A DNA stretch of 64,000 nucleotides, from NCBI GenBank assembly GCA_021292105.1, contig JACFYK010000022.1:47501-111500 (forward strand). The letters run 5' to 3'. The notes below the pieces were generated by a model. It was not told the origin of the DNA and did not search any database. It saw nothing but the letters and a program-made list of their open reading frames with translations. Position 1 is the stretch's first letter. Every line of letters begins with the position of its first letter. Positions 1 through 64,000 of this stretch are shown piece after piece. Position numbers and translations under genes: made by a program. The DNA comes from Anadara kagoshimensis (Eukaryota > Mollusca > Bivalvia > Arcoida > Arcidae).

Positions 1-3000
1 GAGACGATTTTCCGATCGGAGAACCTTTAAAAATAGGCCTCGGACAAAAAATGCACTAGTTGGTATATCCCCACCAAATGACCTTAACTTAAGATTTCAG
101 ATTTTCCTATCAATTTTTTAGTGACTCGGTTTTTCGTCTCTAACTTTTTTATTTTTAAGAGTTTTTTCCTGGCATATATATTGCCGAATAGGTATTTTAA
201 TTCTCTACAACGTCTTAAAAGCGATTTGGAATATCTTTAACATTCAGCAAGATATGGCCAATTTTCCTACCCACCATGCATTTTTGCCATTTTCATTTCA
301 GGTTACAAAGATGAAGTTATAGGTTGACCCTACCCATGTTTGAGCACTTATAACTTTTGATCTCTTCATTTGATTTTAAAACTGTTTGCAAATTCGGAAC
401 CGCAAGACATGTATCTACCATATTATATAACATACAGTTCTTATCGGTCCAAAAAATCATGAAACCAAGGGCATGGTTAGGTTCATTTTGGTAACTTAAT
501 CAAATTTTGTCCGTTTTTGCCTAGGGTTGATGTGTTAAAAGCCACGTTTGCTTAGGGTTTTAGTGCGGGAAGGAAGCTATATTCATTATAATTACTATGG
601 AAAAAAGACTGGTTTCAATTCTTTTTCTCAATGCCGATCCATGGGAAAAATTCAAATTTCCCGTTTACGTCATTTTAGTAACCTTTTAGCAGGGGGGTAT
701 TTCAAAAATCTGTAAAAATTCCCTGAAGAAGATACAATAATCTAGTGACTGTAAGTGGATTGGCAACTGTTTGTTTTGCCAGGTCACAAAAAATCATTCT
801 TGTAAATTGCTTTAAACTATGAAAATTCATTGCCAACATTTTAACAAAAATGACATAAAAATTGCAAAATTTCAAAGGGAGTACATTTTCGCATTTTCTA
901 TCTGAACTTTATTTTAATTACAATTGAATAAAGTATGTGATTAAAACAACGGCCATGCAAATGCATCTGGTGCTCAGCATATTATTTACCGAGTCAAGAG
1001 TCGTCAAAAATTAACCCCCCAATTGATTTTTGCCTAGGGTTATGTTGATTATTAAGAGATATTTTGATGAAACTTAAAAGCAAAGAAATTACAACACAAT
1101 TACTTATGTCTACCAAATTAACTTCAAATATTCATGTTTTTTCTCGTTTATATGCATGTAAATTTTTTTCACTTATCAAGTTGTCATATGCTGTATAACT
1201 ATTTCAAACGAAACACTTTAATGTCATTAAATTAAGTTGTTCTTACGCTGTTTCATTTACTTCACAAACTTTATTATTTGATTATTCTTCATTCTGAAAA
1301 GATCTACTCATCATTATTTCATTTTTGTAACTTATTCTCTGTTTCTAATGTTTAAATTATTTTCATAGTTAAATGCATTGAAACAAAGAAACTTTGACTA
1401 GTAACTATAGCATATTGGACATACTATCACTAACGCTATTTTATTGCAAAGAAAGCGTTCGATTTCTACTTGAAAGAACAATGTTTTTTGACGTGATATT
1501 TATTACCAAAAATCTAAAAACAGTTTGTTAATTCGCTTTAATATTTGCAGTTATATGATCTATGGTTTCATATTTGTAACATTATCAGCGATCAGTTAAG
1601 TGTATATGGAAAACAGGCATAATATTTTGCAAAATTGTTTCAAAATGATTAACTGCTAGGGTTATATACTTATACATTACATATCATTATGGTATTGATA
1701 TAATAAAAGAGACGATAAAGATGTCTATGTTGACATTCCATACAATAGAAAAGATAGCATATTTACGTTAACTTTAACCTTTTGTTTATGCGAATAAGTT
1801 ACAAAAATGAAACCATTGCGTTAGGGTAGTTAACAACGAAGTAGACATATTGAGGATGAACCTATTACTTACATTAACAAAATATGATCTAAGGAACTTG
1901 TAAAACAGGGTTTACCCTTACTGAATGGATTCCACAATAATGTATATCCTAACCACGGAAGTATCATTTATGTAACTTAGTTAATAACAATTCATCAGAA
2001 CAAAGAATATTGATACATTCATCAATACTGAACTTTAACTCTGTATATCTATGTCAATATCATGTTTTTAAAATCCCCGCACTTGTGACCGTTTGCATAT
2101 CAATGTAAAACTTAAGGATAACATATGAATTGTTATATTCAAAATACCAGAAATGGCGGAAAGCGATTCAATGGTACACATTCTAGTTTGCACATAAATG
2201 TATCGTGCGCGTGGAATATATCAATGAGATATTTAAAATGATTGACTGGAGCCATTTTGTTACCATGCGTTGTAAAATTTAATGGAATTTTTTGAAAATG
2301 TTCTTACTTTCTTACGGCTCTGAATGCAACCAACTACTTGATATTATGAAATCAGATGCATCTATAGGATGGACATATTCACGAGGTACACAATGAGTTA
2401 TTTTAAATGTTTCAAAGTAGCTTCATTTGATACGATGCGCTGCAAAACTTAAGGGTCACCTATTAATCACTTATCAACTTTAAGTTACAAAAATGATGTT
2501 CATAGGGTTTGTCTGGCAAGGATTAAATACAAGATAATATATGATTATCTTTGCTTTTATGGCATCATATCAATCCAACATAACAACTCAAGTATGCTAT
2601 TCTAGACAGAAATGTCATACTATTGTCGGATTTTTTTAATCATGAACAAATCATTTTTGTAACTTATAAAAAATAAGTTACAAAAATGAAAAGTTTGGGG
2701 TTATAATGTATTCAGTTAACATACGACTTAATTGACCAAGGATCGTTAGTTACTTATGATTTGAGTTATGTACTATTCACAAATAAGGTGAAAACGATTG
2801 AATTATCATTTTGTCTCTTTACTGTTCTAACCCTGATATCTCATTTTTGTAACCTAAATTAAGTTACTGAAATGAAATTTTCCCAGTTAGACATTTATCG
2901 TCCTAACATTAGTTATTTTAGTACTAATTTAAAAATACATATAAAGAGTTCTATTATCTATTCATATTAATAAAACATCTACCTGTTGTACATTATTTAA

Positions 3001-4222
3001 ACCGAAAAATCTCTAACCACGGAAATTTCATTTACGTAACTTAATTTAGGTTACAAAAATGAAAATATCAGGGTTGATCAGCAAACAGCCGAAATGATAT
3101 AATTCAATCTTTTGTGCATTTTTAAAATAAAATAAAGCTAATTTATTATTATTTAACAGTATTCTATTAATTGAGTCTGATATTTGGTTACAAAATTAAA
3201 GAGAATAGGATTGGACATTCTCATGTAAAAATCATCAATACTATGTATTAGTTGATAAATATATGGTAGTTGAGTGATCTTTTACATTACTTATACACTA
3301 GCTCAAAAACATATCTTATAGCGTGAAAATGTCTAACCGCTAACAATTGGATGTAATTTATGTTACAAAAATGAAAATCAGGTTTGATGAAAACATGTTA
3401 TTATCATAAAATTCAATCATTTCTCCCCATTTATGAATAACACATAACTTAAATCATATGTAACTAACACGCCTTAGTTAATGGAGTTGTGCATTAATGA
3501 AAAATATTCTAACCCCAAATTTATCATTTTTGTAACTTATTGTTTATAAGTTATCAAATACATGAGATTTTGATTAGGCCATTTTTCTTTTGGAATGAAT
3601 TACAAACAATGTATTGATGTGTCATTCCAATAACACAGTATCAAATGGTGTGCGAAATACAGTAAAGACATCAAATTCAGGGTTAATTACACTGTAGCTG
3701 TATATAAGTGAATACTGTATGTGATTAAAATGAAAAATTGCTACAAAAACGAAAAGAACATAGATATTTAAATGAAACTATGGGTTAATTAAGAAGAAAA
3801 TTATAACGCAACTGACATAATGGTTTCTCGCGTTTAATTTTGTGAAAAAAAAAATTTATTTTTCGTAAGGTGTACCCCTTGAGAATTTTTTCGTGTAAAA
3901 TTTTTTTCTCTTCAAATCTTTTAAAGCTTCATATTATTCAAGTCTATGTTAAAATATCTTTAAGGAATCAATAAGAAACTGCCTTTAATCTGTATTTAAC
4001 AAAGTAATAGACAACTTAAGAATACTGTTTAAGTTACAAAAATGATACACATAGGGTTAGGAAAATTACAGGACAAGATGACATTTTTGTTTGGATTAAA
4101 CATAATTCTACTGTCACATTGAATTGAAGTAATGAGGTAATTGCGAGGATAAAGACCCATTATGTTATATTAAGTTGCCACCATTCTAATCCTGTGTACT
4201 TCATTTTGGTAACTTATATTAT

Positions 4223-6529
4223 GTTACAAACTGAAAATACTGTGGTTAGAGTTTTTTGAGAGATTAATTTGGTTTAGAAACGCAAACAAACTGGTAGATG
4301 ATGATCAATATTCTTCTTTTTAATATCCAATTGACATCAAAACCTTAGATCACGATATTAAAACTATTATAAGCTATCTCCCTTATTTAAAGAGATAGAG
4401 CAAATTTGACATGCATTTTCATACTATGATTTTCAATGACGAGTTCAAATCTATCGAAATATTTTAGGTGCCGTTGATCAATTCCTAAATGTTTCCCATG
4501 GTGCCTAATCATAATTAAATGATTTATATTCGTTTCAAATACCTAAAAAATTTGAGAAAAAGTCATTTGTATGACAAGCATATTGTAAAATATGTTACCA
4601 TATTTTTATAAGAAACATTTCTGATAAAATGATGTTTTTTTCTTGATAAATCTTGTCTTTTTAATAAGTCAAGATACCATAAATTACTGATAATGACTTG
4701 ATTCGAGGCTATAAGCTTATTTATTATTTTTTATAATTTAATTTATTTTCTACCATTTATAAAATTTTTAAAAAATTAAACTATTCTTATTGACATAAAT
4801 TGACATGTATCGATAAAACATGTAAAACGCATATGTTTCCAATTCTAAAAAGGATGGAATCGAACGTTTTTTACCATTCAAAAATAGGGGAAATTAGACC
4901 TGATTATGTTACAAAAATGATTGTACCGCGTCTAGATATTTTATCAGAAATAATTTGTATTTTGTTCAAATAATTTGAAATTACAGTAACATTTTATTTG
5001 CCTTGCAATCCGAATCGAAATTGTAAAAACTACCATTTCTGCATCTAATTGAACATCCAAAACGACCTTGATTATGTTACAAAATGCAAATGTCGTGGTT
5101 GAGACAGGGTTAACGTAAAAATATTTTTCAAAATTCTGCCAAAATTCTGGACAACTGTACTTATGCAACCTTGACATAAATCATGTTAGTTAGATGGTAA
5201 AAAAATATTGAAGCCTCAAACAAACAAAAACTTATGACGTCTTTGTCTTTGAGAAAACAATTGAAATGGTGTTTTCTCTCCTAGATTTGAGGCTAAATAT
5301 AAGTATGTAAACGCATTTCGTCATAAAACATATTAAAGTCCTAAACCTGATACCCTGAAATCATGCCTTTTAGGTTACAAAAATGAAAATACTGCGGTTA
5401 GAGTTTTTTTTTAAAGATTAATTTGGTTTAGAAACGCAAAATAACTGGTAGATGATGATCAATATTCTTCTTTTTAATATCCAATTGACATCAAACCTTA
5501 GATCACGATATTAAAAACTATTATAAGCGATCCTCCCTTATTTAAAGAGATAGAGCAAAATTTGAATGCATTTCATACTATGATTTTCAATGACGAGTTC
5601 AAATCTATCGAAAGATTTTAGTGCCGTTGTTCAATTCCTAAATGTTTCCCATGGTGCCTAATCTGATTAAATGGTTCATATTCATTTCAAATTCCCTCAA
5701 AAATTTGAAAAAATGTCATTATATGATAGCATATTGTAAAATATGTATACCATATTTTCATAAGAAAACATTTCTGATAAAATGATGTTTTTTCTTGATA
5801 AATCTTGTCTTTTAATAAGTAAAGATACCATAAATTACTGATAATGACTTGATTCCAGGCTATAAGCTTATTTATTATTTTTTTATATTTAATTTATTTT
5901 CTACCATTTAATATAAATTTTCAAAAAATTAAAACTATTCTTATTGACATAAAATTCACATGTATCGATAAAATATGTCAAATGCATACGTTTCAAATTC
6001 CAAAAAGGATGGAAACAAACGTTTTTACCATTCCAAATAGGGGAAATTAGACCTGATTATGTTACAAAATGATTGTACCGTGTCTAGATATTTTATCAGA
6101 AATAATTTGTATTTTGTTCAAAAATTTTGAATTACAGTAACATTTTATTTTGCCTTTGGCAATCCGAATCGAAATTGTTGAAAAATGACCAATTCTGCAT
6201 CTAATTGACGATCCAAAACGACCTTGATTATGTTACAAAGATGAAATGTCGTGGTTAAGACAGGGTTAACTTAAAAATATTTTTTAAATTCTGCCAAAAA
6301 TTCTGGACAACTGTACTTATGCAACCTTGACATATCATGTTAGTTAGATGGTAAAAAAAATATTGAAGCCTCAAACAAAAAAAAACTTATGACGTCTTTG
6401 TCTTTGAGAAAACAATTGGAATGGTGTGTTTTCTCTCCTATATTTGAGGCTAAATATAAGTATGTAAACGCATTTCGTCATAAAACATATTAAAGTCTAA
6501 ACCTGATACCCTGAAATCATGCCTTTTAG
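4223..6529 (+). repeat. Internal tandem duplication, about 1.15 kb x 2
   Basis: Within copy 1, segment 4223-5373 is repeated as 5374-6529. Both begin with a GTTACAAA motif followed by AAATACTG-(C/T)GGTTAG and share the same downstream landmarks (the paired AGAGATAGAGCAAA, TACCATTTA and GACGTCTTTGTC stretches). The divergence between these two is clearly larger than between the two 7.45-kb units, so this duplication is older. Confidence 0.85.
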
Positions 6530-6691
6530 GTTACATATCTGAAAAACTATACGTTGTTTTTTTACCAGTCTAAGTGCATTTTAGCTAACTTTTTAGCTTT
6601 ATACAACCCACAGACCTGTTACAAAATAATTTTAGGCTTTGTAGGTTACAAAATTGAATCCTGTGATTAGAGAAAATTTGCTTAACCGCAA

Positions 6692-7045
6692 GTTACAAGT
6701 ATGACATTGCAAGTTACTAACTTAGTACTTTATGTTACAATATTGATATTTATGTTACCAAATAGACATATATGTTACGTATAATAAAATTAAGTTACCA
6801 AAATGACAAATAAGTTACGAACGTGAAAAAGAGTTTACTATATTGATTTTTAGTTACAATGATGAATTATTAAGTTACATCTAATGATTTTTTGTTACTA
6901 TAATGATTTTTATGTTACAATATTGATCTTAAGTTACTAGATGAAATCTTAAGTTACCTAGTGAATCTAGAGGTTACAAAGTTGAAACCGTAAGTTACCA
7001 ACAGTATTTAATAGGTTACAAAAAAAACATGTAAGTTACAAAAAA
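6692..7045 (+). repeat. GTTAC array with 20-21-bp period
   Basis: GTTAC starts recur at 6692, 6713, 6734, 6754, 6774, 6794 and 6814 and continue to the telomeric tract. The following bases loosely keep the (A/T)-rich NNNATGA end of the longer motif. The array directly precedes the CCCTAA repeats. The same arrangement is seen before all four telomeric tracts in the window. Confidence 0.85.
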
Positions 7046-7056
7046 AACTCGGTAAT

Positions 7057-7154
7057 AACCCTAACCCTAACACTAACCCTAACCCTAACCCTAACCCTAA
7101 CCCTAACCCTAACCCTAACCCTAACCCTAACCCTAACCCTAACCCTAACCCTAA
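7057..7154 (+). repeat. Interstitial telomeric tract 1, (CCCTAA)~16
   Basis: About 16 CCCTAA repeats with one CACTAA variant. The flanks are inverted: AAACTCGGTAATAA on the left and TTATGATCGAGTTT on the right. Orientation agrees with a chromosome end to the left. Confidence 0.95.
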
Positions 7155-7454
7155 TTATGATCGAGTTTCTAACCACGGCGGTTAGACATTCATTTTTGTA
7201 CCCTGATTTTTTAGCATCTCTAAAAACGTTTGCAAAAATGATATTTTTTTGAAATTTTGATTGAAATCACTTGTTTTTGTTTCAATCTGTTGATATAAAA
7301 AAATTCAACTTTAAATGATATGTTTAAATGCCCAGGGTTAGAGATGGAAAAACCACTGGTTCATCATTGTAACATAATTCATTTTCTTTATAATAGAGGG
7401 TTAGAAAAGGTTGTTAGGGGTTAGAGAGGGTTTGACGCGCAATTCTAACCCTTC
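7155..7454 (+). repeat. Spacer between unit copies 1 and 2
   Basis: About 300 bases linking the first telomeric tract to the start of the second unit. It holds several single CTAACC/GGTTAG hexamers and a degenerate TCATTTTTGTA motif near 7189, but no coding sequence. The region after the second telomeric tract is different, so this spacer is seen once. Confidence 0.6.
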
Positions 7455-10400
7455 GAGACGATTTTCCGATCGGAGAACCTTTAAAAATAGGCCTCGGACA
7501 AAAATGCACTAGTTGGTATATCCCCACCAAATGACCTTAACTTAAGATTTCAGATTTTCCTATCAATTTTTTAGTGACTCGGTTTTTCGTCTCTAACTTT
7601 TTATTTTAAGAGTTTTTTCCTGGCATATATATTGCCGAATAGGTATTTTAATTCTCTACAACGTCTTAAAAGCGATTTGGAATATCTTTAACATTCAGCA
7701 AGATATGGCCAATTTTCCTACCCGTCATGCATTTTTGCCATTTTCATTTCAGGTTACAAAGATGAAGTTATAGGTTGACCTACCATGTTTGAGCACTTAT
7801 AACTTTTGATCTCTTCATTTGATTTTAAAACTGTTTGCAAATTCGGAACCGCAAGACATGTATCTACCATATTATATAACATACAGTTCTTATCGGTCCA
7901 AAAAATCATGAAACCAAGGGCATGGTTAGGTTCATTTTGGTAACTTAATCAAATTTTGTCCGTTTTGCCTAGGGTTGATGTGTTAAAAGCCACGTTTGCT
8001 TAGGGTTTTAGTGCGGGAAGGAAGCTATATTCATTATAATTACTATGGAAAAAAGACTGGTTTCAATTCTTTTTCAATGCCGATCCATGGGAAAATTCAA
8101 ATTTCCCGTTTACGTCATTTGTAACCTTTTAGCAGGGGGTATTTCAAAAATCTGTAACAAATTCCCTGAAGAAGATACAATAATCTAGTGACTGTAAGTG
8201 GATTGGCAACTGTTTGTTTTGCCAGGTCACAAAAAATCATTCTTGTAAATTGCTTTAAACTATGAAAATTCATTGCCAACATTTTAACAAAAATGACATA
8301 AAAATTGCAAAATTTCAAAGGGAGTACATTTTCGCATTTTCTATCTGAACTTTATTTTAATTACAATTGAATAAAGTATGTGATTAAAACAACGGCCATG
8401 CAAATGCATCTGGTGCTCAGCATATTATTTACCGAGTCAAGAGTCGTCAAAAATTAACCCCCCAATTGATTTTTGCCTAGGGTTATGTTGATTATTAAGA
8501 GATATTTTGATGAAACTTAAAAGCAAAGAAATTACAACACAATTACTTATGTCTACCAAAAATTACTTCAAAATATTCATGTTTTTTCTCGTTTATATGC
8601 ATGTAAATTTTTTTCACTTATCAAGTTGTCATATGCTGTATAACTATTTCAAACGAAACACTTTAATGTCATTAAATTAAGTTGTTCTTACGCTGTTCAT
8701 TTTACTTCACAAACTTTATTATTTGATTATTCTTCATTCTGAAAAGATCTACTCATCATTATTTCATTTTTGTAACTTATTCTCTGTTTCTAATGTTTAA
8801 ATTATTTTCATAGTTAAATGCATTGAAACAAAGAAACTTTGACTAGTACCTATAGCATATTGGACATACTGTCACTAACGCTATTTTTTTGCAAAGAAAG
8901 CGTCGATTTCTACTCGAAAAAACAATGTTTTTTTTGACGTGATATTTTATTACCAAAAATCTAAAAACAGTTTGTTAATTCGCTTTAATTTTGCAGTTAT
9001 ATGATCTATGTTTCATATTTGTAACATTATCAGCGATCAGTTAAGTGTATATGGAAAACAGGCATAATATTTTGCAAAATTGTTTCAAAATGATTAACTG
9101 CTAGGGTTATATACTTATACATTACATATCATTATGGTATTGATATAATAAAAGAGACGATAAAGATGTCTATGTTGACATTCCATACAATAGAAAAGAT
9201 AGCATATTTTACGTTAACTTTAACCTTTTGTTTATGCGAATAAGTTACAAAAATGAAACCATTGCGGTTAGGGTAGTTAACAACGAAGAAGACATATGAG
9301 GATGAACCTATTACTTACATTAACAAAATATGATCTAAGGAACTTGTAAAACAGGGTTTACCCTTACTGAATGGATTCCACAATAATGTATATCCTAACC
9401 ACGGAAGTATCATTTATGTAACTTAGTTAATAACAATTCATCAGAACAAAGAATATTTGATACATTCATCAATACTGAACTTTAACTCTGTATATCTATG
9501 TCATATCATGTTTTTAAATCCCCGCACTTGTGACCGTTTGCATATCAATGTAAAACTTAAGGATAACATATGAATTGTTATATTCAAAATACCAGAAATG
9601 GCGGAAAGCGATTCAATGGTACACATTCTAGTTTGCACATAAATGTATCGTGCGTCGTGGAATATATCAATGAGATATTCAAAATGATTGACTGGAGCCA
9701 TTTTGTTACCATGCGTTGTAAAATTTAATGGAATTTTTTGAAAATGTTCTTACTTTCTTACGGCTCTGAATGCAACCAACTACTTGATATTATGAAATCA
9801 GATGCATCCTATAGGATGGACATATTCACGAGGTACACAATGAGTTATTTTAAATGTTTCAAAGTAGCTTCATTTTGATACGATGCGCTGCAAAACTTAA
9901 GGGTCACCTATTAATCACTTATCAACTTTAAGTTACAAAAATGATGTTCATAGGGTTTGTCTGGCAAGGATTAAATACAAGATAATATATGATTATCTTT
10001 GCTTTTATGGCATCATATCAATCCAACATAACAACTCAAGTATGCTATTCTAGACAGAAATGTCATACTATTGTCGGATTTTTTTAATCATGAAAACAAT
10101 CATTTTTGTAACTTATAAAAAATAAGTTACAAAAATGAAAAGTTTGGGGTTATAATGTATTCAGTTAACATACGACTTAATTGACCAAGGATCGTTAGTT
10201 ACTTATGATTTGAGTTATGTACTATTCACAAATAAGGTGAAAACGATTGAATTATATCATTTTGTCTCTTTACTGATCTAACCCTGATATCTTCATTTTT
10301 GTAACCTAAATTAAGTTACTGAAATGAAATTTTCCCAGTTAGACATTTATCGTCCTAACATTAGTTATTTTATGTACTAATTTAAAAATACATATAAAGA

Positions 10401-11686
10401 GTTCTATTATCTATTCATATTAATAAAACATCTACCTGTTGTACATAATTTAAACAGAAAAATCTCTAACCACGGAAATTTCATTTACGTAACTTAATTT
10501 AGGTTACAAAAATGAAAATATCAGGGTTGATCAGCAAACAGCCGAAATGATATAATTCAATCTTTTTGTGCATTTTTAAAATAAAATAAAGCTTAATTTA
10601 TTATTATTTAACAGTATTCTATTAATTGAGTCTGATATTTGGTTACAAAATTAAAGAGAATAGGATTGGACATTTCTCATGTAAAAATCATCAATACTAT
10701 GTATTAGTTGATAAATATATATGTGTAGTTGAGTGATCTTTTACATTACTTATACACCTAGCTCAAAAAGTATCTTATAGCGTGAAAATGTCTAACCGCT
10801 AACAATTGGATGTAATTTATGTTACAAAAATGAAAATCAGATTTTGATGAAAACATTGTTATTATCATAAAATTCAATCATTTCTCCCCATTTATGAATA
10901 ACACATAACTTAAATCATATGTAACTAACACGCCTTAGTTAATGGAGTTGTGCATTAATGAAAAATATTCTAACCCCAAATTTATCATTTTTGTAACTTA
11001 TTGTTTATAAGTTATCAAATACATGAGATTTTGATTAGGCCATTTTTTCTTTTGGAATGAATTACAAACAATGTATTGATGTGTCATTCCAATAACACGG
11101 TATCAAATGGTGTGCGAAATACAGTAAAGACATCAAATTCAGGGTTAATTACACTGTAGCTGTATATAAAGTGAATACTGTATGTGATTAAAATGAAAAA
11201 TTGCTACAAAAACGAAAAGAACATAGATATTTAAATGAAACTATGGGTTAATTAAGAAGAAAATTATAACGCAACCTGACATAATGGTTTCTCGCGTTTA
11301 ATTTTGTGAAAAAAAAAATTTATTTTTCGTAAGGTGTACCCCTTGAGAATTTTTTCGTGTAAAATTTTTTTCTCTTCAAATCTTTTAAAGCTTCATATTA
11401 TTCAAGTCTATGTTAAAATATCTTTAAGGAATCAATAAGAAACTGCCTTTAATCTGTTATTTAACAAAGTAATAGACATTTTAAGAATACTGTTTAAGTT
11501 ACAAAAATGATACACATAGGGTTAGGAAAATTACAGGACAAGATGACATTTTGTTTAGATTAAACATAATTCTACTGTCACATTGAATTGAAGTAATGAG
11601 GTAATTGCGAGGATAAAGACCCATTATGTTATATTAAGTTGCCACCATTCTAATCCTGTGTACTTCATTTTGGTAACTTATATTAT

Positions 11687-14015
11687 GTTACAAACTTGAA
11701 AATACTGCGGTTAGAGTTTTTTTTAGAGATTAATTTGGTTTAGAAACGCAAACAAACTGGTAGATGATGATCAATATTCTTCTTTTTAATATCCAATTGA
11801 CATCAAACCTTAGATCACGATATTAAAACTATTATAAGCTATCTCCCTTATTTAAAGAGATAGAGCAAATTTGAATGCATTTTCATACTATGATTTTCAA
11901 TGACGAGTTCAAATCTATCGAAATATTTTAGGTGCCGTTGATCAATTCCTAAATGTTTCCTGGTGCCTAATCATAATTAAATGATTTATATTCGTTTCAA
12001 ATACCCTAAAAAATTTGAGAAAAGTCATTTGTATGACAGCATATTGTAAAATATGTATACCATATTTTTATAAGAAAACATTTCTGATAAAATGATGTTT
12101 TTCTTGATAAATCTTGTCTTTTTAATAAGTCAAGATACCATAAATTACTGATAATGACTTGATTCGAGGCTATAAGCTTATTTATTATTTTTTATAATTT
12201 AATTTATTTTCTACCATTTAATATAAATTTTCAAAAAATTAAAACTATTCTTATTGACATAAAATTGACATGTATCGATAAAACATGTAAAACGCATATG
12301 TTTCCAATTCTAAAAAGGATGGAATCGAACGTTTTTACCATTCAAAATAGGGGAAATTAGACCTTGATTATGTTACAAAAATGATTGTACTGCGTCTAGA
12401 TATTTTATCAGAAAATAATTTGTATTTTGTTCAAATAATTTGAAATTACAGTAACATTTTATTTTGCCTTTGGCAATCCGAATCGAAATTGTTAAAAAAC
12501 GACCAATTTCTGCATCTAATTGACGATCCAAAACGACCTTGATTATGTTACAAAAATGCAAATGTCGTGGTTGAGACAGGGTTAACGTAAAAATATTTTT
12601 CAAAATTCTGCCAAAAATTCTGGACAAATGTACTTATGCAACCTTGACATAAATCATGTTAGTTAGATGGTAAAAAAAATATTGAAGCCTCAAACAAAAC
12701 AAAACTTATGACGTCTTTGTCTTTGAGAAAACAATTGAAATGTGTGTTTTCTCTCCTAGATTTGAGGCTAAATATAAGTATGTAAACGCATTTCGTCATA
12801 AAACATATTAAAGTCCTAAACCTGATACCCCTGAAATCATGCCTTTTAGGTTACAAAAATGAAAATACTGCGGTTAGAGTTTTTTTTTAAAGATTAATTT
12901 GGTTTAGAAACGCAAAATAACTGGTAGATGATGATCAATATTCTTCTTTTAATATCCAATTGACATCAAACCTTAGATCACGATATTAAAACTATTATAA
13001 GCGATCTCCCTTATTTAAAGAGATAGAGCAAATTTGAATGCATTTTCATACTATGATTTTCAATGACGAGTTCAAATCTATCGAAAGATTTTAGGTGCCG
13101 TTGTTCAATTCCTAAATGTTTCCCATGGTGCCTAATCTGATTAAATGGTTCATATTCATTTCAAATTCCCTCAAAAATTTGAAAAAATGTCATTTATATG
13201 ATAGCATATTGTAAAATATGTATACCATATTTTCATAAGAAAACATTTCTGATAAAATGATGTTTTTTCTTGATAAATCTTGTCTTTTTAATAAGTAAAG
13301 ATACCATAAATTACTGATAATGACTTGATTCGAGGCTATAAGCTTATTTATTATTTTTTATAATTTAATTTATTTTCTACCATTTAATATAAATTTTCAA
13401 AAAATTAAAACTATTCTTATTGACATAAAATTGACATGTATCGATAAAATATGTCAAATGCATACGTTTCAAATTCCAAAAAGGATGGAAACAAACGTTT
13501 TTACCATTCCAAATAGGGGAAATTAGACCTTGATTATGTTACAAAAATGATTGTACCGTGTCTAGATATTTTATCAGAAAATAATTTGTATTTTGTTCAA
13601 AAATTTGAAATTACAGTAACATTTTATTTTGCCTTTGGCAATCCGAATCGAAATTGTTGAAAAATGACCAATTTCTGCATCTAATTGACGATCCAAAACG
13701 ACCTTGATTATGTTACAAAGATGAAAATGTCGTGGTTAAGACAGGGTTAACTTAAAAATATTTTTTAAAATTCTGCCAAAAATTCTGGACAACTGTACTT
13801 ATGCAACCTTGACATAAATCATGTTAGTTAGATGGTAAAAAAAATTTGAAGCCTCAAACAAAAAAAAAACTTATGACGTCTTTGTCTTTGAGAAAACAAT
13901 TGGAATGGTGTGTTTTCTCTCCTATATTTGAGGCTAAATATAAGTATGTAAACGCATTTCGTCATAAAACATATTAAAGTCCTAACCCTGATACCCCTGA
14001 AATCATGCCTTTTAG
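11687..14015 (+). repeat. Internal 1.16-kb tandem duplication in unit copy 2
   Basis: Counterpart of the 4223-6529 duplication. The two segments begin at GTTAC positions 11,687 and 12,850, and the next GTTAC landmark is at 14,016, giving periods of about 1163 and 1166. Confidence 0.85.
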
Positions 14016-14174
14016 GTTACATATCTGAAAACTATACGTTGTTTTTTTACCAGTCTAAGTGCATTTTAGCTAACTTTTTTAGCTTTATACAACCCACAAA
14101 CCTGTTACAAAATAATTTTAGGCTTTGTAGGTTACAAAATTGAATCCTGTGATTAGAGAAAATTTGCTTAACCG

Positions 14175-14530
14175 CAAGTTACAAGTATGACATTGCAAGT
14201 TACTAACTTAGTACTTTATGTTACAATATTGATATTTATGTTACCAAATAGACATATATGTTACGTTATAATAAAATTAAGTTACCAAAATGACAAATAA
14301 GTTACGAACGTGAAAAAGAAAGTTACTATATTGATTTTTATGTTACAATGATGAATTATTAAGTTACATCTAATGATTTTTATGTTACTATAATGATTTT
14401 TATGTTACAATATTGATCTTTAAGTTACTAGATGAAATCTTAAGTTACCTAGTGAATCTAGAGGTTACAAAGTTGAAACCGTAAGTTACCAACAGTATTA
14501 ATAGGTTACAAAATCAACATGTAAGTTACA
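14175..14530 (+). repeat. GTTAC array before telomeric tract 2
   Basis: Copy-2 equivalent of the 6692-7045 array: GTTAC recurring about every 20-21 bases, running up to the CCCTAA tract. Confidence 0.85.
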
Positions 14531-14547
14531 AAAAAAAACTCGGTAAT

Positions 14548-14837
14548 AACCCTAACCCCTAACCCTACCCTAACCCTAACCCTAACCCTAACCCTAACCC
14601 TAACCCTAACCCTAACCCTAACCCTAACCCTAACCCTAACCCTAACCCTAACCCTAACCCTAACCCTAACCCTAACCCTAACCCTAACCCTAACCCTAAC
14701 CCTAACCCTAACCCTAACCCTAACCCTAACCCTAACCCTAACCCTAACCCTAACCCTAACCCTAACCCTAACCCTAACCCTAACCCTAACCCTAACCCTA
14801 ACCCTAACCCTAACCCTAACCCTAACCCTAACCCTAA
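14548..14837 (+). repeat. Interstitial telomeric tract 2, (CCCTAA)~48
   Basis: About 290 bases of nearly perfect CCCTAA, the longest tract in the window. Two irregular repeats (CCCCTAA and CCCTACCC) lie at the left edge. The right flank, TTATCGTTACAGGG, belongs to the inverted-repeat family and not to the spacer that follows tract 1. Confidence 0.97.
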
Positions 14838-17087
14838 TTATCGTTACAGGGTTAGGGTTAGAAATTTTTTCGTCATTTATGTAACTTGACTTTTCAAATT
14901 CATAATTCATGCCTTTAAAATATTTTTTTTTGTTTTTTGCAGCTTGATATCGATAAAACTCACTAAAATATACAATCTAACACTTAAAACGTTTCTAACC
15001 CTCTAGTTTTACCCATTGAGGGTTAGGTTCCTAAATTTGGCGGGTCATTTATGTAACTTAATCAAATGCCCTTCTAAAATTTTTGAATATAGGGGGTTAG
15101 AGCTGATTTTTTTGTTAGATTAGGGTGTTTTCCTAACCCCACATGTTTATTCTACCCATTTCTCTAACCCCCGCCCTCTAGAAATCACTCCCTGCCGAGG
15201 ACGTACTAAGTGGTATACCCCACCAAATGAGTAAAAATTTTGAAATTTTGATTTCCCTATACTTTCACTAAGGGTTAGCTATCTCACTTATTTTTTAAGG
15301 TATAGATACATAGTTTATATTGCCAAATGCGGAAAAAAGATGTCTATCCAGAACAGAAATCCGTTTTTCAATATCTTTTTTAACAAAAAAAATATTAACT
15401 TTTTTTCACCCATACCTCAAACTCTGAAAATCTTGCCTAAGTTACATAAATGACGACCCCCCTACATGCTCAACCTGTTATAACTTTTTATTGCTTTGTG
15501 ATATTTTACTAATGTTTACGAATTTCGACAGACTATACATTGGCCTATTGGAAATAGGTTTTAAATCTTAAATTATGTAAGAAAACAGTATCAACCCTAG
15601 CCTCTCAATATCGTCATTTATGTAACTTAATCAATTTTTAAAGGTTTTCACCTAGGGTTGATGGTTAATTTTAAGATATTGCCAAGGGGTTGGTATCAGT
15701 TTTAAAGCGTATAAAAAGATCTATCTTTTGGTATCAAGAAATCTTCTGTCCTTCATTTGTATGCTTGGAAAAATGTAAAAGTTCAATTTGTTCTTAAATA
15801 TCATTTATGTAACCCATTTATTGGCAGTAAATTTTAAAAATGTCTTATAATTCAAACAATAGCTTTTTCAGAATAATTTTTATTTGAGGCAATACTAGGC
15901 ATATTTATCTCTTTTTACCAAAAAATTCTAAATTCTATCTCACTTCAATATATGATAATAATCCATTTGAAATTTGTGGAAATTTTGCCAAAAATCTTCA
16001 ATTTTCCGACACTCGTCGTTTGCTCAATTTTTGCAAAGAAAATATAACAAATATTTTAAATGAAACGTTATATCACAATTAACAGCCATGCAACATACCC
16101 TGGGTCTCTGGTGATTATTTCAGAGATGATAACAGTTCAAATTTAACCCTAAATTTAACCCTACGTCTAGGGTTTGATAGTTTTCTTTGAAATATCTTCA
16201 AGTAAATTTGATAATAAATACTATTCAATAAATGCAGTTATAGCATTTGTTTTTAGAAACTTTTCTCTATGATTTCATATTTTTTTTTGCTCTTCAATTT
16301 TAAAGAAATAATATGTTTTTTCTCACAAAATAATAATTGTAATTTAGATTTTTTTATACATACATGTAGTGTGATTTTTTTATTAATTTTTAATAAATCT
16401 ACAGACATAATTTTGCTATTTTGAACATAAAATTTTTCTAACCGCGAAGTTGTCATTTTTGTAACGTTAACATCGTATTGATAAAAAACATATTTTTTAA
16501 ATTTGAACATAATATATTTCATGTTTTTCTATATCGAAATTGATTTATGTACTTGAAACTAACCTATAGTTTATCGAATTTTAATTACTATCAATACTTT
16601 TTGTATTTTCTATATCAATACAATTAACACATTCAACTGTGCATAACTCTTAAAAAAATAAAGAATGCAGCTTCAAATTGTGAAAGGAAGTTGTTTCATG
16701 CTATTTCTACAAAGGATAATTTTCAAAAAACCATCCTAAATTGGTTTATGCTATCGTGACGTTTTAAAGAAAGGTGCAGAAATCACCTAGGGTTTTAATT
16801 AAATACATCATTGACTGACACAATATTAATATATACAGCGGGTATAGCTACTGGCCTGATGGAAAAACAAGTTTTTTTGATTGAAACCAAAAGCCTTAAA
16901 TTCGAAATCAAACTTTAAAGTTTAACATTTTAAGGTTACAAAAATGAAGATTTCGCGGTTAGGCATATATTCATTCAAACGCTATGAATATCATTATGCA
17001 TATAATTTAAATCAATAGTATTATACATATAATAATGGAATAAATTGCTATTTCAAAGTAAACTCATCGTTATTTTGTCAAAAATGT

Positions 17088-17350
17088 CTAACCGCATCAA
17101 TATCATTTTTGTAACTTAATTTTTACGTTACAAAAATGATATTTCTGCGGTTAGAAATTTTTACAATCCTAAAGTGCTTTAAAATGAAAATATAAAATTA
17201 TCTCATCATATTATATCTTATTATATCAATTTAAAGTATTTGGAGCATGTAATATGTAGTGTTTGAACGAAAAAATGTCTAACCGTAGAATCATCATTTT
17301 TGTAACCTATTCTAAAATATAAGTTACAAAAATGACAATGCCGCGGTTAG
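17088..17350. repeat. Two bipartite dyad sites, left-arm outer cluster
   Basis: Dyads at 17,088-17,154 and 17,279-17,350. Each reads CTAACCG, 8 bases, TCATTTTTGTAAC, a short centre, GTTACAAAAATGA, 8 bases, CGGTTAG. A single half-site lies at 16,935-16,962. The segment between the two dyads is the reverse complement of the segment lying after the 19,672 dyad. Confidence 0.9.
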
Positions 17351-17639
17351 CTGATTTAAGTCATTTCAAAAAGGATTTAAATGTGTTTTAATATTAAAAT
17401 ATTTGTAATGTAAAGGGGTTATTTGGAAACATATGAAAAACCCTTTAAATTCTATCATTTGAGACTTTTATACGCTATCTCCCTTATAAGAAGAGATAGA
17501 GCGATTCTGATAGCATTTTCATACTATGATTTTCAATGACAAATTCAAATCCACCAAAAGATATCACGTACAATATATCATTTTTAAAATGTTTTTTATG
17601 ATGCCTAGTAGTGATTTAATATGGATTTTCAATCTAAAT

Positions 17640-19205
17640 TGCATCAAGACTCTGAAAATTGTGTATCACCATAGACCGGTATAGAGAAAACCTAAAATCT
17701 TATATTGTGAAAAAATCATTTCAGTTATTCTTTTATTTGTTTTGAAGTATTGTTAGGTATTAAATACAATTACTTCATACCAAATCTGAACTTAATCTGT
17801 GCAATATTGTAGATTTTATGACCTAAAATGATGTAAAATTTTGAAAATTCTGTATTGCCTTAGACCGGTATAGTGAAAACCTAAGATCCTATATTTTGAA
17901 AAAATTATGACAGTTATTTATTTATTTCATTTCATGTATTGTTTGATACTAACTGCAGTTACTTCATACCAAATTTGAACTTAATCTAAGCAATATTGTT
18001 GATTTTATAAGCCAAAATGATATAAAATGTTGAAAATTCTGTATCGCCTTAGACCGGTAAAGGGTATATCTAAAATCTGTGATTTTAAAAATATCATTAC
18101 AGTTATTCATTTATTTAATTTTAAGTATTGTCAAGTACTAATTACAGTTACTTCATACCAAATTTGAACTTAATCTGGGCAATATTGTTGATTTTATCAG
18201 CAAAAATGATATAAAATGTTGAAAATTCTGTATCGCCTTAGACCGGTATAGGGCAAATCTAAAATCTGTGATTTTAAAAATATCATTACAGTTATTCATT
18301 AATTTAATTTTAAGTATTGTCAAGTACTAAATACAGTTACTTTATACCAAATTTGAACTCAATCTGGCCAATATTGTTGATTTTATAAGCAAAAATGATA
18401 TAAAATGTTGAAAATTCTGTATCACCTTAGACCGGTATAGGGCAAACCTAAAATCTGTGATTTTAAAAATATCATTACAGTTATTCATTAATTTAATTTC
18501 AAGTATTGTCAAGTACTAAACACAGTTACTTCATACCAAATCTGAACTTAATCTGTGCAATATTGTAGATTTTATGACCTAAAATGATGTAAAATTTTGA
18601 AAATTCTGTATCGCCTTAGACCGGTATAGGGCAAATCTAAAATCTGTGATTTTAAAAATATCATTACAGTTATTCATTAATTTAATTTTAAGTATTGTCA
18701 AGTACTAAATACAGTTACTTTATACCAAATTTGAACTCAATCTGGCCAATATTGTTGATTTTATAAGCAAAAATGATATAAAATGTTGAAAATTCTGTAT
18801 CACCTTAGACCGGTATAGGGCAAACCTAAAATCTGTGATTTTAAAAATATCATTACAGTTATTCATTAATTTAATTTCAAGTATTGTCAAGTACTGAATA
18901 CAGTTACTTCATACCAAATATGAACATAATCTGGGCAATATTGTTGATTTTATGACCTAAAATGATATAAAATTTTGAAAATCACCTTAGACCGGTATAG
19001 GGAAAACTTAAGATCCTATATTCTGAAAAAATTATTACAGCTATTTATTTATTTATTTCAGATATTGTTAGGTATTACTTACATTTACTTCATACCGAAT
19101 TTGAACCTAATCTAAGCAATATTGTTGATTTTAGGACCTAAAATGATATAAAATATTGAAAATTCTATATCACCTTAGACCGGTATAGGGCAAACCTTAG
19201 ATCTG
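17640..19205 (+). repeat. 189-bp satellite, about 8.5 copies
   Basis: The landmark GACCGGT occurs at 17,674, 17,863, 18,052, 18,241, 18,430, 18,619, 18,808, 18,990 and 19,178. Six successive intervals are exactly 189 bases; one is 182 and one 188. Pairs of neighbouring units are nearly identical at alternating positions, suggesting higher-order amplification. The unit lacks the GTTACAAAAATGA motif, although it contains GTTACTTCATACC. Confidence 0.95.
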
Positions 19206-19480
19206 TCATTTTGATAAAAACACAACATGTGATTGACAAACTACAAAACGTATAACATGTTACAGCGGATGAACAATAATTTAAAAAACAAAATCAATAC
19301 CTTATTTTCTTGATCATAAAAACTTTATGGTTACAAAAATGACGATGTTGCGGTTAGAAGGTTAACCACTGAAAACTAAGATAAAATAGGTAAAACTTTG
19401 TTTATATGCTTTAATGCTCAAAACGGCAAACGTTAAATCATTTTATTCAATTAATATCAATTGAATATCAAAGATATTTA

Positions 19481-21093
19481 CTAACCGCAGAAACTTCATT
19501 TTTGTAACTTAATTTAAATGTTACAAAAATGATAAATCTGCGGTTAGGATTGAAACCGTCTTAAACGATAGAATTTTAGTTTTTTTTATTTGTTTCGAAA
19601 CAACCCTTTTCTATTACAAAGATTTTAATATTAAAACACATATAAATCCTTTTTAAAATGACTTAAAACACCTAACCGCGGCATCGTCATTTTTGTAACT
19701 TATTTTAGAATAGGTTACAAAAATGACGATTCTACGGTTAGACATTTTTACGTTAAAACATTACACATTACATGCTCCAAATACTTTAAATTGATTTAAT
19801 AAGATATAATATGATAAGATAAATTGTTTTATCTGTTTAAAACACTTTAGGATTGTAGAAAACTTCTAACCGCAACAATATCATTTTTGTAACGTTAAAA
19901 AATAAGTTACAAAAATGATGATTCTGCGGTTAGAGTTGAAACAGTCTTAAATGATAGAATTTAAAAAGTTTTTCATTTGTTTCGAAACAACCCTTTTTCA
20001 TTACAATGATTTTAATATTCAAACACATTTAAATCCTTTTTAAAATCACTTAAAAAAGCTAACCGCGGCATCGTCATTTTTGTAACTTATTTTAGAATAG
20101 GTTACAAAAATGACGATTCTACGGTTAGACATTTTTACGTTAAAACATTACATATTACATGCTCCAAATACTTTAAATTGATTCAATAAGATATAATATG
20201 ATGGGATAAATTGTTTTATCTTTTTAAAGCACCTTAGGATTGTAGAAAACTTCTAACCGCAACAATATCATTTTTGTAACGTTAAAAAATAAGTTACAAA
20301 AATGATGATTCTGCGGTTAGGGTTGAAACAGTCTTAAATAATAGAATTTAAAGAGTTTTTCATTTGTTTCGAAACAACCCTATTTCATTACAAAGATTTT
20401 AATATTCAAACACATTTAAATCCTTTTTAAAATCACTTAAAAAAGCTAACCGCGGCATCGTCATTTTTGTAACTTATTTTAGAATAGGTTACAAAAATGA
20501 CGATTCTACGGTTAGACATTTTTACGTTCCAACATTACTCATTACATGCTCCAAATACTTTAAATTGATTTAATAAGATATAATATGATGGGAAAAATTG
20601 TTTTATCTGTTTAAATCACTTTAGGATTGTAGAAATCTCCTAACCGCAACAATATCATTTTTGTAACGTTAAAATTAAGTTACAAAAATGATAGTGCTGC
20701 GGTTAGAAGTTTTTTATGGTCCTATAGTGTTTTTAAATGAAAAAAACAATTTATCCATCATGTTATATTTTATTTAATCAATTTAAAGTATTTGTAGCAG
20801 ATTATATGTAGTGTTTAAACGAAAAAATGTCTAACCGTAGAATCATCATTTTTGTAACCTATTCTAAAATAAGTTACAAAAATGACGGTGCCGCGGTTAG
20901 CTGATTTAAGCCTTTTTGAAAGGATTTTAAATGTGTTCAAGTTTTAAAATCTTTGATATGAAAAAGGATTGTTTCGAAACATATGAAAAACCCTTTAATT
21001 TCTTTGATTTTAGACTGTTTTAACTCTAACCGCAGACTTATCATTTTTGTAACTTATTTTTTTACGTTACAAACATGATAATTGTAGGGTTAG
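19481..21093. repeat. Array of nine bipartite dyad sites, 193-bp spacing
   Basis: Dyads start at 19,481, 19,672, 19,866, 20,059, 20,253, 20,446, 20,640, 20,831 and 21,026 (intervals 191, 194, 193, 194, 193, 194, 191, 195). Each is 67-70 bases: two 28-bp half-sites head-to-head with an 11-14-bp centre. Two inter-site spacers alternate, making a dimer of about 387 bp, and spacer orientation reverses at the 20,640 dyad. A lone half-site sits at 19,331. Confidence 0.95.
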
Positions 21094-21219
21094 TCCAATA
21101 CATTTTTATAACATTAGATTTTGGCAATTCTTTTCTAATTTTCAATACATCCTTACCAAAATATCGATTAAAAAATATTCTGTTCTATAAAGACAACTTT
21201 TATTTTGAGCAAAAAAGCT

Positions 21220-21237
21220 GTAAGGGGTACCCCTTAC
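21220..21237. repeat. Perfect 18-bp palindrome
   Basis: GTAAGGGGTACCCCTTAC is its own reverse complement. A one-mismatch version lies in the right arm near 25,422, and related CGTAAGGTGTACCCCTT copies occur near 3865 and 11,328 in the 7.45-kb units. The junction at 30,661 begins with the right half of this palindrome. Confidence 0.9.
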
Positions 21238-22954
21238 AAAATTTTTAAAAAAAAAATTTTTTTGTTTTTTTTTAACCAAAACATGTTGATGTATCAGACA
21301 CTATAAATGACCTTGCATTATCTATAATTTGGGAAGTTTTAAAATTTAAGTTCAAAATCTCCTTCATTTTAATGGTTTATATGCATTTTTAGCACAGAAC
21401 CCTATCAAAATGGTGCATCTTTTGAAATGTATACATAATCCACTAAACAATGGTTGGATTTTGTATAATATAGGACATATTTTATAATAAAACTATCTTT
21501 TATTTCTTGCTGCAACAATGATATGAAGCAGTAAAAGTTAAGGTCGATTTCTCTTTAAATTTAATAGTGTTTTGTACATTTTTTAGCACAAACTTTGTAA
21601 TATAGTGCAAAATAGTGCATCTTTTGATATGAACAGATAATGCACTTAAAAGATGGTTGGATTGTCTATCATATGGGTATATATTGTCTAAAATTTTATT
21701 TTATTTTCGATTTTTCAGACATGTGAATGTTAACATTACAAAGTACGATTCTACAATGTGTTTGGATGACGCTCTGATAAGATATCATACTGGTATCGTT
21801 TAGAATATCCTAAATATTAAAATTACAATTTATACCAGCTTAAAAATTGTATAGTTTCTTTTTTTAAATGTATCAATACAATTGAGTTACAAAAATGACG
21901 TTACCGCGGTTAAGATTTTTTAGGTATAATTTAATGTTTTAAACACACAGTAATAGTGTATGCATTAGACAATTAACCGTTTTGTCATACTGTGGTAAAA
22001 TTCTTATTAGAAAATTAAAATTGCAAAAATTATAAGCTTTGTCATCTGAAATAGTACATATCAATTTAAACAATACTTTTCATTGATTGCTTAAACAAAC
22101 TATTTGAGAATACTATTTAACGTACAAATTGTTAAAAACCATCTTACAAATAAAAGTTTGCGTACTTATGGCACATTTGTGGCAAATGTTATGAGGTGAA
22201 AAATTCATCTTGGTCGTTTAACAAGATAATGTATATATTAAGATCAATAATGAAAAAATACATAATAAACTGTTTGTTTGAAGCCAAGGGTTAGATTATT
22301 TCTTATAAAACTAGGTAAAAAACCGACCTTGATTAAGTTACAAAAATGACTGTACCGCGGTTAAAAATATTTACATAGTATTCTATAGTAAACCACTTTA
22401 CAAACATGATATATTGACAGCCGGTAATGCATTTTATTATACTAAACAAAACAGAACATCAAAAATCGACATCTTCAATGTTTTAAAAGACTCTCAATAT
22501 CGGGTTGATTAAGTTACAAACATGAAAATCTGACGGTTAGAAAAGGGTTAACATAAAAACCCAAGAAAAGTTGTCGCGCTTTTGTGTTGTTAAGCAATTT
22601 ATATCGTTTTACTTTAAACTTCGTCAGGGTTAGGACTCATATTAATACTTAGAGGTCAAACCAAAAAAAATTGATAACAAATTTGTTTTCTAACAAATCG
22701 AGCTGAAACTTGGCAAAATAGTAAAGAGGTTTATAAAGATTAAGTAGACAAAGTTTTTTCTTTCGAAATTTAAGGATAAAGGGGAAATTTTAGCTAACCG
22801 CGGAGCGTCATTTATGTAACTTTAAGAGATTTCGTTTGGTCATATCTCGGTCAAAAAGTGATCTTTTGAAAAACGGAAAAGAATGTCCACCCGCGTTTAG
22901 AAAGCACTTTTTTATGTCTTAAACAATCCAAAATTGAAAATTTTGTCTATCGTT

Positions 22955-23185
22955 ACATAAATGACATGAGTTACATAAATGATATTTGGGTTACATTTGA
23001 TGATTATTTAAGTTACATAAATGATAATTTAGGTTACATTAATGATATTTAAGTTACAATAATGACAGTTACGGTTACAATAATGATGTGAGTTACAATA
23101 ATGAGCGCGCCGGTTACAAAAATGAACCGCAGGGTTACAAAAATGAAAATTATGGTTACAAAAAGACGGTTACCGTTACATAAAC
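22955..23185 (+). repeat. 21-bp GTTAC array left of central telomeric tract
   Basis: GTTAC starts at 22,990, 23,012, 23,033, 23,053, 23,074, 23,092, 23,113, 23,134, 23,155 and 23,176: mostly 21-bp steps. Most copies continue as GTTACANNAATGA. A spacing of 21 bases equals two turns of B-DNA, so each copy would face the same side of the helix. Confidence 0.93.
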
Positions 23186-23198
23186 GTCCGTAACGATA

Positions 23199-23422
23199 AC
23201 CCTAACCCTAACCCTAACCCTAACCCTAACCCTAACCCTAACCCTAACCCTAACCCTAACCCTAACCCTAACCCTAACCCTAACCCTAACCCTAACCCTA
23301 ACCCTAACCCTAACCCTAACCCTAACCTAACCCTAACCCTAACCCTAACCCTAACCCTAACCCTAACCCTAACCCTAACCCTAACCCTAACCCTAACCCT
23401 AACCCTAACCCTAACCCTAACC
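23199..23422 (+). repeat. Central telomeric tract 3, (CCCTAA)~37
   Basis: About 224 bases of CCCTAA with one five-base repeat. It sits exactly at the centre of the inverted repeat. Flanks are mirror images: GTAACGATAA on the left, CCATCGTTACGAACG on the right. Confidence 0.97.
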
Positions 23423-23440
23423 ATCGTTACGAACGTTTAT

Positions 23441-23669
23441 GTAACGATAATTGTCATTTTTGTAACGATAATTGTCATTTTTGTAACCCTGCGGTTCATT
23501 TTTGTAACCGGCGCGCTCATTATTGTAACTCACATCATTATTGTAACGGTAACTGTCATTATTGTAACTTAAATAATCATTTATGTAACCTAAATAATCA
23601 TTTCTGTAACTTAAATAATCATTTATGTAACCCAAATATCATTTATGTAACTCATGTCATTTATGTAAC
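23441..23669 (-). repeat. 21-bp GTAAC array right of central telomeric tract
   Basis: GTAAC starts at 23,441, 23,462, 23,483, 23,504, 23,525, 23,543, 23,564, 23,585, 23,606, 23,627, 23,647 and 23,665. Spacing is 21 bp with the same single 18-bp step as the mirrored left array. The array points away from the telomeric tract exactly as its partner does. Confidence 0.93.
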
Positions 23670-25567
23670 GATAGACTAAATTTTCAATTTTTGATTATTT
23701 AAGACATAAAATAGTGCTTTCTAAACGGGGCATGACATATTTTTCCGTTTTTCAAAAGATCATTTTTTGACCAAGATTCGACCAAATTAAATATCTTAAA
23801 GTTACATAAATGACGCTCCGGGATTAGCTAAAATTTCCCCTTTATCCTTAAATTCGAAAGAAAAAACTTTGTCTACTTAAACATTATAAACCTTTTTACT
23901 ATTTTGCCAATTTTCAGCTCGCTTTGTTAGAAAACAAACTTGTTATCAATTTTTTTTGGTTTGACCTTTAAGTATTAATATGAGTCCTAACCCTGACGAA
24001 GTTTTAAGTAAAACGCTAAAAATTGCTTAACAACACAAAAGCGCGACAACTTTTCTTGGGTTTTTATGTTAACCCTTTTCTAACCGTCAGATTTTCATTT
24101 TTGTAACTTAATCAACCCGATATTGAGAGTCTTTTAAAACATTGAAGATGTCGATTTTTGATGTTCTGTTTTGTTTAGTATAAAAAAATGCATTCCCGGC
24201 TGTCAATATATCATGTTTGTAAAGTGGTTTACTATAGAATACTATGTAAATATTTTTAACCGCGGTACAGTCATTTTTGTAACTTAATCAAGGTCGTTTT
24301 TTTACCTAGTTTTTGAAGAAATATTCTAACCCTTGGCTTCAAACAAACAGTTTATTATGTATTTTTCATAATTGATCTTAATATATAAATTATCTTTTTA
24401 AACGACCAAGATGAATTTTTCACCTAATAACATTTGCCACAAATGTGCCATAAGTACGCAAACTTTTATTTGTAAGATGGTTTTTAACAATTTGTACGTT
24501 AAATAGTATTCTCAAATAGTTTGTTTAAGCAATCAATGAAAAGTATTGTTTAAATTGATATGTATTATTTCCAGATGACGAAACATTATAATTTTTGCAA
24601 TTTTAATTTTCTAATAAGAATTTTACCACAGTATGACAAAACAGTTAATTGTCTAATGCATACACTAATACTGTGTGTTTAAAACATTAAATTATACCTA
24701 AAAAATGTTGACCGCGGTAACGTCATTTTTGTAACTCAATTGTATTGATACATTTGAAAAGGAAGAAACTATACAATTTTTAAGCTGGTATAAATTGTAA
24801 TTTTAATATTTAGGATATTCTAAACGATAGCCAGTATGATAGTCTTATCAGAGCGTCATCCAAACACATTGTAGAATATACAAATTATGCAAGATCCTTG
24901 GCACAAAATAAGAACCAATAAAAAATAAATCGTACTTTGTAATGTTAACATTCACATGTCTGAAAAATCGAAAATAAAATGGTATTTTAGACAATATATA
25001 CCCATATGAAAGACAATCCAACCATCTTTTAAGTGCATATCAAAAGATGCACTATTTTGATAGGGTCTTGTACTAAAAATGTACAAAACACTATTAAATT
25101 GAAGGGAAATTGACCTTAACTTTTACTGCTTCATATCATTGTTGCAGCAAGAAATGAAAGATAGTTTTATTTTAAAATATGTCATATATGATACACAATC
25201 CAACCATTTTTAAGTACATTATGTGTACATATCAAAAGATGCACCATTTTGATAGGATCTTGTGCTAAAAAATGCACAAAAACCATTAAAATGAAAGAGA
25301 AATTGAACTTAAATTTTAAAACTACCCAAATTATAAACAATGCAAGGTCATTTGATATCATCAATATAATCAAACAAACATGTTTTAATTAAAAACAAAA
25401 ACAAAAAAAATTATAAAATTTCGTAAGGCGTACCCCTTACAGATTTTTTGCTCAAAATAAAAGTTGTCTTTATAGAATAGAATATTTTTCAATCGATATT
25501 TTGGTTAAGGATGTATTCAAAATTAGAAAAGAATTGCCAAAATCTAATGTAATAAAAATGTAATGGA

Positions 25568-26597
25568 CTAACCCTACGATTCTCATTTTTGTAACCTAAA
25601 AATTAAGTTACAAAAATGATGTCTGTGTTTAGAATTAAAACAGTCTTAAATCAAAGAAATTAAAGGGTTTTTCATATGTTTCGAAACAACCATTTTCCAT
25701 TACAAAGATTTTAAAACTTGAACACATTTTAAATCCTTTCAAAATGGCTTAAATCAGCTAACCGCGGCATCGTCATTTTTGTAACTTATTTTAGAATAGG
25801 TTACAACAATGATCATTCTACGGTTAGACATTTTTTCGTTTAATCACTACAAATAATCTGCTACAAATACTTTAAATTGATTAAATAAAATATAATATGA
25901 TGGGATAAATTGTTTTTTCATTTAAAAACACTATATGACTATAAAAAACTTCTAACCGCAGCACTATCATTTTTGTAACTTAATTTAACGTTACAAAAAT
26001 GATATTGTTGCGGTTAGGAGTTTTCTACAATCCTAAAGTGCTTTAAACAGATAAAACAATTTATCCCATCATATTATATCGTATTATATCAGTTTTAAGT
26101 ATTTGGAGCATGTAATGTGTAATGTTTGAACGTAAAAATGTCTAACCGTAGAATCATCATTTTTGTAACCTATTCTAAAATAAGTTACAAAAATGACGAT
26201 GCCGCGGTTAGCTGTTTTAAGTGAATTTAAAAAGGATTTAAATGTGTTTTAATATTAAAATCTTTGTAATGAAAAAGGGTTGTTTTGAAACAAATGAAAA
26301 ACCCCTAAAATTCTATCATTTAGGACTGTTTCAACCCTAACTGCAGAATCATCATTTTTGTAACTTATTTTTTACGTTACAAAATTGATATTGTTGCGGT
26401 TAGAAGTTTTCTACAATTCTAAGGTGCTTTTAAAAGATAAAACAATTTATACCATCATATTATATCTTATTAAATCAATTTAAAGTATTTGGAGCATGTA
26501 ATGTTTAATGTTTTAACGTAAAAATGTCTAACCGTAGAATCATCATTTTTGTAACCTATACTTAAATAAGTTACAAAAATGACGATGCCACGGTTAG
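25568..26597. repeat. Bipartite dyad array, right arm
   Basis: Dyads start at 25,568, 25,758, 25,953, 26,143, 26,337 and 26,528 (intervals 190, 195, 190, 194, 191). They mirror the left-arm array with one XY dimer fewer, and the spacer orientation reversal is present here too, at the 25,953 dyad. The expected next site near 26,716 is eroded. A single half-site follows at 26,853-26,880. Confidence 0.92.
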
Positions 26598-27009
26598 GTG
26601 TTTTAAGTCATTTTAAAAAGGATTTATATGTGTTTTAATATTAAAATCTTTGTAATAGAAAAGGGTTGTTTCGAAACAAATGAAAATCCCCTTTAATTGT
26701 ATCATTTAAGACGGTTTCAATCTGCGATTAAAAATATCTTTGATATTCAATTGATATTAATTGAATAAAATGATTGAACGTTTGCCGTTTTGAGCATTAA
26801 AGCATATAAAAAAGTTTTACCTATTTCATCTCAGTTTTCAGTGGTAAACCTTCTAACCGCAACATCGTCATTTTTGTAACCATAAAGTTTTTATGATCAT
26901 GAAAATAAGGTATTGATTTTGTTTTTTAAATTATTGTTCATCCGCTGTAACATGTTATACGTTTTGTAGTTTGTCAATCAAATGTGTTTTTATCAAAATG
27001 ACAGATCTT

Positions 27010-27830
27010 AAGTTTGCCCTGTACCGGTCTAAGGTGATACAGAATTTTCAACATTTTATATCATTTTTGCTCATAAAATCAACAATATTGCTTAGATTAA
27101 GTTCAAATTTGGTATGAAGTAACTGCATTTAGTGTCTAACAATACATGAAATTCAATAAATAAATAACTGTAATGATTTTTTTTCAAAATATAGGATCTT
27201 AGGTTTTCCCTATACCGGTCTAAGACGATACAGAATTTTCAACATTTTATATCATTTTGGCTTATAAAGTCAACAATATTGCTTAGATTAAGTTCAAATT
27301 TGGTATGAAGTAACTGCATTTAGTATCTAACAATACATGAAATGAAATAAATAAATAACTGTAATAATTTTTCAAAATATATCTTAGGTTTTCCCTATAC
27401 CGATCTAAGGCGATACAGAATTTTCAAAATTTTACATCATTTTAGGTCATAAAATCTACAATATTGCCCAGATTAAGTTCAGATTTGATATGAAGTATTT
27501 GTATTTAATACCTAACAATACTTGAAAACAAATTAAAGAATAACTGAAATGATTTTTTCACAATATAAGATTTTAGGTTTTTCTATACTGGTCTATGGTG
27601 ATACACAATTTTCAAAGTTTTACATCATTTTAGTTCATAAAATCTACAATATGGCTCAGATAAAGTTCAAATTTGGTATGAAGTATTTGTGTTTAGTACC
27701 TAACAATATTGTAAATTAAATAAATCAATAACTGTAATGATTTTTTCAAAGTATAAGATCTTAGGTTTGTCCTATACAAGTCTAAGATTATAGAGAATTT
27801 TCAAAATTTTATATCATTTTAGGTCATAAA
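27010..27830 (-). repeat. 189-bp satellite, right arm, about 5 copies
   Basis: ACCGGTC-type landmarks at 27,023, 27,214, 27,399, 27,588 and 27,775 give intervals of 185-191. It is the mirror of 17,640-19,205 with fewer copies and more divergence; the last two landmarks have lost the CCGG core. Confidence 0.9.
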
Positions 27831-28260
27831 ATCAAGGTAAGACACCTCAATTTATTGAAACGACATGATTAACATAGAAAAATTAAAAGTTTTTGCTTAA
27901 ATGTTCTACTGAAAATACTCTATCTATATAAGTAACATGACTTTTTACATGTGTCAAGATAGTCTTGATGCAATTTAGATTGAAAATCCATATTAAATCA
28001 CTACTAAGCATCATAAAAAACATTTTAAAAAATGATATATTGTACTTGATATCTTTTGGTGGATTTGAATTTTTCATTGAAAATCATAGTATGAAAATGC
28101 TATCAGAATTGCTCTATCTCTTCTTATAAGGGAGATAGCGTATAACAGTCTCAAATGATAGAATTTAAAGGGTTTTTCATATGTTTCCAAATAACCCCTT
28201 ACATTACAAATATTTTAATATTAAACACATTTAAATCCTTTTTAAAATGACTTAAATCAG

Positions 28261-28520
28261 CTAACCGCGGCATCGTCATTTTTGTAACTTATATTTTAGA
28301 ATAGGTTACAAAAATGATGATTCTACGGTTAGACATTTTTTCGTTTAAACACTACATATTACATGCTACAAATACTTTCAATTGATATAATAAGATATAA
28401 TATGATGAGATAAATTTATTTTTTTATTTAAAATCACTTTAGGATTGTAGAAATTTCTAACCGCAAAAATATCATATTGTAACGTAAAAATTAAGTTACA
28501 AAATGATATTCACGCGTTAG
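28261..28520. repeat. Two bipartite dyad sites, right-arm outer cluster
   Basis: Dyads at 28,261-28,332 and 28,457-28,520, with a single half-site at 28,646-28,672. They mirror the 16,935 to 17,350 cluster. The second dyad has lost bases in both halves. Confidence 0.88.
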
Positions 28521-30660
28521 ACATTTTTGATAAAATTTCGATGAGTTTACTTTGAAAAAGCAATTTATTCTATTATTATATGTATAAAACTATTGATTTA
28601 AGTTATATGCATAATGATATTCATAGCGTTTGTATGAATATATCCCTAACCGCGAAATCTTCATTTTTGTAACCTTAAAATATTAAACTTTAAAGTTTGA
28701 TTTCGAATTTAAGGCTTTTGATTTCAATAAAAAAACTTGTTTTCCATCAGGCCAGTAGAATATCCGCTGTATATATCAATATTGTGTCAGTCAATGATGT
28801 ATTTAATTAAAACCCTAGGTGATTTCTGCACCTTTCTTTAAAACGTCACCATAGCATAAACGAATTTACGATGGTTTTTTGAAAATTATCCTTTGTAGAA
28901 ATGGCATAAAACAACTTCCTTTCACAATTTGAAGCTGCATTCTTTATTTCCTTAAAAGTTATGCACAGTTGAATGTGTTAATTGTATTGATATAGCAAAT
29001 ACAAAAAGTATTGATAGTAATTAAAATTCGATAAACTATAGGTTAGTTTTAAGTATATAAATTAATTTCTATATCGAAAAACATGAAATATATTATGTTC
29101 AAATTTGAAAATATGTTTTTTTATCAATACGATGTTAACGTTACAAAAGTGACAATTTCGCGGTTAGAAAAATTTTATGTTCAAAAGAGCAAAATAATGT
29201 CTGTAGATTTATTAAAAATTAATAAAAAAATCACACTATATGTATGTATAAAAACACTAAATTACAATTATTATTTTGTAAGAAAAAACACATTATTTAT
29301 TTAAAACTAAAGCGCAAAAAATAGTATTAAATCATAGACAAAAGTTTCTAAAAACTAAAGCTATAACTGCATTTATTGAATAATATTTATTATCAAATTT
29401 ACTTGAAGATATTTCAAAGAAAACTATCAAACCCTAGACGTAGGGTTAAATTTAGGGTTATATTTGAACTGTTATCATCCCTGAAATAATCACCAGAGAC
29501 CCAGGGTATGTTGCATGGCTGTTAATTGTGATATAACGTTTCATTTAAAATATTTTTATATTTTCTTTGCAAAAATTGAGCAAACGATGAGTGTCGGAAA
29601 ATTGAAGATTTCTGGCAAAATTTCCACAAATTTGAAATGGATTTTTATCATATATTGAAGTGAGATAGAAGTTAAAGTTTTTTGGTGAAAAGAGATAGAT
29701 ATGTCTAGTGTTGCCTGAAATAAAAATTATTCTGAAAAATCTATTGTTTGAATTTTAAGACATTTTTAAAATTTAGTGCCAATAAAAGGGTTACATAAAT
29801 GATATTTAAGAACAAATTGAACTTTACATTTTTCCGAGCATACAAATGAAGGACAGACAAATTCTTCAAATCAAAAGATAGACCATTTTATACGCTTTAA
29901 AACTGATACCAAACCCTAGGCAATATCTTAAAATTAACCATCAACCCTAGGTGAAAACCTTTAAAAATTGATTAAGTTACAAAAATGACGATATTGAGAG
30001 GCTAGGGTTGATACTGTTTTCTTACATAATTTAAGATTTAAAACCTATTTCCAATAGGCCAATATATGGTCTGTCGAAATTCGTAAACAGTAGTAAAATG
30101 TCAAAAAGCAATAACAAGTTATAACAGGTTGAGCATGTTGGGGGGTCGTCATTTATGAGTTTGAGGTATGGGTGAAAAAAAGTTAATATAGTTATGTATC
30201 TTAAAAAATAAGTAAGATAGCTAACCCTTAGTGAAAGTATAGGTAAACCGAAATTTCAAAATTTTTACTCACTTGATGGAGTATACAACTTAGTACGTCC
30301 TCGGCAGGGAGTGATTTCGAGAAGGCGGGGGTTAGAGAAATGGATAGAATAAACATGTGGGGTTAGGAAAACACCCTAATATAACAAACAAAATCAACTC
30401 TAACCCCCTATTTTGAAGAATTTTAGAAGGGCATTTGATTAAGTTACATAATTGAACCAATGGACGTAGGAACCAAACCCTCAATGGGTAAAACATGAGG
30501 GTTAAAAACGTTTTAAGTGTTAGATTGTATATTTTAGTGAGTTTTATCGATATCAAGCTGCAAAAAACATAAAATTTAATTTTAAAGGGATGAATTATGA
30601 TTTTGAAAAGTCAAGTTACATAAATGACGAAAAAATTCCTAACCTTAACCCTGTAACGAT

Positions 30661-32505
30661 AATTATCCCTTACGAAATTTTATAAAAAAATTTATTTGTT
30701 TTTTTTTTTTAATTAAAATATGTTTGTTTGGTTATATTGATGTATCAGACACTATAAATGACCTTGCATTGTCTTTAATTTGGGTAGTTTTCATATTTAA
30801 GGTCAATTTCTCTTTCAATTTAATAGTGTTTTATGGATTTTTTAGCACAAGACCCTATCAAAATGGTGCATCTTTTGATATGTACTTAAAAGATAGTTGG
30901 ATTGTCTATCATATAGGGTATAACTTGTCTATAATACCATTTCATTTTCTATTTATTAGAGAACTGAATGTTGACATTACAAATTACGATTGATTTTGTT
31001 TTATATTGGTTCTTTTTTGTGCCAAGGATCTTGCATAATTTGTATATTCTACAATTTGTTTTGATGACGCTCTGATAAGACTATCATACTGGCTATCATT
31101 TAGAATATTCTAAATATTAAAGTTGCAATTTAAACCACCGTAACAATTGTATAGTTTCTTCCTTTTCAAATGTATCAATACAATTGAGTTACAAAAATGA
31201 CGTTACCACGGTTAAGATTTTTTTAGGCATAATTTAATGTTTTAAACACACCGCGATAGTGTATGCATTAGATAATTTACCGTTTTGTCATACTGTGGAA
31301 AAATTCTTATTAGAAAATTAAAATTGCAAAAATTATAATGTTTTGTCATCTGGAAATAATACATATCAATTTAAACAATACTTTTCATTGATTGCTTAAA
31401 CAAACTATTTGAGAATACTATTTAACGTACAAATTGTTAAAAACTATCTTACAAATAAAAGTTTGCGTACTTATGGCACATTTGTGGCAAATGTTATTAG
31501 GTGAAAAATTTATCTTGGTCGTTTCACAAGATATTATATATATTAAGATCAATAATGAACAAATATATAATAAACTGTTTGTTTGAAGCCAAGGGTTAGA
31601 ATATTTCTTCAAACACTAGGTGGAAAACCGACCTTGATTAAGTTACAAAAATGACTGTACAGCGGTTAAAAATATTTACAGGGAATTCCATAGTAATTAA
31701 CTTTAAAAACATGATGTATTGATAGGCGAAAATGCGTTTTATTATACCACACAAAACAGCACATCGAAAATCAACATCTTCAATGTTTTAAAAGACTTAA
31801 TATCGGGTGGATTAAGTTACAAAAATGAAAAATCTGACGGTTAGAAAAGGGTTAACCATTAAACCCGCGAAAAGTTGCCGCGCTTTTGTGTTGCTAAGCA
31901 ATTTATATAGTTTTACTTTAAACTTCGTCAGGGTTAGGACTCATATCAATTCTTAGAGGTCAAACCAAAAAAATTGATAACAATTTTGTTTTCTAAGAAA
32001 GCGAGCTGAAACTTGGCAAAATACAAAAAAGGTGTATAAAGATTAAGTAGACAACGTTTTTTCTTTCTAATTTAAGGATACAGGGGAAATTTTTGCTAAC
32101 CGCGGAGCGTCATTTATGTAACTTTAAGAGATTTCGTTTGGTCATATCTCGGTCAAAAATTATCTTTTGAGAAACAGAAAAAAATGTCCTGCCGCGTTTA
32201 GAAAGCACTTTTTTGTGTCTTAATTAATCAAAAATTGAACATTTGGCCTATCGTTACATAAATGACATGAGTTACATAAATGATATTTGGGTTATATAAG
32301 ATGATTATTTAAGTTGCATAAATTATAATTTAAGTGACAAAAATGATGATTTAAGCTACAATAATGACGGTTACCGTTACAATAATGACATGGGTTACAA
32401 TAATGACGGTTACGGTTACAAAAATGAACCGCAGGGTTACAAAAATGACAATTATCGTTACAAAAATGACGGTTATCGTTACATAAACGTTCGTAACGCT
32501 AACTC
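30661..32505 (+). repeat. Partial third copy of the inner arm, direct orientation
   Basis: Follows 21,231-23,198 in the same order and orientation: the ATGTATCAGACACTATAAATG block, the ACAAAAATGACGTTACC site, the GTTAAAAATATTTACA block and the GTTAC array. The start coincides with the right half of the 18-bp palindrome. It is more diverged from the left arm than the two 7.45-kb units are from each other. Confidence 0.9.
32256..32482 (+). repeat. GTTAC array before the last telomeric tract
   Basis: Direct copy of the 22,955-23,185 array with spacing near 21 bp. Some copies have lost the GTTAC core (GTTATATAAG, AGTGACAAAAATG), consistent with decay at the inner edge of the subtelomere. Confidence 0.85.
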
Positions 32506-32545
32506 CTAACCCTAACCCTTACCCTAACCCTAACCTAACCCTGAA
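32506..32545 (+). repeat. Degenerate telomeric tract 4
   Basis: Six or seven imperfect CCCTAA repeats (CTCCTAA, CCCTTA and CCTAA variants), then TAATACAGGGTTAG. This is the last telomere-like sequence; ordinary gene-bearing DNA begins just after it. Confidence 0.85.
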
Positions 32546-32904
32546 AATTAATAATACAGGGTTAGTCGTTATGGTCTACAAAGAAAACAGCATCATTGGT
32601 ATAAGTTATAAACCATATCGGAATATCCATGGAACTTATTTCAAAATATATTTGTATGCAATTATTCAATTAAAATGTTCTAACCCTAGTAAACTCAAAA
32701 ATAAGTTACAAATATGAATGGCTTGTGTGTCTTTTAAGAAATAGTTCTAAAACCAGATCTATATATTTTCATTTATATATTCATTGCGGTATGCAAATTT
32801 GCAAGCAGTTTCTGAATATAAAACTTAACATTGCATGATATTTTCTTGAAAACAAAATATCATTTTTGTATCTTAAACTTAACATTTTTGTTTTGTACTT
32901 ATAG
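32546..32904 (+). other. Junction between subtelomere and gene region
   Basis: About 360 bases with no gene. A few degenerate GTTACAAATATGA-like motifs persist to about 32,717. A splice-acceptor-like tract (TTTTGTACTTATAG) ends at 32,904, immediately before the zinc-finger exon. Confidence 0.6.
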
Positions 32905-34402
32905 GTTAAAAATGAGGTGCGGACAATGTGGCAAAACGGTAGATTTGTTTGATATGAAAAGCCATATGTTGGAAAACCATATGTCTGATCAGAAGGATAT
33001 AGACGACGACAATTTAGATCCCACATATAAAGTGAGTGATAATCCAACGTCATCTGAGGACGAGTAAACAGATGATACAGAAGATATAGATTTGGAGGAG
33101 CTATTGAACCGAAAACGTAAAAAAAATCTCTAAGAAAGTTACGCAGAAGCAAAAACAATGTGGCATCTGACAGATTTAGAGAATAAAGAAAAAAAGAAAG
33201 AAACAAGCAAAAAAGCTACAACCGCAAGTGCTAGAGAAGAAAACCTAAAAACGAAGGCAAAAACAAAAAAGCACATCCGAGCGTCTTTACCCAAATCAAC
33301 AGAACAACGTACATCAACGCCATCTGCAAAAAAGAGACAATCTCTGACATCATTTGAAGATGAAACGCCAGCGGTGACAAAGCGCAGTCGAAAGTCAACA
33401 AACAAACAAAAAAGACGGAAAGTGGACAGGGGAAAATCGAAGAGACAAACTATTACATCAGTTCAAGAGTTGAACGCTTTAGAGCCACTTCCTCCACTGA
33501 AGCCATGGAAAAAACGGAAACGTGTACGCAGACTTACAGCTGCAAGAAGTCAAGAAGCGCATCCAACCAGTAGAAAGATTTATTTGTCCGCACTGTTTCA
33601 TTGAAGTAACTCATTTACCTCGACATCTCCGAAACGCACATGAATATACACATACCGCTGCATTATAGTATGTAAGAAGCAGGAGACATATAGAAAGAAC
33701 CAAAAATGCTAAACGACCGTACTGGTAATGTCCCATTGAAAATTGTAAAGCGGTGATACAGTGGCTGCAACAACATTTAAGAAACGTACATCACGTATCC
33801 ATGGCAATGACTCGTGAACTTGTAAAATATATAAAACACGCAGAGAGCGAAAGCAGCGAAGAGAACGAAATCGATATCGGCGATATAAATGCGGATAACG
33901 AAAATCAAGACGTACGAAGAGTAAATTTTATGGACGGCCGTGACAATCAAGACGTATTAAGAGTTAATTTTATGGACGGCCGTGAAAATCAAGACGTACA
34001 AAGAGTCAATTTTATGGACGGCCGTGACAATCAAGACGTACAAAGAGTCAATTTTATGGACGGCCGTGAAAATCAAGACGTACAAAGAGTCAATTTTATG
34101 GACGGCCGTGAAAATCAAGAAGTACAAAGAGTTAATTTTATGGACGGCCGTGAAAATCAAGACGTACAAGAGTCAATTTTATGGACGGCCGTGACAATCA
34201 AGACGTATTAAGAGTTAATTTTATGGACGGCTGTGAAAATCAAGACGTACAAACAGTCAGTTTTATGGAGAATCTAGGGTTACAAGAGCAACAGACACAA
34301 ACAGACATCTCCTACTTAAATGTCACAGACAGTTCAAATATGTTTATATATTTATATATAAATGTTGGGAATATAACATTTTTGAAAAGGATGGTATATT
34401 AA
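32905..34402 (+). pseudogene. Decayed zinc-finger gene with an internal 14-residue repeat
   Basis: The sequence starts after a plausible splice acceptor (AG at 32,903-32,904), so this looks like an internal exon. It encodes three C2H2-like modules: C-x2-C-x11-H-x4-H (32,918-32,980), C-x2-C-x9-H-x4-H (33,585-33,641) and C-x4-C-x9-H-x4-H (33,729-33,791). Between the first two is an acidic stretch and then a long Lys/Arg-rich stretch (33,158-33,580). After the third comes an acidic region and a repeated NQDVQRVNFMDGRE unit. In-frame stops lie at 33,065, 33,131, 33,666 and 33,726; the frame shifts near 33,530 and again in repeat unit 7. I recognise the layout from mollusc and cnidarian proteins that pair such fingers with a tyrosine-recombinase-like domain (memory, not a search). 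It is probably a host gene or old domesticated-transposon relative, now broken; homopolymer sequencing error may account for some breaks. Confidence 0.7.
33903..34279 (+). repeat. 42-bp coding minisatellite, nine units
   Basis: Nine units begin at 33,903 and then every 42 bases; the seventh (34,155-34,195) is 41 bases. Each full unit encodes 14 residues, core DVQRVNFMDGR. Units differ mostly at synonymous or conservative sites (CAA/TTA/CGA after GTA, GAC/GAA at the end). Confidence 0.95.
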
Positions 34403-35160
34403 TGATGCTGTAGGATTAAGAAAGTAGGCATTGAAATAGTACTGCATTTTTTGTTTCCGCGTGATGCAACATTACCGATAGCTTCAACATATACTTCATA
34501 CTTTTATCATTATGTGCCAAGTGTTCGACGAACGAATTTAAATCCATTGATTCCATTTTCTGTTTGTTAGTTTTTTGGTGTTCTGGTGAGAATATGGAGC
34601 TCACGTTTTAGTTGCATCTTTTTAATTTATTTTAGAATGAGACGAGACTATATGAATAATTTCTTTCCGTTTTACTACACGATTTTCCTATAAAATAACA
34701 TGAAAAAAGTATACTCAAACGATAGATTTAACTGTATTTTCACTTTCCAATAATCATATGTTGTTTTGTAACTCTACACTAGATGTACCTAATCATTGTT
34801 TCTATAAATTCATAAAAAAATTTAAAGTTAGGAGCAAAAGTCATACATATAGTACATACATTTCAACATTGGGTTAACGGAAAGGAATCGTTTAGATGCC
34901 GAGTGGCCTAGCTACGGATAGCTAGCGGCTGTAAATCTGCCGAGAGATAGATAGCTGCTGTCGAGGGACCAAGACGCACAAATTCATAAATAAGTTTTAA
35001 ATTTTCGACGGGTTGTACTGTATATTTCTGGTGATTTCACGCCAACGATCTACCGTGAAAAAAGCCTAAATTTAAAGTGTCTTTTTAGTGGAGAAGGGTT
35101 CAAAGAGACATTGATGAAGTCCCATTTTTTCTGTAATCACCGGACAAAAAAATACGCATT
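34403..35160. other. Intergenic stretch, no gene recognised
   Basis: AT-rich. Near 34,893 a GCCGAGTGGCC sequence followed by a TGTAAAT loop looks superficially like part of a tRNA, but no T-arm is present. Confidence 0.4.
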
Positions 35161-35204
35161 TTAAATATCTCTACAATTTCTGCAGAATGATGCCGAAAGC
35201 ACCG

Positions 35205-35501
35205 ACTGAAAATGACGTCATTTGCCTCTAAATGACGTCATTGAAGTCAACATGACGTCGTTAAGAGAAGGTTAAATTGTGACGTCATAGGTTTTGGGGT
35301 AAAGAAACAAATTTTAAAATTCATTTTATTCAAGAACATAAACATGGTAAATAAATTTTATTGACAAAAATCAATACAAAACATGTTCATAAACCATCGG
35401 CCCATTGGCACTCTAAGACACACTGCATCGGCCCAGATCGGCCCATTGGCACTCTGAGACACACTGCATCGGCCCAGATCGGCCCTACGGCACTCAAAGG
35501 G
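35205..35501 (+). mobile_element. One end of a second piggyBac-type element
   Basis: The sequence ends CACTCAAAGGG then TTAA (35,502-35,505), the typical terminal form of piggyBac-type elements. Just inside are two 41-bp tandem units from 35,398 and 35,439 (CGGCCCATTGGCACTCT core), and further in four TGACGTC(A/G) palindromes at 35,213, 35,233, 35,253 and 35,280. I could not find the opposite end, so it may be truncated; the stated left limit is arbitrary. Classification rests on the TTAA and the end sequence only. Confidence 0.5.
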
Positions 35502-37669
35502 TTAAGTGGAGACGCTACTTGAGACTTTAACCCTCTCGCTGCCACAGATCATTTGAAATTACGTCAGCGCTGTGCCAAGGTTAAAACGTCATCATGATTG
35601 CGTCATCAAAAAATGACGACGTTCAGAGAAAAGAACCTGTCTTCATTCACCTGATTTCATACGTCGTAAAATTCATTCCAAGTCATTATTTGTCCGATTT
35701 TGATGAAATTTTCAATTTTTTACGCATCATTATTCGCAGATTTTTCTCATTAAGTTCATATCTTGAAAAGTAACTCCAGCATAAAAACTAAGTTGAACAT
35801 AGAGTTGAATTTCTATTAGGCAAGTAGATCTATCCCGAAATTTATTTGACCTCATAAAATTTATTTTTAACAAAATTGTATAAAAAATAATAACCAGGTA
35901 TTTAAATGAGATGCTTATTAATGTTCATGCAACATGAATGTTGAAATACTATCGAATCCTCAAATTTTGAGCTAACAGTTTTAATTAATTTAAAAATTCA
36001 CTATAAAAAATTAAGTTGGCCATAATGCAATATTGAAATGCGCATTATACTAGGAGCATTACCGACACCTGTGCCGCCTGATGAAAGTCAAGAATACCGG
36101 TGAAATAAAATCTGCACATAATGATGCTATTAGTGGAGGAGACTTAGTAGTAGATCCTCCTGTAAAAGAAATAAATAATCAAACAAGAAATGCTGTGCAC
36201 AATCCGTCAGTTAATTAAAGAGAATTTTAAAGATGGGTGGGAAAAATGATAAAATAAACGCCAAAATCGCATCTAAGTTTCTTAAATACAAAAAGGTTAT
36301 GCAATGGTTTTGATATGAAATATTTCTTGAGTGTTTATAGAACAGGTACACAGATAGATTTTTATGGATGTTTATTTATTTACATTCAAGATTCAAGTTT
36401 GTTTAATTTGATATCAAGTTCAAACAACTGTTGAAGAAAACACCTAGCAGCAGTCGTGAAACGACGATAGTGGCAGTCAGGGCCGTTCGTACAAACCATT
36501 TTAGCACATTTCTCTTGAATTAATTTTCTAAGAGGCTTGTTTTCTATATGTTCTAGATTAACTGATAATGTTGCGTATAACGTGATATTTAAAATTTGAA
36601 GTTTTACCAGAACAAGTATAAAAGATGCACAAATTTAGAAATGTACAGTGCACTATTTAGCAAGGTTTCTTTATCGTCAGCGACCTTCCCGAAAGTATCC
36701 GATTAACTATCTACAGAAGTAATGTATACACGTTTTATGTTTTAAGTTATTGAATATGAAAGCCGTAATTAATTATTTTTCAGGTAAAGTAAACGGTAAT
36801 GAAAAGAACACAATTGCAAAATGACAATAGCATACCTGATATTTGGGGAACATTTTCTGACCCTTAGACATATATAACTTTTATTCACACTGTCGCTGAC
36901 TGTTGGGAACTGCAACATAAATAGATGCTAAAAGCATCCTGATTGCGAAATATAGCTAGCACAAATCAGATAAAAACATAACTCATTGTTAGTTATGGCT
37001 CAAGCGTAGATCGAGAAGGAGGTAGCATAATCCGTGAAAATGCATTTTTGGATGATGATACACAGAAAAACCAACAAGGGGCATTTTCTATAGCGCAGCG
37101 GATCCCTCCCTGATCTCTAACTAGCCCCTTTTTCCTTTTGATAGCATGCCCATATACAATACAGGCCTGTCGAAAGTTTAACACTAAGAAAACGAATTAG
37201 TGCCAATGTGCAGCTCATCTTAGTTCAAGGTTATATGAAATAGCAATAAAAGTGAATTAACCTCAATAGTTGTGGAACAAATGCAAAATCACAAAGTCAT
37301 GCTTTTGTAACATACTATATTTATTGCATTCAAAATGTGTTTTCTGCATGACAATTGAGATGTTATAAGGGTCCTTTTCGCTTATGACCCGGGAACGCAG
37401 TTGTATATCAGCTTGACCTTGTTTTTGGTGTAAATGCTAAATAAAATAAAAATATATTGCCACCTACATTATATCCAAAAACAACTTCATTCTTTTATTG
37501 TAGACGTGAATTAAGCGATACATTACTGATATACAATTTTAATGTTAGCTAATATATTTATGTACTCGTAGTTTTTTTTTCATCAAATACATTCCAAACA
37601 TACTATAAACCAGTTCATATGACAACAATGGAGAGTTCCTTCTAGAAGCTTTCTTTACCGTCTTACGTG

Positions 37670-37708
37670 TCATATGTACAGGTACTCGGGAATGGATTTT
37701 AAGCGTTT

Positions 37709-37752
<44 letters not shown>

Positions 37753-37820
37753 GTGATACGCTATATTTTGTTTTATAAAATGCTTAAAATCCATTCCCCG
37801 GGTACCTGTAGTCATATGAA
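37670..37820. repeat. Fold-back (hairpin) repeat with (TA)n loop
   Basis: The left arm TCATATGTACAGGTACTCGG... is mirrored by the right arm ...CCGGGTACCTGTAGTCATATGA with a few mismatches. Arms are about 45 bases and the loop is (TA)n from 37,711 to 37,746. The inner AGCGTTTCAC/GTGATACGCT sequences also pair. It could be a MITE or a cruciform-forming repeat; no clear target duplication can be separated from the arms. Confidence 0.75.
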
Positions 37821-38366
37821 GAGACAAATTACTTTTCTCAATCAATCCAAACATTTAGTCAGGTACATTTGAACAGTGTGCGACGAATCCTTTAAGAGGC
37901 GTTCTAATCATATAATTTGACAGACCACATGTTGTAATATTCATAATCAAATCTAAAAGTCGATTAAATGGTTCGTAAAAGTTAAAAATTATATGCGAGG
38001 ACTTCAAATTATAAGGGGGTGGTTAAGGTATAGGTGACTGTAATACGTATACCTCGTGCTTATACCACACTTCCCAATAATTAAAATGAATTTTTTCTGA
38101 ATATTTTAAACTAAATTTATGTTTGAGGTACAGAGTTAAAACATAAAACTGTATACTTTGAACAAAGTTAGTGATACACGTCTGCGGCGAAACAGTGTAT
38201 ACAGTTGTAAATAGTGGTGATAATCGTATACAATGTTATCTTTTCTCAACATATTGTTTGCCATGTATTAATAAAAATCAGAGAAAGCTCAACTCATTTC
38301 GAGATCTGAAAAGTACTAGAAAAAATATTTGATGAAAAAAATCATATTACGTACTGACATAAACTT

Positions 38367-38377
38367 GTATTATTATA

Positions 38378-38410
<33 letters not shown>
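38367..38410. repeat. (TAT)n microsatellite
   Basis: About 14 TAT/ATT repeats inside the piggyBac-type element. Confidence 0.9.
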
Positions 38411-39000
38411 AGCGACATTTAATTTTTTTGATTTCAAGCATATTTCATCTCATCTCAATCTGTCGAGTGGCCATTCATCGATTTTCATTTTTCCGAAAAG
38501 ATAACCATTTAACACTTATTTGCTCTTCTGTATATGACCCAATGCATTAAGAAAATAGGTTTTAAATAGATCAGTGTTTTTCTCGTTGCCGAAGGTTTAA
38601 ATAATTGTTAATTTGTCCTGAAAATAATTATAATTTAGTTATTTATCAAATGAGATCGGTCCGTTAGTTTTAAGGAAAATATAACAGCACGCATGGCTGT
38701 TCAGTCACTGGTCATGGCATTTACGACTGCATTTTCTACAGTAGCAATGATGTACGACAGCAGCATTTGATTACGTCATAATTACGCTATATTTACGTCA
38801 TAATTTTTGTGATGACGTCATGTAACCGTTATGTCAGTTAATTACCACCTTACTTTGTTATTATGAAAATAAGATATAAAGTGGATTAATAAGAATTAGG
38901 GTTTAAAGTATTGTGGTTGGAATCATAGAAAAAAGGACATATATGTCCTCTTGGCAGCGGGCTGGGGGAGGACATATATGGTATCGTGGCAGCCAGAGGG

Positions 39001-39250
39001 TTAATTGTAGTTTCTATTACGAACAAAATACTTTACCCGGAGATGCTACTTAAGACTTTACAGACACATCTGTTTAGTTCAAGTGGACACGCTACTTAAG
39101 ACTATAATTGCACTTTATATTTCAAACAAATACATTATCTGGACATGCTACTTAAGACTTTACAGACACATCTGTTTAGTTCAAGTGGATACGACACTGA
39201 AGATTATAATTGCACCTTATATTACAAACAAAATATCTTATCAGCACATG
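39001..39250 (+). repeat. 102-bp tandem repeat, target of the piggyBac insertion
   Basis: AAGTGG landmarks at 39,081 and 39,183 give a 102-bp period. The sequence GACACGCTACTTAAGACT and its variants mark each copy. The first copy is split by the piggyBac-type element, its left 27 bases lying at 35,504-35,530. Confidence 0.85.
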
Positions 39251-39386
39251 CTTAATTGACATACTACCAAAAAAAAGCATATGGAGTCTCCGTTTTCTCT
39301 GACTTTCGTGTTATCCATTTCTTAATTAACAATGGGGTGTCATAGCTAAAACTCATTGCTTTTTTGTTTTACTTTTTTGTTTACAG

Positions 39387-40125
39387 TCCAAATGCAAAAA
39401 ATGGGCACAGTCTTTGAAAAAAGAAAAGGCCAAAAGAATAAATCGCAACCAAATTAAGGTCCAGAACAAAATACCAAGTACAGATGTGCTAACAAAGTTT
39501 GACAATCACCCTTTCTTGAAAGAAAAATATGTTAATGCATTAAAAGAAGAGCTGTCAAGGGAACAAAACGGTGAGGCAATAATGATATAATATGTCAAAA
39601 ATGTAAGGATAAACATTTAAAGAAAATTGCATCATACATATTTTTGTTTTTCAAACTTTATTTAGCTGCGCTCACATCGTCATTAAAAATAGAAAAAAAC
39701 CCACAAACATCAGTTGATTATCGTGATAAAATTACATCATACATTTTTTTGTTTTTCAATCTTTGTTTTATAGAAAAAGAGCCTGAAAGAGATAGTTTTT
39801 ATCTGATTAGAGACATCCTTATTTACGCAATCATTGGGGGAGCGCACAGAGAACTGGGGTAGTGATAAACATGACCAAAGAAGAATTGCAGAATGCTAGA
39901 CAGACAAGAAACTCCCTAGTTATCCCAGTAAGTATAATGAAATTCTTTAAACACAAGTAGAAATCAAAACACGCATATAAATTTGATTTTTAGTCGGGGC
40001 GTCTTCCCCACCCCACCCCCACCAAAATAAAGGACTAAAAGACGCACATATCTACTTTTTTCTACTTACAGATTGCAGACCACAAGACGAAAATCGCCGG
40101 AACAGCAACTCCAGTGATTTTCTAA
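39387..40125 (+). pseudogene. Tyrosine-recombinase-like gene, partial and broken
   Basis: Three exon-like blocks with good splice signals: 39,387-39,570 (acceptor CAG, donor GTGAGG), 39,774-39,927 (acceptor TAG, donor GTAAGT) and 40,072-40,125 (acceptor CAG, then a stop). The first encodes a charged helical stretch starting SKCKKWAQSLKKEKAKR, with KIPSTDVLTKFDNHPFLKEK further on. The second encodes FYLIRDILIYAIIGGAHR, then after a shift of frame TGVVINMTKEELQNAR. The third encodes IADHKTKIAGTATP. The R-x-G-x-x-x-N-M-T and DHKT patterns match, from memory, tyrosine-recombinase-like domains that follow C2H2-like fingers in mollusc and cnidarian proteins. The catalytic HxxR...Y part is not recognisable downstream, where frames are full of stops. 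It may be the continuation of the zinc-finger gene at 32.9 kb, separated by the piggyBac insertion. Confidence 0.6.
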
Positions 40126-41280
40126 CTATTTTGTAGAGGGCATTATTAGGTGGCTTGCAAGGGTTTCAAACACAAAACAAACATATTTGTTACCTACGAT
40201 GAATACACATTCCAGAGTAACAATAATTCATCAATTACAAGCAGACTTCACCGATAGCACGGGAATTAGGAATTAGAAGATGAAAATCGACTGAAATTCC
40301 AACGCTAGTGAAGCCTGTAACACCTTCTAGTCGGAACATTAGAAAACAATTGACTTTACCAAATTAACTGCTGTGTGTATTTTAGCGGTTGAGACCATGT
40401 GGTCTTTAGAAGACGCCGCAAATGAAAAGGTAAAACAAAACTTTGGTTTTTATTTTTTAATCATTGTTAATGTAAGTTACAAATTTGATATGTAAATTGC
40501 ATGGTGTTAAAAACACTGAGGGGTTGTGGGTTGGAGATCACCCCCACCTTGTTGGTCTGTCCAACACTTTGTTTAAGTGTCCCGAGGTTCCATTTAATAT
40601 ACATTTTTTTATTTGAAGTACGATAGTTTTATTTAATGAACCTGGAACAAGATGATGAAAATGGGAAGAAATTATTCCAGTTGATGAATTGTAAACGCCT
40701 CCCTCCACCGCTAATGATACGTTTGTTAAATTCTGACATTTTGCGTACTGCTGCATTCGGAAAACCATTCATTTGAAGCAAAAAATTCACTTATAAAGTA
40801 TTTCGGAAAAAGGTAGGGATGCTCTATAAAGCCGTCAAAATCTAAAATAAGGTGTGAGCCGCCTCAATTTACCCCAAAAGGAACAAAAATCAATGAATAC
40901 CACGTTGGTTTACACAACGAGGAAGTATATATTTATACCGAAAATGAATACCAATATGAATTGTTGCGTTTACCGTTACAAGGTGACTGTTACTGTGCTC
41001 AATATTTTATCCAACGTGGAAAATTGTGTGTTTTTTTCATACGATGATTCGTTTATTTTTGGCATTATATTTTTTTGTGAACGATATATCTTTTGTTATG
41101 TTGTTTGTTATTTATGAAAATATGATAGCTAAGCAGGACTATGTTATCATATTGGGTTTGAGTTAGTGGGTTAGAATCCCACCCTAGCCTGTTATTTACA
41201 TATGGTATGAAGGAATTTTGGCTAGTGCCTTTGCTAAAACTTAAACAAAATCATATGAAACTATACACATGCAACCCCGG
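40126..41280. other. Decayed 3' remains and intergenic DNA
   Basis: Short frames resembling a worn-down continuation of the recombinase-like gene run to about 40,360. A possible small exon lies at 40,385-40,429 (acceptor TTTTAG, donor GTAAAA, encoding VETMWSLEDAANEK). The rest shows nothing recognisable. Confidence 0.3.
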
Positions 41281-41281
41281 A

Positions 41282-41460
41282 GGTAACCTTCATTTAAAGG
41301 TAAACTGAAAAGGTTACACAAGTAGTCAATCGGTTACTTGAGTAGTAAAAATTGGTTACCTCAGTAGGTAAATCCTTCGTAATACCTACTCAGGTGACAA
41401 AATATCGTCTTATACACCTACTCGGGTAACATTCCTGGTCACTTTAGTAGGAATTACTAA
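41282..41460. repeat. Short GGTTAC/AGTAGG repeat cluster
   Basis: GGTTACNNNAGTAG occurs in direct form at about 41,312, 41,332 and 41,354 and in inverted form (CCTACTCNGGTNAC) at about 41,388 and 41,418, with steps near 20-35 bases. It differs from the subtelomeric motif apart from the GTTAC core. Confidence 0.6.
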
Positions 41461-41701
41461 GCCCCTAATAACAAAAATGATTAAATATGAAAATTATTAT
41501 TGTCTTTTGTAGTATTTCTCTATGTTTAATTGTATAAAAATCACAATATTGCTGTTTACAAAATCCTCACACATTTCTGTATAAATAATAACAAAAAAAA
41601 CTAATTATTTTTTTTAAATTCTTTATGTAATTTTATATATTTAAAATAAACATACATACAATTTTTAATGTCTTTGTTTTGTCTATATATACTACAATTT
41701 A

Positions 41702-42326
41702 TTACATGAAATTATGTTTCGAAAGCCAGTCTTCTACAAAAGAGATACTATCAAAAGAGCACTGTTTATGATCGCCAACACCACATTCGCCTTCTTTTCC
41801 ACAATAATTGCACAAAATTAACTGCTTTACAACAAAAGCCATCACTACTTTTTTCTGGTGACGAAAAAAACGAAAGATGTTCAATTTCATTTCCTTTTTT
41901 TCCGATAAAAAAGTTGTAGCTGATGAAACATCGTCCTCACAAGTAAAATCTTCTATGTTACGCTGAACATCAGTATCCGAATCACATACTGTTGTTAGTT
42001 CCTCTTGACTTCGTGAGATTAATTCACGTTCAACTGCCTAAAAAAAATAAAAAGAACGTTTTTTTAATCAAAATGATATCTTTGCATTTTTAAATATTAT
42101 TTATATATTATACATATACATTAGTAATACATTTATATTATTTTATTATGAAAAAAAACTCACCAAATCAGGTTCCTTGTAATCATACATGCCAATAACT
42201 CTTCCATCTTTGTCGTACTGTCCAGCAATTAAAGTTTGCGTGGAAGTGGAAGCAAGTGTATAATATTCGCTTTCTGCTTCATCAGAATATTCGTCTTCAG
42301 AAGACAACTGGTATACTTTGACATCA
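41702..42326 (-). CDS. Unknown protein, last two exons, cysteine-containing C-terminus
   Basis: I do not recognise this protein. On the minus strand, one exon runs 42,326-42,164 (acceptor CAG, donor GTGAGT) and the terminal exon 42,037-41,702 (acceptor TTAG, stop TAA). The frames join cleanly at phase 0. The first exon is acidic (SSEDEYSDEAESEYY) and ends GRVIGMYDYKEPDL. The last exon begins AVERELISRSQEEL, then a Lys-rich segment, then a Cys pattern C-x2-C-x5-C-x7-C that could bind zinc, ending DWLSKHNFM. The stop codon overlaps an AATAAA polyadenylation-type signal. The upstream exon(s) lie beyond 42,330 and are not resolved; this exon begins with one base completing a split codon. The transcript could start in the GC-richer region near 43.1 kb, opposite the SET gene. 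Confidence 0.62.
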
Positions 42327-42419
42327 CTGTTTTAAACAAAAACCTTTTTTAGCTGGAGACAAATTTATTATGGAAAAATTAAAAGTCAATTCTATTTAAG
42401 TTTAGATTTATATATAATA

Positions 42420-42625
42420 CGGCACTGTAACAACCCACTTTGAAAAATTTTTTCAAATCGCGTTAAATTCGTGACAAGCTTAACGCACTTTGAAAAAATT
42501 TTTCAAAGTGCGTTAAAAAATTGTTCAGCTCAACGCACTTTGAAAAAATATTTTTTTATTTCAAACAGCGTTAAAAAACACCTGTGACAACCCACTTTGA
42601 AAAAATTACGCACTTTGAAAAATTT
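42420..42625. repeat. Cluster of CACTTTGAAAAA palindromic repeats
   Basis: Variants of AACGCACTTTGAAAAA and its inverse occur five or six times. The clearest case is a 35-bp palindrome at 42,481-42,515 (arms TAACGCACTTTGAAAAA and TTTTTCAAAGTGCGTTA around one central base). It may be a small MITE family or a hairpin element. No coding potential. Confidence 0.8.
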
Positions 42626-42730
42626 TCTTCTCAGCCATAAAACATCTTTGATTTCAACAATTTTCGGGAGACCCGATAATAACTAACAGGAATAAACGTG
42701 CACCAGGCAGTTCGTTCAAAATGGCAAAGC

Positions 42731-42862
42731 ACACACAGAGAGAGAGAGAGAGAGAGCACACACAGAGAGAGAGAGAGAGATATCTTGAGATTTTATTAAA
42801 AGAAAACGAATTGCCAACTTGTCGACCTTTGTCAATTTGGTGTGTGTGTGTGTGCGTGTGCA
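42731..42862. repeat. (GA)n and (GT)n microsatellites
   Basis: Two (GA)n runs separated by CACACACA at 42,731-42,780 and a (GT)n run at 42,838-42,860. Open frames through this stretch encode only Ser/Leu and Thr/His repeats. Confidence 0.95.
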
Positions 42863-43079
42863 CGTGGTAGAAAATGCGACAAATCGTACACTGAACACCA
42901 ATCAACTACGGACTCGTTTGGAAAATGCGGGCTACACTCGGGTCCGCATTTTGAATTCTTTTAAAATATGTTTGTCTTGTGTTTTGTAGTCCAAAAAAAC
43001 AAAAATATTGAAAGGCTCAATTTCCACCTTAAAAAGATTTTGTGTGTCCGTCTTACACACTTTGCAACGACACCCGCGA

Positions 43080-43235
43080 AAAAGCTTCGGCTTTGCCCTT
43101 ACACAAAAGTTCACTGCGCATGCCTGATCTGATACAAGAAGTACAATATGGCGCCGAAAAACAAGTGTCTTGAGCGTCATCCAGGCGAATCTACCGGCGT
43201 ATAAGTGTGGTTAGAAGGTTGAACTAAAGGTAAGT
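43080..43235 (+). promoter_or_regulatory. Putative promoter and non-coding first exon of the SET gene
   Basis: A GC-richer island with a CAATATGGCGCC sequence at 43,143, resembling YY1-type initiator motifs. A strong splice donor follows (CTAAAG/GTAAGT at 43,229-43,230). A short upstream frame starts at ATG 43,147 and stops within 20 codons. The region lies between the minus-strand gene and the SET gene and could serve both. This is inference from position and base composition; no TATA box is evident. Confidence 0.4.
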
Positions 43236-45110
43236 GTTTCGGTACTAAATAAATTTATATTTAGCAAGAATTAAGACATTCACTAAACTGACTGTATTCT
43301 TCGATTGTTTAATTTTTCCCTAGACTCGTGCACCCCATTCAACATTTTCAAGTAGAAATCCACTAACATTGGGCAAGCGAACTGACAATCTTTCTCTCAA
43401 TAGGATCTGCCCGAGCTGGATTCGAACCTAGGCGGTGAGAGGCGCTGTGATCCGTTAGCACACGCTTTAAACCACTCGGCCACCGATGCCCTTTGTAAGC
43501 AAGAAAATATGGTATGAGGAAAACCATGTAATGCAGTTCATACTTCACAAAATTGCTGGAGAACTAATTTAATTAAATTCTAGTTTTACTGGACCAAACA
43601 TGTAAGTGAATTCAACATATTATGATATTACAGTATTTTAAATTTGATTATTCGAATTTATTGTAACTATCACTAAAAGTGTGATTTAATCTATTCAGAA
43701 TTAAAAGGCGGCACTGTAAAACCATTCTCAACTTGGCCTGAATTGCAACATTTTTTACAAATACATCATTTGCTCAAGTCATGATATTTGAGTAGAAATT
43801 AGTGTTAATAATTACCCTTTATGTAACAGTTGCTATTGTTAATTAAGTTAAAAAAGAGATATCAGTATCATTATGGTATGATATGGGTGGACTTTGTAAG
43901 ATTTTCCTATGTACCCTTACCTATTAAATTCTTTTGAAAAATAATTTTTCTCAGAAATGTTGAAAATGGCTTGATTCCATCATGTTTAGGCTTTTTCAGT
44001 TGGAATTAAAATTTCAGTGGAGGGTACAGTTGGAACTTGGAAGTCTTTCTCTTCATTCAAAGCTTTGCGTTAAAATTAGATCTGCATTTCAAAATTGGAT
44101 TTTCTCATATGCGCTAAGACACTGTAAATTGGATGATACTGTTACTTTCCTGAATAATTAAGATTTTGATGGTATGAATATAAACCCTGAACCCTGATCT
44201 AACAATATGGTTTAAGGAAAAATAAAAAATATTTTTCTTATTGGTTTTTATTTATCACCTGCTGGGAATTGATGGGGAGTATTGTTATAAATAGTGTCAG
44301 TCCTATTTTATTATAACTACTGAATAGAATTTAGTCAACTTGCTGTGAAGCATCAGTATCATTCAAGTATAGATGTACATATTTTCAACTGATTTAGTTT
44401 ATTGAGTTATGGCACTTTGAAATTTTCAGCCCAAAATTCATGTCTGGACTATTTATTCAGTCCTTGATGGAATTTTGTGAAACTCATCATTTAGAAAAAT
44501 ACATTTTTAACCTAAAATACTTGATTTTTAATTTTTATAATATATTGTGTTAAAAAATTTATTTCTTAAATTTAAAGAATTTGATTTCAAATGTTGTTTA
44601 TTATATGCAATGTCTGTTGACTGGGATAATTCTAAGATTTTAGATAAAAAAATACAAATTTGAAGAAAATACTACTTGTCTTAAACTACCTCTATATAAG
44701 GACCACCTGATTATAAAGGCAAGTAAAATTTTGTACCATCTGTTCTTTATTTACATTATTTGTGCATGTTTGCCCAGGGAAGTCACTTTATCCCTGGATG
44801 GTCTTTATAGACAGGTTAGACAGTAGACATATTAAAAATGTGTCTGTTGTTACATTTTCTAGAAAATTCACATTTTTATGCCACTGTATTGATAGATCAG
44901 GTGACATTTATTGTTTTTGTCCCATCTGTGTGTCTATCTTTAGTTTTAACTGAACAGTATTTTATTAAGTAATGCATTATGACAATATTTACAAATGTAT
45001 ATTAAAATGATTCCGGAACTAGAGAATATCTCTAATATAAACCAGTCTCCTTAAACAATTGAAACTTAAACATCTTACAAAAGTGTATTCATTATAATGA
45101 TAATAATATC

Positions 45111-45142
<32 letters not shown>

Positions 45143-47720
45143 CAATACAAAAAGAGAGAAATAAAGAAAGGGACATTGTTAGACAAAATGAAAGAGAAAA
45201 GAGTGCATGATAATGGAAAGACAATTGAGCATACTAGTGTCTATCTTTTTGTAGCAATTAACTTTAATATTGGCCGTAACTTTTGAACTATGAGAGATAT
45301 CATAAAGACTACAAATTTAGTATACCCACTCTACGTACCAAACACTTCATTATTAATAAACTACAATAGGAGATTTGTGTTTTAAAACACATCTTTGTCG
45401 TTGTTTTTTTTTTTTTTTAGACATTGCAAAACTTGTAAATAATTTACAGGACATTCGGTCTGGTAAAGCTTGAATTTTTTCCAGACCGAATGATTTTTAC
45501 AAGATCAAAAACTTGCTTTCCAGTTTTGAAGTTATTCTTAATTATGATAGGTGTATACAATTTCCTTACATTAACACTTGTTTATCTTAGGCCCCCAGCA
45601 CAGATTAGAAAAACTAGTATGGAGATACTAAAATCATATGGGACATGCGGTTTGGAAATACAGAATTTTTCATCAGACCGCCATGCTTTTTTACCAGACA
45701 TGTTAGAGGTCTGGTAGTGTTTCAGAATGACTGTTTTTTAAAGTTGACTGGAAATTCCATGGGATATTTAATTTTTCAACTGTTGATTGGGGATTTATGC
45801 TTTCACTGAAAGCCTTGAATAATTCACCATGGTCATGGTGATGTCATGTAAAGTAAGCCACCATTTACAGCCATGTTGTTCCTATCTCAACCATGGGTGG
45901 TCCTTACTAGCTATTCTAGACCCCTAACTGGTATACAGTATATAATAGGCATCCAGTGCTCTTAGGTGTAACTGATTCCCCATCACAGTTTTGTAGCAGT
46001 GCCATAAAGTTTTGTGAAGAAATAAAATTATGATTTAAAATTTATTTTAGCAATTTAAAATTTAAAAAATCACAAACATTTTAAACTTTGAAAATTGTAA
46101 ATTTATGTAATTTTGATATTGACTGGAGTGTTTACTCCAAAGATCCAGCTTATAGTTTCTAGACTGAAACGAAAATGAATAAACTTGCTTGTGAACATTT
46201 TTTTATTTATTTTTTATTTTTTTAATTATTTATTTAGTTTTATTATCATTCATTTATTTATTAATATTATTATTTTTTTTTTTAATTTTTATGTTCCGTT
46301 CAGTTGTTTTCCTTGCCATTTTGTATATTACTGTTGCTAATGGCATTTCCGGCATTAGTAAAAATCGAAGTTAACAGAGTTGGAAATCGGGCATTATGCT
46401 AGTTAAAAGGAAGACAACTCATTTGGCAAACCACAAAGTTTAAAGAAGAATATTCAGTCATCGCTAATATTGGAAAGAAAGGGGTTCATTATTTTGCAAG
46501 GTTTGAAAATAGCATTTCAGTATTAGTCATGGCGGCTTATAGTTGGACAAAATATATTGCCGGTAGTATTAAAAACATTGTGTTCTCTTGTCAGATCAAG
46601 ATTCTTGACATGAATTGCAGTTTTTTCTTCTCAAAACAAAATTCCTGAATCATGACAACAATCTTCGATTCACTGCATTTATTATTGAGTGCAATTATTC
46701 TTCTGTTGAGTGTGGCTAGCTAGTCATGCTTGATTCGCTGCATTTATAATTGAGTGCAATTGTTTTTTCATTGAGTGTGGCTAGTCGTGCTAGTAAAATT
46801 TTAAAAATGCTTAAAATACATGCATTTTGTAATTTAAAATGAGGCTTTTTTATGTTTTAACACTTATTACTAATGTTTGGGGGTTCCTTACTTACTAGCG
46901 ATTTAGCAAAAAAGGTAGACATTATATAGAAATAAATAAAATTTAAAATACATTAACTTGTACCATTACTTGTACATATACATGTATTTGAAATGTCACT
47001 TAATTTTTCCCAGCTGCTAATTATAAGTTTTCTTAATCTAAACCACAAGCTTAAGATTTAAATCTGTTGGTTTTCCACTTCTCAGGGTTGCAGTTGGATG
47101 AGCCCTTAAATGCAACAGAAAAGGGAAAAATTCTGTGACCAAACTGGAAGTCTAACCTTGGACACTTACGACTTGAGATACCCAGCTGTTCGGTGTTTAC
47201 TAATAAGCCTGTCCACTAGCTGATAAATAACAATTTTGTTTCCTTATAGTAATGTTCAACTGGATACTAATTGAAATTATAAACATGTACTATGCAGCAT
47301 TGCTATTTCATAATCATTTGTCATTCAAGTACACCTGGTGAAATTCATACAGTTAAAAAGAAGTCTTTGCTTGAATGAAAGTTCACTAATGGGTGGTCAA
47401 GGGGAATATAATAGTCAACTTGGCTCATCATTTGCTAAGACTTCTGTATTATGAACAGTCTTTAACCAGTATTTACTAGTACTAAGCTTGCAGCTAACTG
47501 ACATCTTGTTATAGTTTTCCAAAGTAAGCATCTGTAAAACCATTTCACTTCAATATTTTGAATATCTGCATGTAAAATGGTCAGATATATACCGGTACAA
47601 TTTTTATATGCCCGCATTTGGAAGCAGTAGAGCATGTTGTGTGTATGTTTATAACTTGGACCAGGATATTGTAGTCTTTATAATCTCAAAATTAAAAACC
47701 TTTTTTTTGCATTATCTTAG
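43236..47720 (+). other. Long first intron of the SET gene with dispersed repeats
   Basis: No exon is supported here apart from the tRNA-like element. Contents: fragments near 44,760-45,370 resembling a dispersed mollusc repeat (the TTTTTGTCCCATCTGTGTGTCTAT stretch type), an (AAT)n run at 45,108-45,140, a hairpin with 11-bp arms ATTCGGTCTGG/CCAGACCGAAT at 45,450-45,490, T/A-rich runs at 46,200-46,290, and a 64-bp dimer at 46,667-46,800. Confidence 0.5.
43403..43491 (-). repeat. tRNA-like SINE head, minus strand
   Basis: On the minus strand an A-box-like TGGCCGAGTGG (43,472-43,482) and a B-box GGTTCGAATCC (about 43,418-43,428) are correctly spaced for a long-variable-arm (Ser/Leu type) tRNA. 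The loop contains TGCTAAC, as in tRNA-Ser(GCT), but the anticodon stem does not pair. A SINE or tRNA pseudogene is more likely than a working tRNA. Confidence 0.6.
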
Positions 47721-47727
47721 GTAAACT

Positions 47728-50700
47728 ATGGCATTTACATCCAGCTATGGTAAAAGGATGGTAAGTAAAACTTTCCATACTCTAATTTGAACCTTAACTT
47801 GCTTACACATAGGGCATGCTGGTATGCATGTGTCCTTTATGAGATACGTAATATAATAAGAGTTTACATATCATGAGGTAATCCTCAATATGAAAATCAT
47901 GTTCAGCTTTAGCATTATCATTTCATGAAAGAAATATTTTCAATCATTGATTGCCAACATATACACATGTACATATAAAAGTAACCAAATCATCATACAC
48001 ATTTGGCCATTCATCATAAGATAGATAACTGAGCATTCTGTTTGCTAATCCACAGCCTCTACTTGTATAACCTAATCATTTCACCCGTTGTTTCCATTAA
48101 AAAATAAAACAAATCTATCTACAGACTGACTGTTGAATCAGATTTTATTTTCTAAGCTGAAGGGCTGGATAGTTCCTGAGATCAATCTCAATGTATCAAC
48201 TACAATATCTTAAAATGCTTTGAATATCAACTTTAGAAACTTCTTTATTACAAACATTGCAGTGTAATGCATTGCACAAGGTCCTGATACATTCTTGTTG
48301 ATTACAAGTGCATCAAATATACTGGCTACAAGATCATGGAATTTGTTTACTTTGACGAATACTCTCAACTTGACAAACTGATTAATGATCAAGTTTAATA
48401 TTTTACTTTTGAAAAAATGCACATGTCCAGACAGACAAGTATGAAGATTTTGAACTTGTCGGTCTGCAAAACTGACTGGTACCGACAACTGTACAAACCT
48501 TTATGAATGGCACTGATTACTAGTCTGACAAAGATAACTACCCGGTACCGAATGTTGTACCTTGCACATGTTGTACACAACTGTAACACAGTTAATTTAA
48601 CATGTATTTAAACCTTTTAAAATTTCAATAATTGTATTCATGCTTTATTCATTATATGCTAAATAACTAGTATAATTTTCTTGCATACCTGTGATCAACA
48701 AGCCACATAAACTTTATTCTTAGATTTTAAATGGCAGATTTTTTTATATTTTCAGCTAAAAGCAAGCATGCAATTGCAAGATACAACAACAGCAAAAGTA
48801 AGGAAATTCAAGATTTATTTACATACAAATTTACAATTCTGCATATTTGAATGTAAGATTAAAGTTTATAGTGATTTTGTTTGCCTAAAAGCACTACTGA
48901 ATATAGGTAGTTTCCCCTGGAAAAAATGGGTTAAATTTAAGTGAAATGACAGAATTGTTTTGCCTTTGCTTTGCTGTGCATTTATGGCAATGTGCAGTGA
49001 GGGTGATATTTGGTCATCAGTTTTTTCTTTAAGATTTCCGCCGAAGGATTAGTGACTTTCATTTCTTAATATTTTAATGTCAGGTGCTTGGGGAAAGAAC
49101 AGTAACTACCACTTTTTAAGTCTTGGACTTTGGTCTGACCCAGCCTGGGATGGAACCCATGACCTCTTGCATACGGATCAAGCATTCTATCAACTGAGCT
49201 ACCATAGTGGTTCCCTAGCTGTGAAGTATGTGATAAATCAGTTTGCTGAAACATCAGAATTTTCAAATTGTCCCAATCTTAATATGTAACAAAATCACTG
49301 GTTTAATTTATTTCACAGTCTAATTTCTTTTTTTTTTTTTGGTCATGCCATATCCACTTTTAGAAATTTTTAAAGAGAAACATCTCTATGTTTAAAAAAA
49401 AACCATGACTTTGCCTTAGCATTATCGGTGAATTTGGTTAAATTTTATAATCAGTGTTCCTAATGTGTATTTGTTTTTTTTTTCTTGTCTTGTTTGGCTG
49501 TTTCTTTTAAATTCTATGAAATTAAAATCTGTGTTTTACTTGCAGGTACGTAGAAAGGAAATTATTGGAAGTGACCAATATTGGTGTCAAAGTGGTTTGG
49601 ACCAAGATGGCTTTAGCAAGCAATTTATTAACAAGTACATTGGTAAGATATGTGACATAAATAGAATTTTCATGCCCCCACATCAATAGATCGGGGTGGG
49701 GGGGGGTATTGTTTTTTGTCCTGTCTGTCTGTAGCAACTTTAACATTTGACACATATAACTTTAAAATGCATTGATGGATTTTAACAAATGTTCAATATG
49801 TGAGGTGGAATTCATGCATGTCATTTCCGACCATGTTGGCTTAAGGTCTAGGTAACACTAAGTGACTTGGAGGTCAAAGGTCAAATTTACTGACAACTGC
49901 CACACATCTTGTTTCAAGAGCATTAGTTGAAAAAAAAAAGTTAATCATGTCATGTTTAAAGAATTTAAATTGAAAGAAGCAAGCCACACTTATGAATTCC
50001 TTTAAACTGCCTATTTGTTTGAAATTCGATCAAACTTAACATTAAGACCTAAATTGATATTAGTTATTGATGTGGGAATATATTGCTCTTAATCTGTTAA
50101 CTGGTTAAATTAATATTTGTAGGTTTTGGTGTTTTTGCAACAAAACACTTTGCTCGGGGTGATTTTCTCCTAGAGTATGTGGGGGAACACATAAGCTTGG
50201 GTGAGGCTAATAAGAGGGAAAAAAGACGTAAAAGTACTAGATGTTACATGTATTATTACAGACATAAAGAGAAGACATTTTGGTAAGTTTATTTAATTGT
50301 TGTACAAAAAGGCGTGCCAAAATGAGAAAGACGTTTTTACTAAATAAGTAGACATGACAGATGTTAGTTCTTTTGAAGTACACAAAATGATTGAAATAAG
50401 AAGATAAGTAAATTTTGAAAAAAGTGATGTTTAATTCCTAATTCAAAATTTGTCTATAATAGTTTCTGATGACACTGCACCATAGATTTTGTAAGACAGG
50501 TCAGCATGTTATTTTTGGGATAAGTGTAATTTAATAGTTGCATATTTCATGTATCTACTCTTAAATTTTGTGTGATGTCATATTAATTAATGTTCCATTG
50601 AATATTACCGCAATTTTTATGCTATTTTAAATGTCTGTGACAAAATTCTTTTTTACTGTAGACAAATCTATGGATGTTTGAAATAAAAACTTCCTTGAAA

Positions 50701-52114
50701 TTTAATTTATACAATCATGTATTTATTTTAGTGTTGATGCTACAAAACCATCTGATAGATTATGTCGTTTAGTTAATGATGAAAGACCAAAGAAATGCAA
50801 TGCTATTATGAAGTTAAAGATATTTTCAAATGAACAATATCCAAGGTTATGCTTGTATGCATTAAGAGATATCACTACCGGCGAAGAAATTACCTATGAT
50901 TATGGTGATCAAGAAAACATGGAGTGGAGAAAAAAGGTATTTTTATTCACTGAACATATTTAGTAAAGTTCAATACTATAACAATGATAGATAAACTTCC
51001 TATGTGGGTTTAAGATGTTTATTTGATTGAATTTCTATGCTTTATAAAATCTGTGTGGTAATTGGGAGTACAAGTTTGGCTGAATCAAGGTATTGTAAGC
51101 TTCGGTTTAATATAGCCCTGAAAAAGTTCTATGGTCACAATATTGATGATTAGTATGTTTATATTTCTAGGATTATCTGACATGTATTTGAAATCTTGCG
51201 GTTTTATGTTCTTTTTATTATTGACTGTAAATTTACATGTGATTGGTGTAGCTAGCTAACCAGAAAGTGGTTATCTCACAAGAACACCTGTCTCGCTTTC
51301 TTTAAAGAAGTTTACATGCTTTACTGTGTTTTCCAGTTTGACAATAGCATAAGTAAATTCCTGATGTGTCATTTTTTCTATTAGACAATATTACCGCCAA
51401 CAGAATTTGGGCTACCTTAGGGTATTAATCGGGGTTGATTCCAGTATCATTACATAGATTCTCATGGCTATTTCCAATATAACTGTGTCAATGCTCAGGG
51501 TTATTTCCAGTATCAATGCATAGATTCAGAGATGGTATTGTAAACATCTGATTCTGTTCATTATATCCAGCCAGGATTTTGATACAGTTTTAACTACTTC
51601 TGAGTTGCAGCTCTTTAGATTATCATCTACCATGAGGTGCTTTATAACTTTCCGGGTCTCACTTTTTGGAAGTTCACATGTTATTTATTTATTTATTTTG
51701 AATTTTGAATTATGATATTCATCTTGGATTGTTATGTTTATAATTAATAACTACCGGTATTTCCAGAAAAAACCTGATGTGGACATAGAAATAGAGGAAG
51801 AGTCGGGTAAAACATGATCTTTTCACTTGCTTTACGTTTAATGTTGCTGATCTTGTTAGTTGATGTACAGTTAATTACAGGTTTTTTTTTTTGCATACAG
51901 AAAATTGAGAAAAATAGATACATGTATATTGTAGTATGGAATAGTAATTAGTAATTCAAAACCATTTCTTATATATTTTCTGTTGAAAAATACCTGCATA
52001 ATGACCCAACCAAAAATGTCAAGAAAATGCAAAGAAAAGTGTTCCAAGCCAATCCCAAAATTTTTCTTCAAAATTAATTTTGTAATGTATCCAATGAGGA
52101 TCACTTATCAGGGA

Positions 52115-52166
<52 letters not shown>

Positions 52167-55100
52167 CATTGAAGGAAATGAATTTGTATTATGTGAATAA
52201 AAATAAAGGTATTTTTAAAGGCAACAACAGTTTATAATATATATTGGAATTTGTTATATTGGCGAATTTTTGATGGATTTGTCAAAATTATAAACAGCAG
52301 TAATCACATAGAATGGTTCATCATGACTATGCAAGTAACCAGGTTTTACTGTACTTTTAATGCAAGTGTTGCATTGATTCCAAATATTGGAAAAGATTTG
52401 AATAAACTGTTAAAAAAAATTGTTGCCAAAACTGGAAATTGGTATTTTGTTTATCAAAACACATAGTAAATGAAACAGTTTGAGAGGCTGATTAATAAAT
52501 GCAGTTTTGTAAGTAATCCATGAACTAGACTATACTCAGACAGCTCTTGCTAGTTTAACAAGCTATAGCTAGCTAAGCTTGTTTCATGACGTGGTATGCA
52601 TAAAACTTTTATCTTCTCCTCTAAAACTACTGGGCCAATTAAAACCAAATTTGGTGTGAAAGGTTCCAAGGTGACATGAATTTAAAATTGTGTCCAGTGA
52701 GTCTGGTCAACATTCAAGTTGGCTTCCACTATATATATTGAATATAAAAACACACTTATATCCATTACATGTTCATGTATAGACTGAGTGAATTCAAATT
52801 TGGTATGTAATTTTGATGCTTAACCTTTAACATGTATCAGGTTTTTCTGTCACTTATTAGTTGGGTGCCTTTTATAGCAGAATATGCATATTAGATGCTT
52901 AATTTTGCTGATCCTTTGAAAATCTTCACTTAAAGTACTGGGCCAATTAATACCAAATTCAAATTGTGACCATGATTAAAAGTTGGGTCTTGTTGTCTGT
53001 CCGACATCCTAGATGGCTGTCATAACTATAAATAGAAAAACGTGCATGACCATTAAAGTAGATATATGAAATTCCTATTCTTGACCCACAAATTGTTAAT
53101 GCTATATGGAACCCATTATCCAGTTTACACAAAAACATTATTAGCACAAACACATATACATTTCAGTTTTTAAAGTTTATTGTTGCCAGTTAACTTGAGT
53201 TAAGGCCCTTTTTGGCCTCTTGTTATGTTTGTTTTAATTTATAATTACAAGTTAAATTTACGTTTGTTGATTTATTTGTGTTGAAGTTTTAAAAGTTTTT
53301 TGATCTTGGTATGTTTATTACCTGAAATCTTTGTCGCAGGGGTTTACTTTTTATACCCAACACACTGAGATGGACAATAATATATATTAATCCTGATGCC
53401 TTGTGATTTTGTGTCCAGCCCGACAGACTGCTACTCATTGTTGCCTTGGCCCCTCAGAAAAATGATGACCATTTTTGGTCCAAAGGTGTGCAATACATTT
53501 GAACCAAGGTCATGTCTGAAAGTTCTAAAAAGTTTTCAATAATCAGTCACTGAGGATGAATGTTTGAAAATTATTTTGGCTATTATTTCTTGCCACATTG
53601 GAGAGATTTCATAAAACTGCACACAAATCTGCTTGCATTCAGTATTCTACCCATAGCTAATTGCTAGTAGTTGTATGATTAACCGTGGGTATAATCCATA
53701 CTTGTGATTAACCTTGGGTAGACTTTATCTCAGAACAGAAATTGGTATAAATGTACCATGTGTTAATTTAAATGGTGACTGATAGACAAAAAATGGATTC
53801 ATATGATCTATATTTTTACTTTCATGTCTGATTCAGTTTATTTCTGATTCGCTAGTGCATTTTTTTATCTTGCTTCTTAAAAACTTTGAATTTAAACTTG
53901 ATAAACTCGTTTGTCGAAAAATAATCTATTCAATGATGCTATTTTAAAAAAAAGCAATTACCAATCTATCAGTGCTCTTAAGCATGGGTACAATTTGTTA
54001 CCAACATTACCAATCAAATATTTGCCATTCTATCTATTGGTAGTATATTTCTACTGGTATTACTGATAGATAAGAAATGGTATCCATGGGTGGAATTCTG
54101 AATTCAAGCAATATACATGTATTTTTTATATGTATAAGCTTAAGGACGTTTCATGAGCATGGATTAAGGTCATATCTTAAAGGATAAGTTTTCCCAGTAG
54201 TGATGTGTACTGGTCAGAACTAAGTTCATACTGTAAAACGTCGAGCTCACAAAAGTATCTAGAGTTACAATTATGTGGTCAAGAGTATTTGTTCCTCTAG
54301 TTATTTTATGGTGTTTACTTGGTATATTATTGTAATGGTTCAGAAGTATGTTGCGATTTAATTTCTTCTGTATGTTTACTCACTATTTTTGTTTTCCAGA
54401 TGATGATCGTTTTGATCTATATAAAGATGTTAACCATGATAAAGGTATTAAATTAATAGTGTACAAATCTACACTCAAGAAACTTTTTTTATTTATACAT
54501 GTTTTTTATTAAAAGCTGTTGAGCACAATTTTATATATATGGTAATTTATAGAATAAACAGACATTCACTGTCTGTACTCGGTTTGAATGTGCCTTAAAG
54601 TGAATCGAGATTGTTTCACATGGAGGCATTTGGTTCTGATATGTTGGAAGGACAAAGTCTTGTACCGGTCATTGACATTGTTAATGAACTTTTGGGTTAC
54701 TTTTTTGGTTTGGAAATCTTAAAACTAAGTATATACGAGTACAGATAAATCACATGTAATTTTCAATAAAAATAGGAATTAACATTAGCCGAGCTGTATC
54801 TTATGTATGCTTTTAAACATGTCATTAATACATGTAACATAAAAGTAGTAAACTTTTGGTTATTGATTATGTTTATAGTAGCTTTACCTATTTATTTGTT
54901 ATTGTCCACAATGGGTATAGGCCTGAAAGTTTATTATTAGCAAAATTTGTTTAAAACAAGAAATGGCATTATTTTCAGAATTTCAATAGTGTCATTATAG
55001 AATGTCTTTGATAAAACACTCCTACTATTTACTATTTCATACTTGTTTTTAGCAGATGCTGTCACTGAATCCTTAAGACAGAGAGGAATGCCAGATGAAT

Positions 55101-58100
55101 ATGAAGACAAAATGGAACAAGAAAGAAGGCCAGTGGTACGTTACACAGGTTACAAAAGTGGATGAAATGGGGTTGGTTCTACAAAAATATTGTGATCTGC
55201 TCATTCACTACGTTAGCTTTTTCAAAAAATTAGAATGTACTTCACAGCATGATAATGAATCACATGTAGTTTTTAATTATGCACATACATGTAACAACTG
55301 AACAATATACTTAATATAAGGATTTATGTGTGTATACATCTTCAGAATCATTGGTGTATGGTCCTCTGTTGCTTGTATGTATACATCTTTAGTCACAGAG
55401 ATATATGGTCCTCAGTTAGATGTGTGTATACATCTTCAGATCCATTGGTGTATGGTCCTCAGTTAGATGTGTGTATACATCTTCTGAACCATTGGTATAT
55501 GGTCCTCAGTTAGATGTGTGTATACATCTTCTGAACCATTGGTATATGGTCCTCAGTTAGATGTGTGTATACATCCTCAGATCCATTGATGTATGGTCCT
55601 CAGTAAGATGTGTATATTTAAGCATTAAACTGGCGGGTATCGCGTGTTATGCAGTTTAACTGGAATACCGTATGTAATTATCTCTGCAGAATTACATTAC
55701 CCCGCCAGTTTGATGCTTATATTTACATTCCAAAAAAAATCCTCTTTTTGCATTTTGAATGATAGTCGAAGTATTTTCAATTTGAATTTTCCCGCCTTAT
55801 TCAAGGGGGTTAACCCACCGTTAGAACAGCCGACGATATCAACAAAATAAAGTGCATGGAAAAGTGCATGGAAAATGATAATTAAGATCAAATAATATTT
55901 CATATGTTTTAATGTTGCTCAATAATAGTATCACAAATAATCTGAAATACTTAAATAAAAGTCTTTATAAACTGATTTGAAGTTAACTTTACATTTTACT
56001 GCGGAGGTATAACACATAACTACTAGTAAGTAAAACGGTTGTTTACTTGCCGAAGTTAAAAGTACATGACGAAAAAGATGAATTGGCAAAGAAGTTTGGC
56101 GTGAAAGAACTGCTTGTCTGAAATGTGTGCTGATTGAAACAGTTGTTGGAGGTAAGATCTACATTTGTATCGACTGAATTAGACGTAACAGCGATTTGAG
56201 ATTGTGTTGACACGTGCAGAGGAGGCCCATAGGCAACACCCTCCCCCTCCCCGCATAGCTACTGCTAGGAAGAGAAACGACATTAAATGGCTGTGGTTGG
56301 GAGCACGTGTGTCTCATAGCTACTGTACTGTCAGTATTGAGCTCTCCGGGATGTGTGAGGCGGTTTAAAGATTCGCTCAGAGATTTCTTTTGCTCAGTAG
56401 ATAGGGTTCTGTTGTATGACCTCAGAGAGGCTTCTGATTTATGGTTAGACATAAACATAATGTGTCTGGCCTCAAACCCCTCGTCGTTTAAGTGTTGTAT
56501 GGCAGTAGCTCTTAGACAGTGTGGTGTGTAATGGGTTTTAACGCCAGATGCTTCACAGATTTTACTCAAGAAGTCACCAAATGTACGTTTTGCTAAAGGT
56601 GTAACAGAAAACCAGATTTTGTGTTCATTTGGATACATTTTTGCCTCATTTTTGTACTGATTGAAAAGCATTGTGGCATTTGGATCAGTTTTTTCAATTA
56701 GATATTTAAGCATTGTCACAGGACAAGTTTGAGTATTTGTAGCATACATTCTTTTATCGCTAAAGTCATTCCAGTCATATAAGCCACCTTGATTGTTTTT
56801 ACGGATGGTTTCATGTGAAATTGTAACAGATTCCCCAGAATTGTCATTATGAAATATGAAGGAATTTATGTATAGCTGATGATGAAACTCCATTCCTCTC
56901 GTGACAAAATTCATGGAAATATAGTACCAAACACTCTGACGAAGAATTACAGGATCATATGGAGCACCATGAAAATATTCTGCAATTTTAGACAGATCGC
57001 CACTTTCCAGTCTTTGTTTGTGTTTAACTGGTCTTGATTTTACAGAGCGCACTTTTTCTTTAAATATTCCATCTAATACACCGTTAGCAGTTTTAAATAC
57101 GTCATCTTTTACAATGTTCATGTTTCTCTTTATGTCAGTCAAATGTCTATTGATTGCTGACCTTATACTTTTCAGTGAACCTTTTTGTGTATTCAACTTC
57201 TTTCAGTACGTCATTGTTTTTGCTAGTGTTACCATTGTTAGTACAGTTATTTTGTTGCGTCTTGTCGCTTTTTTTTGGTCTTGGGCTTTTGTTGGGCTTC
57301 ACAGTAAAAAATTTCTAGTTTTTCTGCCAGATCTTCTGAAGCTATGTTGTGCATATCAATCATGCTGCCAAATCTTTCTGTATTCCAGTCTAAAAGTGAA
57401 AAATTTTCGTCCCAGAATTGCAGAATTAAGAATTTTGTAAATCTGTAAAACAGATACAGTACTGTGCCAAGGGTGAATGTCTTTTGGACATTTTTTTTTC
57501 ATTTCATATGAAACCAAATTTCTTATTTAAACAAAAGTTTCAGCATGTTATGCAAAGTTATTGTAGTGTCTCTCAGCAATTTTAATACAATTGTGATCCC
57601 TTATGGAACAGAAGTACAAATTTTTAATTTTCAAGAAAGAGAAAATATTAATATTGCACAGTGGCACTAATGGGCTTCCATATAGAACGTAGAAGTCAGG
57701 ATATATTTACAAAGATAATTTTCAATATATTTTGATCTATAAGATTTATTGCATAAATAAAATTTAATTTTCTGAAAAGTTTTATACGAAATGAAAAAAA
57801 ACCTGACCTAGGCATTGACTTTTACTGGGGTTTACATCACATCAGCAATTTTTCAGCTATTCGCAAGGAGCCTCAGCAAGTTTACACAAGTACATGTGGT
57901 GTGATGTAGTGCATGTGGTTTGGTGTAGGTGTGTATAAAGTGGTCTGCCTTGGACTAGTGTGCACTCGAGCAACTTTAAGGTGATAGTTCACTGGAAGAG
58001 TAATTGCAGACTAACATACCATTTCAACCAGTCAATTATACTGACAAGTAAGTCAGTCATTTTTTCTGTCCCACAACTCACAACCTATCGCTGTTTGTGT

Positions 58101-60517
58101 ACTTGTTTTGTTTCAAAATTTATATTAATTCTTGGGTGATTTAGTTTATTGTGTGATGGAGATAGTGTCAAAAATATAAAGCCATATATACAAATTTGTT
58201 GTGTAACAGCTGAAAGTATTCTTTGCTTGTGCAATATAAATCAACAAAAGTATTTTCAGCTGAATCAGATGCATTTAGTGCAGCTGATATTTACAAGGCA
58301 GATATTTTCATCAGATTTATCATATGTGTTAAAATGGTCTGGTTTTTTTTGGATTGTTTGCTCCATTTTTAGAGGTTTTAGTAGAGTTATACCTTGAAAA
58401 ACTTTCACTCCCCATGCTGTGTTCTTTTTTGTGGCACTTGACTGTCTGCTCTCAAATATTTTATCTCTTTCCTCTTTGGATATTGTCTTGAATCTCTTTG
58501 TTAGCGGTGCTTGTGGTGGTGATGGCATAACCGGCTGTTGTGGTGGCGGTAAACCCTCAAATGTAGGAACCTGCAGGATGTCTCTGATAATTTCATTTAT
58601 ATTTGGATCTATTGTGGAAGCTATTGCATCTTAATAATCAATATTTGACAGTTCTTCTTCACTGGAACCGCCAGACAAAATATCTAGATTCCATGGACAG
58701 GTTATATTAAAAGTGCCAAGTTCTCTTTCAAAATCCGAGTCTGAGCTCGAAGCCATGGTGGAACCAGGGTGGGTGGTTGCAGACGTAGCTCAACACCAGT
58801 TTCAGGTGAAAATTTCTTTTATATATAATTCTCCATTTTATCGCTATATATTTTAAATGAGTGGTTAAATCATTTTTTATTGAAGTTCTTTAAAATCTAA
58901 TTGCGTTTTGATTTAACTTAAAAGTTACCGTTTATTCGAGATTCTATCGATAACATTAGCGCGTCGGCCATGTTGTTTACATTGGAGATCGGAGAAATGA
59001 TGTATTCATCCGCCGGCCTACGTGTTCACGTGATATCGTAAATGGAATTATGAGGTGATAATTACAGTCCCGTTTACAATAGGAATAATAGAAAATTATA
59101 CACAGAATGTAAATATATACATCTTCAGATCCATTGATGTATGGTCCTCAGTTGAATGTGTGTATACATTTTCAGTTACTGAGATGTATGGTCCTCGGTT
59201 AGATGTGTGTATACATCTTCAGATTCACTGGTCCCAGTTAAATCTGTGTTAACATCTTCAAATTTATCAGTGATCTGTCTTCAGTTAGATGTGTATCAAT
59301 CTGTGCATACATCCTCTGTTAAATGTGTGTACATACACTTTTGCCCTTCAGACCTATTGATGTGTGCATGTTCCTCTGTTACAACTTGGAATTATGCCAG
59401 AAGTCAAGGCAACTTAGAATTTTTTATTATTATTTTGGAGATTTATCATATGGTCAAGGTGACTTTTAAATTGTTTATTTTAAAAGTTTCTTTAGTTTTT
59501 ATTTATCTACTTTTCAGGAATCTGATACTGATATGTTGTTGCTGGACACTTGGCCTCAAGAACATGAAAAGTCATTTGAAATGCACCCTGCTAATGAGCC
59601 AGTTTTTGAACCAGTTTTAACGTCAGCAGTGCTGTCTAGCAATCAAGTAAAACCTCAGGAAATGCATTGTATAGACTTTTCTGAATGTAATCCTGACACA
59701 CAGACAGAACAAAATGAAAATTTAATAAAAAGGGCAGAAATAAGAAACCCAATAGTAAGTTTCACTAGTTCCATAACTGTTAATATCCTTGTAAAAAGTG
59801 TATACATTGAGCACTAATTTTGTACATATTGTAATACATGTTAAACATTCAGTCCATGAATCAGTTCATAGTTAAAACCTTTACCGTTAATTCAAAATTA
59901 GCAATACATTCACTTAAACACTTCACCGCGGTGGCCGAGTGGTTAAGGTGTTGGCCTTCAAATCCAAGATCTCTCACCGCTGTGGGTTCGATCCCTGGTC
60001 GGGCCACACGTGAGAAAGTGAATTTTCCTTGCCGTTGGCTCTTACTGGTTGGCTTGGTGTCGGTATAATGTGACCGAGTGGTGTGCAATGTTAATCTGCG
60101 ACATTGTGCACCAGTGTGCTAGCACTCTAAAGGTCGCCATCAGTGCGCTCTAGTACAAAGCAGATTACAAACACTGCACAACTCACGCACCTCATGAACT
60201 TGTGTATAGATTAATCCTTGAGATTAATAAAAATAGATTTCGTCGCGAATAGCTGAAAAATTGCTGATGCGACGTTAAGCACATTACAACAACAACAACA
60301 ACTTGAGACTAATATAACTTCTATTCAAGTATTCTGCTTCTACAGTAATAAGTCAGGTGTACAAAATGACGTAGATACACTATTGCTCAACTAAACAATA
60401 ACTCGCTTGTTCACGCACGATTGGTTTGATAGAATCCTTTTAATCTCTGAGTCAATTTTTTTTCATACATTATTCACATATAACTACATAACAAATTGTT
60501 CCAGATCGGACAAGTCT

Positions 60518-60576
<59 letters not shown>

Positions 60577-61413
60577 TATAATTGACACATTTTAGAAATC
60601 AGGTTATCATGTTCTACATTGTGATAATATCAATATTCCAATATGCTATCATTAAAATGCGCAAGTTCAAATTCGTTCCAAAGTACAGATTGACCGTGTT
60701 TAGGCCTTGACAGTACGCACCATTAATTGCATTCACTTTACCATGTACCGAACTGTAAGAAGAAATACTATGGTATAATTACACTGAGGTACACCATTTT
60801 ATCCCCTTTAATAAATGGATAGTCAGACAAGAAATATAAATTGCGATATAGTAGTATGGAAAAAGGAGAGGAGGGACAGTAATTAATCAGTTCATTACAT
60901 ATAAGTTTGAATTACTCGGGCCTATTCGATCAACCAAGTTTATCCGTAAATGGTGAGTCAGAAATGGATTACAAGTAACTGAATCAAAGTTAAAAATGAA
61001 TTTAAATAGATCATATTAGTTATTTTTTATTTCTCCAAATTAAGAGATTTGTTTATAACCTCATGTGGTAAATATTATTTTGGCTATTAATCAGAAGATA
61101 CAGTGACTTAAAAAACTTTTCTTTTGGAAGATTTGTCTTGTAAAGTTCTTCCAGTTTTCATTTATCTACTTTTCAGGAATATGGTACCGGTGTGTTGTTG
61201 CTGGAGCCCTTGCCTCAAGAACAGCAAAAGTCACTTGAAATGTACCCTGCTATAGTGCCAGTCTTTGAACAAGTTTTAATGCCAACACCCTTGTCTTGTA
61301 AACAGGGTAAACCTCAGGAAGAGCATTGTACTGAAGTTTCTGAATCTAATCCCGACACACAGATGGAAGAAAATAAAAGTGTAATGAAAATGACAGAAAC
61401 AAGAAACTCAAAA
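47728..61413 (+). CDS. KMT5A-like SET-domain lysine methyltransferase, ten coding exons seen, 3' end outside
   Basis: Likely a protein lysine methyltransferase of the KMT5A/SET8-like type, transferring methyl from S-adenosylmethionine. Exons with matching GT/AG sites and phases: 47,728-47,760, 48,756-48,797, 49,546-49,642, 50,123-50,282, 50,732-50,936, 51,767-51,806, 54,400-54,444, 55,056-55,135, 59,518-59,754, 61,177-61,413; 392 codons so far with no stop. The SET domain spans residues about 50-176: GFGVFA (58-63), LLEYVGEHISLGEA, FCVDATKPSDRLCRLVND (N126-D127) and TYDYG (Y166, Y168). The usual NH motif reads ND, which I recall in an invertebrate- and fish-expanded subfamily. The SET domain is near the N-terminus, unlike human KMT5A. 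Acidic linker exons follow (DIEIEEES, DDDRFDLYKD), then two copies of a 79-residue exon. The start ATG was chosen as the first in frame after an acceptor. Confidence 0.82.
49132..49217 (-). repeat. tRNA-derived SINE head, minus strand, in a SET-gene intron
   Basis: On the minus strand, an A-box TGGTAGCTCAGTTGATAG (49,187-49,204) and a B-box GGGTTCCATCC (49,148-49,158) are well spaced. CTTG/CAAG can form an anticodon stem but the loop is irregular, so the anticodon is not assignable. A SINE is more likely than a functional tRNA; flanking sequence to about 49,080 may belong to it. Confidence 0.6.
49680..49960. repeat. Dispersed repeat fragment
   Basis: Begins near a G-rich run (GGGGTGGGGGGGG) and continues TTGTTTTTTGTCCTGTCTG, a type I recall as widespread in bivalve introns. 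It resembles 44,880-44,940. The family is not identified. Confidence 0.4.
52117..52162. repeat. (TA)n microsatellite
   Basis: About 23 TA repeats in the intron between the 51,767 and 54,400 exons. Confidence 0.97.
52595..53225. repeat. Dispersed repeat in two tandem-like copies
   Basis: ACTACTGGGCCAATTAAAACC near 52,628 recurs as GTACTGGGCCAATTAATACC near 52,937, about 310 bases apart, each followed by a degenerate GTTGGCTTCC/GATGGCTGTC block. It ends near TAAGGCCCTTTTTGGCCTC. This pattern is common, from memory, in bivalve non-coding repeats; the family is unknown. Confidence 0.5.
55321..55611 (+). repeat. 47-bp minisatellite, left part
   Basis: About six copies of a 47-bp unit with landmarks TGTATACATCTTCAGATCC and TATGGTCCTCAGTTAGATG. 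The same repeat resumes at 59,113, so the block between is an insertion. Confidence 0.93.
56159..57196 (-). CDS. Crypton tyrosine recombinase, C-terminal open frame
   Basis: A 345-codon frame matching the Crypton/DUF3504 type of tyrosine recombinase, which cuts and joins DNA through a 3'-phosphotyrosine. The start codon as read is TTG, so the true protein begins upstream. Residues 7-20 (SLKSIRSAINRHLT) are the family's core-binding helix. Catalytic candidates are present: R100 (TRGMEF), H226-x-x-R229 (HCLRA), H252 (SNHKSE) and Y261 (LRSYNR). The 84 residues after Y261 are low in similarity to anything I know. Upstream coding pieces carry one in-frame stop and at least two frame breaks in A-runs, so the gene is probably inactive although its catalytic part is whole. 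Confidence 0.8.
   Translation of the reverse strand: MNTQKGSLKSIRSAINRHLTDIKRNMNIVKDDVFKTANGVLDGIFKEKVRSVKSRPVKHKQRLESGDLSKIAEYFHGAPYDPVILRQSVWYYISMNFVTRGMEFHHQLYINSFIFHNDNSGESVTISHETIRKNNQGGLYDWNDFSDKRMYATNTQTCPVTMLKYLIEKTDPNATMLFNQYKNEAKMYPNEHKIWFSVTPLAKRTFGDFLSKICEASGVKTHYTPHCLRATAIQHLNDEGFEARHIMFMSNHKSEASLRSYNRTLSTEQKKSLSESLNRLTHPGELNTDSTVAMRHTCSQPQPFNVVSLPSSSYAGRGRVLPMGLLCTCQHNLKSLLRLIQSIQM
57239..57389 (-). pseudogene. Crypton recombinase, middle exon
   Basis: Begins after an acceptor-type AG (complement of 57,390-57,391) and encodes DWNTERFGSMIDMHNIASED and then AEKLEIFYCEAQQK, the usual segment after the N-terminal WxVxxF motif. The split codon G/AC joins the upstream exon in frame. 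The frame is lost in an A-rich run before the main open frame. Confidence 0.65.
58393..58755 (-). pseudogene. Crypton recombinase, N-terminal exon
   Basis: Starts MASSSDSDFERELGTF at 58,755 and has an in-frame TAA near 58,633. It then continues with a Pro-rich stretch and RFKTISKEERDKIF...TKKNTAWGVKVFQ, the hallmark N-terminal motif of Crypton-type recombinases. The donor GTATAA follows the split codon at 58,393. Intron to 57,389 about 1.0 kb. Confidence 0.7.
59113..59340 (+). repeat. 47-bp minisatellite, right part
   Basis: Four to five more diverged copies of the unit seen at 55,321-55,611, with landmarks ATACATCTTCAGATCC and TATGGTCCTC. They lie just upstream of the 59,518 exon of the SET gene. 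Confidence 0.85.
59926..60302 (+). repeat. Full-length tRNA-Ser-derived SINE
   Basis: The head 59,926-60,004 has A-box TGGCCGAGTGG and B-box GGGTTCGATCC and a TTGG/CCAA anticodon stem. The loop resembles tRNA-Ser(TGA) with one change, so the anticodon position reads TCA. A 280-base body follows. The 3' part GAATAGCTGAAAAATTGCTG then GACGTTAAGC leads into an (ACA)n tail at 60,286-60,302. The 25-base core recurs inverted at 57,840. It lies in the intron between the duplicated SET-gene exons. Confidence 0.85.
60521..60583. repeat. (TA)n microsatellite
   Basis: About 30 TA repeats with one interruption, in the last intron seen. Confidence 0.97.
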
Positions 61414-61900
61414 GTAAGTTGCACTTATTCCATAACTGTCCTTATAAAAAGTGTTTACATGTAACACTAATATTGTGTAGGAAAAACATTCTTGTATTTA
61501 GATACAGATGATGTAGATGCACTGTTAACAGATACATTTTTGCTCAACTTGCAGAACTTAAAGTTTTCAAAAGATCTACTGTTGACTTTTTAGTTTATGG
61601 TCTAAATGTGGCTAGATAGGTTAACCTTAAAATATTTATTTAGTGCAAAATCTTTTTTAAAATGTTTTCTATTGTTTTATTTGGATCATAGTCATCATTG
61701 GGGCAGCCTTTTTTAAATAATAAAGAAAATTTTGTCAGTTTGTAAACAATCGTACAGAATATAAGCATGTATATACACTGAAGATATTGTGAATCAAATG
61801 TTAGAGATTTTGAATGACAACATATTTGTTGTGTTTGGCGATATCATTTTTCAACAAACAATCGGTATAGGATTAGATTTGATTGGATTAATGGTGATGT
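61414..61900. other. Sequence after the last exon seen
   Basis: Intron by position, because the 61,177 exon ends in a strong donor (GTAAGT). No further exon, polyadenylation signal in a fitting place, or repeat is recognisable here. Confidence 0.4.
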
Positions 61901-61904
61901 ACAG

Positions 61905-62370
61905 TCCGACCAGTCACAACATAACATTAAGTTAACTTGAAGCAGTCAGAATCTCTGGTCAGGATCTCTGTTACAGGACAATTGACCAGAGATTTGAACA
62001 GCTATACGTTAACTTAAACATGTTCTACGACTGCTTTCTAGGACGAAATCAGTTTTCTAATCTCTGCCTGACCAGTCATATTCTCTGTTCTTATGACCAG
62101 AGATGTCACGTTTAAATCTCTGCTTTTGGCCAAAACCAGTCAAATTTCTGTTCTAGAAAAATCTCTGCTTTTCGGGACAAGAATTTTCTAAGTTTTGCCG
62201 TGGGAAAATCTCTGCTATTTTTCGGAATTCTGTTCTATGTAAATCTCTGGTTTTTTCTAAATCCTGTCCTGTCCTAGGAAAATCTCTGCTTTTTTCTAAA
62301 TCGTGTCCTGTCCTAGGAAAATCTCTGCTACTTTTCTAAATTCTGTCCTGGAAAAATCTCTGCTTTAGCG
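61905..62370. repeat. ATCTCTG-rich fold-back and tandem repeat
   Basis: The core (A)AATCTCTG(C/G) occurs at least ten times. Between about 62,150 and 62,365 it forms a loose 45-60-bp tandem repeat containing TTCTAAAT(C)CTGTCCTG and CCTAGGAAA. The left part (61,905-62,110) has inverted pieces: GTTAACTTGAAGCAGTC against GACTGCTTTC, and CCAGAGATTT against AATCTCTGG. A non-autonomous DNA element of unknown family is likely. Confidence 0.65.
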
Positions 62371-62485
62371 CATGCGTGGTTAATGTTCGACACGACAGAA
62401 ATAGTTTATCGTACTGCGTGATCCTGTATTATCACATATTTATGTTATATTTTATACAACAGGACAACATGTTAATATTTTGTAA

Positions 62486-62486
62486 T

Positions 62487-62525
<39 letters not shown>

Positions 62526-62526
62526 G
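62486..62526. repeat. (TTTA)n microsatellite
   Basis: About ten ATTT repeats. Confidence 0.95.
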
Positions 62527-62902
62527 TATTTATTTTCATTACAAATGTATAAACCTAATATGCCAAGGACGTGTGTTTATGTTATTCAGATATCACTAGA
62601 AAATCTTTATAACCAAGATAACAATCGTTGAAAAAAACATATCAGGTTAGAAGTTAATTGCGATAATTGGATTATTGAAGTTGTCAGTCCTGATCCGTGA
62701 AATGGTCACGGTCACGGTTTAGAAGTTTAGAATAAACAAGATGAGTGAGGTGAACTAAATTTATTATTAATTTTCGTTTAATGGATATATCAATGACAAA
62801 ATTATTTCTAAAGTGTGAATTCCAAATAGTATGGCGTTGGTTTGGAGAAAATCGACCAAGTTGATTTTGCAGAGAGACATGATACCGCAATGAACTTCTG
62901 TG

Positions 62903-62906
<4 letters not shown>

Positions 62907-62951
<45 letters not shown>
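62907..62951. repeat. (GA)n microsatellite
   Basis: About 22 GA repeats; a (ATGT)n run of five units follows at 63,207-63,227. Confidence 0.97.
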
Positions 62952-62954
<3 letters not shown>

Positions 62955-64000
62955 TACACAGATTATAATAGAAAATGTTTTAATCTTACAATCACTGTTT
63001 GGGCATTAAAAAGTTCAAATTAGTTCTGAAGCTCATTATTCACTTTTTACATTTTTTATTATCGACATGAAATATCTTTACACTTCATTTATCTATTCTT
63101 TTAAAGTCTCTCGTAATTCTTTTAGAATGGCTACATATAATATATTTTAACGTTTTATATTTGTAAATGATTGTGTTTTATATGTAGGTGAGACTATAAT
63201 AAATATATATGTATGTATGTATGTATGCAATACGGTTTTGTTATTTAGAGATTTCTTATCGATACATAATCCATCTAAAATACACGTTATTGATTAAAGA
63301 CACTTTAATTATCTTGTTTTTTTATTATAATTATTATTATTATTATTAATTATATTCTATTCTTTCTTATTTTGAGAGGAGTTTCCAGTCTACTTGTTCA
63401 CTTGAATGAAGTTGCTAAGATAACGTTTTTATCAAACCGTGTACGGGTACATTAAACTGTTGAGAGAAATTCTAGAATAATCCCAGATGTCCATCGATTA
63501 TGTGTTGTTTTTGCTATGTACATGTTTCAAAACGAGTACGATTTCGAGTACTTATCATCACACACCCCTGTCGTATGGATACATGAAGTTATGTTGAAAT
63601 ATTTATAGATAACGATTCCGTTTCAATCTTTTATAATTGTGAAGCAATTGCGATAAGTTTGACTTGCTGAGACTGACACTACTGGCCATAGCTCAGGATC
63701 TTCGGATTCAGCCCCGTAGCAGCCCATTTGAAAGGGGGAGGCAAATCAAAGGGTGAATTGAATGTGCGCCGCATGCGCACACTCGCTAGGGGGGGTCTGG
63801 GGGCATGCTCCCCCTGGAGAATTTTATAAATTGATGCCAAAATATGCAATTTCCTGAATCCTGTTACCTGTTACCTGTCTGTAGAAACCACTATACTATA
63901 GGCTTTTCGCCTCTCTGGTCCATTTTAATGAAGTTCTTTAGACTAGTTTCTGTTCTATGAAATCATGATTTAATCCTGAGAATTAAAAAATGTCATTCAG
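62952..64000. other. Right end of window, no gene; repeat fragment at 63,680-63,850
   Basis: No exon is supported. The stretch GGGGGGGTCTGGGGGCATGC then TCCCCCTGG (63,787-63,818), next to GCGCCGCATGCGC, is of a type I recall in dispersed invertebrate DNA elements and forms a short GGGGG/CCCCC hairpin. Family not assigned. Confidence 0.35.

Follow-up and report, generated by a model that had tools for sequence, protein, structure and literature searches.

A bipartite word with a fixed 8-base gap fills non-coding subtelomeric units of Anadara kagoshimensis and suggests a putative chromosome-end protein

The window analyzed here, a 64,000-nucleotide stretch of contig JACFYK010000022.1 of the bivalve Anadara kagoshimensis, directly follows an N run (C34:42501-47500), and its left half consists of units of 7–9 kb separated by TAACCC tracts (at 7056, 14547, 23197 and 32494; Table 1), with longer telomeric tracts of 2.4, 3.0 and 5.0 kb lying farther out on C34. 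Some of the repetition is simply due to copying: unit A has a 7.2-kb duplication at 97.7% identity (103 substitutions and 84 gaps between A1 and A2, 70 of them 1 bp, 58 in A1), and unit B is present a second time, inverted and in pieces. The units are non-coding, positions 1–32,500 containing no long open reading frame (ORF) and, once the telomeric tracts and the arrays beside them are set aside, a single stop-to-stop frame of at least 100 aa (114 aa); no RNA families at the gathering threshold and no tRNAs were found in the whole window. At the places read, the chromosome ends carry non-coding units separated by telomeric tracts and reminiscent of the yeast Y' elements, which the consulted sections of PMC13177704 describe as tandem multi-kb units of chromosome ends that frequently have telomeric repeats between them, the Y' region also harboring sites for the chromatin factors Tbf1 and Reb1. 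The likeness is one of layout (tandem multi-kb units split by telomeric tracts at chromosome ends); unlike Y' as described there, the Anadara units lack a long (helicase-type) ORF, measure 7–9 kb, are about 53–63% identical in their heads and blocks, and are densely filled with one phased bipartite word.

Table 1. Subtelomeric units, telomeric tracts and repeat arrays in the window.
Feature	Position	Strand	Remark
Subtelomeric unit A, copy A1	1..7055	+	left end cut by assembly gap; 97.7% to 7455-14645
TAACCC tract between A1 and A2	7056..7154	.	
Subtelomeric unit A, copy A2	7155..14546	+	contig C2 has a copy, 99.1% over 7.6 kb
TAACCC tract	14547..14837	.	
Subtelomeric unit B, distant homologue of A	14838..23196	+	collinear blocks about 57-68% identical
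TAACCC tract separating B from B'	23197..23422	.	
B', unit B inverted	23423..30665	-	87-94% in the main pieces; 7.7% of aligned columns substituted
Unit C, proximal part of a B-type unit	31046..32493	+	91% to 21748-23239
Last TAACCC tract, degenerate	32494..32542	.	
~180-bp element array (period ~193 bp), elements with 28-bp inverted-repeat ends GTTACAAAAATGA-N8-CGGTTAG	19330..21093	.	
Same ~180-bp element array in B'	25583..26880	.	
Diverged array of the same element kind in A2	9932..11677	.	A1 counterpart 2484-4213
~21-bp head-to-tail word 1 array adjoining telomeric tract	22952..23190	+	
Other ~21-bp word 1 arrays	about 6692-7050, 14178-14540, 23436-23670 (-), 32253-32480		
Example bipartite site, unit A	5374..5401	+	
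189-bp satellite inside B	17653..19212	.	B' counterpart 26988-27835

The bipartite word is composed of GTTACAAAAATGA (word 1) and, 8 bases downstream, CGGTTAG or GGGTTAG (word 2). Exact word 1 occurs 80 times in the window (45 copies on the plus and 35 on the minus strand), always within 1–32,500, in agreement with a preliminary description according to which the words fill about 32 kb, and is absent from both strands of 32,500–64,000; the 189-bp satellite is likewise devoid of it, even when 2 mismatches are allowed. In the 40 bases that follow the 80 exact copies, GGTTAG is found 45 times at offset 9 (the 8-base gap and the first base of word 2) and once each at offsets 8, 10, and 31, so that the gap is 8 in 45 of 48 cases. 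The remaining 35 of the 80 copies have no exact GGTTAG at gap 8, and the many single copies of word 1 without word 2 had previously escaped attention. Across the 1.115-Gb genome, GTTACAAAAATGA-N8-SGGTTAG has 1005 exact matches against none for a reversed-pattern control, which confirms the constant gap reported earlier, and allowing gaps of 4–12 adds only 15 (1020 matches; control 1), leaving a sharp peak at gap 8 (1005/1020). All 13 places quoted in the preliminary description hold the motif, with the corrections that 4026 is really 4033, 9243 is really 9244, and the site at 21,066 has one mismatch in word 1.

In 36 representatives hand-picked from 45 downstream contexts (the 9 omitted include the array context), conservation around the word spans −4 to +27, no column beyond this stretch exceeding 0.33 bit, and takes in an upstream-adjacent TTAR. 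Between copies the 8 gap bases drift at the background rate (see below), as expected of bases said to vary freely, but they are not wholly free, with preferences in the same 36 representatives for purine at positions 2 (32/36) and 8 (31/36), T at position 4 (25/36), and pyrimidine at positions 6 (27/36) and 7 (28/36). A reading of the telomere-like word 2 as a telomere-protein site is weak, because CGGTTAG is commoner than GGGTTAG (51 versus 31 in the left half of the window with telomeric tracts masked).

Most of the genomic matches listed lie at chromosome ends, with interior exceptions, bearing out the suspected enrichment near contig ends. A second form of the word, carrying GTTGC in place of GTTAC, has 195 exact genome matches (control 0); among the first 100 listed, 81 lie no more than 125 kb from a contig end and another 11 no more than 441 kb. 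Among the first 100 listed of the 1005 GTTAC matches, 58 are within 0.8 Mb of an end and 42 fall in blocks of contig C3 at 11.2 and 59.6–59.7 Mb. These blocks are far from contig ends; over the 20 kb read, the one at 11.19 Mb is free of assembly gaps and its telomeric tracts are all short, and the one at 59.7 Mb ends in a telomeric tract and an assembly gap. Searches of viral and prokaryotic sequence collections with the motif gave 0 exact matches, phage records had no match for 19481–20320, literature matches to GTTACAAAAATGA were unrelated by title (Pasteurella; a C. elegans/zebrafish cell-cycle sensor), and the papers listed for bivalve and mollusc subtelomeres describe no such elements, as far as titles and abstract openings tell.

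Within a unit, words stand singly in the distal head, as back-to-back pairs in the middle, and in ~21-bp arrays at the proximal telomeric junction. Many motifs are the arms of 28-bp inverted repeats bounding ~180-bp elements, of which there are 29 of 175–186 bp, in both orientations. Intervals between words cluster near one nucleosome repeat: 48 of 84 are 160–209 bp long (random placement gave 11.9 on average and no more than 23 in any of 2000 trials), as are 14 of 18 in the heads alone (random mean 1.9). Head words, with one weaker match per head left out, lie at offsets of 35, 206, 603, 784, and 968 from the telomeric junction in unit A; 35, 207, 603, 776, and 963 in B; 24, 199, 598, 787, and 966 in unit E; and 2, 175, 575, 763, and 959 in unit F. 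The first two intervals differ by at most 5 bases among the four units, at a head identity of 53–62% with the words randomised; the orientation of the fourth and fifth words is not common to all. Treating the element bodies as one alignable family did not hold up, since identity between families is mostly at chance, yet the longer A/B alignments are significant.

Elements of this kind could be read as ~180-bp non-autonomous DNA transposons (MITEs), with the arms as their terminal inverted repeats and the words as transposase-binding sites, the elements having piled up at chromosome ends and turned satellite-like. We regard this as unlikely: the inverted ends of the 29 elements, their two orientations, and the T at −3 (28/36 sites) and A at −2 (32/36), which could represent a TA or TAN target, are all in its favor, whereas the heads of four unit types, whose single words have no partner nearby and stand at comparable offsets, and the ~21-bp arrays, which are not a transposon form, tell against it. 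TA often precedes the word, and no empty site was found among A1, A2, B, and B'. Gaps between A1 and A2 are all 3 bp or shorter; among those of at least 8 bp between B and B', a 181-bp gap falls in the 189-bp satellite, which lacks the word, and a 444-bp gap begins within an element; and 1–32,500 has, apart from the telomeric tracts and adjoining arrays, no stop-to-stop frame of at least 100 aa other than the 114-aa frame mentioned above. MITE-derived satellites are short elements with inverted ends in tandem, which the clam elements resemble; the unpartnered head words and the ~21-bp word 1 arrays set the clam units apart from them.

The inverted 13-bp words around a short spacer also resemble recombinase sites, and a DUF3504/tyrosine-recombinase-like ORF, with 76 relatives found, lies at 56159–57199. 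That a recombinase or transposase, for example one of this type, uses the words to amplify or move whole 7–9 kb units is nevertheless very improbable. Sites of the lox/FRT type need a fixed spacer, whereas the spacers here are 9–16 bp in 25 of 27 pairs and 7 and 19 in the other two; furthermore, the sites fill the unit instead of marking its ends, and the ORF is about 24 kb from the last telomeric tract.

Differences between duplicated copies indicate which letters are kept. In the main comparison (five non-overlapping pairs, 67 sites with at most 1 mismatch), word 2 differs at 11/418 positions (2.6%, bootstrap 1.2–4.3%) and the gap at 34/476 (7.1%), against a background of 734/11056 (6.6%); word 1 differs at 16/770, the sites having been chosen by word 1. 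A looser comparison of nine partly overlapping pairs, with sites of up to 3 mismatches, gave a weaker effect (word 1 78/2449, gap 99/1464, word 2 46/1127, background 1184/20948; P 0.02 for word 2), because overlapping pairs and loose sites diluted the signal, and the P values throughout are optimistic, as words and copies are not independent. In one of these nine pairs, the first part of B versus L017, word 1 was above background (5/143 versus 39/1927). In the interstitial 11.19-Mb copy on C3, the words are somewhat conserved (word 1 12/276, gap 18/175, word 2 8/159, background 270/3416), so constraint is not strictly tied to a present chromosome end. The 171 sites fall into 45 downstream contexts; exact word 2 stands at gap 8 in 17 of these, and at no other gap in more than 4. 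This context clustering, together with the gap and word rates, leads us to reject duplication as a full account, and with it the objection that spacing merely reflects shared flanks.

A second line of evidence comes from the letter that distinguishes the two forms. Units E and F, a related class, have the word positions and gap of A and B, but mostly GTTGC instead of GTTAC. When position 4 was left free, the counts were 23 A and 1 G in A2, 42 A and 0 G in B, and 14 G and 0 A in E (Fisher 1e-14); F has T there in 5 of its 26 words, so the class is not pure, and C3 carries three GTTGC forms whose gap letters are of B type. At the loci read, 110 GTTAC-class words are followed by GGTTAG in 61 cases, 57 of them at gap 8; for the 42 GTTGC-class words the corresponding figures are 21 and 19. 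With the words hidden, homology between A or B and E or F is modest (z 4.6, 5.7, and 5.1; only 2.7 for B–F). Of the inverted-repeat arms, the nucleosome-scale spacing, the Y'-like units, the class-wide change, and the 20/21-bp head-to-tail word 1 arrays adjoining telomeric tracts, the preliminary description had mentioned none.

These observations also weigh on two readings that dispense with a reader protein. Large duplications and an architecture common to the units would be expected if spacing and words were simply inherited from one ancestral satellite and the words kept alike by gene conversion, without function; we consider this improbable, given that word 2 evolves more slowly than the gap and flanks, which keep to the background rate within the same copies, that a conversion tract is not expected to skip the 8-base gap every time, and that words at similar head positions read GTTGC in E and F but GTTAC in A and B. 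Just as improbable is that the words act as DNA alone, through A-tract bending, palindrome extrusion, or nucleosome exclusion. The A-rich core, the back-to-back pairs, and the nucleosome-scale spacing accord with such a role; GTTAC and the GGTTAG box, however, are kept though they are not A-tracts, and the class-wide switch of GTTAC to GTTGC suggests that base identity is being read.

A word kept amid decaying DNA, with one letter changed in most copies of related units, suggests that some protein reads it. The explanation we favor, and consider on balance probable from the sequence, is that the words are linker sites of a putative chromatin protein whose specificity diverged between the classes and which organizes subtelomeric chromatin. 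The bipartite word is a conserved site that recurs within every unit at intervals of roughly a nucleosome repeat; one sequence-specific protein would read GTTRC..AATGA together with the GGTTAG box some two turns away, sitting in linker DNA between predicted phased nucleosomes. The earlier proposal of a single factor contacting both words fits the fixed gap, the end enrichment, and the word constraint, the factor itself being putative. Alpha satellite with the CENP-B box also places a protein site in nucleosome-sized repeats, as would the clam units, but is centromeric, lacks telomeric tracts, and has another sequence.

The claim that no element of this form had been described was too strong, because Plasmodium falciparum has SPE2, a bipartite subtelomeric motif bound by the AP2 protein PfSIP2 (PMC2829057). 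According to the consulted sections of that paper, SPE2 has two 6-bp halves, both required, with a 4-bp (sometimes 5-bp) spacer, and its copies number in the hundreds, with clusters both in telomere-associated repeats and upstream of subtelomeric genes. The clam motif is similarly bipartite, with a fixed short gap and hundreds of subtelomeric copies, but its words and gap differ, GTGCA-type half sites with a 4–5 bp gap being absent from it; inverted-repeat arrays and a class-wide word change are not noted for SPE2 in those sections. Subtelomeres evolve too fast for most comparisons, and decayed but still alignable units within one genome reveal the kept letters, which may be the footprint of a putative chromosome-end protein in a bivalve.

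The GTTAC and GTTGC classes may, we infer, reflect two versions of the putative factor or one with a shifted specificity. More tentatively, units might be locked to different factor versions, one class having rewritten the same base after a specificity change in concerted co-evolution of site and factor, perhaps driven by conflict of selfish chromosome-end units with the host. Under such co-evolution, word positions, gap, and word 2 would have been kept while the GTTAC/GTTGC base changed at most words. The two classes could serve to test how a binding site present in hundreds of copies evolves together with the protein that reads it.

Eighty exact copies of the 13-base first word lie in the window (45 on the forward and 35 on the reverse strand), every one left of position 32,500, and where GGTTAG follows within 40 bases, it does so after a gap of 8 bases in 45 of 48 cases. 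The fixed gap, noted in the preliminary description, was confirmed by the scan suggested there across the assembly (1.115 Gb, 36 contigs; of 23 contigs sized, 19 are large, at 37.7-75.6 Mb): with gaps of 4 to 12 bases permitted, 1020 matches were found, only 15 of them at a gap other than 8, against 1 for the reversed-pattern control, and the exact 13+8+7 pattern gave 1005 matches and its control 0. The consensus, built from 36 representatives picked by hand, is TTAR-GTTACAWAAATGA-NRNTNYYR-SGGTTAG, with a conserved span from -4 to +27.

The window has been shaped by duplication: among its subtelomeric units, which are parted by TAACCC tracts, unit A is doubled (A1 and A2), unit B is inverted and a portion of B is repeated, so that many motif copies are merely copies and are not independent of each other. 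When 171 sites with up to 2 mismatches were clustered on the 119-base stretch past the motif, 45 downstream contexts emerged, 17 of which had some member with exact GGTTAG at gap 8; GGTTAG stood elsewhere in four (gap 7 in 2, gap 9 in 1 and gap 14 in 1), two of which also showed gap 8. Between duplicated copies (67 sites, five pairs), substitutions numbered 11/418 in the second word, 34/476 in the gap and 734/11056 in the background, with 16/770 in the first word, by which the sites had been selected. Nine partly overlapping pairs, compared under looser criteria, pointed the same way, more weakly (second word 46/1127, gap 99/1464, background 1184/20948). From these rates, the gap drifts like neutral DNA and the words are kept. 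Mere copying as the origin of the spacing thus explains many plain copies, but not words that are constrained around a gap changing at the background rate.

Words collapsed into clusters are spaced on a nucleosomal scale in units A, B, E, F and G, with 48 of 84 intervals at 160-209 bp (random placement: mean 11.9, maximum 23 in 2000 trials), some of which stem from tandem arrays and hence are not independent. In the heads, the distal parts of the units, the proportion is 14 of 18 (random placement, 1.9). With one weak match per head omitted, the opening two head intervals measure 171/397 in A, 172/396 in B, 175/399 in E and 173/400 in F, and the third and fourth agree within 17 bp among these units. 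Once the words are randomised, head identity falls within 0.53-0.62, with the lowest z for B-F (2.7) and the highest for E-F (21). Three mismatches occur in the second word of the E head. Words four and five share their place, not always their orientation.

Elements of 175-186 bp (29 counted, with 3 of 32 left out) are flanked by 28-bp inverted repeats, whose arms account for many of the motifs. In 25 of 27 pairs, facing words are separated by 9-16 bp, which gives element arrays a period near 193 bp. Related element bodies are 60-99% identical, and across families identity is mostly near chance (shuffled mean 53%). Head-to-tail arrays of the first word, at 20/21 bp, adjoin TAACCC tracts. Reading the elements as MITEs, non-autonomous DNA transposons, accounts for the inverted ends, but fails on the single words at similar offsets and on the ~21-bp arrays. 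A and B are collinear homologues (~57-68% in aligned blocks); a ~90-bp non-word block is well conserved between them and has no Rfam match at the gathering threshold.

The words fall into two classes, GTTAC and GTTGC, differing at position 4 of the first word. With that position free and at most one further mismatch, unit E has 14 G and 0 A, A2 23 A and 1 G, and B 42 A and 0 G; a loose pattern gives G in 20/20 words of E, and in unit F the base is G in 21 words and T in 5. Gap 8 is held in both classes (57/61 for GTTAC, 19/21 for GTTGC). The GTTGC form has 195 exact matches genome-wide. Positions are known for the first 100 of these and for the first 100 of the 1005 GTTAC-form matches; among the 100 GTTGC matches so placed, 81 are no more than 125 kb from a contig end (C4, C5, C6 and C8), all on the plus strand at left ends and the minus strand at right ends, 11 lie on C2 within 441 kb of its right end in the opposite sense, and 8 lie on C3, 3 of these far from the ends of that contig.

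Constraint, gap, spacing and class change are shown by these comparisons, and would be most simply explained by a putative sequence-specific protein with sites set one nucleosome apart along the subtelomeric unit, the GTTAC and GTTGC classes each being read by a version or paralogue of its own; the protein, its binding and the phasing are inferred. Counting against this protein-site reading are the interdependence of copies and an interstitial block at 11.19 Mb of C3 that keeps the words in part; the 100 listed positions per form and the gaps and possible misjoins of the assembly also limit it.

The window spans C34:47501-111500. Outward of it, this contig carries telomeric tracts (5.0, 3.0 and 2.4 kb), more units, E and D among them, and assembly gaps. 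Unit D is duplicated together with 2.4-3.0 kb of telomere; it is without the bipartite word (position 4 free, at most one further mismatch) and towards its ends carries distinct words, GCTACGAA/GTTACGAA. It also holds relatives of unit B's 189-bp satellite. C9 starts with 2.5 kb of telomere, 5,000 N and unit F, and was alone in having a telomeric start among 20 other contig starts sampled (300 bases each), so the assembly stops short of the tip at most ends. Assembly gaps occur at telomeric tracts, and misjoins are possible, as on C3, where a stretch near 59.73 Mb terminates in telomere and N. C2 holds a unit-A copy, 86-94 kb inward of the contig end, that is 99.1% identical to A2 over 7.6 kb. 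The layout with interstitial telomeric tracts matches that of yeast Y' elements (PMC13177704).

Features of the window and of related loci (L, stretches of other loci)
Feature	Position	Remarks
Unit A1	window 1-7055	84 gaps against A2, 70 single-base, 58 of them bases absent from A1; this pattern looks like sequencing error beside an assembly gap
~90-bp block	window ~4370-4470, 5525-5620, 17465-17570	possible hairpin (GCTATCTC...GAGATAG)
Zinc-finger-like coding stretch (by eye)	window 32912-34340	42-bp tandem repeat, several frames; just inward of last telomeric tract
Stretch related to the preceding	L041:1508-2447	adjoins telomeric tract on C3
Repeat	window 41070-42426	recurs on C2 and C3 (L014, L015, L041, L043); directly adjoins telomeric tract in L014 and L041
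ORF	window 56159-57199	DUF3504 and phage-integrase domains
Unit D with telomere, duplicated	C34:1-10395 and 11173-21606 (L009-L011)	99.1% identity
~1.75-kb insertion	L017:2231-3980	inside unit-B copy on C3
Interstitial, rearranged B-type block	C3:11186000-11205999 (L043, L044)	short telomeric tracts, gap-free; may once have been a chromosome end

The ORF points to a source that is very probably a bivalve: of its 76 relatives a minority are species-named, and every one of those comes from a bivalve (Mizuhopecten, Crassostrea, Argopecten, Pecten, Mya, Saccostrea, Mytilus and Pinctada).
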